A stretch of 64,000 nucleotides of DNA from Nakazawaea peltata. Its lineage: Eukaryota; Ascomycota; Pichiomycetes; Alaninales; Pachysolenaceae. The stretch is taken from positions 1,863,135-1,927,134 of the forward strand of contig BCGQ01000001.1 in assembly GCA_001599355.1 (NCBI GenBank). The letters are read 5' to 3'. The translations under genes were made by a program, and so were the position numbers. Numbering within the stretch: position 1 is the first letter of the stretch; each line of letters opens with the position of its first letter. A model generated the notes under the pieces. That model was not told the DNA's origin. It saw only the letters and a list, made by a program, of their open reading frames with translations, and searched no databases. Positions 1 to 64,000 of the stretch are shown here, piece after piece.

Positions 1-1206
1 GCAAGAGTTTTACAAGTGACATAACGTACTCTAGTATCGGTATCCAACAACAACTTGGTGATCCCATTCACTATATCATCGATATCTTGTTTGGAGCTTA
101 GTAATACCGGCAAACACGACTCAATCCATTTACATCTCACTTGCGAAGAAACATCCAATGTTTTCTTCAACCAACTAGTATAAGTATCGGAGTGAACCTG
201 AGAGAAATTAAGCTTCGAAGGTTGAATTGCAATAATCTTTGATACAGTATCGGTAGCCATAAGTCTGATAGTGATATCTGCTGAATCCAATTCATCCTCA
301 ATGAGCCCCATAACAGAAGTAAGCAACTCAGGAATATGTTTCCAAATCTCGACGGAAAGTTTATGTAATTTTGTCAAATTTTCAATGAGTTTCAAATTCT
401 CTTTCTCTTGATGAGATCCTTCATACACCACCTCAGAGAAGAATTGAGTTATTAATCTGGAAATCCGGTCGGTATTGGTATTACAAATACTCAACGTGAA
501 ATTTAATGAAGGATTCACCGTATTAGGTAATGATCTATCGGTAATGAACTTATTCAAAATCAATTTTAGCACTTTCTGGGGGATCGTATCACTTTCACTC
601 ACAATTTCCGATAAAATATCACAAATAAGGGGCTCTAATTTGATGGGAAACGTAGGTTGATTAGCCAAATTGTAGAATATATCGAAAATGGATTCGATCA
701 ATTTATCCGAGTCCGGCAAATCGGTGATTAATACAATGCTTCGCACCTCCGATAATTTAGATAACAAGTAAAAATATTGCAGGAAACAACCATTGGTCTC
801 ATGTTCATTGAGATGTCTGAATTGACTGAAAAACAACTTGAAAATATCAGATAATTGTGATGCTGTGTAAGGGGCGTCCGGCGCGAAGATCCTTAAGATA
901 TCAGAGAGACAACAAGCGACGTAGGATTGGACGGTCAAGTTGGAACTTTTGAGAAGTTTCTTGTTGACTAGCAGCTCTCTCACATATTCAAGGGACGATA
1001 GATCGATTTTATCTTGGTCCACATTTGATAACTCTTTGGAAAGAGTCTATTGAGATGAGTTAGTAAAAGGGGGTGGTGGCAATGAGATGAGAAGAAACAC
1101 ATACTTTCAAGCGTGAAATCAACTCTTTAGAAGAGATCTGATCATCAACAGTAGACAAGATCTTCTGTTTGAACAGAGTCGATGGAATAGTCCGCGCTCT
1201 AGTCAT
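1..1206 (-). CDS. PDS5: Sister-chromatid cohesion protein Pds5 (N-terminal part, runs off the window)
   Basis: Pds5 is the HEAT-repeat regulator that binds cohesin on chromatin and maintains sister-chromatid cohesion. The start is the ATG at 1206-1204. Exon 1 (1206-1105) encodes 34 residues beginning MTRARTIPSTLFKQ. A 58-bp intron follows (1104-1047; donor GTATGT, branch TACTAAC, acceptor TAG), then exon 2 runs open to base 1 without a stop. Exon 2 gives TLSKELSNVDQDKIDLSSL and later 'FLQYFYLLSKLSEVRS' and 'DSDKLIESIFDIFYNLA', which match the N-terminal helical repeats of fungal and animal Pds5. About 380 residues are present of a protein usually over 1,200 long. An MCB element lies just upstream. 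The family assignment is from remembered conserved blocks. The intron is inferred from its signals and from frame continuity. Confidence 0.85.
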
Positions 1207-1288
1207 AGTTGACCGCAATGAATTTGATCCTTAAATGAGTTAAGCGCCCTTAGAATTAACTATTTTTTTTTCTTTAAATGATTTTTTT

Positions 1289-1294
1289 ACGCGT
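1289..1294. promoter_or_regulatory. MCB (ACGCGT) element upstream of PDS5
   Basis: A palindromic ACGCGT lies 83 bp upstream of the PDS5 ATG. This is the MluI cell-cycle box bound by MBF (Mbp1-Swi6) in yeasts, which drives G1/S transcription of replication and cohesion genes. One site next to a cohesion gene is suggestive but not proof of function. Confidence 0.5.
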
Positions 1295-1391
1295 TATTTT
1301 CAATTAGACCTAAATAGGAAATAAATAGGTGATTAGCCGAAAGGGGAATAGTACAAAAAGGGAAGTCTAATTAAACACTATATAGGTTGGT

Positions 1392-2159
1392 TTATTTATT
1401 GATACAAGACCAAAGAAGCTTGAGGATAGAGATAATAGGACCATAGTTGGTACCATTGTTGTTGTTGTTGTTGTTGTAGTTCTGTTGTTGCTGTTGGTAG
1501 TGATTTTGTTGTTGTTGTCCACCAAATCCACCTTGTTGGTAATGAGGTTGTTGCTGTTGTTGATAAGATCCTGGTGGTTTGGAAGGTTTTTGGAAATTGG
1601 TTGGATTTTGAGGCCAAGAACTCGGGATACTGGCATTTTCCAAGTTAACTACCAAAACACCAGTATTATGAGGATCAATGTAACATTTCAAATTGGACTC
1701 ATGGCACAATTCTTCAACTGCTGGCTTTAATTTAGCAACTCCATTAGCACTATGTAAACCTTTACCGACAATAACTTCCAATTTGGATTCATGTCTTTGG
1801 ATACCAGCAACTATTTTTTGTTTCAAGATATACTCCAGTTCCTTAACGTATAAACCATGTAAATCGATCTCATTGGAATCACTGTCTGCGTTGTTCTCCA
1901 CAAATACATACTCAGCAGCTTGTCCATTATAACCTTCGGCAATTTCCAACTGTTTCTTAGCTTCCTCAGACAATTCATGAGCCCTTTGCTTGTCACCGCT
2001 TTTCCAAGCCAGTTGAGAATCATGAGAGAGTTTGTTTCTCTTTTGATAAGCCTGGTCAGCTAACTTACGTAACTTTTGGTACTCATTATCAGTAGCATGA
2101 TTGTAGTCTCTTTCTTGAGACAAATAAACTCCTCTATCATGAACAGCAGCAGCACTCAT
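1392..2159 (-). CDS. DUF1771/Smr-domain protein (YPL199C-like)
   Basis: The chosen start is the ATG at 2159 (MSAAAVHDRG, 255 aa). An in-frame ATG 18 bp upstream would add six residues. Residues about 10-80 are a charged helical DUF1771 segment. Residues about 98-175 form an Smr domain with the hallmark 'IDLHGL' and 'GKGLHS' motifs. The tail is low-complexity Gln/Asn/Pro-rich. Smr domains bind or cut nucleic acids. The domain order matches the S. cerevisiae YPL199C and Cue2-type proteins, some of which act on stalled ribosomes. No CUE domain is visible, so Cue2 itself is unlikely. The gene is divergent from RPL7 across a 376-bp spacer. Confidence 0.8.
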   Translation of the reverse strand: MSAAAVHDRGVYLSQERDYNHATDNEYQKLRKLADQAYQKRNKLSHDSQLAWKSGDKQRAHELSEEAKKQLEIAEGYNGQAAEYVFVENNADSDSNEIDLHGLYVKELEYILKQKIVAGIQRHESKLEVIVGKGLHSANGVAKLKPAVEELCHESNLKCYIDPHNTGVLVVNLENASIPSSWPQNPTNFQKPSKPPGSYQQQQQPHYQQGGFGGQQQQNHYQQQQQNYNNNNNNNGTNYGPIISILKLLWSCINK

Positions 2160-2535
2160 TTCGATCTTTCTTATCACTTAATTATCGTCAAATGTCCAAT
2201 TCACTAAACTCTCTCGCTATATGCAAGTGTATCCCCTCGAGGAGTAAGCCCTCAGGAACCTGAAATTCCACATCGATGGCTTGACCGCCCCTATTGCCTA
2301 AATAGGTGTAATGATAAATTATCAGCAACTGGCATGCACCCACGAGCTAAACATCGTAACACCAAACAACACAGCCCTAATTTTCCAAACCCTAATTTTC
2401 ATCTGAAAATTTTTTTTTCTCTCCCTAAAAAATTTCAATCCTCACCATAATCTGAGAGGGAAAAAAAATTATATGAAAAAAGTTTTTTCACTTCATCTTT
2501 AATTATATCTGAAGTAGATTCATCGAACATTCAAA
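2160..2535. promoter_or_regulatory. Divergent SMR/RPL7 promoter with paired CCCTAA sites
   Basis: The spacer holds two CCCTAA hexamers (2375-2380 and 2390-2395), 15 bp apart and about 150 bp before the RPL7 ATG. CCCTAA/TTAGGG is the Tbf1 recognition core, and Tbf1 regulates ribosomal protein genes in Candida-type yeasts. A perfect CArG-type CCTAAATAGG lies near 2300. GACCGCCCCTATT at 2283-2295 is a variant of a motif repeated elsewhere in the window. Control by Tbf1 is inferred from the motif only. Confidence 0.55.
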
Positions 2536-4032
2536 ATGGCTCAGTAAGTGATAATCACAAGAAATACAAGTGATATGAACAAGTGATTGGGAAGTGATAT
2601 CACAATTATTTTCATCTTTGGGTTTTTGAGAAGGATCTGTAATTTATTCACCAGGTTGAACCTTGAGAAGTTTGGTAGAAGAAATCATTGAATGATTCTT
2701 TGAGAGCTTTTCTTTAGTGAAGGCGGGTATGTCTTAGCTTGCTGGTCAAGCTTGATGTTCCCGTTGAGTATTGTTTCATATTCTATGAATATGGTATTGG
2801 TCGATGCAGACTTTAATGGTGTGCTTGACTTAAACTCATCACCAAGGAAGAATTAGATTAGAAAACATCTTGAGATAGTAGCCAGTTTGTTGGATTATGA
2901 GTCCAACGAATTATCTCAAGGGTATTCATTAATTAAATCTGTTCTTCTTTGAAGAGGCTCCCGCAGCTTAATATCAGAGAAATTCAAAACACAAATGAAA
3001 ATAGAATTCTCAATCGGATAATGTGAATGATTGATGGCCCAATCAGTTCCATTATCAGTTATGTCATTAATTTGATAGTAACACATTATACTAACGTTTT
3101 CCCCAGAGAACAAATTCAAAAACCAGAATCTTTAATCAAGAAGTCTAAGGCTCAAACCAAGTCTGCTGAGCAAGTTGCTGCTGAGAGAAAGGCTAGAAAG
3201 GCTGTAAGTATCCATAAATGAACAACAAGATGTTTGTCAGACGATGTTGCAAAGATTTAGAGATGATACAAAACCATTTAACCGACTAGCTAAGGCAATG
3301 TTGTCGTTAAGTTAACCATCTTTCGGGACTGAAAGTTTTATCAAGCATCCGAAGACAAACATTAGTCCAAGATTTTTCAGATTTACTAACTAGTTTAATT
3401 AGGCTAACAAGGAGAAGAGACAAGCTATCTTCGAGAGAACTGCTGCTTACACCAAGGAGTACGCTGCTGCCGAACGTGCTATCATTGACGCCAAGCGTGA
3501 TGCCAAGAAGAACGGTTCTTACTACGTTGCCGCTCAACCAAAGTTGGTTTACGTTGTCAGAATCAAGGGTATCAACAAGATTCCACCAAAACCAAGAAAG
3601 GTTTTACAATTGTTGAGATTGTTGCAAATCAACGCTGGTGTCTTTGTTAAGGTCACCAAGGCTACCTCTGAATTGTTGAAGTTGGTTGAGCCATACGTTG
3701 CTTACGGTTACCCATCTTTGTCTACCGTTAGACAATTGATCTACAAGAGAGGTTACGGTAAGGTCAACAAGCAAAGAATTCCTTTGTCTGACAATGCCAT
3801 CATTGAGGCTAACTTGGGTAAATACGGTATCGTTTCCATCGAGGACTTGATCCACGAGATTTACACCGTTGGTCCAAACTTCAAGCAAGCTAACAACTTC
3901 TTGTGGCCATTCAAGTTGTCTAACCCAACTGGTGGTTGGAACACTAGAAGAAAGTTCAACCACTTCATCCAAGGTGGTGCTTTCGGTAACCACGAAGAAC
4001 ACATCAACACTTTGGTCAAGAAGATGAACTAA
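2536..4032 (+). CDS. RPL7: 60S ribosomal protein uL30 (Rpl7), three exons
   Basis: Rpl7 is a large-subunit ribosomal protein. Exon 1 is 2536-2543 (ATG GCT CA). Intron 1 is 2544-3106 (GTAAGT, TACTAAC at 3089-3095, CAG). Exon 2 is 3107-3203. Intron 2 is 3204-3402 (GTAAGT, TACTAAC at 3384-3390, TAG). Exon 3 is 3403-4032. The spliced product is 244 aa, the same length as S. cerevisiae Rpl7, and starts [19 protein letters not shown]. Conserved blocks include '[17 protein letters not shown]' and '[16 protein letters not shown]'. The two-intron layout is the same as RPL7A/B, and intron 2 carries the expected C/D snoRNA. Codon choice is strongly biased and I saw no CTG codon, as expected for high expression. 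Confidence 0.96.
2869..2920 (+). other. Conspicuous hairpin inside RPL7 intron 1
   Basis: CTTGAGATA (2869-2877) pairs perfectly over 9 bp with TATCTCAAG (2912-2920). Inside it, GTTGGA (2889-2894) pairs with TCCAAC (2902-2907) around a 7-nt loop. The 5' internal loop is 11 nt and the 3' one 4 nt. The shape resembles an H/ACA hairpin, but I see no H box or ACA box at the right distance. It may instead be an intron structure that affects splicing. Confidence 0.5.
3256..3337 (+). ncRNA. C/D box snoRNA (snR39/snR59-like) in RPL7 intron 2
   Basis: ACCATCTTTCGGG (3315-3327) is a 13-nt complement of the conserved 25S rRNA stretch CCCGAAAGATGGT. It is followed one base later by a D box CTGA (3329-3332). 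A degenerate C box (GATGATA) lies about 60 nt upstream near 3262. In S. cerevisiae, snR39 and snR59 sit in the RPL7A/RPL7B introns and guide methylation of 25S A807 with this same antisense element. The ends given here are approximate. The guide and the host intron make this secure despite the weak C box. Confidence 0.8.
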
Positions 4033-4146
4033 AATGTATCTTATCTTAAATAGTCTAAAATGTTAATAATCGGGTTTAATTATTGTAGAGGCGATGTAGA
4101 TTGGCACCTTGGTTGTCTAGCACCTTCACTAATCTCTTCCACAAGA

Positions 4147-4153
4147 TGACTCA
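4147..4153. promoter_or_regulatory. Gcn4-type site (TGACTCA) upstream of ARG7
   Basis: A perfect TGACTCA lies about 150 bp before the ARG7 ATG, with a TATA-like ATATATAAA near 4240. Gcn4 activates arginine biosynthesis genes under amino-acid starvation, so the site fits the downstream gene. Confidence 0.6.
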
Positions 4154-4302
4154 ATCTCGCCCCGTATCAGATACCGAAAATTTCCTAATTCGGTAAGCGC
4201 GGTGTGAAAAATTTTCGAACTTCTTTGAAGATAGTCAGGATATATAAACAAGCGGAGAAGGAGAAGGAGATTGAGAGATTGATCATTGGAAAACAGGGTC
4301 AA

Positions 4303-5613
4303 ATGAAATCGCATCAAATTATTCGTGGATTTAGTTCCATTTCTTACAAATTAGCCGCAGACAAATCCAGATTTGTTCCTTCTTCTGGAACTTATCCAAA
4401 GGGATTCAAAGTTGGAGGTTTCAAGTCGGGCGTTAAAAAAAATGGTAACTTTGATTTAGCCGTTTTGGTATCTGAGCTTAAGGATACATCTGCAGCCGCA
4501 GTTTTCACTCAAAACAAGTTCAAAGCTGCTCCAGTTCAAGTCTCTGCTAAGATCCTCGAGGATAAACTGGGAAAAGATATCAACTCCTTGGTAGTTAACA
4601 GTGGATGTGCTAATGCTGTTACTGGTGAGGAAGGATTGAAAGATGCTAATAAGATGGTCGATGTTATGGACGAGTTAGTCAACAATACCAATGGTCAATC
4701 TACTTTGGTCATGTCTACTGGTGTTATCGGACAAAAATTACAGATGGATAAAATCATTCCATCTTTAAGTCCATTGGTACTGGAGAATTTGGGTGATGAT
4801 CATGAACATTGGTTGAACTGTGCCAAGCTGCTTTGTACTACCGATACTTTCCCAAAATTGGTCTCTAAATCATTTGAAATTAATGGTATTGAATACAGAT
4901 TAGCTGGTTTGGCCAAAGGTGCTGGTATGATCTGTCCTAACATGGCTACTTTATTGGGATTCTTTGTCACCGATGCTCCAGTTGAACCAAGTGCTTTACA
5001 AAAAATTTTATCTCATGCTACCGACAGATCTTTCAATTGTATCTCCGTCGATGGTGACATGTCTACTAACGACACCATCACTGCTTTGGCTAACGGTGCT
5101 GCTGGAGGTGAGCTTATCACCGAGTCATCTGCTTCTTATGAGCAATTAAAGGAAAATATTGTCTCCTTTGCGCAACAACTTTCCCAATTGGTCGTTAGAG
5201 ATGGTGAAGGTGCCACTAAGTTTGTAACTATTAAGGTAAAGGATGCTGTTAGTTACGAAGATGCTCATAAAGTTGGTAAAGCCATTGCTAATTCTCCTTT
5301 AGTTAAGACTGCTTTATACGGTAAGGATGCCAACTGGGGTAGAATTTTATGTGCCACTGGTTATTCTGGAGCTGAAGTCGACCCATTCAAGACCAATGTC
5401 TCTTTCATGCCAACCGATGGTTCTGCCGAATTGAAATTATTAGTCAACGGTGAACCAGAAAACGTTGATGAAGAAAGAGCCAGTGAAATTTTACAAGCTG
5501 AAGATTTAGAGATTGTTGTTGAATTAGGAACCGGTGGAGGTGCTTCCTGTGATGTCTGGACTTGTGACCTTAGTCATGAATATGTCAGTATCAATGGTGA
5601 CTACAGATCTTGA
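4303..5613 (+). CDS. ARG7: Mitochondrial ornithine/glutamate N-acetyltransferase (ArgJ family)
   Basis: This bifunctional enzyme moves the acetyl group from N-acetylornithine to glutamate in the acetylated arginine-biosynthesis cycle in mitochondria. The start is the first in-frame ATG (4303, [16 protein letters not shown]), giving 436 aa, close to the 441 aa of yeast Arg7. The frame is open further upstream only without an ATG. The N-terminus is basic and Ser-rich, as expected for import. The autocleavage site lies in '[16 protein letters not shown]' with the nucleophile Thr at about residue 216, which would give alpha and beta chains. '[12 protein letters not shown]', '[16 protein letters not shown]' and the terminal '[10 protein letters not shown]' are family hallmarks. 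CTG at codon 176 (4828) falls where homologs have Ser or Ala. Confidence 0.93.
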
Positions 5614-5948
5614 ATCGTCCCCTAATAGTTTTATAGATAATAAAAAGTAGTGCAAAATATCCCAAAATCCAGAACGGCTGGATTTGAAGTTTCTTAAAAG
5701 AGTAAAAGCGAGCAAAGTACGAAAAACATCAACAAAGAAAATGGTCAAAATAAAGCTTAAAAAAGGAGGAACGATGGTAACACTAAGGGAGTGGAAGGAT
5801 AGATTGAGTCAACGGATTAGGGAATAGATTGAATATTTCGCGTTTTATCACATAGAGAACCCCAGAAAGTACATAATTACCATCCATCAGGCCAACATCA
5901 ACCAGACTGAACTACCTCTCGTTATACTCCTTTATTTAATTAAGCGCC
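5614..5948. other. ARG7-SNF5 spacer
   Basis: The 335-bp spacer holds the ARG7 3' end and the SNF5 promoter. A TTAAGCGC element (5940-5947) abuts the SNF5 start codon; the same octamer occurs near three other starts in the window. No gene is seen here. Confidence 0.5.
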
Positions 5949-8006
5949 ATGAACCAATTTGGTAATCAACAACCTCAAATCAACCAACAGCAGCAAATGT
6001 CGTTGCAAATAATCCAGCAGCAGTTGGCTAATATGACACCGGAGCAACAGCAGGCGTTATTACGTCAGCATCCTCAGCTTGCTGCCTTCCTTCACCATTA
6101 TAGACAACAGCGCTTACAACAACAACAGCAACAACAACAGAATCCGCAACAAAATCAGGAACAGAAGCCAGCACTGCAACAGAATATTCAACAGAGTCCT
6201 CTTATGAACCAACAAGTACCCATTTCCATGGTCAATAACAACATGATGCCTAATAGGATGCCTATGAACATGCAACAAATGCCTTTACAACAACAACAAC
6301 AGATGGCGGCAGCAGCTGCTGCTGCTCTGCAAAAGCCAAGGAAGAAGAGAATGACAAAGAAGGAGAAAGCTGCTCAAGCTCAGGTTCAGATTCCTATGCA
6401 AGCTCAAGGTCAGGTTCCAATGCAAGCACCTGCTATGGGACCTCAATCTCAGGTGGTGCCTCAAGGTCAAGTTCCTCCTCAAATGCAGTCTCTGATGAAC
6501 ACTCCTGTGGTTCCAATGCCTCCTGTTGCCATGACACCACATCAACAGCCTATGGCTCAGCCTCCTGTAGCTCCACCGGTGGAGAGTATGTTGCCTTTGA
6601 ATAAGATTGATCCAACTTCACACTGGTCGACTAAATTGAAGAGTGAAGGAGCTACTCAACTTCCAGCCGATGTATTATTATATGAACAGATAACTAAGAG
6701 AGATATTAATGATGGACAGAAGGTAGCAAAGGGAGAAGACCGTTCACAACAAGCTCAATTGACTCATAAATTGGGACAAGAGCTTAAATTTTATGAACAA
6801 TTGAGGAACATTAGATCACAATCGATCGACCCAAAGATCCCTCAAGTACGTAATATATGGGGTGAAGGATATCAAGGTTATGGAAATGGGTTCACTGACC
6901 TGGCAGGTCCAACTCAGTTGGTTTATCCTAATAATAAGAAGAGATACTCGCGTATTCCTGATCAATATATTCCTCCTTCTGTGATGGAGTCCTCAGCTGA
7001 AGCTCCTCAACAATTAGTCCCAATCAGGTTGGAATTTGACTTGGAAAAGGATAAATTCAAGTTAAGTGACACTTTCCTTTGGGATACCAACGATAAATCT
7101 GTCACATTGGAAAGACTTGTAAGTGTTCTTATGGAAGATTACAAAGTTAGAAATCCTCTTTACACCAATACTGTTTTACAAGTGATCAAGGAACAGATCA
7201 GTGATTATATTCCAATTATTCAGAATGTGAGTACCAAGACTGGTCCTCTTCAAGACATTAGAATCCCTATAAAATTAGATATCACCATTGGAAATAACCA
7301 ATTAATTGACCAGTTTGAATGGGACTTGACTAATCCAGATAATAATCCCGAGGAATTCGCTATGGTAACAGCAGCTGAATTATCATTGTCCACCGAGTTT
7401 GTATCACTGATCTCTCTGTCGATCAGAGAACAATGCCAAATGTTCACAAAAGCATTGTATACTGCTGGATATCAATTCGATGGTACAGCTGTCGAAGAAG
7501 AAGAGATCAGAAGATTCTTACGTCCAAATATTTATAATGCAGATGTTAAGAGGATGAAGAATTCTTTATCGACTCATACACCTTCAGTATTAGAAATTGG
7601 ACAGAATGAGTTTGAAAGATTGGATAAAGATAAGGAAAGAGAAAGTAGAAGAAAGAGGAGAACTCAAGGAAGAACATCTAATAGAAGAGGAGGACCTACG
7701 TTCCCTGATTTATCTGATTATCCAAAGACGATCAGAACGGCAATTCCTCATTCTGTATTACCTGGTGGATTGGATATCAACCAAAACACATTCTTATTCC
7801 AAGAAAATGTGGAGAAAGTGATTGTTCCTGATGATCAATTCATTAAGTACCTGCAACAGACTCAACAGCTGCAATTGATGCAACAACAGAGACAACTGCA
7901 ATTACAGCAACAAGCATCTTTCAAGAGAGATGATCGTAGAAATGGGAATGTATTTTATGAGAATTTGGGAGATCAGTTTAATATTACGATTAGGTTGAGG
8001 AAATGA
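5949..8006 (+). CDS. SNF5: SWI/SNF chromatin-remodelling subunit Snf5
   Basis: Snf5 is a core SWI/SNF subunit that helps couple the remodeller to the nucleosome and to activators. The 685-aa product has a Gln/Met/Pro-rich N-terminal half (about 1-200). The SNF5 homology region follows (about 340-560) with two repeats starting at 'LVPIRLEFDLEKDKF' and 'IRIPIKLDITIGNNQLIDQFEWD'. The basic 'ERLDKDKERESRRKRRTQGR' block and 'PGGLDI' also match yeast Snf5. The shorter paralog Sfh1 lacks the long Gln-rich arm. The tail is Gln-rich. CTG codon 487 (7407) lies in 'EFVS-x-ISLSIREQ', where Snf5 has Ala. The ATG at 5949 is the first in frame. Confidence 0.9.
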   Translation: MNQFGNQQPQINQQQQMSLQIIQQQLANMTPEQQQALLRQHPQLAAFLHHYRQQRLQQQQQQQQNPQQNQEQKPALQQNIQQSPLMNQQVPISMVNNNMMPNRMPMNMQQMPLQQQQQMAAAAAAALQKPRKKRMTKKEKAAQAQVQIPMQAQGQVPMQAPAMGPQSQVVPQGQVPPQMQSLMNTPVVPMPPVAMTPHQQPMAQPPVAPPVESMLPLNKIDPTSHWSTKLKSEGATQLPADVLLYEQITKRDINDGQKVAKGEDRSQQAQLTHKLGQELKFYEQLRNIRSQSIDPKIPQVRNIWGEGYQGYGNGFTDLAGPTQLVYPNNKKRYSRIPDQYIPPSVMESSAEAPQQLVPIRLEFDLEKDKFKLSDTFLWDTNDKSVTLERLVSVLMEDYKVRNPLYTNTVLQVIKEQISDYIPIIQNVSTKTGPLQDIRIPIKLDITIGNNQLIDQFEWDLTNPDNNPEEFAMVTAAELSLSTEFVSLISLSIREQCQMFTKALYTAGYQFDGTAVEEEEIRRFLRPNIYNADVKRMKNSLSTHTPSVLEIGQNEFERLDKDKERESRRKRRTQGRTSNRRGGPTFPDLSDYPKTIRTAIPHSVLPGGLDINQNTFLFQENVEKVIVPDDQFIKYLQQTQQLQLMQQQRQLQLQQQASFKRDDRRNGNVFYENLGDQFNITIRLRK

Positions 8007-8468
8007 TGAGTATCCAGATCATCCAGATCATCCTGATTATCTACGGTACTAACAGTGTACTAACAGTGTACTAGCGGTGTACTAATAGTGCACCTTTGTA
8101 AGATTATTTAGATTAAATTAAACTAATGATTTACCGTGTGTAGTCACCTTGAGTAGCACTTAGTAGTACAGTAATTAGTGGCTCACTTAGTGTACAGAAT
8201 CTAAGTAGTGCACTACTCAGTAGTAGAGATCTTAGTACTTAGTAGCGCACTGCCTAAGCACTACCTAATTACTTGGCATAAAAAGTCGTGCACACCCAAT
8301 TTTAAGACTCCGCTCGTATGCGCCCCCAGAACTCTCCCTTTTTTTAAGGCGCAGACCAGCGCAGCGCCTCTCTAATTCTGCTCGTATAAAACTTGAAGAG
8401 AGACACCCGTGAAGGCAAGGTGAAGATCAACAGAAGGTCACACTAACGGATCATACGAATACAGGACG
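8007..8468. promoter_or_regulatory. SNF5-BSD2 spacer with tandem 11-mers and GTCGTGCAC
   Basis: This 462-bp spacer contains four tandem copies of an 11-bp unit (8047-8090, listed separately). A run of overlapping CTTAGTA/AGTGCAC words follows (about 8140-8275). The GTCGTGCAC motif (8285-8293) with a following CCCAATTTT is about 180 bp before the BSD2 ATG. No ORF or RNA gene is recognised. Confidence 0.5.
8047..8090. repeat. Tandem repeat, 11-bp unit TACTAACAGTG, 4 copies
   Basis: Four adjacent copies: two identical (TACTAACAGTG) and two diverged (TACTAGCGGTG, TACTAATAGTG). The period is one helical turn. The repeat lies just 3' of SNF5. Confidence 0.85.
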
Positions 8469-9718
8469 ATGAGATCGTATAATAGAGTAAGTATTAACGA
8501 GAAAGAATCGGATTTGACGGGTTTTGACCGCGTCCTTAATGGACCGAACCGTGTTTGGACCCTTGTTAATAATCAAGATTTATTAGGGAATAGACGAGAG
8601 TACTAACGATGAGATAGTTACCTGGTGATGAGAATCAAGGACAAGGTCATGAATTACAAGATTTGCATCCTAGTGATCATCAAGGTTCTGTAGAGGAGAG
8701 AGAGGATTTACTTCGGGGTTATGAAAATGGGGAAGAGAGCCTGGCAGAAGGTTCGGGAGAGATTTTGGGAGAAAGTAGAGGGGAAAATGAGAGTCAAGTT
8801 CATGGGGTTTCAGCATCTGAGTCAGCATCAGCTTCTACGTCATCTGCACCAGCTTCAACATCTACTCCCCACCCATCTATCCCATCTAATCCTAACTCTA
8901 ACTCCAGAAGAGCCAGAGTCCCAAATACCATCATTCATCGTATATTAAATGACGCTAGAATATCAAAATATGTCCCTCGTTTAGTACATGACTATTATCA
9001 ACCAAGATATAATGGCCGTCCAATGGGTCAAGGCTTAAATAATGATGGTGTGTTTACTAATATGGCCGCCAAACCTTCGACTCATGACGAAGTCAGCGAG
9101 AATTTACCTTCCTATGAACAACTGGCTATGGATCTGACCCCACCTTATTGGGAATCGTCTGTTATATCTCCAGGTTTCGAAGACGAAGTCTTTGTCGATG
9201 GCTTGCCTGTAGGTTCGATTTTGATCTTCATATGGAATTTTGTGGTGAGTTTCAGTTTCCAATTCATTGGATTTTTCTTGACTTATTTGTTACATACTTC
9301 ACATGGTTCAAAAGAGGGTTCCAGAGCTGGTCTTGGGTTGACTTTTATGAATTATGGTTATGGATTATTGCCGGTCAATTATTATAGCAGAAGTGATTCT
9401 CCTATATATAAATTTGAACCCGATGATCCTAATTCTATAGACGTTGTCGAATCACAAGATTTGGCCGGTGAAATATATGGTGATGATACCACTTCGGACT
9501 CGAAAGTGGCTACAACGAAGGATGATCTGGCCACCGAAGATAATGCAAATACACCAGTACTTTCATTCGCTTTGATAGCTCTTGGCTTGTTCATTATATT
9601 GAAAGCAGTTATTGATTATCATAGGGCCAGACAAATGGAAAGAATGATTTTGAATCCTAATTATGGGACAACAACAGCTCCTGAACAGGTCACCAGAACG
9701 GAACCTGAAGAGGTTTGA
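8469..9718 (+). CDS. BSD2: Bsd2/Ndfip-family Rsp5 adaptor membrane protein
   Basis: Bsd2 is a Golgi/endosomal membrane adaptor that recruits the ubiquitin ligase Rsp5 to transporters such as Smf1. Exon 1 (8469-8486) encodes MRSYNR. The 131-bp intron (8487-8617; GTAAGT, TACTAAC, TAG) joins exon 2 (8618-9718) in frame, for 372 aa. The N-terminal arm is acidic and Ser-rich. The family core starts at 'LPSYEQLAMD' and 'PPYWESSVISPGFEDEVFVD', followed by three hydrophobic segments (about 210-240, 255-275, 325-345). The Rsp5-binding motif would be the LPSY sequence; no classical PPxY is seen. CTG codon 179 (9134) falls where the family reads D-A-[TA]-PPYWE, so Ala fits. Confidence 0.85.
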
Positions 9719-9783
9719 AAATTTAAGGCATTTTACAGATACTTAGACATAATTTTATTCATTCTCTATTAGTTCAATTTTGG

Positions 9784-10733
9784 TTATCCCATGATCACCA
9801 ACATCTTTTCGTAAATAGTAAAGACAATACCTCCACTTAACACTAATCTACCTAATCTTGGAGTAGCACCTTTCCAGAAAGTGAGTAAACCTTCGTTCTT
9901 GAAGATCTTGACGAAACAATCGGCTGTACTCTTATACAATTTATCCGATCCTAAGGCTTGCATTCTGGTCTTTACTGTGTCAATTGGCATAGTAGTGTAG
10001 ACAGTTACAATACCAGCAAATGCACCAACAGCAAAGGTCAAACCAGAAGATAATGGCTGGTCAGCCGGAAGACCTTGTAACTTTTGTAATGACACTTTGA
10101 TGGAGTTATAAGATCCTAATCTTACGGCTTGATTAGCAGCTTGTCTCATTGAAACAGGCAAGACACCAGCGTAGATGCCCTTGAATCCAAGATCTCTACA
10201 TAATTTTACCGATCCAGTGATGAGTCCATTCTGGTACTTTGGTTTTGGAGACTGTTTGTCATCGATCAAAGCAGTTTTGATGGCTTCAAATGGGGTGACA
10301 GCAACTACACTTTCTAATAACCCGGCACCCAAACCAGCAAGAACACCTCTTGGTCCACTCAACTTTCCATCCTTATCGGCCAACAATTTCTTAATGGAAT
10401 CAAAACCTAAGAATCTGACCGAGGCCTTAACTGTGTTTCCCACCACAAACAGAGGACATCCAACATACAATGCAGAAACACCTTGAGTCTTAGCGACATT
10501 ATAAATCAAGACCAAAGGGTTACGAGAAGACTTGGAGTCTCTAGCAACCAATTGTAATCTAGTTTTAGCAAATTCGAATGGATAGGTGACACATCCTTCG
10601 ATACCTCCGGCCACACCACCAGCAATAAATGACTTAACTGGGTCGACCTGAAAATGTTGTTAGTATGATATGAAATACGGAGGTGACAGAAGCTATGAGT
10701 ACTCACCTTCTTCTTTTCACTTTTAGTAGCCAT
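9784..10733 (-). CDS. CTP1: Mitochondrial citrate/tricarboxylate carrier
   Basis: Ctp1 exchanges citrate across the inner mitochondrial membrane (SLC25 family). Exon 1 (10733-10707) encodes MATKSEKKK. The intron is 10706-10648 (GTGAGT, TACTAAC, CAG) and exon 2 is 10647-9784. The product is 296 aa, close to yeast Ctp1 (299). Three mitochondrial-carrier repeats carry the signatures 'PFEFAKTRLQ', 'PFEAIKTALID' and 'PIDTVKTRMQ'. Their flanking residues (GCPLFVVGN, MRQAANQAVRLGSYN) are typical of the citrate carrier rather than other SLC25 members. The gene ends 65 bp from the BSD2 stop, in convergent orientation. Its promoter contains a long polypurine tract. Confidence 0.92.
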
Positions 10734-10867
10734 GTTTTAACCTCTTATCTTTAGACGTTTGGTTATCTCCATCTATCTTAGTTAGTGATACTGAAAAATT
10801 TTTAGTTTTGGTGTAGTGATGTGCATCCGGTACCGGTCCTGAACCGGAGCGAAAAATGAAGCGAGAT

Positions 10868-11045
10868 GAGGGGGGGGGAAGAAGAGGGAAGGGGGAACAG
10901 GGAGAAGAGAGAAGAGAGAAGGAGAAGGGAGAAGAGAGAAGAGAGAAGGAGAAGGGAGAAGAGAGAGGGGAGGAGACAGAAGACAGAAGACAGAAGAAAG
11001 AAGACAGAGAATAAAAAGATTGGGAAGAATCAGAAGAAGGGAGAA
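10868..11045. repeat. Polypurine/polypyrimidine tract with a 27-bp direct repeat
   Basis: About 180 bp of nearly pure G/A on the + strand lies between CTP1 and TFA1. It includes two adjacent, identical 27-bp copies (10901-10927 and 10928-10954) made of GGAGAAGAGAGAA-type words, and later GAAGACA repeats. It lies upstream of CTP1 and could adopt H-DNA or exclude nucleosomes. A frame running through it looks protein-like only because of the repeat. Confidence 0.85.
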
Positions 11046-11105
11046 CAGCGTTACTACAGTATCAATAACATAAATACACCTCATTTTATTCACCTCTCTA
11101 TATAT

Positions 11106-12431
11106 CTACTCCTCATCACTCTCACCATCAAATTCTTCAACTATATCATCAACTACCGGCTGCACAGAAGCGATGTTATCTACTTTAATTTCCTTCAGTG
11201 TATCCTTACCAGAATCAAGATCAACATCTACATCTTCGAATTCTGCATCATCATCATCAAACTCATCATCTTCTTCCTCATCATCATCTTGTTCTTGTTG
11301 TTTCTCCAAATTAGCATAATAAGCAGCCAATGCATCTTCGGCTTCCTTTTCATCAATATTGAAGCCAGGATTGGAGAATGGAGTCGAATCTCTTGACGCA
11401 GCTGCAGAGTTACCCATGGTCATAGGTGTACTTTCAGTCTCAGTCATAGATTCTTTAACATCAACAGTAGCAGAGTCCAGATCTTCTCCTTCTACATCAT
11501 CAACACCTTCCTTTGCAAGACCCAAACCTGAATCATTATCATCATCATCCAAACGACCAAGGTCCATATTACCAACGGTACTTCCCGAGTGCCACGATGG
11601 TAAGGCATTTTGTACCAGTTTCTCATGCTTACGTTTCAAAGACAGTCTCTGTTCGTTCAACTCGTCTTCCTCGTTCGAAATCTTAACATTCAATATAGCA
11701 TTTGAAGAGTTGTTGTTGTAGTTCTTTTGTTGACGAGGCATATTGGCATGGAAATTGTTGGCTGTATTTTTCACAGTTCTGTTGGTCAGCGTATAAGAAG
11801 CGTTTGTCTCTGATTGAGCTGGAATAGCTCTCGTCAAAGAACTCTCGAATGTATTCTCTTCCACGGTCATCTTGTCGATCTTCTTCAAAGAATCAATAAT
11901 TGGGTTAATTTGTGACATAAGTCTGTGTAATTTATTCTCTCTAAGCTTCAATTGAACTCCAGAATCGTCTTCAATTAACTCATCACCACAACGATCACAT
12001 ACAAATTTGGATCTGTCTGCACTTAACATCGATAATGCATCTATTTGAGTGAATCTTGAATGACAAGTCCTACATACAAACCCTTCAGGGTTGGATTCCT
12101 TCTGAATCTCATCTTTCATGTCCTTAACTATGGTGTGCATTTTCCATTTGATGGAATCGATCAGCTCTGTGAAATGGATATAATAATACACTTTGGTTCT
12201 ATACCGCTGTTGGGTACCTTCCTCTTCTCGTTGAGCATGGATCACCAATAATCGATCTTCCACCAATTTATTGCAAATAGCACGGAGCTCTTTCCTTTGG
12301 ATACCAACAAGATATGCTAAATCATCTTCGGATAAGACCGAGTGGGTTAAGATGGCATCTAAGACCAAGATGTAAGGTTTTGGATAGAAGTTTCTTGCGA
12401 CGAATTGGATCAATGATCTTACTTCGCTCAT
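11106..12431 (-). CDS. TFA1: TFIIE large subunit (Tfa1)
   Basis: Tfa1 recruits TFIIH to the RNA polymerase II preinitiation complex. The 441-aa product begins with the winged-helix TFIIE-alpha domain (about 8-100, 'DDLAYLVGIQRKELRAICNK'). A zinc ribbon follows with Cys at 120, 123, 145 and 148. The C-terminal half has acidic stretches typical of the subunit. Length and order match yeast Tfa1. The start is the ATG at 12431. The gene is divergent from VPS28. Confidence 0.92.
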   Translation of the reverse strand: MSEVRSLIQFVARNFYPKPYILVLDAILTHSVLSEDDLAYLVGIQRKELRAICNKLVEDRLLVIHAQREEEGTQQRYRTKVYYYIHFTELIDSIKWKMHTIVKDMKDEIQKESNPEGFVCRTCHSRFTQIDALSMLSADRSKFVCDRCGDELIEDDSGVQLKLRENKLHRLMSQINPIIDSLKKIDKMTVEENTFESSLTRAIPAQSETNASYTLTNRTVKNTANNFHANMPRQQKNYNNNSSNAILNVKISNEEDELNEQRLSLKRKHEKLVQNALPSWHSGSTVGNMDLGRLDDDDNDSGLGLAKEGVDDVEGEDLDSATVDVKESMTETESTPMTMGNSAAASRDSTPFSNPGFNIDEKEAEDALAAYYANLEKQQEQDDDEEEDDEFDDDDAEFEDVDVDLDSGKDTLKEIKVDNIASVQPVVDDIVEEFDGESDEE

Positions 12432-12855
12432 GGTATGGGATGGTTGGTCTGGTGGTTGGATGATTGGGTGGAGTTAAAATGATTTTTATTCTGAAAGAGA
12501 GGGTAGGAAAAAGAGAGTAGAGTGCTTGGGTGGAGAGTGGGTGGAGCGAGGGTGGAAAGTGGTGGAGAGTGGGCGGAGAATAGGCGGAGAGAGAGCGAAA
12601 ACTAGGTGGAGAGTGCGCGAAGAGAGCAGAATTTTCCCGATGAGCTACTGAAAATCTCCACCTCAACCCAGACAGCCCCTATTCATCCTCATTTCCCTTT
12701 CCCATTCAGTCTCCAAATCACTATACAGCCCCTATTTAATATTGCCCCTACTCTTCTCTCTCCCCTTCATTTAACAATTCCACAGACAGTGGTTGAAGTT
12801 GCCCATCTGTTGAAGTTACCCCATCTGTTGAAAACCATTATTGAAAGCGTTGATC
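12432..12855. promoter_or_regulatory. TFA1/VPS28 divergent promoter
   Basis: 424 bp. The TFA1 side (about 12520-12620) is made of degenerate GGTGGAGAGTGGGCGGAG-like repeats. The middle holds two copies of the CAGCCCCTATT motif (12671-12683 and 12726-12737), about 55 bp apart. Near VPS28 is an imperfect 17/18-bp duplication (12793-12827, TTGAAGTT..CCCATCTG). Confidence 0.6.
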
Positions 12856-13605
12856 ATGTCTCAACCATACGCTCCCGTCACTTCATCATCAATCAATCAT
12901 ATGATTGATTCCACCCTGTTACTCCAAGAAACAACTCTCATAGAATCAAATAAAGATAAGGATCTTTATGAATCTTTAGGAGAGATTTACTCCATCATCA
13001 CATCACTCAATTATCTTGAAAAATCATATTTACGCGATCTCATACATGAACCAGGAAGAGACGAACTTTATACATCGACATGTCTACGCTTATTAAGTCA
13101 ATACAATTCATTATTAAAAAACAGTTCAGTTAAGCAAGAGTTCAAAAATTTAGATCATTTCTATAAACAGTATGGGATTGATTACCAGTTTGCGAAATCT
13201 CGATTAGAGATTGGGATTCCTGCCACGATGGAAAATTCAACTCCTAATAATGAATCAGGTGTCAATGGTGTAATAGAAACAGGGACAAGGACACCGATTG
13301 CTAGTGGATCCAGTGTCAATACGAAATTGGTGGCAGAACTGACGGGAAATTTCATAACTTTACTGGATCTGATAAAGTTGAATTACAGAACCAAGGAACA
13401 ATTACATCCACTTTTATCTGAATTAGTGACCAACACCAATAAAGTGTTATCAAATCGTGATTTTTCAGGTCGTGGCAAGTTGATTCAATGGCTCATTAGA
13501 TTAAATCTGCTTGAATTTGACCAACAACTTGGGGAAGACGAACTGAAAGAGTTCCTTTTCGACTCAGAAACTGCATATAAAGGATTCTACAGTTGTCTCG
13601 ACTGA
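12856..13605 (+). CDS. VPS28: ESCRT-I subunit Vps28
   Basis: Vps28 is an ESCRT-I component that sorts ubiquitinated membrane cargo into multivesicular bodies. The start is the ATG at 12856 (MSQPYAPVT), giving 249 aa; yeast Vps28 has 242. The N-terminal helical domain (about 25-120) contains 'DLYESLGEIYSIITSLNYLEKSYL'-like sequence. The C-terminal four-helix domain, which binds ESCRT-II, contains 'TKEQLHPLLSELV' and 'GKLIQWLIRLN'. Two CTG codons read well as Ala against homologs: codon 172 (13369, MDA-KL position) and the one in 'EDE-x-KEFLFD'. The end of this gene is 6 bp from that of the convergent small gene. Confidence 0.92.
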   Translation: MSQPYAPVTSSSINHMIDSTLLLQETTLIESNKDKDLYESLGEIYSIITSLNYLEKSYLRDLIHEPGRDELYTSTCLRLLSQYNSLLKNSSVKQEFKNLDHFYKQYGIDYQFAKSRLEIGIPATMENSTPNNESGVNGVIETGTRTPIASGSSVNTKLVAELTGNFITLLDLIKLNYRTKEQLHPLLSELVTNTNKVLSNRDFSGRGKLIQWLIRLNLLEFDQQLGEDELKEFLFDSETAYKGFYSCLD

Positions 13606-13611
13606 TCCCCC

Positions 13612-13992
13612 TTAGCTTTTTTGCACAAGAATACAAAATATCATCCCATCATCATAGTTGGGTATCACCACTAGCTCTTTACCATTGCTGTAGTCCAATC
13701 TTAACATTTTCCAATCAGAAGAGAATTGGTATTCTTGATCTGACTCTGTAGTCTCCTCTTCTGTTGTACTCCCAAATATCTCGATCAACTTCATAGCTCT
13801 ATTCAAATAACCCCTCAGAATCGATTCCTTCACAGGCGTTGTAGTGTCATGTGACCAACCACAGATGACTTGTTTTTCAAACGTAAATAAAAGACTCACC
13901 AAAGTGGAAACATTGCTTACTAGAGGATAATTATTGAGCTTCTCCAAGAGAGTAGCCGAAGGCAAAGGTACATAATCCATCCCCCCTCTCAT
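13612..13992 (-). CDS. Small conserved-looking protein, possibly roadblock-like (Ego3/Slm4-like)
   Basis: 126 aa from the ATG at 13992; a second Met at residue 4 would give MDYVPLP. The pattern is a short helix ('SATLLEKLNNYP'), strands ('STLVSLLFTFEKQVICGW'), a long helix and two C-terminal strands ('LVVIPNYDDGMIFCILV'). This is what a roadblock/LC7 fold looks like, as in the TORC1-activating EGO complex subunits. The family call is a fold impression only, not a sequence match. The coding frame is clean and tightly packed against VPS28. Confidence 0.5.
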   Translation of the reverse strand: MRGGMDYVPLPSATLLEKLNNYPLVSNVSTLVSLLFTFEKQVICGWSHDTTTPVKESILRGYLNRAMKLIEIFGSTTEEETTESDQEYQFSSDWKMLRLDYSNGKELVVIPNYDDGMIFCILVQKS

Positions 13993-14046
13993 CACTCACT
14001 TCAACAAGGCCCCCCTCCACCAGCTTTGTTTGTTTATATCGTAGAG

Positions 14047-14055
14047 GTCGTGCAC
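14047..14055. promoter_or_regulatory. GTCGTGCAC motif upstream of the small gene
   Basis: GTCGTGCAC followed by CCCAATTTT within 25 bp, as at 8285 and 57484. It lies 55 bp before the start of the gene at 13612-13992. The binding factor is unknown. Confidence 0.4.
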
Positions 14056-14210
14056 AAACCAAAATATCCCAATTTTATACTTTGCTATATACAAATAAGG
14101 TTTGAGTACGCCGTACGGAAAAGGGATGTAATCTCATACAAAGTAGACAGAGCTAGAAGGGGGTATATTAAATAATGATTCTAAAACTAGGAATATCTAA
14201 ATAAACATGA

Positions 14211-15479
14211 TTAGGGCCCCCTATGGTATTGAAGAGCCTGGTATGGCAGCTGCGTAGCTATTTTCTGCTGCCCCCCTTGATCGTCTTCGTCTCCGATGCC
14301 AGAGCTCGCTCCTATTTGTACCACGTTGGGATTGGGGGGATTGACAGAATTCTGGATGCTGGGGTTAGGGTCATTTAAAGTTCTGAAATAAATTTGATCC
14401 AGATTCATAGTTGTAATTCCCTGATCATTGTTTGGAAGTTCCATTTTTGAAGTTTTCGGAAGTGGTTCGGACTCGGTTCCATAGAGGGGCTGTTGGTAAC
14501 CATGCGCGACGGCTGATTGTTGCAGCGGATTCATTTGATAGAACGGTGGAGTATAAAATTGGTTAGCGTTATTATTTGGTGGGATTTGGGGGTGTAGCGG
14601 AGGTAATTGGGTGTGATTAGTTTGTGGGGCTTGAGTCTTTTGTAGCACTTGTTGTTGCTGTTGTTGTTGCATTAGATAAAACTGCTGTTGTAATTGTCCT
14701 TCGGTCAATTGTGGATATTGTAAATTTGTATTGTCTAGACTATTGGCCCTTAATAAATTTTGTTGAGCGACGGGATGATAAAGACTTGCTTGATACCCAT
14801 AATATTCTTGTGGATAATGATTCATATCAGGACCTTGATACATATAATTTACACTGGAGTTGAATTTTGGTTGTGCCACTTGAGAAATTGGAATATGATT
14901 GTTGACTGGAGCTGCGATTTGAACATTGGGTGACTTTATCGATGTATTATAAGATCTGTAGTTAGCTGTAGGAGAATACATCTTGAAGTTCAAGTTTCCT
15001 CGGTTTGTCAAATTTGAGAGCCCGGAAATAGAACTCCTTCTATGTGTCCTACTGATGTCCTTTTTGTTTCTCTTCAATTCCAGTCTCACCACTGCAAATT
15101 CTTCAGGTGTTCTTCTTCTTCCATGACCTTGAATTCTAACATGATCGTTAAGATGACTAAGTAAACCATACCCTTTGTCACACCCAGGATAATTACAGAA
15201 ATACAATCTTTCTACTTCTGTCGAACGCTTTCTTTTCATTCTTCTCTTTCTTCCTCCCCTGGTTGGAGGGTGAGAATCTCCCTCACTGTATTCATTATCT
15301 ACCCTTTTGTCAGATCCTTCATTTGTAGATTGACCAGAAATTTCACTTGCATTAGACCCTGTTCTAATCGAATTTGGCACACTTGCCGACTTCGTAGAGT
15401 CTTCAGACTTGGAGTTGCTTAAGGGTATATTTTTGGAGGTTGGTGATAGAGCATATGAATCAACCACCGACTGATCCAT
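14211..15479 (-). CDS. C2H2 zinc-finger transcription factor
   Basis: 422 aa from the ATG at 15479 (MDQSVVDSYA); the frame upstream lacks an ATG. The N-terminus is Ser-rich. A basic stretch (RKRRMKRKR, about 77-85) precedes one zinc finger, C95-x4-C100-x12-H113-x5-H119. It continues into 'GHGRRRTPEEFAVVRLELKR', a fungal extension found in several single-finger regulators, including biofilm and stress regulators of Candida. The remainder is Gln/Asn/Pro-rich with a short polyQ run, typical of activation domains. I cannot assign an ortholog. The promoter is about 2 kb, long for this window, which suits a regulated regulator. Confidence 0.75.
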   Translation of the reverse strand: MDQSVVDSYALSPTSKNIPLSNSKSEDSTKSASVPNSIRTGSNASEISGQSTNEGSDKRVDNEYSEGDSHPPTRGGRKRRMKRKRSTEVERLYFCNYPGCDKGYGLLSHLNDHVRIQGHGRRRTPEEFAVVRLELKRNKKDISRTHRRSSISGLSNLTNRGNLNFKMYSPTANYRSYNTSIKSPNVQIAAPVNNHIPISQVAQPKFNSSVNYMYQGPDMNHYPQEYYGYQASLYHPVAQQNLLRANSLDNTNLQYPQLTEGQLQQQFYLMQQQQQQQVLQKTQAPQTNHTQLPPLHPQIPPNNNANQFYTPPFYQMNPLQQSAVAHGYQQPLYGTESEPLPKTSKMELPNNDQGITTMNLDQIYFRTLNDPNPSIQNSVNPPNPNVVQIGASSGIGDEDDQGGQQKIATQLPYQALQYHRGP

Positions 15480-17454
15480 GTTAGATTTGTTCACCAAAAC
15501 AACTTAGATGAGTTTTCGTCAATTGTATCTGGCTGTTGAAGACTCTAGACCACACAATTCATATAAGGGGAAACTATATGAACAATTCCAAGACCCCTCT
15601 ACCTTTGTTTTGCAATTTTCTGTCTCCAAGTTAAAGATATGTAGACAGTGGGATACAGAAATCAACTTCACACGGTGAATAATTAGTCAACAGAGTATAT
15701 ATACTGTGAACAATTTATGAGGCCTATAAACATAAATCTCAATTTTTTTATAAATCTCTAAAGTGATATCCAAAAACTGAAATCAAAATATACTTCCAGA
15801 TATCAAACCCTTTGAGTCTTCTCTGCAAATCTCTATTTCAATTTTAGTCTTATTTTCCCTATTTTTTTTAAAAAAACCATTAATTCCGGAGGGGCAGACT
15901 TGTAAACTTATATGTGACAGGAAGAATATGTATGGAGAGAATCAAAGTTTAAACAAGATATTACATTACATTCGATTCTTTTATTATCCTGGATTCAGCC
16001 GAGAGGTTGTTGATATTGTAGACTATACATAGAAGCTGAATCTTTAGACAGTATTTTTTTGGTTTAACCTTAAAAATAACAATTAGAAATAGTCCAGACT
16101 AGAGAACAATCATCTCGACATAAAGAGACATTTGCAGTCCTCAATGGTGTAATTTCAAACAGAAACATCCTTAGATTCTTAATCTGGCGAACAACATTTG
16201 TAAACATATTTTAGTCTGCAGTATTATTATTTTCTGGAGAGGTATATTCCAGGGGAAATGAACTTAATTGTGCTTCCTCCAGTTTTGAATTTGAGTTGTT
16301 GGGGTTTCAGAGAATATCTAATAACAAGACGCTGCATGTTTGGCCACGAATAAGTCCAATTATAGCCGAGACATTTACGTGCTGCAAAGAAAATCTGCAC
16401 ACTTTTCCCTCAGCGTGACAACACTTGCTAAGAAATGGATCTCAACTATTGTAATAAAATATGTTAAATCCCAAATTGGCGCAATGCGTTAGTAGACTAT
16501 GGAGGAGAAACAATATGCAAAATAGACTCCCAAAAAAAATAGCTCTAAAATTTGATTATGCATCTCTATTATTGCGAGCGCAGTAGGGTTCGCACAGCAG
16601 TTTATTATGTATAACACTATAATACAGGTACACGAATGTCCAAAGGCCTATAATAACGGTAGTCAATCACCGGTACCAGTATTTATTTATCCATCTATAA
16701 ACTTTTCATGGGGAGTATATCCCCCTTTCTTATCTATAAAATAAGCCGAAGCCACCGCAAAAAACTGTCACGACGTGAGAATCACGGACTTAATTTTAAA
16801 GTTATTATGTGCTCGTATTAAGACTGTACATTAAGTGCAAAAATTTGTTTTTGCAGACGTCCGCTTAAGATTAGATTTTGTCCTCAACTGCGCTTTTTCA
16901 GGTTGAGAGACGCATTTCGGGTCTTGTTTTTACTTATTTTTTCCTTTAAAAACTCTGTAATAGATTTAGTAATCTAAATAGGGCAACACAATATCCACAA
17001 TTGTTGGATGAAAGAAGTCAAAATCATTCTAAGAGACCACAACGCGCCTCGGGATAGTACGAAAATGGAACGAAGAACAAACTAATTGTCTATTTACAGT
17101 AATCTCTTGTCAATTTCAAGACTCGATGATACTATTATAGTCCATCTCCGATTATTTTAGTCTGATATGTGACATTTTTACATATTTTTTTAGCAATCTT
17201 TTTGCTCTAATATTTATTTATCTTCGTAGAATAGTTTCACAGTTTCAAAATTTTCACACTAACAGCACTCACTATTACTAACAGTTCTCGAATCTAACTA
17301 CACAACGTAGTATAAACTCTACCAAAATATCAAAAAGGGTAATTAAATCCTATAAAAATTAAACTAACTAAAAACGAAGGTGTGCAGTCCTGCAGAATAC
17401 TAACGAGAGGGGGTATAAGCGCACAAATGCCAAATTAAAATGCTATCCTCCAAT
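15480..17454. other. Long non-coding stretch upstream of the zinc-finger gene
   Basis: 1,975 bp between the zinc-finger start and the 3' end of the mannosyltransferase gene. The sequence is AT-rich with short T/A runs. I find no ORF with a start codon over 60 aa, no tRNA boxes and no repeat structure. It most likely acts as an extended promoter. Confidence 0.5.
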
Positions 17455-19596
17455 CTAATGGTTTGACGGCTCTTTACTTTTGTCGATCAATAAAGTCAAC
17501 TCATCGGTGTCAGACCACTTTTGACGTGGTGCACCGTCGACTGCATCCAGGTTGAGTTTTTCTTCGTAGGCATCAACTGATCCAAATTTGTCTAATATCT
17601 TCCAGTATTTTGAAATCTTCAAATCTGTCATGAAATCATCATCTTCAAAATATAACTGATCATTAACCCAAACTTTTCCTACACGAGAGAAAAGATCTTT
17701 GTCTTCGTCACCAAATATAATTTCGAGTCCGTAAGATTTTGGATCGGTGACAGATTTCCCTCCAACTTTGGAGTATCCACCCCAAAGATATTCCTCACAA
17801 CCATCATTCTTCAATTGTTCCCATCCTCTTACGGGCTCTCCATCATCGTTGGCAAAAGTATGAGTCAGATCTGGTGGAATAATGACACCTTGGATATCCA
17901 ATGGAGATAAGTAGAAATTCTTGACGTCTTCAAGAGTACTGAAACCTTCTGCCATCTTTAATTTATTATTGAAATCTTTCTCCCAAGAATGCTTCTTACA
18001 AGTTTCGAATCCAGAGTTGATCCATAATAAAGTGCTATTATCAGGACCAACATGAGCTGGTTGGGTACCAGCAATGACATCTGTATATCTATACTCTCTT
18101 TGATTTACCCTTCCTACAGCTCCAGCTGGGTTAGGGTTGAAATAGTAATTCTCATCACCAGCAAAAGATTGTCCTAACCAGAAAAGTTCCTTGTCACCAT
18201 GAGTATGTGACAGAATTGGGTTCCAAAATTGCAATTGAGCTGAAATGAGTAATCCTAAGATCTTCTTCTTTTTATTCATCAGGACAATACCAGATTCCAT
18301 ATAATGGTACAGTTTCTCGTGGAAGAATTTGTTCTTTAAAGTGAAATCAGTCAGAGGTGGAATCTGGAAAAAGATGTTCTCTAATTCTCTAGGCATTAAC
18401 TTCATAAGTAAAGCCAAAGAAGCATCTTTATTTGTTTGTCCTGTCTCGCGATCTTTGAAGAAGAAAGTTCCGGTTTTCAAATAACCTTTGAATTTGAAAT
18501 ATTGTTCTGGTTTAATAAAAGTAACCACATCTGTGTCCATTAATAACATCTCTTCGAATGAGTTGAACAACAGCAGTAACCATTTGTTTCTATAAAGGTA
18601 GAATTTGTTTCTATGAGAATCTTGTACACATCTTGTGACATCGACGAACCAAATTTCTTGCTTGTAATCAGTGATTGTGACGAAATCTTTAACTGCAATA
18701 TTATGTCTGGCCAGTTCAATCAACATGTCTTTCTTCTCGGCCGATAAATCACCCTTATGAACGAACTGAATAGGTAACTCATTACCCATATATCTTAAAG
18801 TCTTCAAGAATTTACACAGCTCTGGAACTAAATGATCATCAATACTCAATACAATACCTTGTCCATTGTATTTCTCTTTAAGAGAAGCCATTAAACAACT
18901 AGTATGATGTGATTTTGGATCAAAATTGACATCCCCTTCCCCATCATAACGATAATATTCTGACATCCGAGGATAATCGTTCAAAACAGTACCGTCCCAT
19001 CTTTCGAAAACTGGACTTTCAAAAGTTAACCATGGGAATAACTTGGTCTCAATGTTATAACAATGACGATATTCTCTTGGCTTTGGAGTGTTAATATAAC
19101 ATGAACCATAAACACGTAAATGAGATGCACTAGTTGCAATCTTGTCCTCAACAAGTTCATTCTTCTTGACTTTATTCTCGACATCCTCCATGATTTCTTT
19201 AGTGTTGATATCATTGATATTCTTTCCATCTCTAACAAACAGGTCTTTCAACTCGCTGTATTTGCGCTCATAATCCTCTTGAGGATGCAACACTTCCAAG
19301 CTGTACTGGACATTATCCATATCACTGACTTCCCAGTGTTCTTCCATCAGCTCCAACTCATCAAAATAGGTGGCACATCTTTGATCAAAATCGTACTCAA
19401 TGAACCTATTAGGTGAGATCTTACTGATCAAACTTTTGTATATTCCTGGTAATTTCTTGCTATCAAAAGTGCTTAACTGTGGCATATCCCTGAAGAAGTT
19501 GCGTTTCTGGACGTATGACATGAACAAAAGTTGTCCAAGCACCACCGCTACCATGAACACATATTTGTATTTGATTTTGCTTGGAAGATATATCAT
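17455..19596 (-). CDS. Golgi alpha-1,3-mannosyltransferase, MNN1 family (GT71)
   Basis: 713 aa type II membrane protein: a short cytosolic tail, a signal anchor at about 11-28 ('KYVFMVAVVLGQLLFMSYV'), a stem, then the catalytic domain. The DxD metal/GDP-mannose motif is 'LLMDTDVVTF' (D354, D356). Other family blocks are 'GIVLSIDDHLVPELCKFLKTL' and 'HVGPDNSTLLWINSGFETCKKH'-like sequence. MNN1 enzymes add terminal alpha-1,3-mannose to N- and O-glycans in the Golgi. Yeasts carry several paralogs, so I give no specific symbol. It shares a 3.4-kb divergent spacer with a Ser/Thr-rich wall protein gene, a likely substrate class. Confidence 0.85.
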   Translation of the reverse strand: MIYLPSKIKYKYVFMVAVVLGQLLFMSYVQKRNFFRDMPQLSTFDSKKLPGIYKSLISKISPNRFIEYDFDQRCATYFDELELMEEHWEVSDMDNVQYSLEVLHPQEDYERKYSELKDLFVRDGKNINDINTKEIMEDVENKVKKNELVEDKIATSASHLRVYGSCYINTPKPREYRHCYNIETKLFPWLTFESPVFERWDGTVLNDYPRMSEYYRYDGEGDVNFDPKSHHTSCLMASLKEKYNGQGIVLSIDDHLVPELCKFLKTLRYMGNELPIQFVHKGDLSAEKKDMLIELARHNIAVKDFVTITDYKQEIWFVDVTRCVQDSHRNKFYLYRNKWLLLLFNSFEEMLLMDTDVVTFIKPEQYFKFKGYLKTGTFFFKDRETGQTNKDASLALLMKLMPRELENIFFQIPPLTDFTLKNKFFHEKLYHYMESGIVLMNKKKKILGLLISAQLQFWNPILSHTHGDKELFWLGQSFAGDENYYFNPNPAGAVGRVNQREYRYTDVIAGTQPAHVGPDNSTLLWINSGFETCKKHSWEKDFNNKLKMAEGFSTLEDVKNFYLSPLDIQGVIIPPDLTHTFANDDGEPVRGWEQLKNDGCEEYLWGGYSKVGGKSVTDPKSYGLEIIFGDEDKDLFSRVGKVWVNDQLYFEDDDFMTDLKISKYWKILDKFGSVDAYEEKLNLDAVDGAPRQKWSDTDELTLLIDKSKEPSNH

Positions 19597-22500
19597 CTTA
19601 AGCTAGTCTTGTGATAGTGATGAAGTATGAATTGTAAATTAGAGCCACAATAATAACTTGAGCCCACTTATCACGAATCTATATCAACTACCTATATCAC
19701 CAACCACTTCTAAATAGGGTATCAAAAAGAATATATAGTTCAAATGAGATTTGGTATCAGGAGTAAAATGTCTTTGGTCCTCCCCTGTTTATTTTTTTTT
19801 GTTGTTCACAAGATCTGAAAGGATTTATTTTAGATAACGCTGCTGCTTGTTAATTTCCATAAAGAGATGCATTGGTGCCCCTTTGATCGTAGAAAAGAAA
19901 CGAAACAAATTACTTTTGGTGTTCAAAGTGCGACATTAGGCTTGGATTAGACACGAATGCACTACAAAAATTGGGCTAAGGGGGGAAAAGCCAAGGATTA
20001 TGCGCCGATTTTTAGAGTACGCCAACTTAGTTCCATTTTGAGACTATTTTTTTTTTTTAGCTTCGAAGATGGCATGGGTTAAAAGAAGCTAAAAGGTTTG
20101 AGTCGCGTCTGAAGATATTAAACTACACAGACTAAGACCCACTGGGTATGATCCATTACACCAATTATGGAGTCTTCTGACAACTCTCTTTTAGGGCAAT
20201 GCCCTGGAATTTCGCCTTCTTGGAACTACGTCCCAACTGCATAGAATTTAAGTTTTTTTTATTAAAATCTGAAGCACGTGCTTAGCTTAAAGTGAAAAAC
20301 TTAGGGACCACGCGCAAGAGAAGCATTAATTACTATTCGAAATCGGGTGTATGATGTGGAACATTTATTCCGTTCTCTTATGTAGGATGTAATGTCAAAT
20401 ATTCCGTTTCTAAGCAGGTACCTAAGTGTTCTGAGAACAAGAAGTCAGAACATCGATAAGATTAAATTGATCTCGGTTGCACTACTGTAGATTACAGAAA
20501 GGAAAGCAGGTGCGCTGAACATGTGATAATCAGTTGATAAATATTTGAATGTGGAATATTTAGTATCTGACACACTACTAATGAATTCATATTTTAAGAG
20601 TAGTGTTAGTGAGGGGATTTTGTATTTAAAGTCTAGTCTAGTCTCAAGCTTACCTTACTTAGAGGTTATACACACCGGGAGACTTAATCATTGATACGGT
20701 ATTTCGGGATCCGATGTATAGTTTCTACTGTGTTCCGTTTCACTATATCTCTTTGCTTCATCTTCGCAAGTGTAATTTCTAAATCCTCCGAAGGTGTGTG
20801 CTAGACATCCTCCCAAAGTACCTTTCTCCAAGAATCTTCCTAACTCGCATTTACTTTCTTCCGTTCCTGAGCAAAATATCATTTCCCTTTTCAACCTCTT
20901 CTCATCTCATCTCTGTCTCGCTGCACTTTTTCGCTACAGTAACAATATTAAAAACTCGCAGTAGATTGGAAATGTTGCATACATTTTGCAAAGCACTGAA
21001 AATAGGCTTGGTTGACTAAGTTTTACTAACAGGGATGTTTGAGATGCTACCTATCCATGTAATCCAACGTAATTACCACCTCTGTTTTCCCGTATTTACT
21101 CAACTAATACATTTCTGATCTGCTGCTTCCTTCCGCTGAAAAATTGGCATTTCTTTTATGGGCTGGCTGTTTTTTTTAGGAGAGATCTTCGCTTGTACAC
21201 GCATGGCCTAGAAACAATTTACAATTTTATTATTTGACCTCCTCTTCATTTGCGAATATCCTTGTTCAAGATGGAAAACCCCGGTAACTCTTCCTGAGCT
21301 GACTAACCATCAAGTCATCTATGACAACTCTAGTCTCTTTTGGGATTATTCCTTCTCATGCCACACCTCCGTCTTCTGTAATATTAATTCTCACTCTATA
21401 TGCAGCGCATTTCTTCATTTCATTCCGTATTGAGGCAATATAGAGCTTAAAGCTTCTCAAACTCACAAAATAAGTGCGAGCGAAAATAAAAAGCCCCATA
21501 TAGATGAGATTTTACGCATCTAAAAAAATCTACCCAACCGATATTACATAAAGATATTAGAAAATAAATGCTTTTTTTCGTCTAATATTGCTGAAGTGAG
21601 AAAAGAACAACCGACTGCGGGACTTAGTGAATCTCCGACTTTACTTATTTTTGCTTTCATCTTGGGGCTATATCCGCAATCAAATTTGAGAATAATCCAA
21701 GTCCAGCATCTCACAAGACCCGTTCAGGGTTGTTCGAGTCTCTCAGAGAGACCTCCATCTCTTCTCATTGTGAGACATGAATTTCTGATTCTTCTCCCTG
21801 CAGTAAAATGACCTTCTAACGTGATGTTCTTTTAAATTGTTGAGTCAAACTGACACCAGTGATGTCTGTTTTGGGAATTAAGTTTCCCAATCAAAAAGGT
21901 TCATTGAGAGAGATTGTCCCATAAAGGTCAAAAACCCTTCTCTTAACCGGACATGCATAATATCTGCCGATTGATTTTTAGTAGGAAAATCTTTTTTTTT
22001 TTTTTTTTTTTTTGCGGATAATGAAGGCCAATCTGTTAAAACCAAGCAGGGAAAGAGAAGTTTTTTCAATTGTTCGCATTCTTTCGGATATCAACAAGTA
22101 ATTTTTATTCAAAATTTGTAGCATTACATGATTATTACATTTCCTTTATTTCGGTCAATAATCGAGCGAAGACTGCGAAGCTAGAAGAAAATTCGTAGAC
22201 CCGATTGAAAGTTGGCAGCAGTGTCTCATTCTCAATCCACAAAAAAGATATGGTACAATTAAACTTTACCTCCCCATTAGTCTCATTACCTTTTTAAAAC
22301 CTTATTTTAGCATTTTGTTCGCACTCACTCAATCCCTGCTGTAATTATGTAAAAATACTTCAAATAAACAAACGAGCTGTCCAGTCTTGATTAAAACTCC
22401 GAATTTACCTCAATTTTTTGCAGTCATCTATTATTTCGGTGGCACAAACCCTCTCAAAACCGGACACTCGTGAGATTGTGCTGCACAACAACTTTAAAGA

Positions 22501-23045
22501 CAATAGAGCGTTAAGGAAAAAATCGAGATATTACACTAATGTTGTTGTTTTTTCTAGATTCTAGGTTCTAATAACGCACCCTTGCGGAAATCAACAAACA
22601 ATCCTCTTCAAACAAAAAGTACTTTCAAATGAGTATTATTTCCGCTTTTGGACTAAAATTGTCTCTTTAATAGGATAATAGAACTCGTATAATTTATTTT
22701 GCATTGAAGAAGTAAAGATAAAGTGGCATCGAAAGGTAATATCTTTGGCATCCGGAGATATTCATGCAATAAACCCAAACAAAAGGGTAAAAAATAATTT
22801 TAGATGAGTATCCCCAATGGGACAGCCAACTGCAGTTCACTTATCCAGGTAATTTAGGATTCCAATTTTATATATATACTACTTTAAATCCTCTCTAATC
22901 CGTCTCCGTTTCGCATTGAAACATCTAGCTCTTGTTTATTTCGTTAACACCCCCAATCGGCAATTTAATTCTTAAAGCTGACATCTGGTAGGAAACTCAA
23001 TATAGCAAAAAAGGGGAGACTCGGCATATTGGTGATTTCTACAAA
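19597..23045. other. 3.4-kb divergent non-coding spacer
   Basis: The spacer separates the MNN1-type gene and the GPI-type protein gene. It contains a 22-base T run (21992-22013), a CACGTG E-box inside the palindrome AAGCACGTGCTT near 20275, and a TATA-like TATATATAC about 170 bp before the wall-protein ATG. Short ORFs (for example 20688-20882, minus, Cys-containing, 64 aa from ATG) have no recognisable similarity. No RNA gene is seen. Confidence 0.5.
21992..22013. repeat. Homopolymer T run (22 bases)
   Basis: Uninterrupted T22 in the long divergent spacer; a nucleosome-excluding tract in yeasts and also a place where sequencing length may be uncertain. Confidence 0.85.
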
Positions 23046-24662
23046 ATGTTGTTAAGGAATTTCTTTGGGTTGGCCTTTTTGACTTCTGTGGCATTCGCTA
23101 TCGAATATCAGTTTTATCAGAAGAAAGCAGATTTCCAAAGGACTCCATTATTAAAAAGAAATTATATTCAAGTTACCGATGAAATTTCTGTGAGCACATC
23201 AGCAGTTGGGTTGACATCCACTGTTGTCATTGATATCGATTATGACTATAATATCACTGTATATGGTTATGTTGTGTCGCCGTCTTTCGACTTGGAACTG
23301 GGTGACTATGGTTACACAGTCGTTGCTGAATTTGATGAAGCTTCGGATTTAGAAGATAATCTCGACAAATGGCAGTTTGTGTCTATCGCTGATGATGGAC
23401 CAAGAGTATTGTTGACACCTGATTGTTCTAATCTTTTCACTATGTTATCTTCGGAGACAGGAGAAGAATTGGGATATGATGTTTGTTACTCTATCAATTC
23501 TTTGGCTGCTGAGTTTGATCTTTCGTCTGGTTCTTCTTCAGGATCTGAGGAAGGTAGCAGCACTAATACAGCTACTGGTACAGGGACTACTGAGGCTACT
23601 GGCACAGAGGCTACCGGTACTGGTGCTACCGAAGCTACTGGTACTGGTGCTACCGAGGCTACTGGCACCGAAGCCACCGGCGCTACTGGTACAGCAGAAA
23701 CTGTTTCAGAAACAGAGGTTATTATCACCACTGATTTGACCACTACAACCGAGACTGTTAAGTGTGCTATCTGCACTGGTGAGGAAACAACCTATTACAT
23801 CTTCACTACTACTGAGACCGTCTCTGGTACGGTAACAGAAACTGTCACCGTTCCGTGTGCTACCAAGACAGGTTATCCTGTCACTGAGCCAACCGATGCA
23901 GTCATTTACACTGTTTATGTTACTGTTGAGGAGGATGTCACTGTTACGACGACTGTGCCTTGTGATATTACTCCTTCGGGTCTCATGGCTGCTAACACAA
24001 CCCCGGCCGAAGTTGCCACTACCGAAGCCCCAGAGGCTCCAGAAGAAATTTTGTCAACTGGTGCTAACGGCGAGGTTTACGGAATTGCTGAATCTACAGA
24101 TGCTGAAGGTAATACCGAATATAGCACAATTGCTACTTATGCACCAGCTCAAATGGTCTCATTAACTACTGGAACAGGAGGTGAGATTTACGCTATTGCA
24201 CAAACAACCGATAGTGCTGGTAACACAATTCCAACTACGTTTGGAACTTACAACCCAGCAGCAGAGACAACAGAAGGTGCTACTGCTGCTGTTGCTGCTG
24301 CTTATACCACAACTTTGACCACTTCAGTAGTGCCAGTTACAACTACTAATGCAGAGGAAACCGAGACATCGAGCACTGAAGAGGCTACAGCTGCATCTCC
24401 GTTCGTAACATCCACATCTGTTGAGAGTACAACGCCTACAAGTGAATCTTCAGAGACTTCTGAAACATCACCAATGTCTTCTGAAGCTACTTCTGCTGAG
24501 ACTCCTACGTCAGAAACCTCCACATCTGAAGCATCGACTTCCGCTTCAGGTCTGGAGTCAACTGGTTCCTCCGTTTTAGAAGGATCTGCCAGTGGCAGAG
24601 TCTCGGAAACACCTCTTCTTATCAGTGTCTTGGTGGCATTGTTAACATTTGTCTCCTTCTGA
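23046..24662 (+). CDS. Ser/Thr-rich GPI-type cell-wall protein
   Basis: 538 aa secreted protein. The signal peptide is residues 1-18 ('LLRNFFGLAFLTSVAFA'). A probable Kex2 site (KR) lies near residue 38. A folded N-terminal region runs to about 165. A tandem ATGTGATE-type repeat (about 180-220) and cysteine-bearing Thr-rich blocks ('VKCAICTGEETTYYIF') follow. A 32-residue unit occurs twice ('LSTGANGEVYGIAESTD' and 'LTTGTGGEIYAIAQTTD'). A Ser/Thr/Glu-rich spacer leads to a C-terminal hydrophobic tail ('PLLISVLVALLTFVSF') preceded by small residues, a GPI-attachment signal. Known wall mannoproteins have this plan. The N-terminal domain is not one I recognise. Confidence 0.8.
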   Translation: MLLRNFFGLAFLTSVAFAIEYQFYQKKADFQRTPLLKRNYIQVTDEISVSTSAVGLTSTVVIDIDYDYNITVYGYVVSPSFDLELGDYGYTVVAEFDEASDLEDNLDKWQFVSIADDGPRVLLTPDCSNLFTMLSSETGEELGYDVCYSINSLAAEFDLSSGSSSGSEEGSSTNTATGTGTTEATGTEATGTGATEATGTGATEATGTEATGATGTAETVSETEVIITTDLTTTTETVKCAICTGEETTYYIFTTTETVSGTVTETVTVPCATKTGYPVTEPTDAVIYTVYVTVEEDVTVTTTVPCDITPSGLMAANTTPAEVATTEAPEAPEEILSTGANGEVYGIAESTDAEGNTEYSTIATYAPAQMVSLTTGTGGEIYAIAQTTDSAGNTIPTTFGTYNPAAETTEGATAAVAAAYTTTLTTSVVPVTTTNAEETETSSTEEATAASPFVTSTSVESTTPTSESSETSETSPMSSEATSAETPTSETSTSEASTSASGLESTGSSVLEGSASGRVSETPLLISVLVALLTFVSF

Positions 24663-27600
24663 TAAGATTTATTGATACCCCACGATTTACGTCTCCACTT
24701 TCAATTCTCAGCTTTCAAATTCGCATTCATCATCACTTTTTACGACTTTCACTCATTCTTCAAGTAATTACTTGGTATTTATTGCCCTTTATTTTCGGAT
24801 CCAAATCATCACTACAGAAGCCTCATCTTGCAAACTATCCCACATTTTTTGGGGGAACTAACCCCCCGCACGCAAAGATGAGTTCCTTCAGTTTTCGCTG
24901 TCTCTCTTTATATTCATCTCTTATACCGTTCCTACTATTTTCCTTCTGCATCCAAAAGGGGTAACAGGACCCACCATCCCAAATCCCAGAACGGACCATT
25001 TTTTTGTAACTTTTTTGACTTAGGTGATCAGAACTAAAATCATCATATTCATCAGACAAATCATACAATACTTTCATTTGATTCCGATGCCTAACAAGGC
25101 TACAAGCGGACCTTTAGATTTTTATTCAAATCTTGTTTTTACTTTCTTTTTTATTTTATTTTTATTTTTATACAGCTGATGATCTTAACGGGTGGTTCTG
25201 ATTTCCTTTATCAGAATACTCACAAAAAATGGATATGGATCAAAATCGAATCCATAATTTCCTGTTGCTAGGCTTTATGCCTTACTTAGTCTCGAAAAAA
25301 TGCTCGAGAATCTTTATACTTTAATTTCTAGGGGGATGGTTATACATCAGGGGTGATTGAGAACAGCGCTTTATCTCCGGAAGAAAGGCGAGTAAGGAAT
25401 ATAATACTCTTGAAGTATCCTCATACCCTAATTTATGATTTACAAATAATTGCTTAAATCGAACTTGACTTAATTTGCATCACAATACTTTTATGAGCTG
25501 TAGTAGTGTAGAATAAACTCTTAGATGTTGCAGCACTTCATGTGGATGAGGTATTATTTGATTAAAGGTGGGTATTCAAAAAGACATATGCCAACATAAT
25601 TGTCATCTTGGCTAAAAGCAGTCAATTATAGAGTCCTCCCCCCGAATGCAGTAAAGAATTACACCAAATATTTTGGATTGCTGAAGATTTAACCAGGCAT
25701 GATTGGGCTGCCTGAATAAAGTAGTACTAGTCAAGAAAAACTCCGTAAATATCTGAGTTTCCTTTGACGGTATTTGGAGGATTCAAACAGCAGCTTAAGT
25801 AGAGTCGACCCAACAAATACTCCAATATTCAACAATTCAAGAGCCCGTCGATCAGCGTCAATCAGGCCATATAGTTATGATAAACAATCTAGTGGGATGT
25901 GGCAAGGTCATGATGGGCTGCGATGATTATAGTGATGCCGTAAGAAAATCAGTATTTTAGGAGTAATATTATTTGACAAGGCGCAAGTTGAGTTTTGAAG
26001 AACTCCTGCCAACACTAAAACTATTGAAAATCTTTACAAACTGTCTCTCTTATTCTGAGGAAAAAATAAATCCATACTTTACTTCTAAGCCTGAGGAGAT
26101 GCGATGATCATCTGTATATAAGTCGAACTTGGTTGCGTTAGCGGTTAGTCCTTGATCTACAAATACAATTGTCAAGCATCTTTTAAGGTTAAATATTATT
26201 TGTGAAAAAGGCAAACCCGCAGATTATTTAGTCCCTCAGACGTTCAGAAAAGGGAGAAAGGGACCCTAATGCAAGAGATCTTAATTAAGGTATTTGAGTG
26301 ATGTAGCCTAAACCATCAAGAAAGTTTAAGCACTTCTTACAGCCAAAATACCTCAATTGGATGACAGTATTCCTTCAAAGTCATTAAGTCCCACAGCACT
26401 TGCATCCGGTTCTTCAGACTGTTATTATCTATCCTATAAGGGATAAGTGAGCTTTTTCTCTCTTATTCACTGCGCATCACCGCATCAACTAGCATAATAA
26501 AAAAAAAAGTTCTTAAGTAGATCTTTCCCGAAACTTGTGGTCGCTTTTTTCTGTTCTGAGAACTTCGATAACAAGAATAAGAATCGACGAAAGGTGATGT
26601 GAAGCCATAGAATAGACTTCAGTAGAAAGAATCAAATAAACTTTAATTCTGTTCGGTTATATTCTCCATCCTGTTGTCATTAGCTCATGTTGGTGTCGGT
26701 GTAGAGCATAGAGCACCTCACTTTTGACAGACACTCTATATACCCTCAGGTTCTTCTCTTAGCGACAAATTTTCTAATTCAGCTGGAATGCGCACTCTCA
26801 ATTTCTAGTGTTAGCGGAGTAGTTTTCTCCCAATATCGAACAATTCCTATTTTCCCTTTACGGTGCATTGTCAACGAGATGCAGAAGAGAAATCTATAGA
26901 TTTCCTAATCGAGAATTTGTCGTGCATACCCAATGTTAGGAGGACAAGTAAAGGCGCAAGCCACAGAAACCCTCTGAAAACAGCGTCCAGTAAAGGTTGG
27001 AAAATCAGAACAACTTAGACGGAGCGGCATTTCAGTCTTGCTTCTTGCTATTCGCCAAAAAAAGTAGTTGGGAGCTCTAGAAATTGCAAGCCCCTAAATG
27101 TGCATTGTTCCTTAAAATTTGAAATACATAGGGACAACTGCCCCTGGGTCCTAGCACCGGCATTTCATTTTTATAAGACCACCAAAAACTTTATTTCATA
27201 CTCCAGGATCTCTATCACCAGAAATGGAGTAACCCATAGCAGGAAACTCTATTGGATTCCGAGAACTGTATTGAATCTGAGAGCAGTGCCGGAGAATTTT
27301 TTTTTTCTTCTACTTGAGTGGCTAAGTTCGAACATTTTGGGGACGCAACATCTGCGTATGATGTCTGATAATCGGTTTTTTGTCAAAATGGCGGGTGTTC
27401 GCAGTATGTTTTAGATCATACATTTAATAGCATTTATGAACCCTCAATAAATTGTTAAAATCGAGCATGCCGAAAATTAAGAAGAAGAACGTAAAGGAGC
27501 ATACATTCTTCTGCTCTCTGCCCCTCTGTTAGCCTGTAGTTTTTTCATCACCGCGCATATTTTTTCCCACAGCATTAACCACTCCAAGGACCCTCACGGA

Positions 27601-27834
27601 ATAATTGTATTGGGTAGTCAGCTGCAGTAACATACACAAGCACCATCTTCACCAGTAACAATAACGAAGGGATACTTCTCGTATAAATTCATAACCATAC
27701 TATCGACTGCTGAATCAACTCATGAGGTTCAAAGAGTGTTAAACACCTCGTAAAATAGTTATAGAGCACGCAATTAAAACTTGTTACGGAAATACAACCT
27801 AAAAACTACAAGATTACAAAGATGGTTCGTAGGA

Positions 27835-28033
27835 GTGGCACCTATGGTGCACATAGTCCCTCGCCACCTTGATCTCAGTGCCTTGATTATCACTCATGTC
27901 ATAATGAGTACCTGAGTACCATTTAATTAGACCCGATTAGGAAATGTTAGTGAAACTGGAGTTCAAGACATTGGATGTCACCTTCCCTGTGTGAGTCAAA
28001 CAGGATTGGTTGATATAGCAATGTGCACCATAG
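27835..28033. other. Hairpin-rich block, candidate structured RNA
   Basis: GTGGC (27835-27839) pairs with GCCAC (27863-27867), enclosing a CTATG/CATAG hairpin (27842-27846 and 27852-27856). ACTCAT/ATGAGT and CCTGT/ACAGG (27986-27990, 28000-28004) hairpins follow. CTATGGTGCACAT (27842-27854) has a perfect 13-bp inverted copy at 28021-28033. GTTCAAGAC at 27961-27969 matches the pol III B-box core GWTCRANNC. I could not match it to U1-U6, SRP, RNase P/MRP or U3. Strand is undetermined. Confidence 0.3.
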
Positions 28034-28429
28034 AATAGCAGTCTAAAAACTGGGCTACTTAGATTCTCAGACCCCAGTAACTCAAAAACTCACACCCATG
28101 CAGAGCGAAAAATCAATACAAGATCAATATGCCTTCCCCTGTTTGTCTCAGTTTTCCCAACAATCATCTCTGTGGCTTACTCATTCTCCGTATGTTCTGA
28201 AAATTCTAAATTCTCGTTCTCTTATGCAATGCTGATCACGACTATTGAAAATCTGTTGTTTAAAACTTTATTATTTCTGTTTAATTTCTTTTTTTAGATT
28301 TCCTTTTGAGAGAAAATTGTTAGATTTTCAGCATTGAAAGGCCTTTATACGTCAATCAAATTAAGAAATATGAGAGAGTTGTTCCCGTTCCTAAAGGCTC
28401 CTGAACTTTATTAATTGTCTCTTGTTAAT

Positions 28430-28459
28430 GCAGATGCAGACGCAGACGCAGATGCAAAC
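28430..28459. repeat. Hexamer repeat GCAGAY, 5 units
   Basis: GCAGAT, GCAGAC, GCAGAC, GCAGAT, then GCAAAC in direct succession. Confidence 0.8.
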
Positions 28460-28922
28460 ATTTAGATTTGATGATAGGGGGAGCATTTACCAGAGTTTAA
28501 TTGTTCCTTTGAAAAGAAAAGGATAAACCACATCATATATAAAGGTAAACCATTATCTTCATCGAGCAGATCCATTAAAATAGCTCACCACCTATACGGA
28601 AAAGTTATCTTGGTGTATTTAACCATTAAGTCTTTGAGTTGGAAACCTTAAGATAATACTTTCCCAATACAGCAAGAATTTAACCTCATTTGCACAATAG
28701 CCAAAACTGAAATTTACCATACTTTAACTTAGGCAACCTTACATAAGATAACGGTTCGGCTATTCCAGAATTTGAATGACTTTTCTTCATTGTTGGAATA
28801 ATTTTCATAAGGATTGAGTCGACTACTATAGCAACATCGTTATTGTGATCTGGAACTTAATCGGCATTTTGCGGTATCCCCAAAACGCTTTGAAGACATA
28901 TAATTAGCTTGAAATTTCCAAT

Positions 28923-30554
28923 ATGAGCACCATTTCAGAATCGGATCTTACATACTTGGATCAAACACACGATTCCAACATGTTCACTCAAGACTCAAAC
29001 GCTCCTCAACTTCCATATTACATGCCAGATCAACAGACCTTAGTGCAGTTACTGCGCAGAAAGAGAAGTACCATCAGAAGGAGTTCACTGGTCAACAAGA
29101 CATCATTCAAAGCCCAAGGAAGACCTTTAGCTCTGCAGACAAAGGTGAGATTCACTCTTGTTGAGAGTCTTGGAGCCTTATACAAAGAGTTGGTTCCTAG
29201 CCCTACAAGACAAAACATGGATATCTTGAAAGTGGGTTCCGACAGAATAGACGAAAGCATGAAAGAGATGGAGTGTTCTGAGAAACCATTCTTAAGCATT
29301 AAGCCTCTGCTCTTTATAGACAATAATGGCGGGTCCAAGTCGAGTTCATCTGCACCTTCAAACATCACCGTTTTCGATTCCATTGACGACCTGATGAAAG
29401 GATTATTTGATTTGAAAGAGTACACTCTTTTGAGAGTGACTCGTGCCGCAGCCACCGAACCTTCTGGGACTAAATTATTGAAAGTTGAGAGTGCAATGCC
29501 TGGAAACAGACATCTCAATGATGATGAATACGATGAGAATGTAACTTTGGAGGAATTGAAACAAGAAGATGTACTGTTAGGAAAGGTTGGGGATAGACCA
29601 ACACCTACTTTCCTCAAGAAGAAGGTTGCCAGACCAAGATACAAATCGGGTATGAGAATTTATGTATTGCCAAGGGTTGCTAATGTTGTATTTTACTTTG
29701 AAGAGAGAATGTTGAAGCGTGATTTATTGAAGAATGTTTTGAATTTGGAAGACGATGAAAGAACTGTCTTTTGTGCTTTTGATCCATCTACCGTTCTTTC
29801 TGAAATTGATAAATTGAGTTATCAAAGAAAGTCAATAGCGGAGGTTTATCAATTCCAAGCTCAGGCATTGATGAGTGAATCTGATACGTTAATTGAGGCC
29901 CCACAAGAGAAGATTCGTGCTAACTCTGAAGTTATGGATCTCTATATTAAGAAATCTCCTGCTTCAGAAGCTGTGGAAACCGAGCAATTAGTAGATGATT
30001 TCCACCCTCTTATGAACAATGCACACAGTCATAGTCTTCCGGATCTTAAATTCTTGACGGCACCATCATTGTTGGATGATGAGCCTCCTGCTTTATTAAG
30101 AGAGGATGAAGAGACCGAATTATCGGATGTTCCTTCTTCGGCTGCTACAACAGGATTTATCAAACAAACTCATTACTTTGATCAAGCTAAGATATTCAGC
30201 CCTCAATTTGAGTCTTTATCCAACTCCCCAACTTCTCTGCCTGTTACTGAGAACATCACCCAACAATACTATAGCATGCTCCAAGGTATTTCGAACTCTA
30301 ACTCGGAATATCTCTCACAGCAACTTGTGCAACCACAAATCACTCAAAATCCACTCAGCTTGCAACTTGGAACTGCCGGACAACTCTCTTGCAACACAGT
30401 GGACACTAATCTGTTTTTGACCCCACTCTCACAATCACAGCAACTGTTGCTTCAACAACAACTGCCTTTGTGGATGAATGATTACTATACTGCTAATACG
30501 GTAAGCGGAACGGGAACTGGTTTCCCATACTTCGCATTCCAAGATATGGACTGA
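28923..30554 (+). CDS. Unrecognised protein with Gln-rich C-terminus, possible regulator
   Basis: 543 aa from the ATG at 28923. Residues about 40-75 are basic ('LLRRKRSTIRRSS'). Residues about 75-300 look folded, with hydrophobic/charged alternation ('ALQTKVRFTLVESLGALYKEL', 'RYKSGMRIYVLPRVANVVFYF'), interrupted by an acidic linker. Residues about 300-540 are Ser/Gln/Leu-rich and disordered, ending '...FPYFAFQDMD'. I see no zinc finger, homeodomain, bZIP, membrane segment or signal peptide. The composition and the 4.3-kb and 3.8-kb non-coding flanks suggest a transcriptional regulator, but this is inference. The reading frame is clean and its codon use resembles neighbouring genes. Confidence 0.75.
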   Translation: MSTISESDLTYLDQTHDSNMFTQDSNAPQLPYYMPDQQTLVQLLRRKRSTIRRSSLVNKTSFKAQGRPLALQTKVRFTLVESLGALYKELVPSPTRQNMDILKVGSDRIDESMKEMECSEKPFLSIKPLLFIDNNGGSKSSSSAPSNITVFDSIDDLMKGLFDLKEYTLLRVTRAAATEPSGTKLLKVESAMPGNRHLNDDEYDENVTLEELKQEDVLLGKVGDRPTPTFLKKKVARPRYKSGMRIYVLPRVANVVFYFEERMLKRDLLKNVLNLEDDERTVFCAFDPSTVLSEIDKLSYQRKSIAEVYQFQAQALMSESDTLIEAPQEKIRANSEVMDLYIKKSPASEAVETEQLVDDFHPLMNNAHSHSLPDLKFLTAPSLLDDEPPALLREDEETELSDVPSSAATTGFIKQTHYFDQAKIFSPQFESLSNSPTSLPVTENITQQYYSMLQGISNSNSEYLSQQLVQPQITQNPLSLQLGTAGQLSCNTVDTNLFLTPLSQSQQLLLQQQLPLWMNDYYTANTVSGTGTGFPYFAFQDMD

Positions 30555-33500
30555 TCTCGGGGGGTAGTTGGGGATAATTTTTCATTTTTCATTTTTCATT
30601 TTTCATTTTGCCTTGCCCTGTCTGATCACCCATTCTCTTGGTTCCAAGATCTGTCATTAATTATGCTCTACGTGGATGTTCTAAATCGAGTTTCATACAT
30701 ATACAAAGAACTCTCTTATTTGCTTTTATTTTACTACTTGCTTAATTGATTACCTCGTTGTGGATCAGTTTGTTCTAAGAAAGACTGGATGTGTCTTAGT
30801 CTGAAAAAAAGATAAAAAAAACATTGGGTTGAGATCGGCTATCCCTAAAGAGATGGCTGAAAACTTCTGATGGTGGTGGGATTGGGGTTCACTTTTCTTG
30901 TTCCCTTGAAAAATATATAGCTCTGCTTGCTTTTTTGTTGCAATTATTATATACGGTTGAGATAGATTTTATACAGTTTTTACTAAGACCTAGTCCTGTA
31001 ATATTTAAGAGTCTGTAATATTGAGCTGTGTTAAGGACACGAGAACTCCGCAAAAATTGATAGAGAAGTTTTTTTTTTCCCTCACATTAACAATTGTGTC
31101 AGAATATTTCAGCTTAGATATTATCAGGATAGTTAAATTAGCCACGATTTGAAAACTTGGTAGCTGACACTAAGGTTGGGAGCTTGAGAACTAAGTTATA
31201 ATCCCGCATCTACAACATGGCTGCTAACACACCTCTCCACTCGCCTTATTTAGGTGTTCCTGAGCAGAATCCTCAGAGAGCGCACGGTGCAGGTGGAAGC
31301 GTAATCTCTATCTCCCGGTAGTGATCTGGTAATTAACCCATCGTGCATATCTCATTTCAGCAGAAATTTATCTGAATTCATCAGATACCCTCATCAATTT
31401 GCCGAATAGCCATGTAAGCTACTATGATTTCGGTACCAAAATCACACGAGTGCACTAATTATCGGATCACCATCTTAGACCGTATAGTTTTATTACATCA
31501 CCTATTTTTTAGATCACCACTTTTCTGAAGTGACTTTTGAAGCTCTAGAATTTGGATAATTTTCATAACGGTGAAACTGTGTTCCTCTAGGCGATCTAGA
31601 AGCAGTTTCCCGTTTCTTGCTCCCACCCTACAAATTATCTTAGCAGATGAGAACTGGAAACAATAAACGCTGAACAATAGTCATAGCACGCAGGCTCTTT
31701 CTACCTTGTCCTGCAAATTTTAAGGTTTAGAGTCAGAATCTCTTGTTCCGAAGATAGCACTCCAATAAGAAGCTTTTCAGAACTTAATTTAGAAATAAGA
31801 ATGTCGGTACTCCAGCCTAACAAAAAAAAAAAGTAAAAAAACTCAAGTCTGTTTTCTTGGAAATTATGCACCATAAAAAGCAGCCAAAGATATATGCTCA
31901 AATGCATGCAAGACTACCGCTGCTGCTCAATTCAAGGGGTAGCCGTGTAAAATGCCCTGGCACACCCGTCAATTTGACCCCAGGTCGATGAGTAATGCGC
32001 AATGTCAGATTAGAAATTCAGTTACTCAATCACCAAATGAAGACTCTTCGCAAATATTTAAAAACCTACAAAACAACACGATTATTTCTTCAGCCAATTC
32101 ATAGACTGACAAAAAGATCGATAAGATCGATCAGTAACAATGTGAAGACTCCTATAGTAAGTTATGCGCATATCCCCTATTGAAGTAATGTATAAAGAAA
32201 AAAACCTTGCCCCTCGGGTCCTGTTTTTTCCTCTTTGATATGTGAGTACAGGAAAAAGTTCTGTAGCAAAAAATTGACTGAACGAACAGGAACTGCATAT
32301 CAGACCTCTTGACAAACAAATGTATGCTTGCTCAGCCATGACTGGCATCATCATACATCCTCGGGCCATGAATTGCATCAATATTTCAATTTATGTGCCT
32401 ACTAGAGATTTGCTATTGGAAATCGACATACCCGTCGTGTATAGAGTACATGTCCCAAAGAGTTGATGAAAGTGCAAGCCATATCCATTCTGGTAATTAT
32501 GCGCCATCCCTGTGCTAGTCAATAATAAGGATCGAGTTTGAAATAATATCGAAAGGTATTTGTCTCGAGGAATGATCCTCAATGCTATTATCTTTATACA
32601 GAGAATTGACTAAACTGAGGGTCTACCGTGAAAGGGTGTATCAGATTGCGTTATCAAGAATTAGAATTAGTTCTATATCTTAATTGAGTTAGGCAGTTCA
32701 CAATTCTGCCGCTTATATGATTATCTCAAACCTGATATCAATTTCAAATTCGATTTATATCCCGAAAACTTTGCAATCCAAGTTCTGACTGCAAGATTTT
32801 CGGACTTTTCAGGTTTACCTACATGCTGGTACATTGATCCAGCTGTTAAAAAGTTATTCAGCTGAAAAGAAAAAACACCTAAGACAGCGTATTCCGAATC
32901 CGCTCTGAAGATAAGGATCTGCGTTAAGTAACAACGATTATTATCTGCAAGATTCGGAACAATTATATTTATGAGCAATCTACGTTTTTTTGCTATGCCA
33001 ATATATGCGCTATCTAGCTTCTAGGGCTACTCTAGAAGACTTTTTGATGTTTTCCAAAATAAGAGAGACCTGAAAAGATCGACGTTTTAGGAATTGCGCC
33101 TTCAATTTAAAAGAGTTCTGATGGGTATTCTAGAGCGGATTCTTAGCCTAGAATAGGTAAATCATATATTGATTTGCAAGGCTCCGATCAAGTTTTGTCA
33201 GGCTCATGAATTAATAAGAGGATTAACAGGAGGTGATAGAGTTTAGTCGGCTATCTTGAGAAGAAGCTACCCTCAAACCTTAAACTGTAGAAATTATTAG
33301 GTAGGTATGAGGACCTAAAAAGTATGTCTGAAGTCGATGTTTTTGAGATTTTGGTTTGTTGTTACGTACGTAGACGTCAAAATTGTCAATGAGACAATTT
33401 GATCTTAATTGAGTGTCATATTAAGCTCATGACACAATAGGTCCGATAAATCAAAAAACTTTAACTTGACGGCAAATGAAGGAAAAAGAACCAAAGCATA

Positions 33501-34313
33501 CAATAGAGATGGCAGATCCACATACTTCACGTTCACGATTCAAAGTCTGGAAGTCGTAAATGATACGACTTTAATGTATCTCAATTACAGGATTTGCAAT
33601 GTTGGCAAAGAGCGGGAAATGTCCTCGTCGAAAGGCAAGGAGATTACATAATTAAGCTCTTGTTTATTTCCCCAACATTATTATGAGTGCTGTTTTTTCC
33701 TTTCTTTTGGATTTTCATTATATAATATTTAGACGATAAAAGCGCTTCTCGAAACGTAGTAAGATCAAATCCAGAAACACATCTTTAAATTGTAAGGGAG
33801 GCCGTTTAATTTATGCAGCAGTACTTTTGCCAAATCTGTTTTATGTCTGCCATTTTCTTGCTGACCCATGTAAAAAAAACTGCCTAACGAATCTTTTTGA
33901 ACAAAATTATAATTTCCCATTTAGGAAAATACCAAAGCAGCAACTTTTTACTGCTCGTTCCCACTTTCCATTTTCCACTTTCGTACTATGCACTGTAGGG
34001 CTGTCTGAGGTCGCCTATTTTTGGAGGAAGAAGAATAGAATGAGTCATTCTTAGCTCCTTCTCGTCGATTCCCAACCACCACCTATCAATTGCTTTTGCC
34101 TCCAGTTTCTGTATATTGTGTTAAACTACCTCAAATTCCTCTTCATAGTTGCCGTGTGCACTCCATTAACCTAATCAGGCAGCTCATCGATGTTATCCGT
34201 CGGAAGGGCTTTGACGCATTTGGAAGTGGGAAAAAGTATAAAAGTAAGAGTCACATATAACTAGGTGAAAAATCCAAGGTCGTCGCCTGCTCATCGGTGA
34301 ACAAACAGACACG
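30555..34313. other. 3.8-kb gene-free region
   Basis: Between the unknown gene and the ABC transporter. It starts with a TTTTTCA tandem repeat (30578-30611) just after the stop. The frames inside are short and mostly lack ATG starts. No RNA gene is recognised. The last few hundred bases hold the ABC gene promoter. Confidence 0.5.
30578..30611. repeat. Tandem TTTTTCA repeat 3' of the unknown gene
   Basis: Four full 7-bp units followed by a partial one, about 25 bp after the stop codon, in the presumed 3' UTR. Confidence 0.8.
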
Positions 34314-37300
34314 ATGACTGAGAATTCAGATGTTTTGTACGTAAGTGCAAAGGACCAAGTCAAGTTGACTGTTAGGAACTTACAAGTTTCCTTGTTGACT
34401 GATCTGAAGAATGTGGGGCTGGCTGGTCATCCCACAACTTGGAAAGATCGACTTCTATTCAAATCGAAGCCATTGCCTCTGGAAAACAAAGAAGAGGAAC
34501 TCGAAGTTAAAAAAATCATAGACAATGTCAACTTAGATGTTCATCCAGGTGAAATTCTTGCCATCCTCGGCGGTTCTGGAAGTGGTAAGACCACCTTATT
34601 GAATACTCTTTCTCAAAGAGTCACCTCGAACAAGTCTTTTGAATTCGGGGGGATGGTCACTTATAATGACCATTATAATATTAATAATATTCGTTACTCG
34701 TATCTTCTTCAAGATGATTCTTTTTTACCACATTTGACGGTATATGAGACCTTGAGATTTGCAGCTGACTTAAAACTCCCATCTACGACTTCCAAACTGG
34801 AGAAGAGGAGAGTTATAGAGACGATTTTAAAGCAATTGGGTTTAGAAAGAATATCGAGTACCATTATTTCGACAGCTCCAGGGGTCATAACCTTATCTGG
34901 GGGTGAGAGAAGATTAGTCAGTTTGGCTGTTCAATTGTTAAATAAGCCAAGTTTGCTTTTTTTGGATGAACCAACTACTGGTCTCGATGCAAACAGCTCG
35001 ATTAGATTGTTATCTGTTTTACAAGATTTAGTTAAAAGCTATAAAATAACCATTGTTCTCACTATCCACCAACCCAGATATGAGATTTTGCAAACCATTG
35101 ACAAAATCTCTATCTTAGCAAAGGGAGGAAAACTTGTATATTGTGGTCCAGTCGAGCCTTCTATCGACTACTTTGCTAAACTTGGGTATGTTATTGGTGA
35201 TAATGTGAACTTGGCCGATTTTCTCGTAGACCTTTCAATGAAAGATTTAAAATCTCTGGCTCTGGAAGAGGAATCCACTAGAAGAATTGAACGTCTCGTA
35301 GGTATCTGGGATTCCAAAATGGCTGACGTATACTCTCAAGAGCTGAAATACTTTGATACATTCTCGGCCAGACCAGAACTGGTCAAAATTCGTGAGTCAT
35401 GGTCGTTATTACTGGAAATAAAAACCTTAACTGAACGTGAAATATTAATCACCCTCAGAGACAGATTCTCTCTTATGATGCTTAACGGAGGAATTGTCAT
35501 CATAGCCATTTCCCTCGGTTGGTTGTTCTATAAACCTAAACATAATTTATCTGGTATAAGAGAGATCCAATCCCAATTGTATGTAAATTTAGAAGTGGTT
35601 GGATTTGCTCCTTTGTTTTACGAACTCTCACGGCTTTGGCATTCTGATGGTAAGTATTTCATCAGAGAACAAGCTGAAGGCATAGTTTCTGTTCCAGGTT
35701 GGTTAATAAGTCGTAGATTAGCTAAATTCCCCCTTGAAGATTTCCCGATTTCTTTAGTTTTCAGTTTAATCTCCTACTTTATGTGGGGGTTACGTTCTGG
35801 TCTGGGTCCCTTCATGATTTACTTTGCTGTAACCCTTCTCATCAATATTGGGGGGTTGGCCTGTGCCATGTTATGCTTCTCATTGGGGAATGATTTCTCC
35901 ACCTCCTCTTTAGTAACTAATCTTTTCTACCAATTACAGAATAATGGGTGTGGTTTCTTTGTAAATGCTGCTACTATGCCTGTTTATGTTAGGTGGATCA
36001 AATATACTCTGTACTTTTGGTATGGTTTTGGTGCCTTGGCCTCTAACCAATTCACCGATTGGATGGGAGAATGCCCTTACTCCACTGAAGCTGAATGTGC
36101 CGAATATTCAGGTAATTACGTCTTAAATTCTTTAGGATATCCAAGACATTGGATAAATCTTCCTATCTGTATCTTAGTTTGTTACTTCCTCTTTTTCTAC
36201 ATCTCTGCTGGGTTGGTTTTACATTTTAAGAGGTCCAATGTGACCATGTCAAAGCCAAAGAAGAACAATTACTTGCTAAAAGATAGTCGTAAACAAAAGA
36301 CAAAGCCTTTGACTGTAAATAACACCATTCAAAACTTATTAGTAGACATAAAATTATCAAACATTGAATTATGGGTATCACCTCGAAGATTTGATTTTGG
36401 AATTTTCACTATAGTTTACGAATATTTCAAAAGAAAGCACTTGAAGACTAACTTGTCTGAAAGTTCTTCGAAAGAGATGCCTAAAAACTCCCGTAAATTG
36501 TTGAACAACGTTACAGCAGAGTTTGATGCTGGCAAAGTAAATGCCGTTTTAGGTCCTTCTGGAAGTGGAAAATCGACTCTTTTGAACTTGATGGCAGGAG
36601 CCTTGAGTAATAAACGTTCCATCTTCTCAATGAAGGGTGAAATATTATTGAATGGTATGAAACTTCCGAAAGGTCAGAAATCGTTAGGTAAATTATGTTC
36701 TTATGTAATTCAGCATGACACCCATTTAATTCCTGTGTTGACGGTTCGAGAGACTCTTTATTTCCAGGCTAAGATCCGTCTTCCTCTGCATATCACAAAA
36801 GACCCACAACTGTTACATGAAAGAATCGAGGAACTAATTGTAAAGATGGGATTAAAAGATTGTGAGGACATTCCAATTGGAGATGATTTCAATAAAGGCT
36901 TGAGTGGGGGAGAGAAAAAGAGGGTGTCTATAGCTATTCAATTATTAGATAATAGTAAAATTTTACTCTTGGATGAGCCAACATCTGGTCTTGACTCATT
37001 CACTGCTAGTCAGATCCTCGGATTATTGAATAAACTTGCTGCGGAAGATAACAAGACGATTGTTTTGACTATCCATCAACCTAAGCAGGAGTTGTTCGAT
37101 CATTTTGGGAAAATTTTGTTACTCAGCAGAGAGGGTAATGTAATTTATAATGATCTGACGGAGAAATTGAAAGATTATCTCACAGATTTGGGATACCCAT
37201 GTCCAAAATTGACGAATCTTGCTGATCATCTGCTTGATTTAATGTCTCATAATCTCTCTGAGGATCAAGAAGTTTCACTGAAACGGATTGCCATGTTCAG

Positions 37301-38240
37301 AAATGAATACAGGAAATCTCGGGGCTTAACAGATAGACAATCCAAGCCTGAGTACACTGCAACCCATATGGATCAAGAATTTGTGTCTCTGATTTGTAGT
37401 AAATACCGGAGAAGCTTTGGTGAGTCGTTTATGGTATTGGCAAAGAGACAAATGTTGACTATGATCCGTGATCCAAACGTAATTTACTGTAGAGTATTAC
37501 AAATTGTAGGAACTGCAGGAATCCAGCTGATATTCTTCGCACCTTTGACGACATCTTATGATGGTATTGCCAACAGATTAGGTGTTATCCAAGAAACAAT
37601 GAACATGTACTATCTGGGATTCCTCAATAATATTTCCATCTACCCTCAAGAGGTGACTTACTTTACAACCGAGTATAATGATGGTGTTGTTGACTTGGAG
37701 AGTTTCTTCTTTGCCTACTTATTAATAGAGTTACCTTTTGAGATCTTTGTGTCATTGGCTTTCTCTGCTTTGGTTGGAATCGCAACAAACCTTTCAAGAA
37801 CCCCCGAAATGTTCTTCACAATGTTCTTTGTCTCCCTTGCAACAGTGAATTGTGGTGAATCTATTGGTATAATGGTAGTGACGATGTTTGAGAAATTAGA
37901 AGTGGCCGTCAATGTGTTAGCAAATCTCTTGATCATTGGAATTTTCATGGCAGGCACTATGTCATTACAACTGCCTCAATTCTTCCGTGGATGGAATTAT
38001 TTGAGTCCTTTGGAATATAGTGCAAAAGGATTATCTGTGCTTAGTTTCAAGAACCAAACGTTCCGTTGCGAGGCTGGAGAAAATTGTGTATTAAGTACAG
38101 GTGAGGCTGTTTTGGAATATTATGGGTTGAATTGCAATTTTAAGGTATATATGGGTGTTTTAGCTGTAGTATGTGTGATCTACAGAATTGTCGCTTATAC
38201 ACTTCTTTCCATTAAGATACGTATGTCATCGGCAGATTAG
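34314..38240 (+). CDS. Two-cassette ABCG transporter (YOL075C-like)
   Basis: 1,308 aa with order NBD-TMD-NBD-TMD. Cassette 1: Walker A GGSGSGKTT (86-94), signature LSGGERR (194-200), Walker B 'LLFLDEP' (214-220). Cassette 2: Walker A GPSGSGKST (747-755), signature LSGGEKK (863-869), Walker B 'ILLLDEPTSGLDS'. Each is followed by about six hydrophobic segments. Both cassettes keep canonical motifs, unlike full PDR transporters such as Pdr5 whose N-terminal site is degenerate. Length and plan match S. cerevisiae YOL075C (1,294 aa), a vacuolar-type ABCG protein of unknown substrate. Start ATG at 34314. FTR1 follows on the same strand. Confidence 0.88.
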   Translation: MTENSDVLYVSAKDQVKLTVRNLQVSLLTDLKNVGLAGHPTTWKDRLLFKSKPLPLENKEEELEVKKIIDNVNLDVHPGEILAILGGSGSGKTTLLNTLSQRVTSNKSFEFGGMVTYNDHYNINNIRYSYLLQDDSFLPHLTVYETLRFAADLKLPSTTSKLEKRRVIETILKQLGLERISSTIISTAPGVITLSGGERRLVSLAVQLLNKPSLLFLDEPTTGLDANSSIRLLSVLQDLVKSYKITIVLTIHQPRYEILQTIDKISILAKGGKLVYCGPVEPSIDYFAKLGYVIGDNVNLADFLVDLSMKDLKSLALEEESTRRIERLVGIWDSKMADVYSQELKYFDTFSARPELVKIRESWSLLLEIKTLTEREILITLRDRFSLMMLNGGIVIIAISLGWLFYKPKHNLSGIREIQSQLYVNLEVVGFAPLFYELSRLWHSDGKYFIREQAEGIVSVPGWLISRRLAKFPLEDFPISLVFSLISYFMWGLRSGLGPFMIYFAVTLLINIGGLACAMLCFSLGNDFSTSSLVTNLFYQLQNNGCGFFVNAATMPVYVRWIKYTLYFWYGFGALASNQFTDWMGECPYSTEAECAEYSGNYVLNSLGYPRHWINLPICILVCYFLFFYISAGLVLHFKRSNVTMSKPKKNNYLLKDSRKQKTKPLTVNNTIQNLLVDIKLSNIELWVSPRRFDFGIFTIVYEYFKRKHLKTNLSESSSKEMPKNSRKLLNNVTAEFDAGKVNAVLGPSGSGKSTLLNLMAGALSNKRSIFSMKGEILLNGMKLPKGQKSLGKLCSYVIQHDTHLIPVLTVRETLYFQAKIRLPLHITKDPQLLHERIEELIVKMGLKDCEDIPIGDDFNKGLSGGEKKRVSIAIQLLDNSKILLLDEPTSGLDSFTASQILGLLNKLAAEDNKTIVLTIHQPKQELFDHFGKILLLSREGNVIYNDLTEKLKDYLTDLGYPCPKLTNLADHLLDLMSHNLSEDQEVSLKRIAMFRNEYRKSRGLTDRQSKPEYTATHMDQEFVSLICSKYRRSFGESFMVLAKRQMLTMIRDPNVIYCRVLQIVGTAGIQLIFFAPLTTSYDGIANRLGVIQETMNMYYLGFLNNISIYPQEVTYFTTEYNDGVVDLESFFFAYLLIELPFEIFVSLAFSALVGIATNLSRTPEMFFTMFFVSLATVNCGESIGIMVVTMFEKLEVAVNVLANLLIIGIFMAGTMSLQLPQFFRGWNYLSPLEYSAKGLSVLSFKNQTFRCEAGENCVLSTGEAVLEYYGLNCNFKVYMGVLAVVCVIYRIVAYTLLSIKIRMSSAD

Positions 38241-38572
38241 TATTTAATTAGTTAGGAATATTATAATATTATTTATAGTGAGATTATTTATCTTGCTTTT
38301 GCTTTGAGAATTTGCGATAATCAGATATCTATTATCCTAATCTTGCTTTATCCTAATCTTCCACTACCCCACCATCCACTACCTCAACAGTCCAACACCC
38401 CCTTTGCTGCTTCAGTGTATCCCCTTTTTCCTTCTTACCCTATCAAGTAATTCATCACCTTCCTAATTAGGAATCCGAAAAAAACTTTTCTTCAAAACAA
38501 GCGAGAAACATCTGAGAGTATTGACAGGAGCGTTAAAGCGGTAAAAGTGGTGAGATCAAGGGCTGAAGCAAG
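38241..38572. promoter_or_regulatory. FTR1 upstream region
   Basis: 332 bp. ATCAGATAT at 38320-38328 matches 8 of 9 positions of the fungal iron GATA-factor site ATCWGATAA. TATCCTAATCTT occurs twice (38333-38344 and 38349-38360). Both are possible regulatory sites. The iron link is inferred from the gene downstream. Confidence 0.4.
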
Positions 38573-39730
38573 ATGAATATAGAGAACTACTTCAGCATCC
38601 AGGTGTTTTTCATCATTCTCCGAGAGGTCTTGGAGTCAGCTATCATTGTCTCTGTTCTTCTAAGTTTCTTGAGACAGAGTTTCACAAGTACCGATGCTCA
38701 TGGCGTGGTGACGATCAACATCCCAGAACTGAAGTACCGCGGTTTACAGAAACAAATCTGGTTTGGGTCAGCTCTTGGGTTAATCATTTGCTTTGTTATT
38801 GGAGTTTGTTTTGTGTCGATTTTCTACTTGATCGGAAATGATTTGTGGTCTGTGACCGAGAGATTATGGGAGGGAATCTTCAGTGTTTGTAGTAGTCTGA
38901 TGATCAGCGCTATGGGGTTGTCGTTGTTAAAAGTACATAATATGACTAAGAAATGGAAGTTCAAGTTATCGACACTCTTGAAACTGAAGCCTGTCACCAA
39001 AAGATCGTCATTTTTCTCCAAATTTGCAGACAAATATGCCTTGCTGCTCTTACCATTTGTAACTACATTGAGAGAAGGATTAGAGGCCGTCGTGTTTATA
39101 GGAGGTATTGGAGCCAGTGCTCCGTTGACCTCTATTCCTCTCTCTTTATTCCTGGGAGCTTTCTTGGGCTCTCTTATCGGCATCAGTTTGTACAAGAGTG
39201 GTAATAAGCTCTCATTACATTACTTTTTAATCCTGTCCACTTGCTTTTTGTATCTTATTGCAGCTGGATTGATGTCCCGTGGTGTTTGGTTCTTGGAATT
39301 GGAACAATATGTTCGTAAATGTGGCATTGATCCAAGTGAGACTGGTTCAGGTCCAGGATCTTATGATATTGCTAAATCTGTATGGCATGTTAACTGTTGC
39401 AATGGTTTGAAAGACAGTTATTGGATGTTGTTAAATGCTATTTTCGGTTGGACCAACTCGGCCACTTACGGTTCAGTATTGAGTTATAATTTGTACTGGA
39501 TCATATTGGTGCTTTTCTTGAACATGAAAATCTATGAAGAACATCATGGATACTTACCTTATGTTCCTCTCAAGATGCAGTTAAAAAGAATAAAGAAAAG
39601 AGTTCTGATTTACGACTCCATCAATGATAATAAGATATTACTTACAAATACTAGAACAGGTGATACTACACCGCAAGAAGAAGGAGAAGAAGAAGTTGAT
39701 CTGTTGTTAAACACCCGCAACCACAGATAA
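38573..39730 (+). CDS. FTR1: High-affinity iron permease (Ftr1 family)
   Basis: 385 aa with about seven hydrophobic segments. The iron-permeation motifs are both present: REVLE (17-21) and REGLE (167-171). The loop motif 'NDLWSVTERLWEGIF' also fits DLWxxxExxxEG. Ftr1 takes Fe3+ produced by a Fet3-type multicopper oxidase across the plasma membrane; the vacuolar paralog is Fth1. Length (yeast Ftr1 404, Fth1 465) and the short charged tail favour Ftr1. No ferroxidase gene is adjacent. Control by an iron-responsive GATA factor is possible from a near-consensus site upstream. Confidence 0.88.
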   Translation: MNIENYFSIQVFFIILREVLESAIIVSVLLSFLRQSFTSTDAHGVVTINIPELKYRGLQKQIWFGSALGLIICFVIGVCFVSIFYLIGNDLWSVTERLWEGIFSVCSSLMISAMGLSLLKVHNMTKKWKFKLSTLLKLKPVTKRSSFFSKFADKYALLLLPFVTTLREGLEAVVFIGGIGASAPLTSIPLSLFLGAFLGSLIGISLYKSGNKLSLHYFLILSTCFLYLIAAGLMSRGVWFLELEQYVRKCGIDPSETGSGPGSYDIAKSVWHVNCCNGLKDSYWMLLNAIFGWTNSATYGSVLSYNLYWIILVLFLNMKIYEEHHGYLPYVPLKMQLKRIKKRVLIYDSINDNKILLTNTRTGDTTPQEEGEEEVDLLLNTRNHR

Positions 39731-39892
39731 TTGGTTATTATTAATAGTGAACATGATTAGATTGCATTGACAGTTGAAATCCAATGTAGTAATTTAGTAC
39801 AGTAAAAATATTAAATGTAACATAGAATTGAATAGGTATAAAAGATAGGATCATATCCAATAATGCAATTAAGCAGAAACTCTAGTTAATAA

Positions 39893-40420
39893 TTACATCA
39901 AGCCAAAGACCAGGTATGGGAACTCGACAGTAGCAGTGACACAGGTGATGAATTCATCGTCCTTTGTATATGCTCTAGCATAAACGATATATTTTCCTGG
40001 AGGAACCTCGGCTGGGATCTCAACACTCTTAGTAATCTCATGAGCACCCTTCTCCAATGGACATTCCAAGTCAACCTCCTTCATTTGCTCACACAAGTCA
40101 AAGGTTTGATGCAACAATTTGATGTAACCATAACGAACGTCAACGTCGACATATGCTCCCTCTTCAATAGCCTTATCTAAGTATCCAAGACCACTGATTG
40201 TCAAATTTTCTCCCTTGGCAGGTGGGTTAGGAGAGATTTCCAAAGATGTGAGTTTCAATATTTGAGATTCCTCGGTATCGCAAATAGATACAGGGGAGTC
40301 TCCTGGGACAGGTTTCTCGGCAGTTGCTTTGAAAAGAGTAGGAATGAGCCCTGTGAATGGGTTAGCGGAGACCATAGACACGGCCAACGAAGTTAAGGCC
40401 AAATTTTTAATACAAACCAT
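39893..40420 (-). CDS. NPC2: Npc2-type ML-domain sterol transfer protein
   Basis: Npc2 is a soluble vacuolar lipid-binding protein that hands sterols to the membrane protein Ncr1. The 175-aa product has a signal peptide (about 1-19, 'IKNLALTSLAVSMVSANP'). The ML beta-sandwich has the conserved Cys at 'SICDTEES', 'FDLCEQ', 'LECPLEKG' and 'FITCVTAT' and the 'PPGKYIVYARAY' strand. Yeast Npc2 is 173 aa. Start ATG at 40420. A CAGCCCCTGTT motif lies about 200 bp upstream (40621). The gene ends 160 bp from the convergent FTR1 stop. Confidence 0.9.
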   Translation of the reverse strand: MVCIKNLALTSLAVSMVSANPFTGLIPTLFKATAEKPVPGDSPVSICDTEESQILKLTSLEISPNPPAKGENLTISGLGYLDKAIEEGAYVDVDVRYGYIKLLHQTFDLCEQMKEVDLECPLEKGAHEITKSVEIPAEVPPGKYIVYARAYTKDDEFITCVTATVEFPYLVFGLM

Positions 40421-40683
40421 GATTGATTGATGGGTTGCTTCTTATCAATACAATCTCAAGTGACTAATTTAAGCAGCTTAAATGAGTTTGCCTCAGGTTG
40501 CTGTTAAATTGTAATTTGCTCATATTGTAGCAAAGCTGAGCTGAGCTAAAGCTGTGAAGGGGCTGAAACTGTGCGAAGGGAGCTAACTGTGAGAAGCGAG
40601 CTAACTGTGCGCAAGCTCTCGACAGCCCCTGTTTAAATCCTTACTACATTTGTTATTCGGTACACTACCTTTTATTGTCTTAT

Positions 40684-41811
40684 TTAATCTTCGTAATAAA
40701 TCAATTGCTTGGCCTTAGAAGAATCCTCAAGAGCTTTCATATATTGCTCAAGGAACTCCTCATCACTAGTAGTAGAAACACTAATATCTTTATGAGAGAC
40801 ATCGAAATCCTTGATAACACCTTCAGCCATCATAGACGAAATAGTATCGGTGATCTTCTTCTTACCTTCGAGATCTCTTTCAGAGATTGCGGTGATCCAA
40901 AATCCGTACAGTTTAATATCCTTGAAAATGAGCAAAGATGTTGGAAGTTGAACAGGTCTCATGGACATACCACCGTAAGTAACAATGGCTCCTCCCAGAG
41001 ACAATTTTCTAGCAATTCCTGTAGATGAAGATCCACCAACCAGATTCAAAGCTAAAGGTACTTTACTTCCTTTAGTCCACTCTTTGAAAGTAGCGGTGAA
41101 TTCTTTGGATTCATTCTCTTTGTCGGTAATCACTTTGGTGGCTCCCATATCGTACAATTCTTGTTTCAATTCTTCGAGATCTGGTCTCTCTCTGACAACG
41201 TTGATAGTATTAATTCCCAAATGTTTAGCGATCTGAATGACATATTTTCCAACACTTGAGTTACCAGCATTTTGAATGACCCAATCTCCAGGTTTAACGT
41301 CCAGGAATTGAGTAAGCATAAGGTATGCAGTTCCCGGATTAACAGAGATTGTAGCAGCTTGATTTTTCGAGATGGTCTGAGGAACCTTAATGAATTTATC
41401 AGAAGTTCCAACGGCATGAGATCTCCAAGTTCCGAAATTGACACGCTTTGGAATACACCAATCTCCAATCTCAAAATCAGTGACTTCAGGTCCCTTTTGA
41501 ATCACCTTGAATAAACCTTCATTACCCAGACAAGCGCTTGGTTCAGATGTCTTCAATTCTTCGGTGGTAAGTGGAGGCTTACTTGGGTAAACACCTTGAA
41601 TTTGATTCAAATCAGAAGGATTGATAGGATGAGCAACAGCTTGTACAATTACTTCATCACCCTTGGCATCTTCAATCTCATACTTATGCAATTTCAAAGC
41701 CTTCTTGACGTCGTGGTCGTATTGTGAATAAATAATAGCTCTGGATGTAACCATTGATCTGACAAATTGGTGGTTCAATTGGATCTTTCTTCCAAAGGAT
41801 GTTCTAAGCAT
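40684..41811 (-). CDS. ETR1: Mitochondrial 2-enoyl-thioester reductase
   Basis: Etr1 is the NADPH-dependent trans-2-enoyl-ACP reductase of mitochondrial fatty-acid synthesis (MDR superfamily), needed for lipoic acid and respiration. The start is the ATG at 41811 (MLRTSFGRKI), giving 375 aa; longer in-frame sequence upstream lies within the promoter. The basic N-terminus ('MLRTSFGRKIQLNHQFVRSM') suits mitochondrial import. Family blocks are 'HPINPSDLNQIQG', 'NEGLFKVIQ', 'NPGTAYLMLTQF', 'QNAGNSSVGKYVIQIAK' (cofactor site) and 'LNLVGGSSS'. A TATATAAA box (41861-41869, minus sense) sits 50 bp upstream. Confidence 0.92.
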   Translation of the reverse strand: MLRTSFGRKIQLNHQFVRSMVTSRAIIYSQYDHDVKKALKLHKYEIEDAKGDEVIVQAVAHPINPSDLNQIQGVYPSKPPLTTEELKTSEPSACLGNEGLFKVIQKGPEVTDFEIGDWCIPKRVNFGTWRSHAVGTSDKFIKVPQTISKNQAATISVNPGTAYLMLTQFLDVKPGDWVIQNAGNSSVGKYVIQIAKHLGINTINVVRERPDLEELKQELYDMGATKVITDKENESKEFTATFKEWTKGSKVPLALNLVGGSSSTGIARKLSLGGAIVTYGGMSMRPVQLPTSLLIFKDIKLYGFWITAISERDLEGKKKITDTISSMMAEGVIKDFDVSHKDISVSTTSDEEFLEQYMKALEDSSKAKQLIYYED

Positions 41812-41956
41812 TCTTGTTACTTGTCTTCGTCTGATGATTTTCCAAGCAATTGCCCTCTCTTTTATATAGCAACTTTCTCCCTTATTAAAGGCTCCCCACT
41901 TCCGCAAGACATTTTTCCATTCCCCCCATCGAATAGATAATTACTTGATATGGGAT

Positions 41957-41969
41957 AATAGGGGCTGTC
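41957..41969. promoter_or_regulatory. CAGCCCCTATT motif (reverse orientation) upstream of ETR1
   Basis: AATAGGGGCTGTC, the reverse complement of GACAGCCCCTATT seen in the VPS28/TFA1 and RPS15/RPP2 spacers. About 150 bp before the ETR1 ATG. Contains the CCCCT core of the stress response element, but the conserved part is longer. Confidence 0.45.
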
Positions 41970-42085
41970 CGGGTATGGAAATGGCGCGGAACCCGTGTGT
42001 GAAAAGGGGCTACCTGCATCCCCTTAAGCTACGCATCTCTATAAGCTACGGCTATATGTCAGATGAAAAGAATTGATTACTAATA

Positions 42086-43207
42086 TTACAAAGACATTTT
42101 CTCCAAGTCATCGGAAGTCGACTGCATAATCTTGGAGTTCCTGCGGCTACTTGGAGGTAGAAGCGGGGAAACACTCCCCGTCAATGTCGGCGATGTCGAC
42201 ACTATCAGCCTTCTTTTAGCCCCAGATTGATGATCATTCGAATCCGTAGAAGAAGTGTCAAAAGATTTTCTTTTTTTGTCATTATAGTTATGATTTTCCG
42301 AGACTGGAGCCTTCCCATCGATATGACTCCAAAGTTTGTTGGCTTTATTAACTAAATCGTATTTTTTCAATGTCTCATTCAGTAGGAGGGCGTTTTTGTT
42401 CATTACACGATTATTCTCCATAAACACTTCTTCGTCTCGAAGGTGTAATGTGACTGCGGCCTCGTTATTAATTTCCAGTAAAAAGGGGTGAGATTCCATT
42501 TGTAATTCTTTAGAGATTCTTTTAAAGGGTTTTGGCTGTGGTTTTAAGAAAGAAGCTGCGGGAGACGATTTTGCAATCCACTTTTTGAAGAAAATATTTG
42601 GGGATTGAAGTTGTTTTGGTGTTCCTTGGACAGACGGAGAAGCCATAGATTCTTCATCAGATGTGTTTGATGCGTTTAAATCTCCTTTTATTGACCCTGG
42701 ACTTTCTGGTAAATCCACTTTAAATCTCGAATTTTCATTGAAACTTCTCTTAAACAAAGATGGATCTAATTTTAAATTATGATTATGTTTTGATCGCACT
42801 GATTGATCAATGTCTGTTTCTCCATCTGCTGTATCTCCCGTCAGAGCTCTCAGTAAAGATAATCCATTTGTATTAGATGCAAGACTTGATGAACGTGTGG
42901 TAGTCGACTGTAAAGGATTCCCACGGGGAAGTCGACCTCCAAAATTATCATTATCTTCATCTGATGATGACAGTGAAGAAGATACCGATACCACACTGTT
43001 ATGATGTTCATGGGAGCGATAACGCGGATTGTCGATAGTCTCTACGTCGGTGACTCCTCCTAAAGAAGATGCACTGGACGAATATCCAAATGATTCGGTT
43101 CTTCCTTGACGGTTCTTTCTTCTACCCAATATCGGTAGTATCCTGGTATGTATACTTTTTTTATGGAACTTAACAGGTTCCTCTGGTTTGATTTTATCAT
43201 CACTCAT
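42086..43207 (-). CDS. Hypothetical Ser-rich phospho-protein-like product
   Basis: 373 aa from the ATG at 43207. Most of it is low-complexity Ser/Asp/Asn-rich sequence with many Ser-Pro pairs ('ESPGSIKG', 'MASPSVQGTPK', 'VSTSPTLTGSVSP'), suggesting regulation by proline-directed kinases. A basic head ('KKSIHTRILPILGRRKNRQ') and one ordered-looking central-C segment ('HPFLLEINNEAAVTLHLRDEEV', then a helix rich in Asn/Leu) stand out. I do not recognise the family. No membrane segment is seen. A basic 'DKKRKS'/'GAKRRL' pair near the end could be a nuclear signal. Confidence 0.7.
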   Translation of the reverse strand: MSDDKIKPEEPVKFHKKSIHTRILPILGRRKNRQGRTESFGYSSSASSLGGVTDVETIDNPRYRSHEHHNSVVSVSSSLSSSDEDNDNFGGRLPRGNPLQSTTTRSSSLASNTNGLSLLRALTGDTADGETDIDQSVRSKHNHNLKLDPSLFKRSFNENSRFKVDLPESPGSIKGDLNASNTSDEESMASPSVQGTPKQLQSPNIFFKKWIAKSSPAASFLKPQPKPFKRISKELQMESHPFLLEINNEAAVTLHLRDEEVFMENNRVMNKNALLLNETLKKYDLVNKANKLWSHIDGKAPVSENHNYNDKKRKSFDTSSTDSNDHQSGAKRRLIVSTSPTLTGSVSPLLPPSSRRNSKIMQSTSDDLEKMSL

Positions 43208-43744
43208 TACTTCTAATTATCCGTCATGAAGTATTTGTAATATGATTCAATTCAGATTATCTCATCCAATAATAGCCCGGCTTTGGTCTTTGTTCTCTCC
43301 TACCCCAACACGCCGATGCTCAGCGCTATAAATTTATTTGGCTCTGCTTTAATTTCTTTTTAAGCTGCCTAAATTTTCCGTGAAATTAATTACGTGCGGC
43401 TTAAATAGGTGAGCGGATTACGAATATTATAGTGAGATTTGATTAGATATGGATGGTTTAGATGGGTTGACTAGATATTTAGAATTAGATATGGTGGCTT
43501 TATTAGGTGTCTAAAGTGTAGTGTTTGGAGATACGGCTAACCCCTTCCTGTCTTAAATCTCCCGTTTTGTTTCCCTTGGCCCCTTTCACTTTCCCCTCGC
43601 TTTCCTTCCCTTTCCTTCACTCCCTCACCCCTCGCTTACACTTTCTATGATGTAATTTTTGCGCTATCTAAAAAATTCTCTCTTTTCTTCACTGCCTTTC
43701 CAGTCACTTTCACCACGAGAATCACGAACAAGGCTAGACACACC
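43208..43744. other. Divergent spacer of hypothetical and SLC35F-like genes
   Basis: 537 bp. The right half (about 43575-43640) is a pyrimidine-rich tract of CTTTCC/CCCTC words on the + strand, upstream of the transporter. The left half is AT-rich with GAT-TAGA words. No gene is seen. Confidence 0.5.
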
Positions 43745-45169
43745 ATGGATGTCCAGCCGATCCCTCCTACACATCACACAGAGACTTCCTATGGGAAAGT
43801 CATCTTTGTATGTGTGCTTTTCTTCTTGTCTTTGGTCTCTTTTGTCACCCAGACAGAATTGACCTCCTATTTATACTCGGAGATCGGATACAATGAGCCG
43901 TTCTTATTGTTATATCTCACACATGGATCATGGTGGATGATTTGGCCTTTACAGGTTATCTCTATTGCTGTTTATAAGACAGTATTAAGATATCTCAAGT
44001 CTAAACGGACCTCAACTAATATCAGCGCGTCAGATTCACTGCCAAATGTGCTGTACGAGAGTTTGGGTACCAGTGATCAGTCTGGTGCGAATAAAAAATC
44101 GAAGAAACTGAAGGATAAAGGTCTTTCTGTCGTTACTTCTCATAAATGGCGTGGTGTCAAGCATGGAATAATTTCAAGCATCTCAAATCAGCATAAAAAT
44201 ATCTTCAAGACTGCCGAAATCGTCTATGAATTGAATGATCCCAACTATTTTATCGAGAGTGATAACTCAGTTATGCATTTCAAACGGTTTTTCAGTTCAG
44301 CCCCGATCAAATATGTCATTCGTACTTCTCTGTGGATCATGGTGGTGTTAAATATCCTGGGTTGTTCATGGTATTTTGCTCTTACCTTAACAACTTCTTC
44401 AGATGTGACACTGATTTATAACTGTTCACTGTTTACTCTGTATCTGTTCCTGATCATCTTTCTTAAAGAGAAGTTCAGTTTATTGAAGATGTCCAGTGTG
44501 GCATTCGCCATCTTGGGTGTCATAATAGTCACATACTCCGGTAGTAGTGATAGCAATGATAATGATGAAGACTCCAAACCTTATAGATTGATTGGAAATA
44601 TGATTATTCTGGCTGGGGCCGTTTTATATGGATTATACGAGGTGGTCTACAAGAAATTTTTATGTCCGCCAGCCAATACAGTTAGTTCCCGTAGACAAGC
44701 CCTGTTCAGCTCTTTTACAATGTCAGTAGTTGGGTCTCTGACTGCTTTATTCTTATGGATTCCGTTATTCTTAGCTCAATTGTTCGGATTTCATCAATTC
44801 CAATTCCCTGAGAATTTCAATGTTTGGCTTGTCGTCTTAGGTTCGGTATTTTCCAACATCATCTTCAGTGTCTCATTCTTACTGTTGATTTCGTTGACTT
44901 CACCAGTTTTAAGTTCGGTAGCTTCACTTGTAACTATTTTATTTGTAGGATTAGCTGAATGGTACATTTTCCATATTGGATTGAGCTTTTTACAAGTTAT
45001 GGGAGACGTTATGGTGGCCGTTGGATTTATTGTGTTAACTATAGCTAGTTGGAATGAAGTTAGTGAAGAAGATGCAGACGATGATACCACAGATTTAGAA
45101 AGTTTGTATTCTACGCTGTCCGGGTCTACAACAAACAACAATATACCTTCACAAACTGTCAATGTATAG
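43745..45169 (+). CDS. SLC35F/EamA-type membrane transporter (YML018C/THI74-like)
   Basis: 474 aa with about ten predicted membrane segments, in the drug/metabolite transporter superfamily. The pattern of 'LTSYLYSEIGYNEPFLLLYLTH' in helix 2, 'NCSLFTLYLFLIIFLKEKFSLLK' and 'GVIIVTYSGSSDSND' with a long cytosolic loop after helix 3 matches the YML018C and Thi74 proteins of the vacuolar membrane. The substrate is not known for this branch. Start ATG at 43745. An acidic loop (SNDNDEDS) and acidic C-terminal tail are present. Confidence 0.8.
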   Translation: MDVQPIPPTHHTETSYGKVIFVCVLFFLSLVSFVTQTELTSYLYSEIGYNEPFLLLYLTHGSWWMIWPLQVISIAVYKTVLRYLKSKRTSTNISASDSLPNVLYESLGTSDQSGANKKSKKLKDKGLSVVTSHKWRGVKHGIISSISNQHKNIFKTAEIVYELNDPNYFIESDNSVMHFKRFFSSAPIKYVIRTSLWIMVVLNILGCSWYFALTLTTSSDVTLIYNCSLFTLYLFLIIFLKEKFSLLKMSSVAFAILGVIIVTYSGSSDSNDNDEDSKPYRLIGNMIILAGAVLYGLYEVVYKKFLCPPANTVSSRRQALFSSFTMSVVGSLTALFLWIPLFLAQLFGFHQFQFPENFNVWLVVLGSVFSNIIFSVSFLLLISLTSPVLSSVASLVTILFVGLAEWYIFHIGLSFLQVMGDVMVAVGFIVLTIASWNEVSEEDADDDTTDLESLYSTLSGSTTNNNIPSQTVNV

Positions 45170-46027
45170 AATGAATAGATAACTTACATAGAAGATTTTG
45201 TATATTGCTTTGGCTGTAGGAGAGTCTGTATAAGCGCCGAGAAACGCGAACTTTAGTTTGTTACAAGGTTTTACGAGGGTTTCCTAAATTGGAAAGTTGA
45301 AAGCAGAGTGCAAGTCAAAAATTAGACAGTGTGTGAAATGATTTGGTGATAGGACGAAGGGACAATATGACAGGATGCCAGGAAGGGTTTACATTTCAAC
45401 AAGAGAGTTGGGACAAGGTCAAAGAATCCTATGAATATGACCCTGGGTCATAATACTACTCACCTTCCGTTAGTCGAAGATCGTCTTCCTCCCTAGTTAA
45501 ATCCTCACGATAATCCTTCCTGCAAATCTAGACCCGCCTTATTGTACCTCCTATTTTTTCTGCGTCTTCGTTATACCTTGTTCTCCCTATTTAATTTTTT
45601 CCCGAGACGTGTCGGCGCGTCTCTTATTTTTTCTTTACTTCGAAAAAGAGGACAGACACGTCATGTCTCAGAACGATATTGAAGTCTAATGGGGAAACAT
45701 CTGAGACAAATGTAGTACTTGGGTATGGTGAACTCAGTTTATCTCAATGTTCCGTGTCCTAATAGCAGTCTGTAACAAAATCTACACTCTCCCACCACTC
45801 CCACCACCATCTTCCTCTGCCTCTCCCTCTCCCTCCCCTGTCTCTCCCCTCCCTTTCTGCATTGTTTTGTATACACGCTTTTTGCCTCTGCATTTCCTAT
45901 AATTTCCCTTTCAAGAAAAAGGAAAAAGGGGAAAAAAACATTCAAGGGGGGGAGAAATAATATCAAAACAAAAGCAGATCCTAGATATCTTTTTGATTGA
46001 AGAGTCGAAGACGATATTGATATTTCG
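45170..46027. promoter_or_regulatory. CLA4 upstream region
   Basis: 858 bp holding the CLA4 promoter. It includes a GAGACG...CGTCTC inverted repeat (45604-45609 and 45618-45623) around a CG-rich loop. A pyrimidine tract (about 45783-45860, CTCTCCC/CCTCCC words) also lies in it. No additional gene is seen. Confidence 0.5.
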
Positions 46028-48637
46028 ATGTCACTCTCAGCAACAGCGTCGCAAATGAACTCGGAGGTATTCAATAATCCTGCTCGTCCGCTGCCTCGCC
46101 CTCCCGCCTCGTACAATCGTACGGGCAGCGTGGACTCGAATGGGTCGGAAGCCTCCTTTTCCACCGACAATAATCACAATAACAATTATACCTACCGCGA
46201 CAACCATACTAATGTGATCAATTTGAACAAGCCAGATGCCGGTCCAGCTGGCGCCAATCAGAAAATGTATCGTGTCCTGAAGCGCCGTGAAGGTTACGTC
46301 TCTGTTAAAGATGATGGTATCATGTCTTTCAGGTGGCCAAAACGTTACATGGTTTTAAATGACGCTACTTTGGATTTTTATAAAAACGACTCCAAGGAAG
46401 AGCTCTCGTTGAGTATTCATTTGTTGAGCATTTCCAACTTGACTAAGAACCTGTTGAGACCATTTTGCTTCGAGATTATGCGCTCTCAGAATCAAAAATC
46501 CGTCTTTGTTCAAGTTAAAAATGGTAATGACTTGAATGGGTGGATCGATGCTATTTACAATAAGAGCGGCAAATCCGCCGTTCTGGTTTCAAAACCTACT
46601 AACTTTACACATGTTGGTCAAGTCGTATTTGACTATAATTCTGGAGCTTTTAAGATTCCTGATAGATGGTTGAAACGTTTGGAAAGATCTGATATCACCA
46701 TCGAGGATTATATTAGAGATCCAGGTGCTGTAGAGTCGGCTTTGAAATTCTTTAGTGGTGAATCCGATTTCGAAAATAGTGATACACCTTTATATCCGGA
46801 TTTATTAGCTAAATCGTCTGGAAGAAGTAGTGGAGATTCTTCTGTTGAATCACCTGCTAGTGCTGACAATAATTTACAGTCGAAATTCAGTGAATGGACC
46901 AAGACACCAAAATCGACCGGTTTACTACCTGGTTCTGTCTCTAGTACTACTAGCCCATTTGATAACAAGAAATATATCCCTGTAAGGAAAGCACCTCCAC
47001 TGCCCGTTCCATCAAGTTCACCACTGGATGCTCCAAAGATTCAACCTTTCAACCTGCCAGATTTGGTTCCAATGAGAAAGGCTCCTGCTCCTCCAAATGC
47101 TCCACTTAATGCATTGAAGACTCAGGCTCCAACCATCCCAATCCCTCATATTCCAAAGGGTGGTGATGACTCCAATTTATCGACACCTTCTAACCAAAAG
47201 GTTAAGACTTTCATGGATGAAGATACATCTGGTGAATTCGACGATACAGAAAATGTCAAGCCAGGATTACATCATACTTTGTCTACAAAGAGATTACAGA
47301 AGCAACTGCAAAAGCAAAAGCCAATCTATGAGACCGACTCTCCTTATATCAAGGTAAAGGCATTCACACAACAAAGTAGTAATAAGATTCATCCTAATTT
47401 GAAGTTGCAAACCACCAATTTGAATGGTGAATCTCAACAAACTTCTCCTGTTTATCATAAGCATCCTCCATTACCTTCGCATGCTGGAGACTATTCGTCA
47501 CCTACGAGTGTGTCTCCTCCAAATCTGACTCCTCAACGTGCCAATAAAACACCTCATCTGCATCCACAACAGCATCAATACGCCTCTCCAGGTTCTCACC
47601 AAAAACAGAAGCATCCTCAATCTCCTTCGAACATGCTGGCAGCTGCTGCTGCTCTGCTGGTGAACAAGAAGGACAAGCCGGTTAGACAAAAGAATGAAGA
47701 GAGACGTGTTTCAGCTATGACTGATGCTCAAGTGATGGCCAAATTGAGATCAGTAGTGATTAATGCTGACCCAACACCTAATTTCCAAATGTTGGAGAAG
47801 CTGGGTCAAGGTGCCTCTGGTAGTGTCTTCTTACTGAGATCCCTCAAGAGAGGTGGTCTGAAAGTGGCTGTCAAACAGATGGATATTAATGTTCAACCAA
47901 GAAAAGAGTTGATTGTCAATGAGATCTTAGTAATGAAGGATTCTCAACACCGTAATATCGTCAATTTCTTGGAGCTGTATTTGAGAGGAAACTCTGAATT
48001 GTGGGTTGTCATGGAATACATGGAAGGTGGATCATTGACCGATGTAATTGACCATAACAGTTCGTTAACTGAGCCCCAAATTGCTGCTATCTGTCTTGAA
48101 ACAATTAAAGGTTTGCAGCATTTGCATAGAAAACATATTATTCATCGTGATATCAAATCTGATAATGTGTTACTTGACTCTAATGGAGATGTCAAGATCA
48201 CCGATTTCGGTTTCTGTGCTAAATTGACTAACCAACGTAATAAGAGAGCTACTATGGTAGGTACTCCATATTGGATGGCCCCAGAAGTGGTGAAACAGAA
48301 AGAGTATGATGAGAAAATCGATGTTTGGTCTCTTGGTATCATGCTGATTGAGATGATCGAGGGAGATCCTCCATATATGAACGAGGAGCCTTTAAGACTG
48401 TTATACTTGATAGCTTCAAATGGTACTCCAAAATTGAAAAACTCGGAGAGACTTTCCAGCAATTTGAAGAAATTCTTGAGTATTTGTTTATGTGTCGATG
48501 TCAAGTATAGAGCTACTTGTGATGAATTGTTACAACATGTCTTCTTGAAGAGCGCATGTCCTACCTCCGAATTAGCTGGCTTATTGGAGTGGAAGAATGC
48601 TCCTTCTACCTCTGGTGGAATAGATGATACTATTTGA
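46028..48637 (+). CDS. CLA4: p21-activated kinase Cla4
   Basis: Cla4 is the Cdc42 effector kinase that controls septins, budding and mitotic exit. The 869-aa product has a PH domain (about 87-181), a CRIB Cdc42-binding motif ('SKPTNFTHVG', from 188), a proline-rich linker and a kinase domain (about 587-850). The catalytic Lys is 616, HRDIK is 706-710, and 'DFGFCAKL' and 'GTPYWMAPE' are intact. The PH plus CRIB order separates Cla4 from Ste20, which lacks the PH domain. Five CTG codons (592, 603, 650, 773, 791) fall where PAKs have Ala: EK-A-GQGASG, VYL-A, NFLE-A-YL, GIM-A-IEM and PLR-A-LYLI. Confidence 0.95.
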   Translation: MSLSATASQMNSEVFNNPARPLPRPPASYNRTGSVDSNGSEASFSTDNNHNNNYTYRDNHTNVINLNKPDAGPAGANQKMYRVLKRREGYVSVKDDGIMSFRWPKRYMVLNDATLDFYKNDSKEELSLSIHLLSISNLTKNLLRPFCFEIMRSQNQKSVFVQVKNGNDLNGWIDAIYNKSGKSAVLVSKPTNFTHVGQVVFDYNSGAFKIPDRWLKRLERSDITIEDYIRDPGAVESALKFFSGESDFENSDTPLYPDLLAKSSGRSSGDSSVESPASADNNLQSKFSEWTKTPKSTGLLPGSVSSTTSPFDNKKYIPVRKAPPLPVPSSSPLDAPKIQPFNLPDLVPMRKAPAPPNAPLNALKTQAPTIPIPHIPKGGDDSNLSTPSNQKVKTFMDEDTSGEFDDTENVKPGLHHTLSTKRLQKQLQKQKPIYETDSPYIKVKAFTQQSSNKIHPNLKLQTTNLNGESQQTSPVYHKHPPLPSHAGDYSSPTSVSPPNLTPQRANKTPHLHPQQHQYASPGSHQKQKHPQSPSNMLAAAAALLVNKKDKPVRQKNEERRVSAMTDAQVMAKLRSVVINADPTPNFQMLEKLGQGASGSVFLLRSLKRGGLKVAVKQMDINVQPRKELIVNEILVMKDSQHRNIVNFLELYLRGNSELWVVMEYMEGGSLTDVIDHNSSLTEPQIAAICLETIKGLQHLHRKHIIHRDIKSDNVLLDSNGDVKITDFGFCAKLTNQRNKRATMVGTPYWMAPEVVKQKEYDEKIDVWSLGIMLIEMIEGDPPYMNEEPLRLLYLIASNGTPKLKNSERLSSNLKKFLSICLCVDVKYRATCDELLQHVFLKSACPTSELAGLLEWKNAPSTSGGIDDTI

Positions 48638-48743
48638 TGATTTGGGTAAAGAACTATAGTGATGTATTTAATATTAAGCTAATAAATTAGGAATTTAAAT
48701 GAAGGAGTGTAGAATCGAAGATTCAATGCAGAGTTAGGGTTCA

Positions 48744-49634
48744 TCAAGGCTTGAAAGCTTCAAGCTTTTGCATTGCATCAATGCTTGCCTCATAAACCCA
48801 AAGAGAAATGGCACTTGTTGGTCCACCTTTCAATAACAGAGGTAATAAACCCTTGAAAAGACCCTTTGGACCTTCAGATTTCAATATTTGTTTCAGAATT
48901 GATATCGAAGACCACTGTCTATGTTCCTCCAGTGTGGCTATTTGAAGTCTTTTTCGAAGTAAATCTAATGGGAAGCTGCCAACTTTTGAAACAAATCCAC
49001 TAATGAGACCTATGAAGGGATCAATGGTCCGGACTACCGAGTCTTGATCGGATTTTCGCACAAGAATTTTCAAAGTCTCAAATGTCTGGAACATAAGTCC
49101 CATTTGTAAAGCCACAGATAACATGGATGGTTGAAGACCTTTGTAAAAACCTGTAAGACCAGAGTCTTTGTAAATGGATATCACCACAGACGACAACTTC
49201 TGAAACTGTTTCTCTTTATTAGACAGTAACTTTGTACGAAGAAGATCACATGGGTAACTAATTAAAGTGGAAGACATTCCTGAAAATGCCCCCACCACAA
49301 AACTATGCACAAACTGATTCAAAGGCATCAGGGAAAGAGTCGAATTGGCCACCGAATACGAAGCAAATTGTGTAGATCCATACACTATATACATGAATGA
49401 CAGTGGTACAGTCCCCTTCCAAAACAGTCTGATCCCCTCATTTCTAAAAATAGACATCCCCACTTGTAAAACTCCTCCTTGACCCGGCCCACTCAACTGG
49501 CATCGGATCTTCAAAGTATCTAACGGAGCAATCAGCAATCGAGCAGTCAATCCAGAAACTGATCCGGCCAATGCAGCCATCACAGGTGACACGTATACAC
49601 CTTGCTGCAAGTGATCAGGCCCATCGTTTCTCAT
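48744..49634 (-). CDS. TPC1: Mitochondrial thiamine pyrophosphate carrier
   Basis: Tpc1 imports thiamine pyrophosphate into mitochondria (SLC25 family). The 296-aa product has three carrier repeats with 'PLDTLKIRCQ', 'PCDLLRTKLL' and 'PLDLLRKRLQ'. 'GTVPLSFMYIVYGSTQFASY' and 'GGPTSAISLWVYE' are particular to Tpc1-type carriers. Start ATG at 49634. CLA4 lies convergently, 106 bp away. A CTG codon in 'GLLP-x-LLKGG' is at a Ser/Ala position of the family. Confidence 0.85.
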   Translation of the reverse strand: MRNDGPDHLQQGVYVSPVMAALAGSVSGLTARLLIAPLDTLKIRCQLSGPGQGGVLQVGMSIFRNEGIRLFWKGTVPLSFMYIVYGSTQFASYSVANSTLSLMPLNQFVHSFVVGAFSGMSSTLISYPCDLLRTKLLSNKEKQFQKLSSVVISIYKDSGLTGFYKGLQPSMLSVALQMGLMFQTFETLKILVRKSDQDSVVRTIDPFIGLISGFVSKVGSFPLDLLRKRLQIATLEEHRQWSSISILKQILKSEGPKGLFKGLLPLLLKGGPTSAISLWVYEASIDAMQKLEAFKP

Positions 49635-49825
49635 TCTACACCTCTCTTGCCGTCTTCTCCTCCTGTTTACGTGAACTTTTCAAAAAAAAAAAACTTTCAG
49701 AACATTTTTCAACATCTATATATGCATTTCCTATTTCGGACACCGTTCGTGCGGCTCGAAATGCGATGAGATGCTGGTTTATACAGATGGTGGTGAATGC
49801 AATGTGGGGAACGATTCAGGCGAGG

Positions 49826-51307
49826 CTAGGATTTCTTGAGTTTTTTAAGAATCCTGGCCTGTAAATCATCGATCGTACGTTTTCTAGAATTAATAGAAGC
49901 GTCGTTAAACCAACTACTACCGTTGGTAATAGCCTTATTCTGAGACTGAGCATTCGGATTTTTCAGCCCCGGATTATCAAATGAGAATACATCTTCGTTA
50001 TTAGAATTGAGAGAAGAAGATATCAGACCCAACCTTTGAGACATATTTTTACTGACTTTAACTTTTGGTCCCGAGTCACCTGAAGCAATCGAACGAATAT
50101 TTCCATTACTTGATCTCCCTGCCATTCCTAATCCGATCTCGTTACCAAACAGATCCATATAAGACTCTTCTCTTTCTCCAAAGGAGACTTTATTTTGTAA
50201 TTTTTGCAATTCGCTGGCCTCGAAATTCTTCTTCATCTTACTGAAACGTTTTCCTCCTCTTTTCTTGGATTTTTGATCCACTGGGATCGGTAACAGTTTT
50301 ACCTTCAGTCTATCTGGGGGCAGTATCAACTTGTCCAACTTCTCGGTGACCTCTGTACGATATTTCAAACCTAAGCTGCCTTCTTTCTCACTTTTAGACA
50401 AGTCTACTCTTGCACATAACGTTATCTTAGCACTCACCATTCTTATCAGTTGTTTTTTGTAGTCGTCGGGTACTTCTGCAATCAATGGACAATCGTATAA
50501 ATAGCCTTGAAATTTAACTCCTCCTGCCCTCACTCCACTTAATCCTATGGAGTCCTGTCTTCTGTTCCCCAACAGAGCAAGATTGCACGAGGGAGTTATA
50601 GCTAAAGTCTGAAGTGAGCCAACACTTGATATTAATTGCAGAGTTGTTGTCAGACCCACTAACAGACATGTATTGGGGGCATAAGAAGCTAAATTTGAGG
50701 CCACATTGGACATTATCTCCACTTTGAAGTCATCTAACTTGATTAATAAATCACACAGCTTCTTTATATGGCCAATATTTTCTGGTATCTTGTAGTTAGA
50801 TTGTTTCAATGAAGAACTCATAGTAATAACAAGAAGCTTCTCTGATGGTATGATCAGTCTCAACTCATCCTCTTTGGTAGCGACATTCCCGGCAACATCA
50901 GAACCTAAAAGCTTCACAGTACGAGCAAATTCTCCCAGTCTCGGTACCAAACTATCCAATTCAGGGAATATCGATTTATAATGTATCTTTATATAATTGT
51001 GGATGATGGCAGTTTCCAGGTCGATTTCTTGAATGATTTCATAAGCAGATTTGATGAATTCAGGTGGGAATGATCCAGTTTCGGCCACCTTGCGGACCTC
51101 ATCTACAAACTCTCCTGCCTTACCCTCCACTTTAGAGTAAACAGTTATATCATCGATCGTTGTAAGCTTTAAAGCGGCATCGTAAATACTTCCTATAGCC
51201 AGACTTCTCTCATCACCTACAGCATCTGAAACAGGTGTCTCGTCAATATCAGATCTATGCTCTTCCTCATCACTCGAGTAGTCCAATAATAGCTCTACCA
51301 ACCCCAT
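49826..51307 (-). CDS. PRP31: U4/U6-U5 tri-snRNP protein Prp31
   Basis: Prp31 binds the U4 15.5K-RNA complex and holds the tri-snRNP together for spliceosome activation. The 493-aa product has an acidic start, a NOSIC/coiled-coil region (about 60-180), and the Nop domain (about 205-330: 'SCNLALLGNRR', 'YDCPLIAEVPDDYKK', 'SAKITLCARVD'). The basic 'KKRGGKRFSKMKK' and 'VSFGEREE' tail matches human PRPF31. CTG codon 215 (50663-50665) lies in 'PNTC-x-LVG', where the family has Cys-Ala-Leu-Val-Gly. Start ATG at 51307. Confidence 0.93.
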   Translation of the reverse strand: MGLVELLLDYSSDEEEHRSDIDETPVSDAVGDERSLAIGSIYDAALKLTTIDDITVYSKVEGKAGEFVDEVRKVAETGSFPPEFIKSAYEIIQEIDLETAIIHNYIKIHYKSIFPELDSLVPRLGEFARTVKLLGSDVAGNVATKEDELRLIIPSEKLLVITMSSSLKQSNYKIPENIGHIKKLCDLLIKLDDFKVEIMSNVASNLASYAPNTCLLVGLTTTLQLISSVGSLQTLAITPSCNLALLGNRRQDSIGLSGVRAGGVKFQGYLYDCPLIAEVPDDYKKQLIRMVSAKITLCARVDLSKSEKEGSLGLKYRTEVTEKLDKLILPPDRLKVKLLPIPVDQKSKKRGGKRFSKMKKNFEASELQKLQNKVSFGEREESYMDLFGNEIGLGMAGRSSNGNIRSIASGDSGPKVKVSKNMSQRLGLISSSLNSNNEDVFSFDNPGLKNPNAQSQNKAITNGSSWFNDASINSRKRTIDDLQARILKKLKKS

Positions 51308-51409
51308 TTTCTGTCTCTTTACTTCAACTCCTTCTACACAATATAAGCTCTAAAATTCTTTATTTGTATTTTTCTATTTAAGTCAAAAGCAAATTATAAC
51401 ACTTGCAAG

Positions 51410-52042
51410 TCATCGAAGGTGGACGGTGAAGTATTCTAAAGGTATTTTGCCATCTTTACCCTCTGATAAGATCACATTATTGGCACTTTTCCAGAAGGGA
51501 TATCCGTCATTGAGCAGTTTCTCGATGTCCAAGAAAAGTAATACTTTAGACGACGCTCTCATCCCACTAATGACAGTTTCTTTGTCCTCTGGTAAACCTA
51601 TGGCGAAATGAATATGATTCCTGTTCATTTTACTCAAGTATCCTGATTGTTTGATCAATTCGTAGTTTTTAATTGATGTCCCATGTACTACGGTGTCTGT
51701 TGGGAACAGTTCTTTAGTTGGAAGTGGTACTAAATCTGAATCTATTTCGGTGATTGAATGTCCTTGGTTGGCACAGATATAGTATCGACCATCTTCTCTC
51801 TCCTGTAAAGTATAACGGTTCTTATTGTCGTTAGCCACTACTCTTCGTAAGTCTTCAAATGTTGATCTATGAGATTTCAAATATCTGTGTCGAAGTATCT
51901 CTGTAGTGGATACAAATCCTTTTTGATCGATATTCAATCCCTCTTGTTTCGCTTGGTGTCGGAGTAATTTGGAGAGCGCTTTGGATATATGAGTATCCCT
52001 CTTCTTGTCCGTTGCAGTGGTCTCTGGCACAGTATTCAGCAT
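51410..52042 (-). CDS. TPT1: tRNA 2'-phosphotransferase Tpt1
   Basis: Tpt1 removes the 2'-phosphate left at the splice junction of ligated tRNAs, using NAD+ as acceptor. The start is the ATG at 52042 (MLNTVPETTATDKK), giving 210 aa; the 13 codons upstream in frame have no ATG. Conserved blocks are 'ISKALSKLLRHQA', 'TLQEREDGRYYICANQGHS', 'VVHGTS' and 'RNHIHFAIGLP', which hold the catalytic RHxxR...H residues. Yeast Tpt1 is 230 aa. A 14-codon upstream ORF (52195-52151, minus) precedes it. Confidence 0.9.
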   Translation of the reverse strand: MLNTVPETTATDKKRDTHISKALSKLLRHQAKQEGLNIDQKGFVSTTEILRHRYLKSHRSTFEDLRRVVANDNKNRYTLQEREDGRYYICANQGHSITEIDSDLVPLPTKELFPTDTVVHGTSIKNYELIKQSGYLSKMNRNHIHFAIGLPEDKETVISGMRASSKVLLFLDIEKLLNDGYPFWKSANNVILSEGKDGKIPLEYFTVHLR

Positions 52043-52341
52043 ATCTATAGCCAATGTAGAGTCTATAAATTCCTCCGACAAATTCTACTGTCAAATATCG
52101 TTACTCTTCTCTTCGGATTCTGCTCTTCTCTAAAGGAATTTTCCTAATAGTCACAGCAAAGAGTGGGGAAGGTCGTTCGATGAGTCAGATCGCATAGTTG
52201 AGATTCCTTGGGGTCCTTTAAGGGGCTCGTTTCTTAAAATTTAAATTTTCTATTATATGAGATTTATTTACATAACTAATTGAAAAACCGCAGGTACAAA
52301 ACTTCCGGTACCTGTTTCATAAACACATTACCAATTGAGAT

Positions 52342-52772
52342 TTAAGCATTCTTTTGCTCTAAGACTCTTTGGCCTCCACCACAACAACCTCCAGAAGGAG
52401 CAGCTGGGGTACCCAAAGTGTTTCTTGGCTTCTTTACAGAATCATTGTCTCCTATTTCGGTCTTATCATGAATGTTCAAAAAGTACTTTCCATCTTCCTT
52501 CTTTCTTCCTTGTACAATATTGCTGGTTAAGAAGGCACTGACCTGATGCAATAAATCGATTCTTTCCTCGACACTTTTGTTCTCGTAATCTTTCAGAGCC
52601 ATTCCCTTCTTGAGTTGTTCTCTGGCGGCAACTAATGTTGGGACATCACCTGTATTTTATTAGTATCACTATTCGGAACTTCGACTTCTCAAGTACACTT
52701 ACCATTAAAGGCTAATCTAGCAGCTCTCAAAGCTGATCTATAAGCGGACAAAGATCTTTGGGCAGTAGACAT
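52342..52772 (-). CDS. MZM1: Mitochondrial zinc maintenance protein Mzm1 (LYRM7)
   Basis: Mzm1 is a matrix chaperone that stabilises the Rieske protein Rip1 before insertion into complex III. Exon 1 (52772-52703, 70 nt) encodes MSTAQRSLSAYRSALRAARL and beyond. The intron is 52702-52650 (GTAAGT, branch-like TACTAAT, CAG). Exon 2 is 52649-52342, joined in frame across a Gly codon. The 125-aa product (yeast 123) carries the LYR-type 'SAYRSALRAARLAF', 'GKYFLNIHDKTEIGDN' and a Cys/Gly-rich tail (GGCCGGG). A TTAAGCGC octamer lies 64 bp upstream. Confidence 0.9.
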
Positions 52773-53523
52773 GATGACAACGTTTCTGTTTTAGCTTCTG
52801 CTTTCACACTTCTACTCTAACACTACTTAACTCCTTTAAGCGCTCTGACCCTTTTTCTTACTAATTAGCAAAAAAATTTTATTTGTTTCTAGACGACTCT
52901 TCTTGTTTACTATTCGCTAATTTTTAACTCGCTGGGATTTAATTCGTAAAATGCTACTGACCTCCTATTAAAGGGGGTTGATGTAATTAATAATTAAAGA
53001 GAATGATATTTCAAGGGGATAATGACAGAATATTCAGGGATCTCATATTCAGATTACTGGAGTTCAAGGCACTAATGTACGAACACTCATATTGTCTTTT
53101 TATCGGAGATATCTGAGATCTCGGTTTAGCCGACAATCGGCTCTTTATACTAAATAGGTTATCTAACACCTTAGTCAATCGTCTGATTTATGTAGTCTAT
53201 ATCAGCTGACACTTATTTGTAGTATCCACAGATCACGAAATAATACTTAAGGTTAAATGATATAGAAAACTTAACCCCCCGCAATAAGTTTCGCTATTTT
53301 CTTATCACCCAACGACAAATGTCGATCTTATCACTCAATCTGAGCCACTGTTTTTTCCCTATACAAAAAGTGTGGATATGGGTAATTTTCTGCCCCTAAA
53401 TGTCATCCTGTGGCTTAAGCTTGAATGGAGAAAGAAATACATATTTAAGAGATATGTTTGGACCCTTTGGTAACCACAATTATGTAATCTATGTAAATCA
53501 GATAAATTCCAAAAATCCACAAA
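52773..53523. promoter_or_regulatory. MZM1/JLP1 divergent spacer with a Met31/32-like site
   Basis: 751 bp. CTGTGGC (53408-53414) matches the Met31/Met32 core, the sulfur-limitation activator sites, about 110 bp before the dioxygenase ATG. This fits sulfur-regulated expression, but the site is short and could be chance. No RNA gene is seen. Confidence 0.45.
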
Positions 53524-54735
53524 ATGGCTCCAGTTGCTCTGTTAGATGATTATCAAATTGAAAAAATCGTTCCTGCTAACGTTGACTTCCACGTTAGGGG
53601 AAAGAATTCCAGGATTGAAAAGGATGGTACTGTAGAGCTTAGCTTGCAAGAACAAGAAGCTTCCAAATACCCAGAATGGTTACCTACTTGGAATCCTAAT
53701 GAAAAATTTGAAAAATTGAAACCATTCAAATATGAGGATCCAGGCTTCAGAGGTGACAAAGATTACAAGAATTTGTTCCAAGGTGATATTGATCAATACC
53801 AACATCTGCACTTGTCTCCAAGATTAGGAACTGAAATTCGTGACTCTCGTATTCAACTTTCTAAGCTTACTAATGCTCAGAGAGATGATTTGCTGTTATT
53901 GGTAGAAAAGAGGGGTGTTGTTGTTTTGAGAAACCAAGACTTGAAAGAACAAGGTCCTGAGTTTGCCAAGAAGTTAGGTGAATATTTTGGCCCATTACAT
54001 GTCCACCCAACTTCTGGAGCTCCAGCTGGATACCCTCAATTCCATATCACTTACAGAAAATCCAATGAATCTGAACTGAAAAAGTTGTTGTCTTTGACTA
54101 ACACTACCATTGCTTGGCACTCTGATGTCACTTACGAATTACAACCACCTTCGATCACTTTCTTTGCCCAATTAGAAGGTCCTTCTACCGGTGGTGACAC
54201 TTTATTCGCTGATTGTATTGAGCTGTATGAAAGATTGTCTCCTCTCATGCAACAAATGCTTGATGGTTTAAGAGTTATCCACACTTCTAGAGACCAGGCT
54301 GCTGATTCTAAAAGCAAAGGTGGAGTAAACAGAAGTGAGGTTGTTGACTCTATTCATCCTTTAGTTAGATACCATCCTGTATTGAAGAAGAAGGGTTTGT
54401 TCATTCATAAGACCTTCTCTAGAAGAATTGTGGGATTGAAGAACGAAGAAAATGAAGCTTTGTTGAAATTCTTGATTTCTCACATTGAATCTTGTCAAGA
54501 TCTTCAAATTAGAGCCAGATATGAACCAGGTACTGTTGTTGTTTGGGATAACAGAAGAGTTTTACATAGTCTGTGTTTAGACTGGATTGAATCCACTACC
54601 AGACATTGTTTCAGAATCACTCCTCAAGGTGAAAGACCTGTCGGATCTCAAGAAGAATATGAGAACTGGACTGAAGAACAAGAGATTATTAATAGTGAGA
54701 GAGATCAAAAGATTATTAATCTGTATTACGGATGA
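53524..54735 (+). CDS. JLP1: Fe(II)/2-oxoglutarate sulfonate dioxygenase (Jlp1/TauD family)
   Basis: Jlp1 oxidises sulfonates such as taurine to release sulfite for sulfur assimilation. The 403-aa product (yeast 412) has a TauD jelly roll with metal ligands H199-x-D201 ('WHSDVTYELQPPS') and H348 ('RRVLHS'), and 'TRHCFRITPQGERPV' for 2-oxoglutarate binding. Three CTG codons match Ala in the family: 124 in 'DDL-x-LLVEKRGVVV', 234 in 'CIE-x-YERLSP', and 350 just after H348 (HSA). Other TauD-like yeast enzymes exist, so the substrate is a family inference. A Met31/32-like site upstream supports sulfur control. Confidence 0.85.
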   Translation: MAPVALLDDYQIEKIVPANVDFHVRGKNSRIEKDGTVELSLQEQEASKYPEWLPTWNPNEKFEKLKPFKYEDPGFRGDKDYKNLFQGDIDQYQHLHLSPRLGTEIRDSRIQLSKLTNAQRDDLLLLVEKRGVVVLRNQDLKEQGPEFAKKLGEYFGPLHVHPTSGAPAGYPQFHITYRKSNESELKKLLSLTNTTIAWHSDVTYELQPPSITFFAQLEGPSTGGDTLFADCIELYERLSPLMQQMLDGLRVIHTSRDQAADSKSKGGVNRSEVVDSIHPLVRYHPVLKKKGLFIHKTFSRRIVGLKNEENEALLKFLISHIESCQDLQIRARYEPGTVVVWDNRRVLHSLCLDWIESTTRHCFRITPQGERPVGSQEEYENWTEEQEIINSERDQKIINLYYG

Positions 54736-55037
54736 TTAAATAGTAATGACCAAAATAAAATAGAGCATTTAATTAAGGAATGTAAATTTTGTAAGAGTAG
54801 CATGAAATAGAACTCCTCTAGACCCTTTATCAATATATACAGCCCTCCACCTCTCTCTCCTCATCTCCTTGCCCACCTTATCACCTTGATCACCCCCAAT
54901 TTTTATCACCCCCAATTTATGTAGCATTTTACGAATTTACTCCAAAAAAATTTTCAATTAAACCTCGTCTTGACGAGCCTTTTTCTAAAGCCGCGGTAAG
55001 AACCACATACTCTGCACTAGACTCATCAATCAATAAT
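54736..55037. other. JLP1-PFS2 spacer
   Basis: 302 bp between two + strand genes. It contains CACCCCCAATTTTT-type words twice (near 54890 and 54910). Nothing gene-like is seen. Confidence 0.5.
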
Positions 55038-56465
55038 ATGTCGTATTATAACGATCAACAGAATACGAATGGAGGTGGCGATGGTACACAGAAGAAGTTA
55101 GGTCATAGAAGAACGGTGGATAGTGCGTCTCTGACCACTAAATACTTATTGTACCGGAATCTTCAGTCTAAATTCGATCCGAAATTGGGATCCATTAGAC
55201 CTGATATGTCCTTTGCAATTGATATGTTACCACCGAAACTGCATCTCCAAGACCCTGTCATTAATGATATCACCAAATTCGTACATTTGAGTGCCAATAA
55301 ACTGAAACATCAGATCCATGCTATGAAATGGACTCCATATGGAAGACGTGTTCTTGTGGCATCTCATAGTGGAGAATTCACCTTATGGAACGGTACTACA
55401 TTCAATTTCGAGAGCATTATGCAGGCCCATGATGCTGCTATCTATTCTATTAAGTATTCTCATTATGATGACTGGTTAATAAGTGGTGATCAAGATGGTA
55501 CCATTAAATATTGGCAACCCAATTTCAACAATGTGAATATATTGACTCAATCACATGCTGGATGTATCACCGATTTATGTTTTTCTCCAAATGATTCCAA
55601 ATTCGTTAGTAGTTCAGATGATCATACTTTGAAGATCTGGAATTTCAATAATGGTAAAGAAGAATTGACTCTTGCTGGTCATCATTGGGATGTGAAATCT
55701 TGTGACTGGCATCCAACTTTGGGTTTAATTGTGAGTGGGTCTAAAGATAATATGGTCAGTCTCTGGGATCCGAGACTTTCAAGTGGTGGTAAACCAATAA
55801 GTACATTGAGGACATTCAAACATACTGTACAATGCACAAAATTCCAACCTATTGGATCTCAAAGGCTTTTCGCTGCTACACTGAAGGACAAATCTGCCAA
55901 AATCTTTGATTTAAGACTGATGAAAGAAGTTCTTACTTTAAGAAATGAGGTTTGCGACTTTGCTTCTTTGTCATGGCATCCTATCAATTCGCAAATAATA
56001 AGTTTATCCGATTTCAACGGTAAAATCGAAAACATCAAATTAGATCAAGCTATATTACCTCCAGATGAAACCACTGAACTTTCATACTCGAGTACAAAGA
56101 TTCCTTATGCACATGAGAAGGCTATTAACCAGATAGAATACAACCCTCAAGGTAATATTTTAGCCACAGCATCGTCCGACAAGACTATCAGATTCTGGTC
56201 TAGAGGAAGACCTAATGACCCTAGACTGTTCAACGAACCTACCTACACTAATGATAAGAATGGAACTTGGTATTACTATACGAATGCCATCAGTGATGTG
56301 CCTGAAGATCCAGATGCTGCTGATTCGGCTATGAATGGTGACAGTTATGGAGGTTTAGGTGGCTTTAATAGAGGTAATGATGATGGTATGGCTCCACCTC
56401 CACCACCTCCTCCAACTGCTGCTCCTCGTTTATCAAATAACGGAATGTCATTACCAGGATTTTAA
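55038..56465 (+). CDS. PFS2: mRNA cleavage/polyadenylation factor Pfs2 (WD40)
   Basis: Pfs2 is the WD40 scaffold of CPF that links CPF to CF IA during 3'-end formation. The 475-aa product starts MSYYNDQQNTNGGG and has seven WD repeats (about 90-400, e.g. 'WNGTTFNFESIMQAHDAAI', 'FSPNDSKFVSSSDDHTLKIW', 'SGSKDNMVSLWD'). The N-terminal 'TKFVHLSANKLKHQ' is family-specific. A short Pro-run tail follows. CTG at codon 68 (55239, PP-x-A-Y position) and codon 294 (55917, DLRA-MKE) both read as Ala in homologs. Confidence 0.93.
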   Translation: MSYYNDQQNTNGGGDGTQKKLGHRRTVDSASLTTKYLLYRNLQSKFDPKLGSIRPDMSFAIDMLPPKLHLQDPVINDITKFVHLSANKLKHQIHAMKWTPYGRRVLVASHSGEFTLWNGTTFNFESIMQAHDAAIYSIKYSHYDDWLISGDQDGTIKYWQPNFNNVNILTQSHAGCITDLCFSPNDSKFVSSSDDHTLKIWNFNNGKEELTLAGHHWDVKSCDWHPTLGLIVSGSKDNMVSLWDPRLSSGGKPISTLRTFKHTVQCTKFQPIGSQRLFAATLKDKSAKIFDLRLMKEVLTLRNEVCDFASLSWHPINSQIISLSDFNGKIENIKLDQAILPPDETTELSYSSTKIPYAHEKAINQIEYNPQGNILATASSDKTIRFWSRGRPNDPRLFNEPTYTNDKNGTWYYYTNAISDVPEDPDAADSAMNGDSYGGLGGFNRGNDDGMAPPPPPPPTAAPRLSNNGMSLPGF

Positions 56466-56522
56466 ATTCAAAAATTATGTAATATATAAAATATAAATAA
56501 TTTAAATGATCTGTCTATAAAC

Positions 56523-57170
56523 TCAATCCATATTTGTATCATTATCTTGCTGAATACTCAAAGCATTCATGTTGGTCAAGGCTTCATCCAAATGCCCAGC
56601 ATCATTCTTTATGAAATCGAGCATATTCTTTAAAAACATCCCCCTCTCTATAAAATTACCCATAATACTCCGATGATAATTGGCATTCAAGATATTATTG
56701 GCTCCCGAATCAACAGATTCCGTCAATTGGTCATACCAAAAAGTCATTTCAGTCGTTAAATCATTAAGATGGTCACCAATTTCAAGCTCCTGTCCCAGCC
56801 AGAAATCTCCAAATTGAGCAAGATATTCCCTTCTTGTATCAAATTGACTACTTTCTCTCATAGATTTTGCCCATTTGAGATCCATGATCTGTTTCTCCAA
56901 CAATACCAACTTTTTCTCAAACCTATTTTGTACTAATTGAATCATATGTTCCGATTGTACATTATCGAACCCCCAAAATGAGTCACTTCTTGCTAGCACA
57001 GTAGTGCCCACTTCATTTCCATGCAGATTAGGTATCATTGACGACGATATATGTGTAATATGAGCTACTGGAGATGTCCTACTCCTTTTGCTTTCCAATC
57101 CAATCTCTTGATTATTAAAATCCTGTTGGCTATAAATGTAATCGTTATTAATATCGCGTTCTCTTTTCAT
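56523..57170 (-). CDS. Hypothetical helical protein
   Basis: 215 aa from the ATG at 57170 (MKRERDINND). It has a basic stretch ('ESKRSRTSP', about 28-37), then mostly amphipathic helices with coiled-coil character (about 85-200: 'MIQLVQNRFEKKLVLLEKQIMDLKW'). I do not recognise the family. A TATATATAAAAAG box sits about 65 bp upstream. The frame stays open upstream with no ATG, and an apparent GTATGT donor/TACTAAT branch pair (57230-57170) could indicate an intron with an earlier exon, so the 5' end is uncertain. Adjacent to PFS2 in convergent orientation. Confidence 0.6.
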   Translation of the reverse strand: MKRERDINNDYIYSQQDFNNQEIGLESKRSRTSPVAHITHISSSMIPNLHGNEVGTTVLARSDSFWGFDNVQSEHMIQLVQNRFEKKLVLLEKQIMDLKWAKSMRESSQFDTRREYLAQFGDFWLGQELEIGDHLNDLTTEMTFWYDQLTESVDSGANNILNANYHRSIMGNFIERGMFLKNMLDFIKNDAGHLDEALTNMNALSIQQDNDTNMD

Positions 57171-57575
57171 AATTAGTAGGTGAATAATTAATGGGATCCA
57201 GATTTCACCTCTTATTTTATTAACATACCTTTTTATATATATTTCCCAGTGTCGTGCGGTATTCCTGAAGTCTTCCCACGGTGTTCTCACTCTTTCCTCC
57301 GATATAGATTCGATGACTCCACCTGCATAATAACAGGGTGATTTTATTAAAAGAGCATCTGATTAAAAAAAAGAAACTAAAAATGAAAAAATTTAAGTTT
57401 GATAGGTGAAGATGGGTTAGCGCGGGTACGGGGGAGATTGCGTGGGGAATGATTAGGCCATTTTTTGGGGGGGTTACCAAAAAGTCGTGCACGACCCAAT
57501 TACTTATACTTACAATTAGTTAATGGATGATTTTAGTATGATGTATCAGTTTATTCAGTATATACTTTATGCAAA
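57171..57575. promoter_or_regulatory. Upstream region of the hypothetical gene, with palindrome GTCGTGCACGAC
   Basis: 405 bp between NOP12's 3' end and the hypothetical gene. It includes the 12-bp palindrome GTCGTGCACGAC (57484-57495) followed by CCCAATT, the same motif as at 8285 and 14047, and a TATATATAAA box near 57235. Confidence 0.5.
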
Positions 57576-58883
57576 TCACTTCTTAGAATCCTTCTTATTC
57601 TTGTTCTTGAACAGAGTTGATCTTTCTCTTATTCTTGGTTTCTTAGTCTTACCCAATCCATTCTTGATCCCCTTAATCTTGGTACCTTTAGAGGCTCTCT
57701 CTCCCTCAATAACAGTTCTACCAATAGTAGTACGATCACTTTTGTTGAGAACTCTTTTACCACGTCCGATAACTGTCTTTTCCTTGTCACTGAGATTTCT
57801 ACCTCTCAGAGATATCAGTTGTTGTTGTTTGGTGATTTTTTTAGAACGAGTGATTCTCAATTTTCTCTTCTTCTCAGAAGTGGTGAGAGGTTTGTCGTTC
57901 AACATTAACAGCTTGTTGACATGAACAGAATCTTTGAATTGTACAAGAGCAAAACCTTTACCAAAGTTAGTCTTGGAATCTCTAACGATTCTAACATTTT
58001 CTACTTCTCCGGTACCGATTTTTTCTTCGAAATATTTCCATAAATTCTCTTCCTTCTCTTGGAAGTCCAAATTTCCAACGAAAATAGATCTTTTGTTGTC
58101 TTGTTTCAGTGGATGAGTGAGATGGTCAACTCTGAGGTGATGATCGTTGAATACAGTCCCGTTGAGAGAAGTAGCCTTCAAAGAGACTTGCTTGTCTTCA
58201 AAGACAACGTATGCATTTATTGTGTCAAGGTTAGAGTCCACTTTCTTTTGGATAACAGCAACCTTTCTTGGAAGGTTATCAGTTAATGCAATAGATCTGA
58301 ATCTGAAAGATTGAAGTTTTCCAATGTTGGAGAATAATTTTTTGAATTCTTTGGTCATTTTTTTATCTTGAATAATTTGAGAAGGTAAGTTACCGACGAA
58401 TACTGTACGGTCAGCTTTAGCTAACTCTTCAGTCTTCAAATCAACAGACTTAGCTCCTTTAGAGGCTTTAGTCTTTTTGGATTCTTCAACTTCTGGCTTC
58501 TCAGAATCAGACTCAGACTCATCTTTGTCATTCTCTTCCTTCTCTTCCTTCTCATCATCCCCCTTTTCTTCCTCATCGGAGTCTTCCTCTACAAGCTTAG
58601 CTAAATATTTGTCTTCCAACTCAGTTTCTTCACTCAAACTCTTCTTTGTCTTACGTTTCTTAGGCAGTGGCAGCTCAATGGCATCGACTTCCTCTTCATC
58701 ATTCAGTTGCTTCTCTTCAGAGACAATTTTTGGTAAAACGGTTCTCTTTTTAGAGGTTAAAACCTTGGTGTCTACTGGACCAGTAGAGGAGCTAAAAATA
58801 TTGGCGATATTTTGATCGACATCTTCAGTTGTGGCGGTACCAAAGATAGACCCGATAACGTTGTTGGTCTCTGTTTTAGACAT
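57576..58883 (-). CDS. NOP12: Nucleolar 60S-assembly RNA-binding protein Nop12
   Basis: Nop12 is a nucleolar protein needed for 5.8S and 25S rRNA processing. The start is the ATG at 58883 (MSKTETNNVIG), giving 435 aa; the frame upstream has no ATG. The order is acidic/Lys-rich N-terminus, RRM1 (about 150-250, 'TVFVGNLPSQIIQ'), RRM2 (about 255-335, 'RSIFVGNLDFQEKE' with 'GKGFALVQF'), and a basic Lys/Arg-rich tail. Yeast Nop12 is 459 aa. A TTAGGG array and a TTAAGCGC octamer lie upstream, fitting co-regulation with ribosome genes. Confidence 0.88.
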   Translation of the reverse strand: MSKTETNNVIGSIFGTATTEDVDQNIANIFSSSTGPVDTKVLTSKKRTVLPKIVSEEKQLNDEEEVDAIELPLPKKRKTKKSLSEETELEDKYLAKLVEEDSDEEEKGDDEKEEKEENDKDESESDSEKPEVEESKKTKASKGAKSVDLKTEELAKADRTVFVGNLPSQIIQDKKMTKEFKKLFSNIGKLQSFRFRSIALTDNLPRKVAVIQKKVDSNLDTINAYVVFEDKQVSLKATSLNGTVFNDHHLRVDHLTHPLKQDNKRSIFVGNLDFQEKEENLWKYFEEKIGTGEVENVRIVRDSKTNFGKGFALVQFKDSVHVNKLLMLNDKPLTTSEKKRKLRITRSKKITKQQQLISLRGRNLSDKEKTVIGRGKRVLNKSDRTTIGRTVIEGERASKGTKIKGIKNGLGKTKKPRIRERSTLFKNKNKKDSKK

Positions 58884-59017
58884 TTTAAGGGTCAATTTAT
58901 CTTTCTGTCTAGATAGATCATCTAGTTTAAGCGCTATTAAAAATTTTACCTAAAAATTTTTCTCATCGATGGTGAGCGAAATATGAAATGAGAAGGAAAG
59001 AGCTTTGAGGAATGTGA

Positions 59018-59160
59018 GGGAAATGTTAGGGAAATGTTAGGGAAATATTAGGGAAATATTAGGGAAATATTAGGGAAATATTAGGGAAATATTAGGGAAA
59101 TATTAAGGAAATTCTTAGGGAAATGCTAATATTAGGAAAATATTAGGAAAATACTAGGTA
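59018..59160. repeat. 11-bp tandem array GGGAAATATTA with helically spaced TTAGGG
   Basis: Eight consecutive copies at 59018-59105 (two GGGAAATGTTA, six GGGAAATATTA). Diverged copies continue to about 59160. Each junction makes TTAGGG, the Tbf1 core: seven at exact 11-bp spacing plus one at 59115. The array lies in the NOP12 promoter. It is too short and internal to be a telomere. Confidence 0.9.
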
Positions 59161-59375
59161 AATACTACAAAAGATAGTAGAGAGTGGAGACTGAGTAGTA
59201 GTAAACAAGTCAGTGGAACATAGATACTACAAAACCTGAATTTCTCTTTATAATGAGATAGATAAACTAAATTGATAGAGTAGAGTAATTCTACACCAAA
59301 ACTTGACAGAAATCATACCCCAATCAACATAATCTGAATCGTTACCTTCCCTCAAATTACAGCCGTTAATCAAAG

Positions 59376-59520
59376 GTATTTCCTTAATAAACATACTTTT
59401 TCCTAGTAAAGGTTTCTTTCCCTAGTAAAGGTATTTTTTCCTTAGTAAACGTACTTTTCCCTAGTAAAGACATTTTTCCTTGTAAAGGTATTTTTTCCTT
59501 AATAAAGCCATTTCCTTAAT
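59376..59520. repeat. Degenerate ~20-bp tandem array (TTTCCTTAGTAAAGGTATTT)
   Basis: About seven imperfect copies of TTTCC(C/T)TAGTAAAGGTA-type units in tandem. Their reverse complements resemble the diverged end of the 59018 array (TACTAGG, GGAAAATA). Function unknown. Confidence 0.75.
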
Positions 59521-59825
59521 ATGCTTTGGTTTCTCAAATTTCCTAACCCTCATTTAGTCCGGGTAACACTTCTTATTTCTTTTTGCTTGCAGCTCCTAAA
59601 ATTTGACAATTCAGTCTGTAAACCAATAGAACAGTTCACCTCAACAACTACCAGATTGAACTACTTGATCACTCAAAGGATTTGAATCATATTTGGATTC
59701 AGCTTGTCATCATTTAAACAATCGTTCAACTCATTAACCCACCATATCCACACCCTGACACGTTTGTGTTGTATATTATTGAAGTACTAATAGAGTTAGT
59801 TGAGTGATAGTTGATTGAAGAGGAT

Positions 59826-61069
59826 ATGACTAAGGCAACAGATCTCGGTCATATCAGCAATTCTAGTGAGTATATCATTAACGTTTTGTATGGGCGCCAA
59901 CTTTTACTAACAAATCAGTCGGAAATACATCACCATTGACAGAGTTAAATTTATCTCCTACCAAAGAGTCGAGTAACGGAGTGCAAGGACCAGATATCAC
60001 TTCTTCTCCTGATATCAAAGCTTACCTGTCAGATTCATCATCAGAACTTAGTGAGATAAATAGTGATCTGGAAACCGAAAAGATGGAATTACCCGAGACC
60101 AGTGAGTTGGCTAGGATGGCCGCGTTTGTTAAGAATAATTCTGAGGTGAAAGGTGAAGAGAGGTCTGAAAATGAAGAGAGTAATGGAGAGGAAGATTCAA
60201 AGGTATCGGAAAACACAGATAATAAGATAACAGACGAACCTACAGATAGTACACCGCAGCTAAAGACAGAAAAAGAATCAGATGAAGAGAGTAAAGATAA
60301 GAAAGTGGACGGTGAAGGCGATGAAGATGAAGATGGGGAGAATGAAGATGAAGATGCAGAGGTAGAAGACGCCGAAGACGCGGAAAACGGAGACGATGAA
60401 GACATGGATGAAGATGCTCCTGATAGTGATGACCGAACTAAAGAACCTGAAAAAGATGAACTGGCCGAAGAAGAGAAAAGAATACAAGAAGCCGAGAAAC
60501 TGAAGATTCGTCAAGAACTGGTGGATGAATTGACTTCGATCGAAGTGGATTATGCCAAGTTAAAAGATCTGTTATATCACAATCAACTCACACGACTTGA
60601 GTACGAGTTAAAACTTTGTCTCAATGGTTCTCATCCGGACTTTATCAGAATCTTGAACAGAATCAACGAGAATTACGAACGTAAGATTAGAGCCATGGTG
60701 ATGTCTCAAAACTACAAATTAGATTGCATCAATACACAGACAAAGGCTACTAGATATATGGTACATCAACAATATTTGAAGGATTGTCACGACTTGAAGT
60801 TAGAGAGTATCGAAGAGACCACTCTGAAATGGTATGAAATCAATAAAGAGAGACGAATGATGGACCAAATCTCACCCGACATTGTCAATGGTAAGAGACG
60901 TCGTGTACTGGACAGTGAAAATAAGTCGATCTTATTCAACAAAATCCAATCCTTGAACAAAGTACAGAAGATTTACGGATTCCCAAGTGCTATTTCTAGT
61001 TTAAGTAGTGCGGAGAATCATGAGATTGAAGACGATCTTATGGCTATTAGAAGACAAGTTGCTCCTTAA
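59826..61069 (+). CDS. DEP1: Rpd3L histone deacetylase complex subunit Dep1 (Sds3-like)
   Basis: Dep1 is a structural subunit of the Rpd3L deacetylase complex. Exon 1 (59826-59865) encodes MTKATDLGHISNS. The 53-bp intron is 59866-59918 (GTGAGT, TACTAAC, CAG). Exon 2 (59919-61069) gives 396 aa in total; yeast Dep1 has 405. An acidic Glu/Asp-rich region (about 60-190) is followed by the Sds3-like domain (about 195-330). Matches to yeast Dep1 are 'YHNQLTRLEYELKLCLNGSHP', 'YKLDCINTQTKATRYMVHQ' and 'WYEINKERRMMD'. It is divergent from NOP12 across the repeat arrays. Confidence 0.9.
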
Positions 61070-61146
61070 TTGTATAATACTTACATATCGGTTACGATTA
61101 TAAACGTGAAATCTTATTGATTATATTATAAAAACATTTAAACTGC

Positions 61147-61918
61147 TTAGAATGGCAACAACTTGCTGGAACCCTTACCCTTACCACCGTGTCTGACTGG
61201 GGTGTAAGTGATAGAGAACTCACCCAAGTAGTGACCAACCATCTCTGGCTTGATCTCAACTTGGTTGAAAACCTTACCGTTGTAAATACCGACAACAGCA
61301 CCAATCATCTCTGGCAAGATGATCATGTTTCTCAAGTGGGTCTTGACAACAGCTGGCTTTTCGTTTGGTTGAGCGTTCAACTTGGAAGCTCTCAACTTCT
61401 TCATCAAGGTGTTTGGCTTCTCACCCAAACCTCTGGAGAATCTTCTTCTAACTCTGGCTGGAGTTAACTTGATGAAGTCAGCGGTGGACATGTCCAACAA
61501 TTGGGACAATTCAACACCCTTGTAAGAGAAAGTCTTCAAAGTTCTGTTCTTCTTTGGAGCGACTATAAATAAGTTAGTATACTTTGCTTCCAATAAATCT
61601 GTTTTTAAGACTCGAGATAGAAAGACAAAATCAACATCATAAATCATTAATTTAAGTTTTTGATTTTAATGAACTGCAAACGGTCCATAAATCTTTCATC
61701 TGAAGTTAGTTCTATGATCTGACTGACCAACATTATATTTCGTTTCGGTATACCCATTCTTGTTCTTCAAATTCTACAGTGTTCCAACTTGACAAAAATT
61801 AATGACAATAATGATGATTCTAGATGGTGGTGACAGGGCCAGTATCAAGTCACCATCCATCTATTCGCTTCCCACATGATTCTCTTCAATAGCGCTATCT
61901 GTACATACCAGTAGACAT
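61147..61918 (-). CDS. RPS15: 40S ribosomal protein uS19 (Rps15)
   Basis: Rps15 is a head protein of the small subunit, needed for 40S export. Exon 1 (61918-61909) is ATG TCT ACT G. The intron is 61908-61563 (GTATGT, TACTAAC, TAG; 346 bp). Exon 2 is 61562-61147. The product is 141 aa (yeast 142). Family blocks are '[15 protein letters not shown]', '[19 protein letters not shown]' and '[18 protein letters not shown]'. S. cerevisiae RPS15 is intronless, so this intron is lineage-specific in position or retained. Codon use is biased, as for RPL7. Divergent from RPP2. Confidence 0.95.
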
Positions 61919-62617
61919 CTTCAAATGATTATATGTTCTTAACCTTTGATATGAAATATATTCAAGTAACTATATGAATTTAAAACTTTTCTTTGAAAAA
62001 AAAAGAAGAAAAAATTTACACTAAGAAAGTTAATTGTTAGCGATTTGGTGTAAGTAAAATTTTTTTGTTAGGAGGGTAGTGCAGGGGAGAAGTGGTGGGA
62101 CAGCCCCTATTTCGCGCGAAGAAGGGATGATGAAAAATACGCTTAGATTGAGAAGAGTTACGCGCATTCAGAAAGCGTTAGGATTCTGTGACTGTGACTG
62201 TGAATAGACGTATTGGGAAAGAGTCGTTGGGTGCACTACTTTATTAAGTATGGGGTTATATAGGGGTAACAGACAATACCAGAGAGGGGGAAAGAAGATA
62301 GAAGATGGGATACAAGTGATATTAGGGATAGAAGATCCTTTCAGTAGACCAGTAACTAAGCATCCTTCTGTATCTCATTCCAATCTATGCAGCTCAATCT
62401 ATTTACCCTCCCACCCCTGTTCATCACCCCCGTTCATCACCATCACTAAACTGCTCCCCCCTTACAAATATTTCCATGTCTTCTGAGCACTCACAAAGTA
62501 TGGAGGAAAAAAATTTTTTTCACCTGGAAATTCTCGCCAATTTTCACCTGCTTTCATTTTTATACAAAATAAGTGTATTGATATATTTATTGTAATTGTA
62601 TATAATCATCATATAAG
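61919..62617. promoter_or_regulatory. RPS15/RPP2 divergent promoter
   Basis: About 700 bp. It contains GACAGCCCCTATTT (62099-62112) and a TTAGGGATAG word near 62323; another TTAGGGATAA lies just inside the RPP2 leader intron. A 78-codon ORF with ATG (62250-62486) overlaps the promoter, has no recognisable domain and is probably not a gene. Confidence 0.5.
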
Positions 62618-63033
62618 GTATGTGTGAATATTAGGGATAAGGAGTGGACATAGAGACATGTAGTGGAGAAGATGGTTGTTTATGAAGAGGAGATATCATT
62701 GTAATATGGGAATTTGTGATCTGAGAGTTCGACCAGTCAGTCAGTTAATCATGAGGTTAAATATGAAGAGTAAAGTTCATTTGAAAGGAATAATTTGAAT
62801 TGCAGTTCTGTGATGTACTGGATGTAAATTATTGGGAGATACCTACATTTGGATTCATTTGGCTAGGTTTGGGTCGATTTGATGTATTTATCCCCAATAA
62901 GATAAATAGTGATAAGAGATCCAAGATCCAAGATCCATCAAGAATTATGAAGAGTGTATTCCCCCATGTCGATATGTCCATACCTTTACATCCATTCGTT
63001 CAAATTGTGTGGAAAAATACTAACTTTTTACAG
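62618..63033 (+). other. Probable 5'-UTR intron of RPP2
   Basis: GTATGT donor at 62618-62623 and TACTAAC branch with CAG acceptor ending at 63033, 7 nt before the RPP2 ATG. 416 bp if correct. Leader introns are known in yeast ribosomal protein genes. No better donor was seen, but RNA data are needed to fix it. Confidence 0.6.
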
Positions 63034-63039
63034 ATAAAA

Positions 63040-63363
63040 ATGAAGTACATTGCTGCTTATTTGTTGTTGGTCTCTGCTGGTAACGCTACCCCATCTGCTG
63101 CCGATGTCTCCAAGGTTTTGGAGGCTGTCGGAATCGAAGTCGAACAAGAAAAGTTGGACAAGTTGATCGCCGAAGTCGAAGGTAAGACCGTCGAGGAGTT
63201 GATCGCTGAGGGTAACGAGAAGTTGTCTTCTGTCCCAACTGGTGCTCCAGCTGCCGCTGCCGGTGGTGCCGCTGCTTCTGGTGAGGCTGCCGCTGAGGAG
63301 GAAGCTGCTGCTGAAGAAGAGGAAGAATCCGATGCCGACATGGGCTTCGGTTTGTTCGACTAA
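63040..63363 (+). CDS. RPP2A: Acidic ribosomal stalk protein P2
   Basis: P2 forms the lateral stalk of the 60S subunit with P1 and P0, recruiting translation GTPases. The 107-aa product starts [20 protein letters not shown] and ends in the invariant '[10 protein letters not shown]'. The flexible hinge is Ala/Gly-rich. [10 protein letters not shown] is P2-type rather than P1-type. Yeasts have P2-alpha and P2-beta; the A/B call here is by overall likeness only. Start ATG at 63040, directly after the presumed leader intron. Confidence 0.92.
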
Positions 63364-63893
63364 GCGCTTTAAACCAAAATTCTTAATTAACACTTAAAAT
63401 CATATTATGATCATTCATTAATATAAAGAAAATTAAACGGACTGTAGAGATGTAATCTGAAAGGGAAGGAAAGGGACTAATTTATCAGTATTGCTTCCTA
63501 TGGTGCTATGCTCCACTGCCGCTCCACTGCTATGCCCCTTCCTATGATCCACTGCCTCTCCTTTTACCCCTTTTATTGGTCGTGCAAATTCTCCTAAACC
63601 CCTCAATGCCATCTGCCTGCTGACACATCGGCTCGCACCTTACTGCATGTGGTGTGATCCCTTTCTGGGCGATGCCTCATGCCCAGTTAGTGACACGGAG
63701 CTTATTTTGGTTAGTAAAGGGCAATATTCGTAGGAAAAGATGCAATATCAGCCGCCATTTCATACTGCTTAAATTATATTCTATTGCCGTCCGATTTTGT
63801 TTCCAGTAATAATTAACTGTGGCTCACTCCTATTATAAATATATTGGTACATCCACAGTAAACTCGAGTATATTAGAGGGGTGTGAATTAGAG
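63364..63893. other. RPP2 3' region and promoter of the next gene
   Basis: 530 bp. A GCGCTTTAA word follows the RPP2 stop. A (C)GCTCCACTGC/ATGCCCC repeat-like stretch lies near 63510-63560. GGTCGTGCAAAT at 63575 is a weak variant of the GTCGTGCAC motif. No gene is seen. Confidence 0.45.
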
Positions 63894-64000
63894 ATGATGA
63901 ATTTTAGAAGATTGCTGCTGGTTAAACCTACTGGGACCAGATTTATAATGAGAACTTTAAGTTCCTCTCTGTCTAGACTTGAAGCTGATCATACTGCTGC
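63894..64000 (+). CDS. Start of a probable mitochondrial protein (cut by the window end)
   Basis: ATG at 63894 (a second ATG at 63897) opens a frame to the window end: 35 codons starting MMNFRRLxxVKPTGTRFIM, where x is CTG. Reading CTG as Ala gives an Arg/Ser/Ala-rich amphipathic presequence (RRLAAVK, LSSSASRLEA), typical of mitochondrial matrix import. Read as Leu it would be more hydrophobic. The product is not identifiable. Confidence 0.45.
   Translation, partial: MMNFRRLLLVKPTGTRFIMRTLSSSLSRLEADHTA

Follow-up and report, generated by a model that had tools for sequence, protein, structure and literature searches.

Alignment columns and a CAG-anticodon tRNA gene point to alanine as the reading of CUG in the yeast Nakazawaea peltata

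Genes of the window and their CTG codons

The stretch analyzed here (the window) comprises 64,000 nucleotides of a Nakazawaea peltata contig with a GC content of 38.6%; the genome as a whole measures 11.63 Mb. CTG occurs in 25 of the 26 window open reading frames (ORFs) and makes up 187 of the 11,493 codons in the set (1.6%), and these are the residues that standard translation would miscall if, as the sequence-only reading of this DNA proposed, CTG stands for alanine. A 27th ORF (10866-11396, one CTG), which is probably no gene, was left out of this count.

Thirteen genes are considered below. Those on the forward strand are an ARG7/ArgJ-family gene (4303-5613; Pfam ArgJ, 475 bits; 3 CTG codons), SNF5 (5949-8006; Pfam SNF5; 9 CTG codons), a BSD2-like gene (9023-9718; Pfam NEDD4_Bsd2; 3 CTG codons), VPS28 (12856-13605; Pfam VPS28), an FTR1 iron permease gene (38573-39730; Pfam FTR1; 8 CTG codons), a CLA4-type PAK kinase gene with PH, PBD, and kinase domains identified by Pfam (46028-48637), a TauD/JLP1-type dioxygenase gene (53524-54735; Pfam TauD), and the WD-repeat gene PFS2 (55038-56465). 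On the reverse strand lie a mitochondrial enoyl reductase (ETR1-like) gene (40684-41811), a mitochondrial carrier gene (48744-49634; Pfam Mito_carr; 8 CTG codons), PRP31 (49826-51307; Pfam Nop; 16 CTG codons), and the TPT1/KptA RNA 2'-phosphotransferase gene (51410-52042; Pfam PTS_2-RNA; 3 CTG codons). The thirteenth, an ABC transporter gene, is treated separately. Eight of the encoded proteins (ARG7, SNF5, VPS28, ETR1, CLA4, PRP31, the TauD-type dioxygenase, and PFS2) were aligned with relatives of solved structure in the PDB.

Residues that face CTG codons

Across these eight proteins, 46 CTG columns could be read, and the residues facing them are Ala in 16, Ser in 4, and Leu in 1. With Ala at 7.1% in the background, this excess is far larger than chance would give (binomial P 6e-8), and the Ala count resembles that of true Ala codons, which face Ala in 51 of 135 columns. 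Leu, by comparison, faces ordinary Leu codons in 107 of 215 columns (Fisher P 7e-11 against the 1 of 46 at CTG) and is as scarce at CTG as at Ala codons (7 of 135). The CTG columns of the window proteins thus resemble Ala columns and not Leu or Ser columns, as the sequence-only reading had claimed, and Leu is indeed unusual at these sites. Replacing human with yeast Prp31 gives 15 Ala, 8 Ser, and 0 Leu among the 46. SNF5 columns were counted from residue 312 on, omitting the glutamine-rich start, with S. cerevisiae Snf5 as the reference chain; this is the second-best match, and the best match yields an equal number of Ala. For CLA4, the search of the PDB used the last 300 residues. The ABC transporter was omitted from the count since its alignments are distant and incomplete; a by-eye reading of 11 of its aligned CTG columns against these distant relatives gave 2 Leu and 1 Ala.

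Fifteen places had been named beforehand as CTG codons at Ala positions, and all 15, including 9134 in the BSD2-like gene, are in-frame CTG codons; the genes named number eight and not “at least ten.” Among the 14 places that could be compared with solved-structure relatives, the predicted Ala is present at nine: 4828 in ARG7, 7407 in SNF5, 13369 in VPS28, 47834, 48344, and 48398 in CLA4 (aligned with PAK1), 54223 and 54571 in the dioxygenase, and 55239 in PFS2 (aligned with yeast Pfs2). It is replaced by Ser at two (47975 and 55917) and by other residues at three, namely Ile at 47801 in PAK1, Tyr at 53893 in the dioxygenase, and, at 50663-50665 of PRP31, Ile in the human protein and Phe in yeast Prp31. 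Outside the named places, Ala faces CTG at 13339 in VPS28, at 56226 in PFS2, and at 5 of the 14 aligned CTG codons of PRP31 in human Prp31 (50938, 50758, 50653, 50641, and 50449). The remaining CTG codons of VPS28 face Met, Lys, and Ile, those counted in SNF5 face Thr (6900) and His (7416), and 55881 in PFS2 faces Ser. None of the five CTG codons in the ETR1-like gene faces Ala in its best relative (Cys, Val, Cys, Asn, and Ser).

We also scored proteins against Pfam models with CTG translated as Leu, Ala, or Ser. The Ala translation scores highest in all seven domains scored, which belong to 6 of the 26 window proteins, and the summed scores are 1292.7 bits for Leu, 1312.5 for Ser, and 1336.8 for Ala. 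In the order Leu, Ala, Ser, the scores are 203.4, 208.3, and 205.1 bits for VPS28; 218.0, 219.8, and 214.1 for FTR1; 188.6, 196.5, and 196.4 for the mitochondrial carrier; 179.1, 192.4, and 186.8 for the Nop domain of PRP31; 216.2, 218.8, and 217.3 for TPT1/KptA; and 193.4, 202.3, and 195.5 for the TauD domain of the dioxygenase.

Beyond the window, protein kinase domains of the same genome were compared with one another, using the best 28 of 112 kinase matches and the 95 of 101 CTG codons whose columns offer 10 or more partners. The log-odds at these 95 sites are +39.8 for Ala, -44.8 for Thr, -45.4 for Ser, and -100.7 for Leu; Ala ranks first among the 20 residues, and 1,000 of 1,000 bootstraps agree. 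Columns with at least 70% Ala hold five of the CTG sites and columns with at least 70% Leu hold none. CTG occupies the Ala column preceding the conserved lysine in three kinase domains and the Ala column of the APE motif in two. When all codons are put through this kinase test, 46 of 61 recover their standard residue; besides CTG, 14 codons are assigned a different one, in most cases similar, which is in part due to the removal of partners that share the codon. Leu frequency in the kinase columns is 0.078 at CTG and 0.071 at Ala codons, and a separate comparison gave 0.069 and 0.066.

A CAG-anticodon tRNA and the weighing of other readings

A single tRNA gene with a CAG anticodon was found, outside the window at C4:81426-81498, and it is of the alanine type expected from the sequence-only reading, including G3:U70. 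It matches the Rfam tRNA model with 50.9 bits, carries a short variable loop, A73, G37, and A35, and is followed by a run of ten T that begins 8 bases 3' of the gene. Its acceptor stem resembles that of tRNA-Ala from the same genome down to a U6-U67 mismatch, which among 16 type I tRNAs compared is common only to the two tRNA-Ala types; the nearest of these 16 overall is tRNA-Ala(AGC), identical at 49 of 73 positions. The D arm differs from that of this genome's tRNA-Ala and matches that of tRNA-Gln: apart from this gene, exact copies of the arm GTGTAG-N-GGTTATCAC lie in four tRNA-Gln genes of the genome only. A BLAST search with the CAG tRNA returned the query itself as sole match. No CAG anticodon was present among 16 Leu- or Ser-type genes located by D-arm pattern in a non-exhaustive search, and other patterns gave matches no more numerous than a control; one of these gave 46 matches, of which 31 were read in their surroundings (30 loci and C6:401508). 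A Leu- or Ser-type CAG tRNA is thus likely absent, although a further CAG tRNA whose arms are atypical could escape such searches.

Taken together, the sequence comparisons lead us to conclude that CUG is almost certainly alanine, not leucine, in the nuclear code of this yeast: the columns are dominated by neither Leu nor Ser, and the CAG tRNA found is of neither Leu nor Ser type. Counting against it are the lack of Ala at the five CTG columns of the ETR1-like protein, the by-eye reading of the ABC transporter, and the D arm of the CAG tRNA, which is not that of tRNA-Ala. The standard code, with the Ala columns due to chance or to bias in the residues named beforehand, has in its favor that those residues were named without database searches and that 3 of the 14 testable examples are neither Ala nor Ser, yet we consider it virtually excluded by the scarcity of Leu relative to Leu codons and by the alanine type of the CAG tRNA found. 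For a serine reading, as in Candida or in Saccharomycopsis and Ascoidea, it speaks that Ser is second commonest in the PDB columns under either Prp31 reference, lies between Ala and Leu in the Pfam sum, and falls only 0.1 bit below Ala in the carrier domain. This reading is nevertheless very improbable: Ser trails Ala by 85 log units in the kinases and by 24.3 bits across the seven Pfam domains, and no Ser-type CAG tRNA was found among the 16 Leu/Ser-type genes.

CUG might instead be mainly alanine with some leucine, either through A73, A35, and G37 of the CAG tRNA or through tRNA-Leu(UAG) misreading CUG. A73 and m1G37 matter in leucylation of S. cerevisiae tRNA-Leu (PMC9976931), and the CAG tRNA gene has A73 and G37. 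Another report notes that 10% Leu was once claimed for Pachysolen but judges this claim mistaken, with more than 99% Ala reported (PMC8645108). In this yeast, Leu is roughly as frequent opposite CTG as opposite Ala codons, a comparison in which low-level Leu would be invisible. We regard such mixed decoding as improbable, less remotely so than a serine code.

Alanyl-tRNA synthetase identifies its tRNA by G3:U70, whatever the anticodon. The CAG tRNA could thus keep its alanine charge through G3:U70 and would be the tRNA that reads CUG. It most likely derives from tRNA-Ala by a change of anticodon, and the ancestral leucine tRNA for CUG, which was not found, was presumably lost. The CAG tRNA of the CUG-Ala clade has been described as a tRNA-Ala with a changed anticodon (PMC5951914). 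We entertain, as an unlikely elaboration, a mosaic in which the acceptor stem, variable loop, and T arm come from tRNA-Ala and the D arm from tRNA-Gln; if true, capture of CUG would have involved tRNA-gene recombination and not anticodon point changes alone. An origin from tRNA-Val(CAC) found no support, given that the D arm is that of tRNA-Gln and the acceptor stem that of tRNA-Ala; no tRNA-Val gene was seen in this genome, so a Val origin is still conceivable.

Relation to known codes and usage of CTG

Nuclear codes rarely undergo sense-to-sense changes, of which the present genome offers a clear example. The code is the known CUG-Ala code (NCBI table 26) of Pachysolen, Nakazawaea, and Peterozyma (order Alaninales), in which CUG is likewise Ala and the CAG tRNA is likewise of alanine type; a Leu-type CAG tRNA did not turn up in the non-exhaustive search made here, and we see no difference in kind. 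The reading has been described for this clade, and the type of change has been known since 2016 (PMC5951914). The CUG-Ser1 code of the Candida clade likewise involves a reassigned CUG and a novel CAG tRNA, and G37 next to the anticodon, as found here, is reported in nearly all CUG-Ser1 species analyzed (PMC5951914). What sets the present code apart from CUG-Ser1 is the residue, Ala, and a CAG tRNA with G3:U70 whose variable loop is short. In the CUG-Ser2 code of Ascoidea and Saccharomycopsis the reassigned codon is again CUG; here, in contrast, the residue is Ala and no accompanying Leu-type CAG tRNA was found among the 16 Leu/Ser-type genes located.

CTG is a well-used Ala codon in this yeast, with a share of about 28% of Ala codons, and avoidance at conserved Ala sites is not clear: it occupies 16 of 67 conserved sites against 30 of 114 elsewhere in the PDB columns (P 0.86) and 27 of 140 against 68 of 263 in the kinases (P 0.17). 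The genome is therefore suited to studying how a reassigned codon is refilled.

CTG codons and their columns in structural relatives

The genome comprises 11,631,020 bases in 11 contigs, and the window, on contig C1 (C1:1863135-1927134), has a GC content of 38.6%. CTG makes up 187 of the 11,493 codons in its 26 ORFs and occurs in 25 of them; excluded from this count is the ORF at 10866-11396 (forward strand), a low-complexity frame that overlaps TFIIE-alpha (11106-12431) in antisense and is probably not a gene. The sequence-only reading had proposed that the window belongs to a CUG-Ala yeast, with CTG read as alanine in at least ten genes. The positions it named fall in eight genes only; all 15 are in-frame CTG codons. 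Its gene names also held: Pfam supports ARG7, SNF5, BSD2, VPS28, PRP31 and the TauD-type dioxygenase and places CLA4 as a PH-PBD-kinase (PAK/CLA4) protein, and a PDB match supports PFS2.

The sole CTG-free ORF among the 26 is a ribosomal S19-family gene (61147-61647, reverse strand); highly expressed genes may avoid CTG, although this single case could be due to chance. Another ORF (23046-24662, forward strand) encodes a Ser/Thr-rich product whose repeats resemble TGTEATGTGA and whose end is hydrophobic; it looks like a cell-wall protein.

We compared eight window proteins (ARG7, SNF5, VPS28, ETR1, the last 300 residues of CLA4, PRP31, the TauD-type dioxygenase and PFS2) with PDB relatives, encoding CTG as X so that the alignment was blind to it. 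The reference was the best PDB match for each protein, except for SNF5, where the second best, S. cerevisiae Snf5, was used. Tabulating the 46 CTG columns, the check proposed with the earlier reading, showed alanine to be enriched, at 16 columns against a background of 7.1% (P for at least 16 of 46, 6e-8). The others held Ser (4), Lys, Gln, Ile and Pro (3 each), Asn, Val and Cys (2 each), and Leu, Glu, Asp, Trp, Tyr, Met, Thr and His (1 each). In the same alignments, Leu codons met Leu at 107 of 215 columns and Ala codons met Ala at 51 of 135; because the alanine share at CTG (35%) is close to that at Ala codons (38%), CTG acts like an Ala codon. With yeast Prp31 in place of the human protein, the 46 columns held 15 Ala, 8 Ser and no Leu. 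There are counter-cases: ETR1 has Ala at none of its 5 columns, and in an ABC transporter, read by eye and outside the 46-column count, 11 aligned CTG columns include 2 Leu and 1 Ala. Among the 14 testable positions named earlier, 9 align with Ala as claimed, but 2 align with Ser and 3 with neither.

Paralogs and domain profiles

Protein kinases of the same genome gave a larger set of sites. We aligned the best 28 of 112 domain matches, including the window CLA4, with CTG masked, and scored the 95 of 101 CTG sites that had at least 10 partners. Summed log-odds were +39.8 for Ala, -44.8 for Thr, -45.4 for Ser and -100.7 for Leu, and Ala won 1000 of 1000 bootstraps. Columns with 70% Ala or more contain five of the sites, and columns with 70% Leu or more contain none. 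In 3 domains CTG replaces the Ala preceding the conserved lysine, in a column otherwise 100% Ala, and in 2 it writes the Ala of the APE motif. As a check of the method, leaving each codon out in turn returned the standard residue for 46 of 61 codons; of the remaining 15, CTG returned Ala and the other 14 mostly similar residues.

A less strict all-against-all comparison, of 184 ORFs from the window and further loci of the genome, pointed the same way; it overlaps the kinase data in large part and may include ORFs that are not genes. At its 108 CTG sites the rate of Ala was 0.169 and that of Leu 0.069. The corresponding rates at Ala codons were 0.246 and 0.066, and Leu codons met Leu at 0.413. 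We found no residual Leu signal at CTG: in the PDB, kinase and 184-ORF comparisons alike, the frequency of Leu is close to that at genuine Ala codons, although a low level would escape notice. For Pachysolen, one source calls a claim of 10% Leu mistaken and gives more than 99% Ala (PMC8645108).

For six of the 26 window proteins, Pfam domains were scored with CTG read as Leu, Ala or Ser. The scores (bits, in that order) were 179.1, 192.4 and 186.8 for Nop; 94.0, 98.7 and 97.3 for Prp31_C; 193.4, 202.3 and 195.5 for TauD; 203.4, 208.3 and 205.1 for VPS28; 188.6, 196.5 and 196.4 for Mito_carr; 218.0, 219.8 and 214.1 for FTR1; and 216.2, 218.8 and 217.3 for Tpt1. Ala scored highest in all seven domains, with a margin over Ser of only 0.1 bit in Mito_carr.

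A tRNA with anticodon CAG

A tRNA search of the window found none. A genome-wide pattern (a CAG anticodon arm, then a T arm) located a gene at C4:81426-81498, on another contig, with 73 bases, a short variable loop and 50.9 bits to the Rfam tRNA model; ARAGORN labels it Leu, from the anticodon. A ten-T run begins 8 bases past the gene. The acceptor stem reads G1-C72, G2-C71, G3-U70, C4-G69, U5-A68, U6-U67 (a mismatch) and A7-U66, followed by A73. G3-U70 is listed as the identity element of eukaryotic tRNA-Ala (PMC9976931). Both G3-U70 and the U6-U67 mismatch are shared with tRNA-Ala(AGC) and tRNA-Ala(UGC) and absent from the remaining 13 type I tRNAs in the comparison, a set without Val, Glu, His, Ile, Lys, Phe, Pro, Trp and Tyr tRNAs. 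The nearest tRNA compared is tRNA-Ala(AGC), identical at 49 of 73 positions and at 25 of 32 in the acceptor and T arms. The alanine-type CAG tRNA that the sequence-only reading had said to look for is present in the genome. Its D arm, in contrast to the tRNA-Ala-like acceptor and T arms, is that of tRNA-Gln except for one loop base, and its motif occurs without mismatch genome-wide only in three tRNA-Gln(UUG), one tRNA-Gln(CUG) and the CAG tRNA itself.

A Leu- or Ser-type CAG tRNA was also sought. A Leu/Ser D-arm pattern matched 16 genes across the genome, none with CAG: the Leu genes carry AAG, UAG, CAA and UAA, and the Ser genes AGA, CGA, UGA and GCU. Looser CAG patterns were no richer than controls (46 versus 60, 67 versus 71, 20 versus 23). 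An Rfam search, in which only 63 of 608 candidates were scored and the CAG tRNA itself went unlisted, does not count as evidence of absence. Any CAG tRNA whose arms are unusual would escape these searches. Among the Leu genes, a tRNA-Leu(UAG) (L071:169-376, C4:804350-804750) has a long intron, to which ARAGORN assigns 120 bases. Another of the 16 (L092:1494-1599, C7:154352) is called Val(CAC) by ARAGORN, but it has the body of a tRNA-Leu(CAA). The program has probably split the intron wrongly, and we read the gene as a Leu(CAA) with an intron.

Relation to known CUG-Ala yeasts

Column statistics, paralogs, Pfam scores and the CAG tRNA all support reading CUG as Ala, and they best fit the mechanism already described. 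In it, a CAG-anticodon derivative of tRNA-Ala would be charged by alanyl-tRNA synthetase via G3-U70 and would read CUG. What the sequences themselves show is the outcome, Ala at CTG sites, and the tRNA. Krassowski and others (2018) assign Pachysolen, Nakazawaea and Peterozyma to the Ala clade and describe its tRNA as formed from tRNA-Ala (PMC5951914); in NCBI taxonomy, the order Alaninales contains the family Pachysolenaceae, Nakazawaea included. The present genome agrees with this clade in the features tested. The code change is of a kind already known, its observation here confirmed and its CUG-Ala interpretation supported, and little remains to find beyond the Gln-like D arm and the high use of CTG.

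On usage, the same source describes CUG in changed clades in general as relatively rare and tending towards poorly conserved sites (PMC5951914). The difference here is one of degree: CTG makes up 28% of Ala codons in the 184 ORFs, and its share is not clearly lower at Ala-conserved columns than elsewhere, either against PDB relatives (16/67 versus 30/114, P 0.86) or in kinases (27/140 versus 68/263, P 0.17). Among Ala codons in these ORFs, GCT ranks first (24.3 per 1000 codons) and CTG second (19.4); the Leu codon CTA is rare (2.0).
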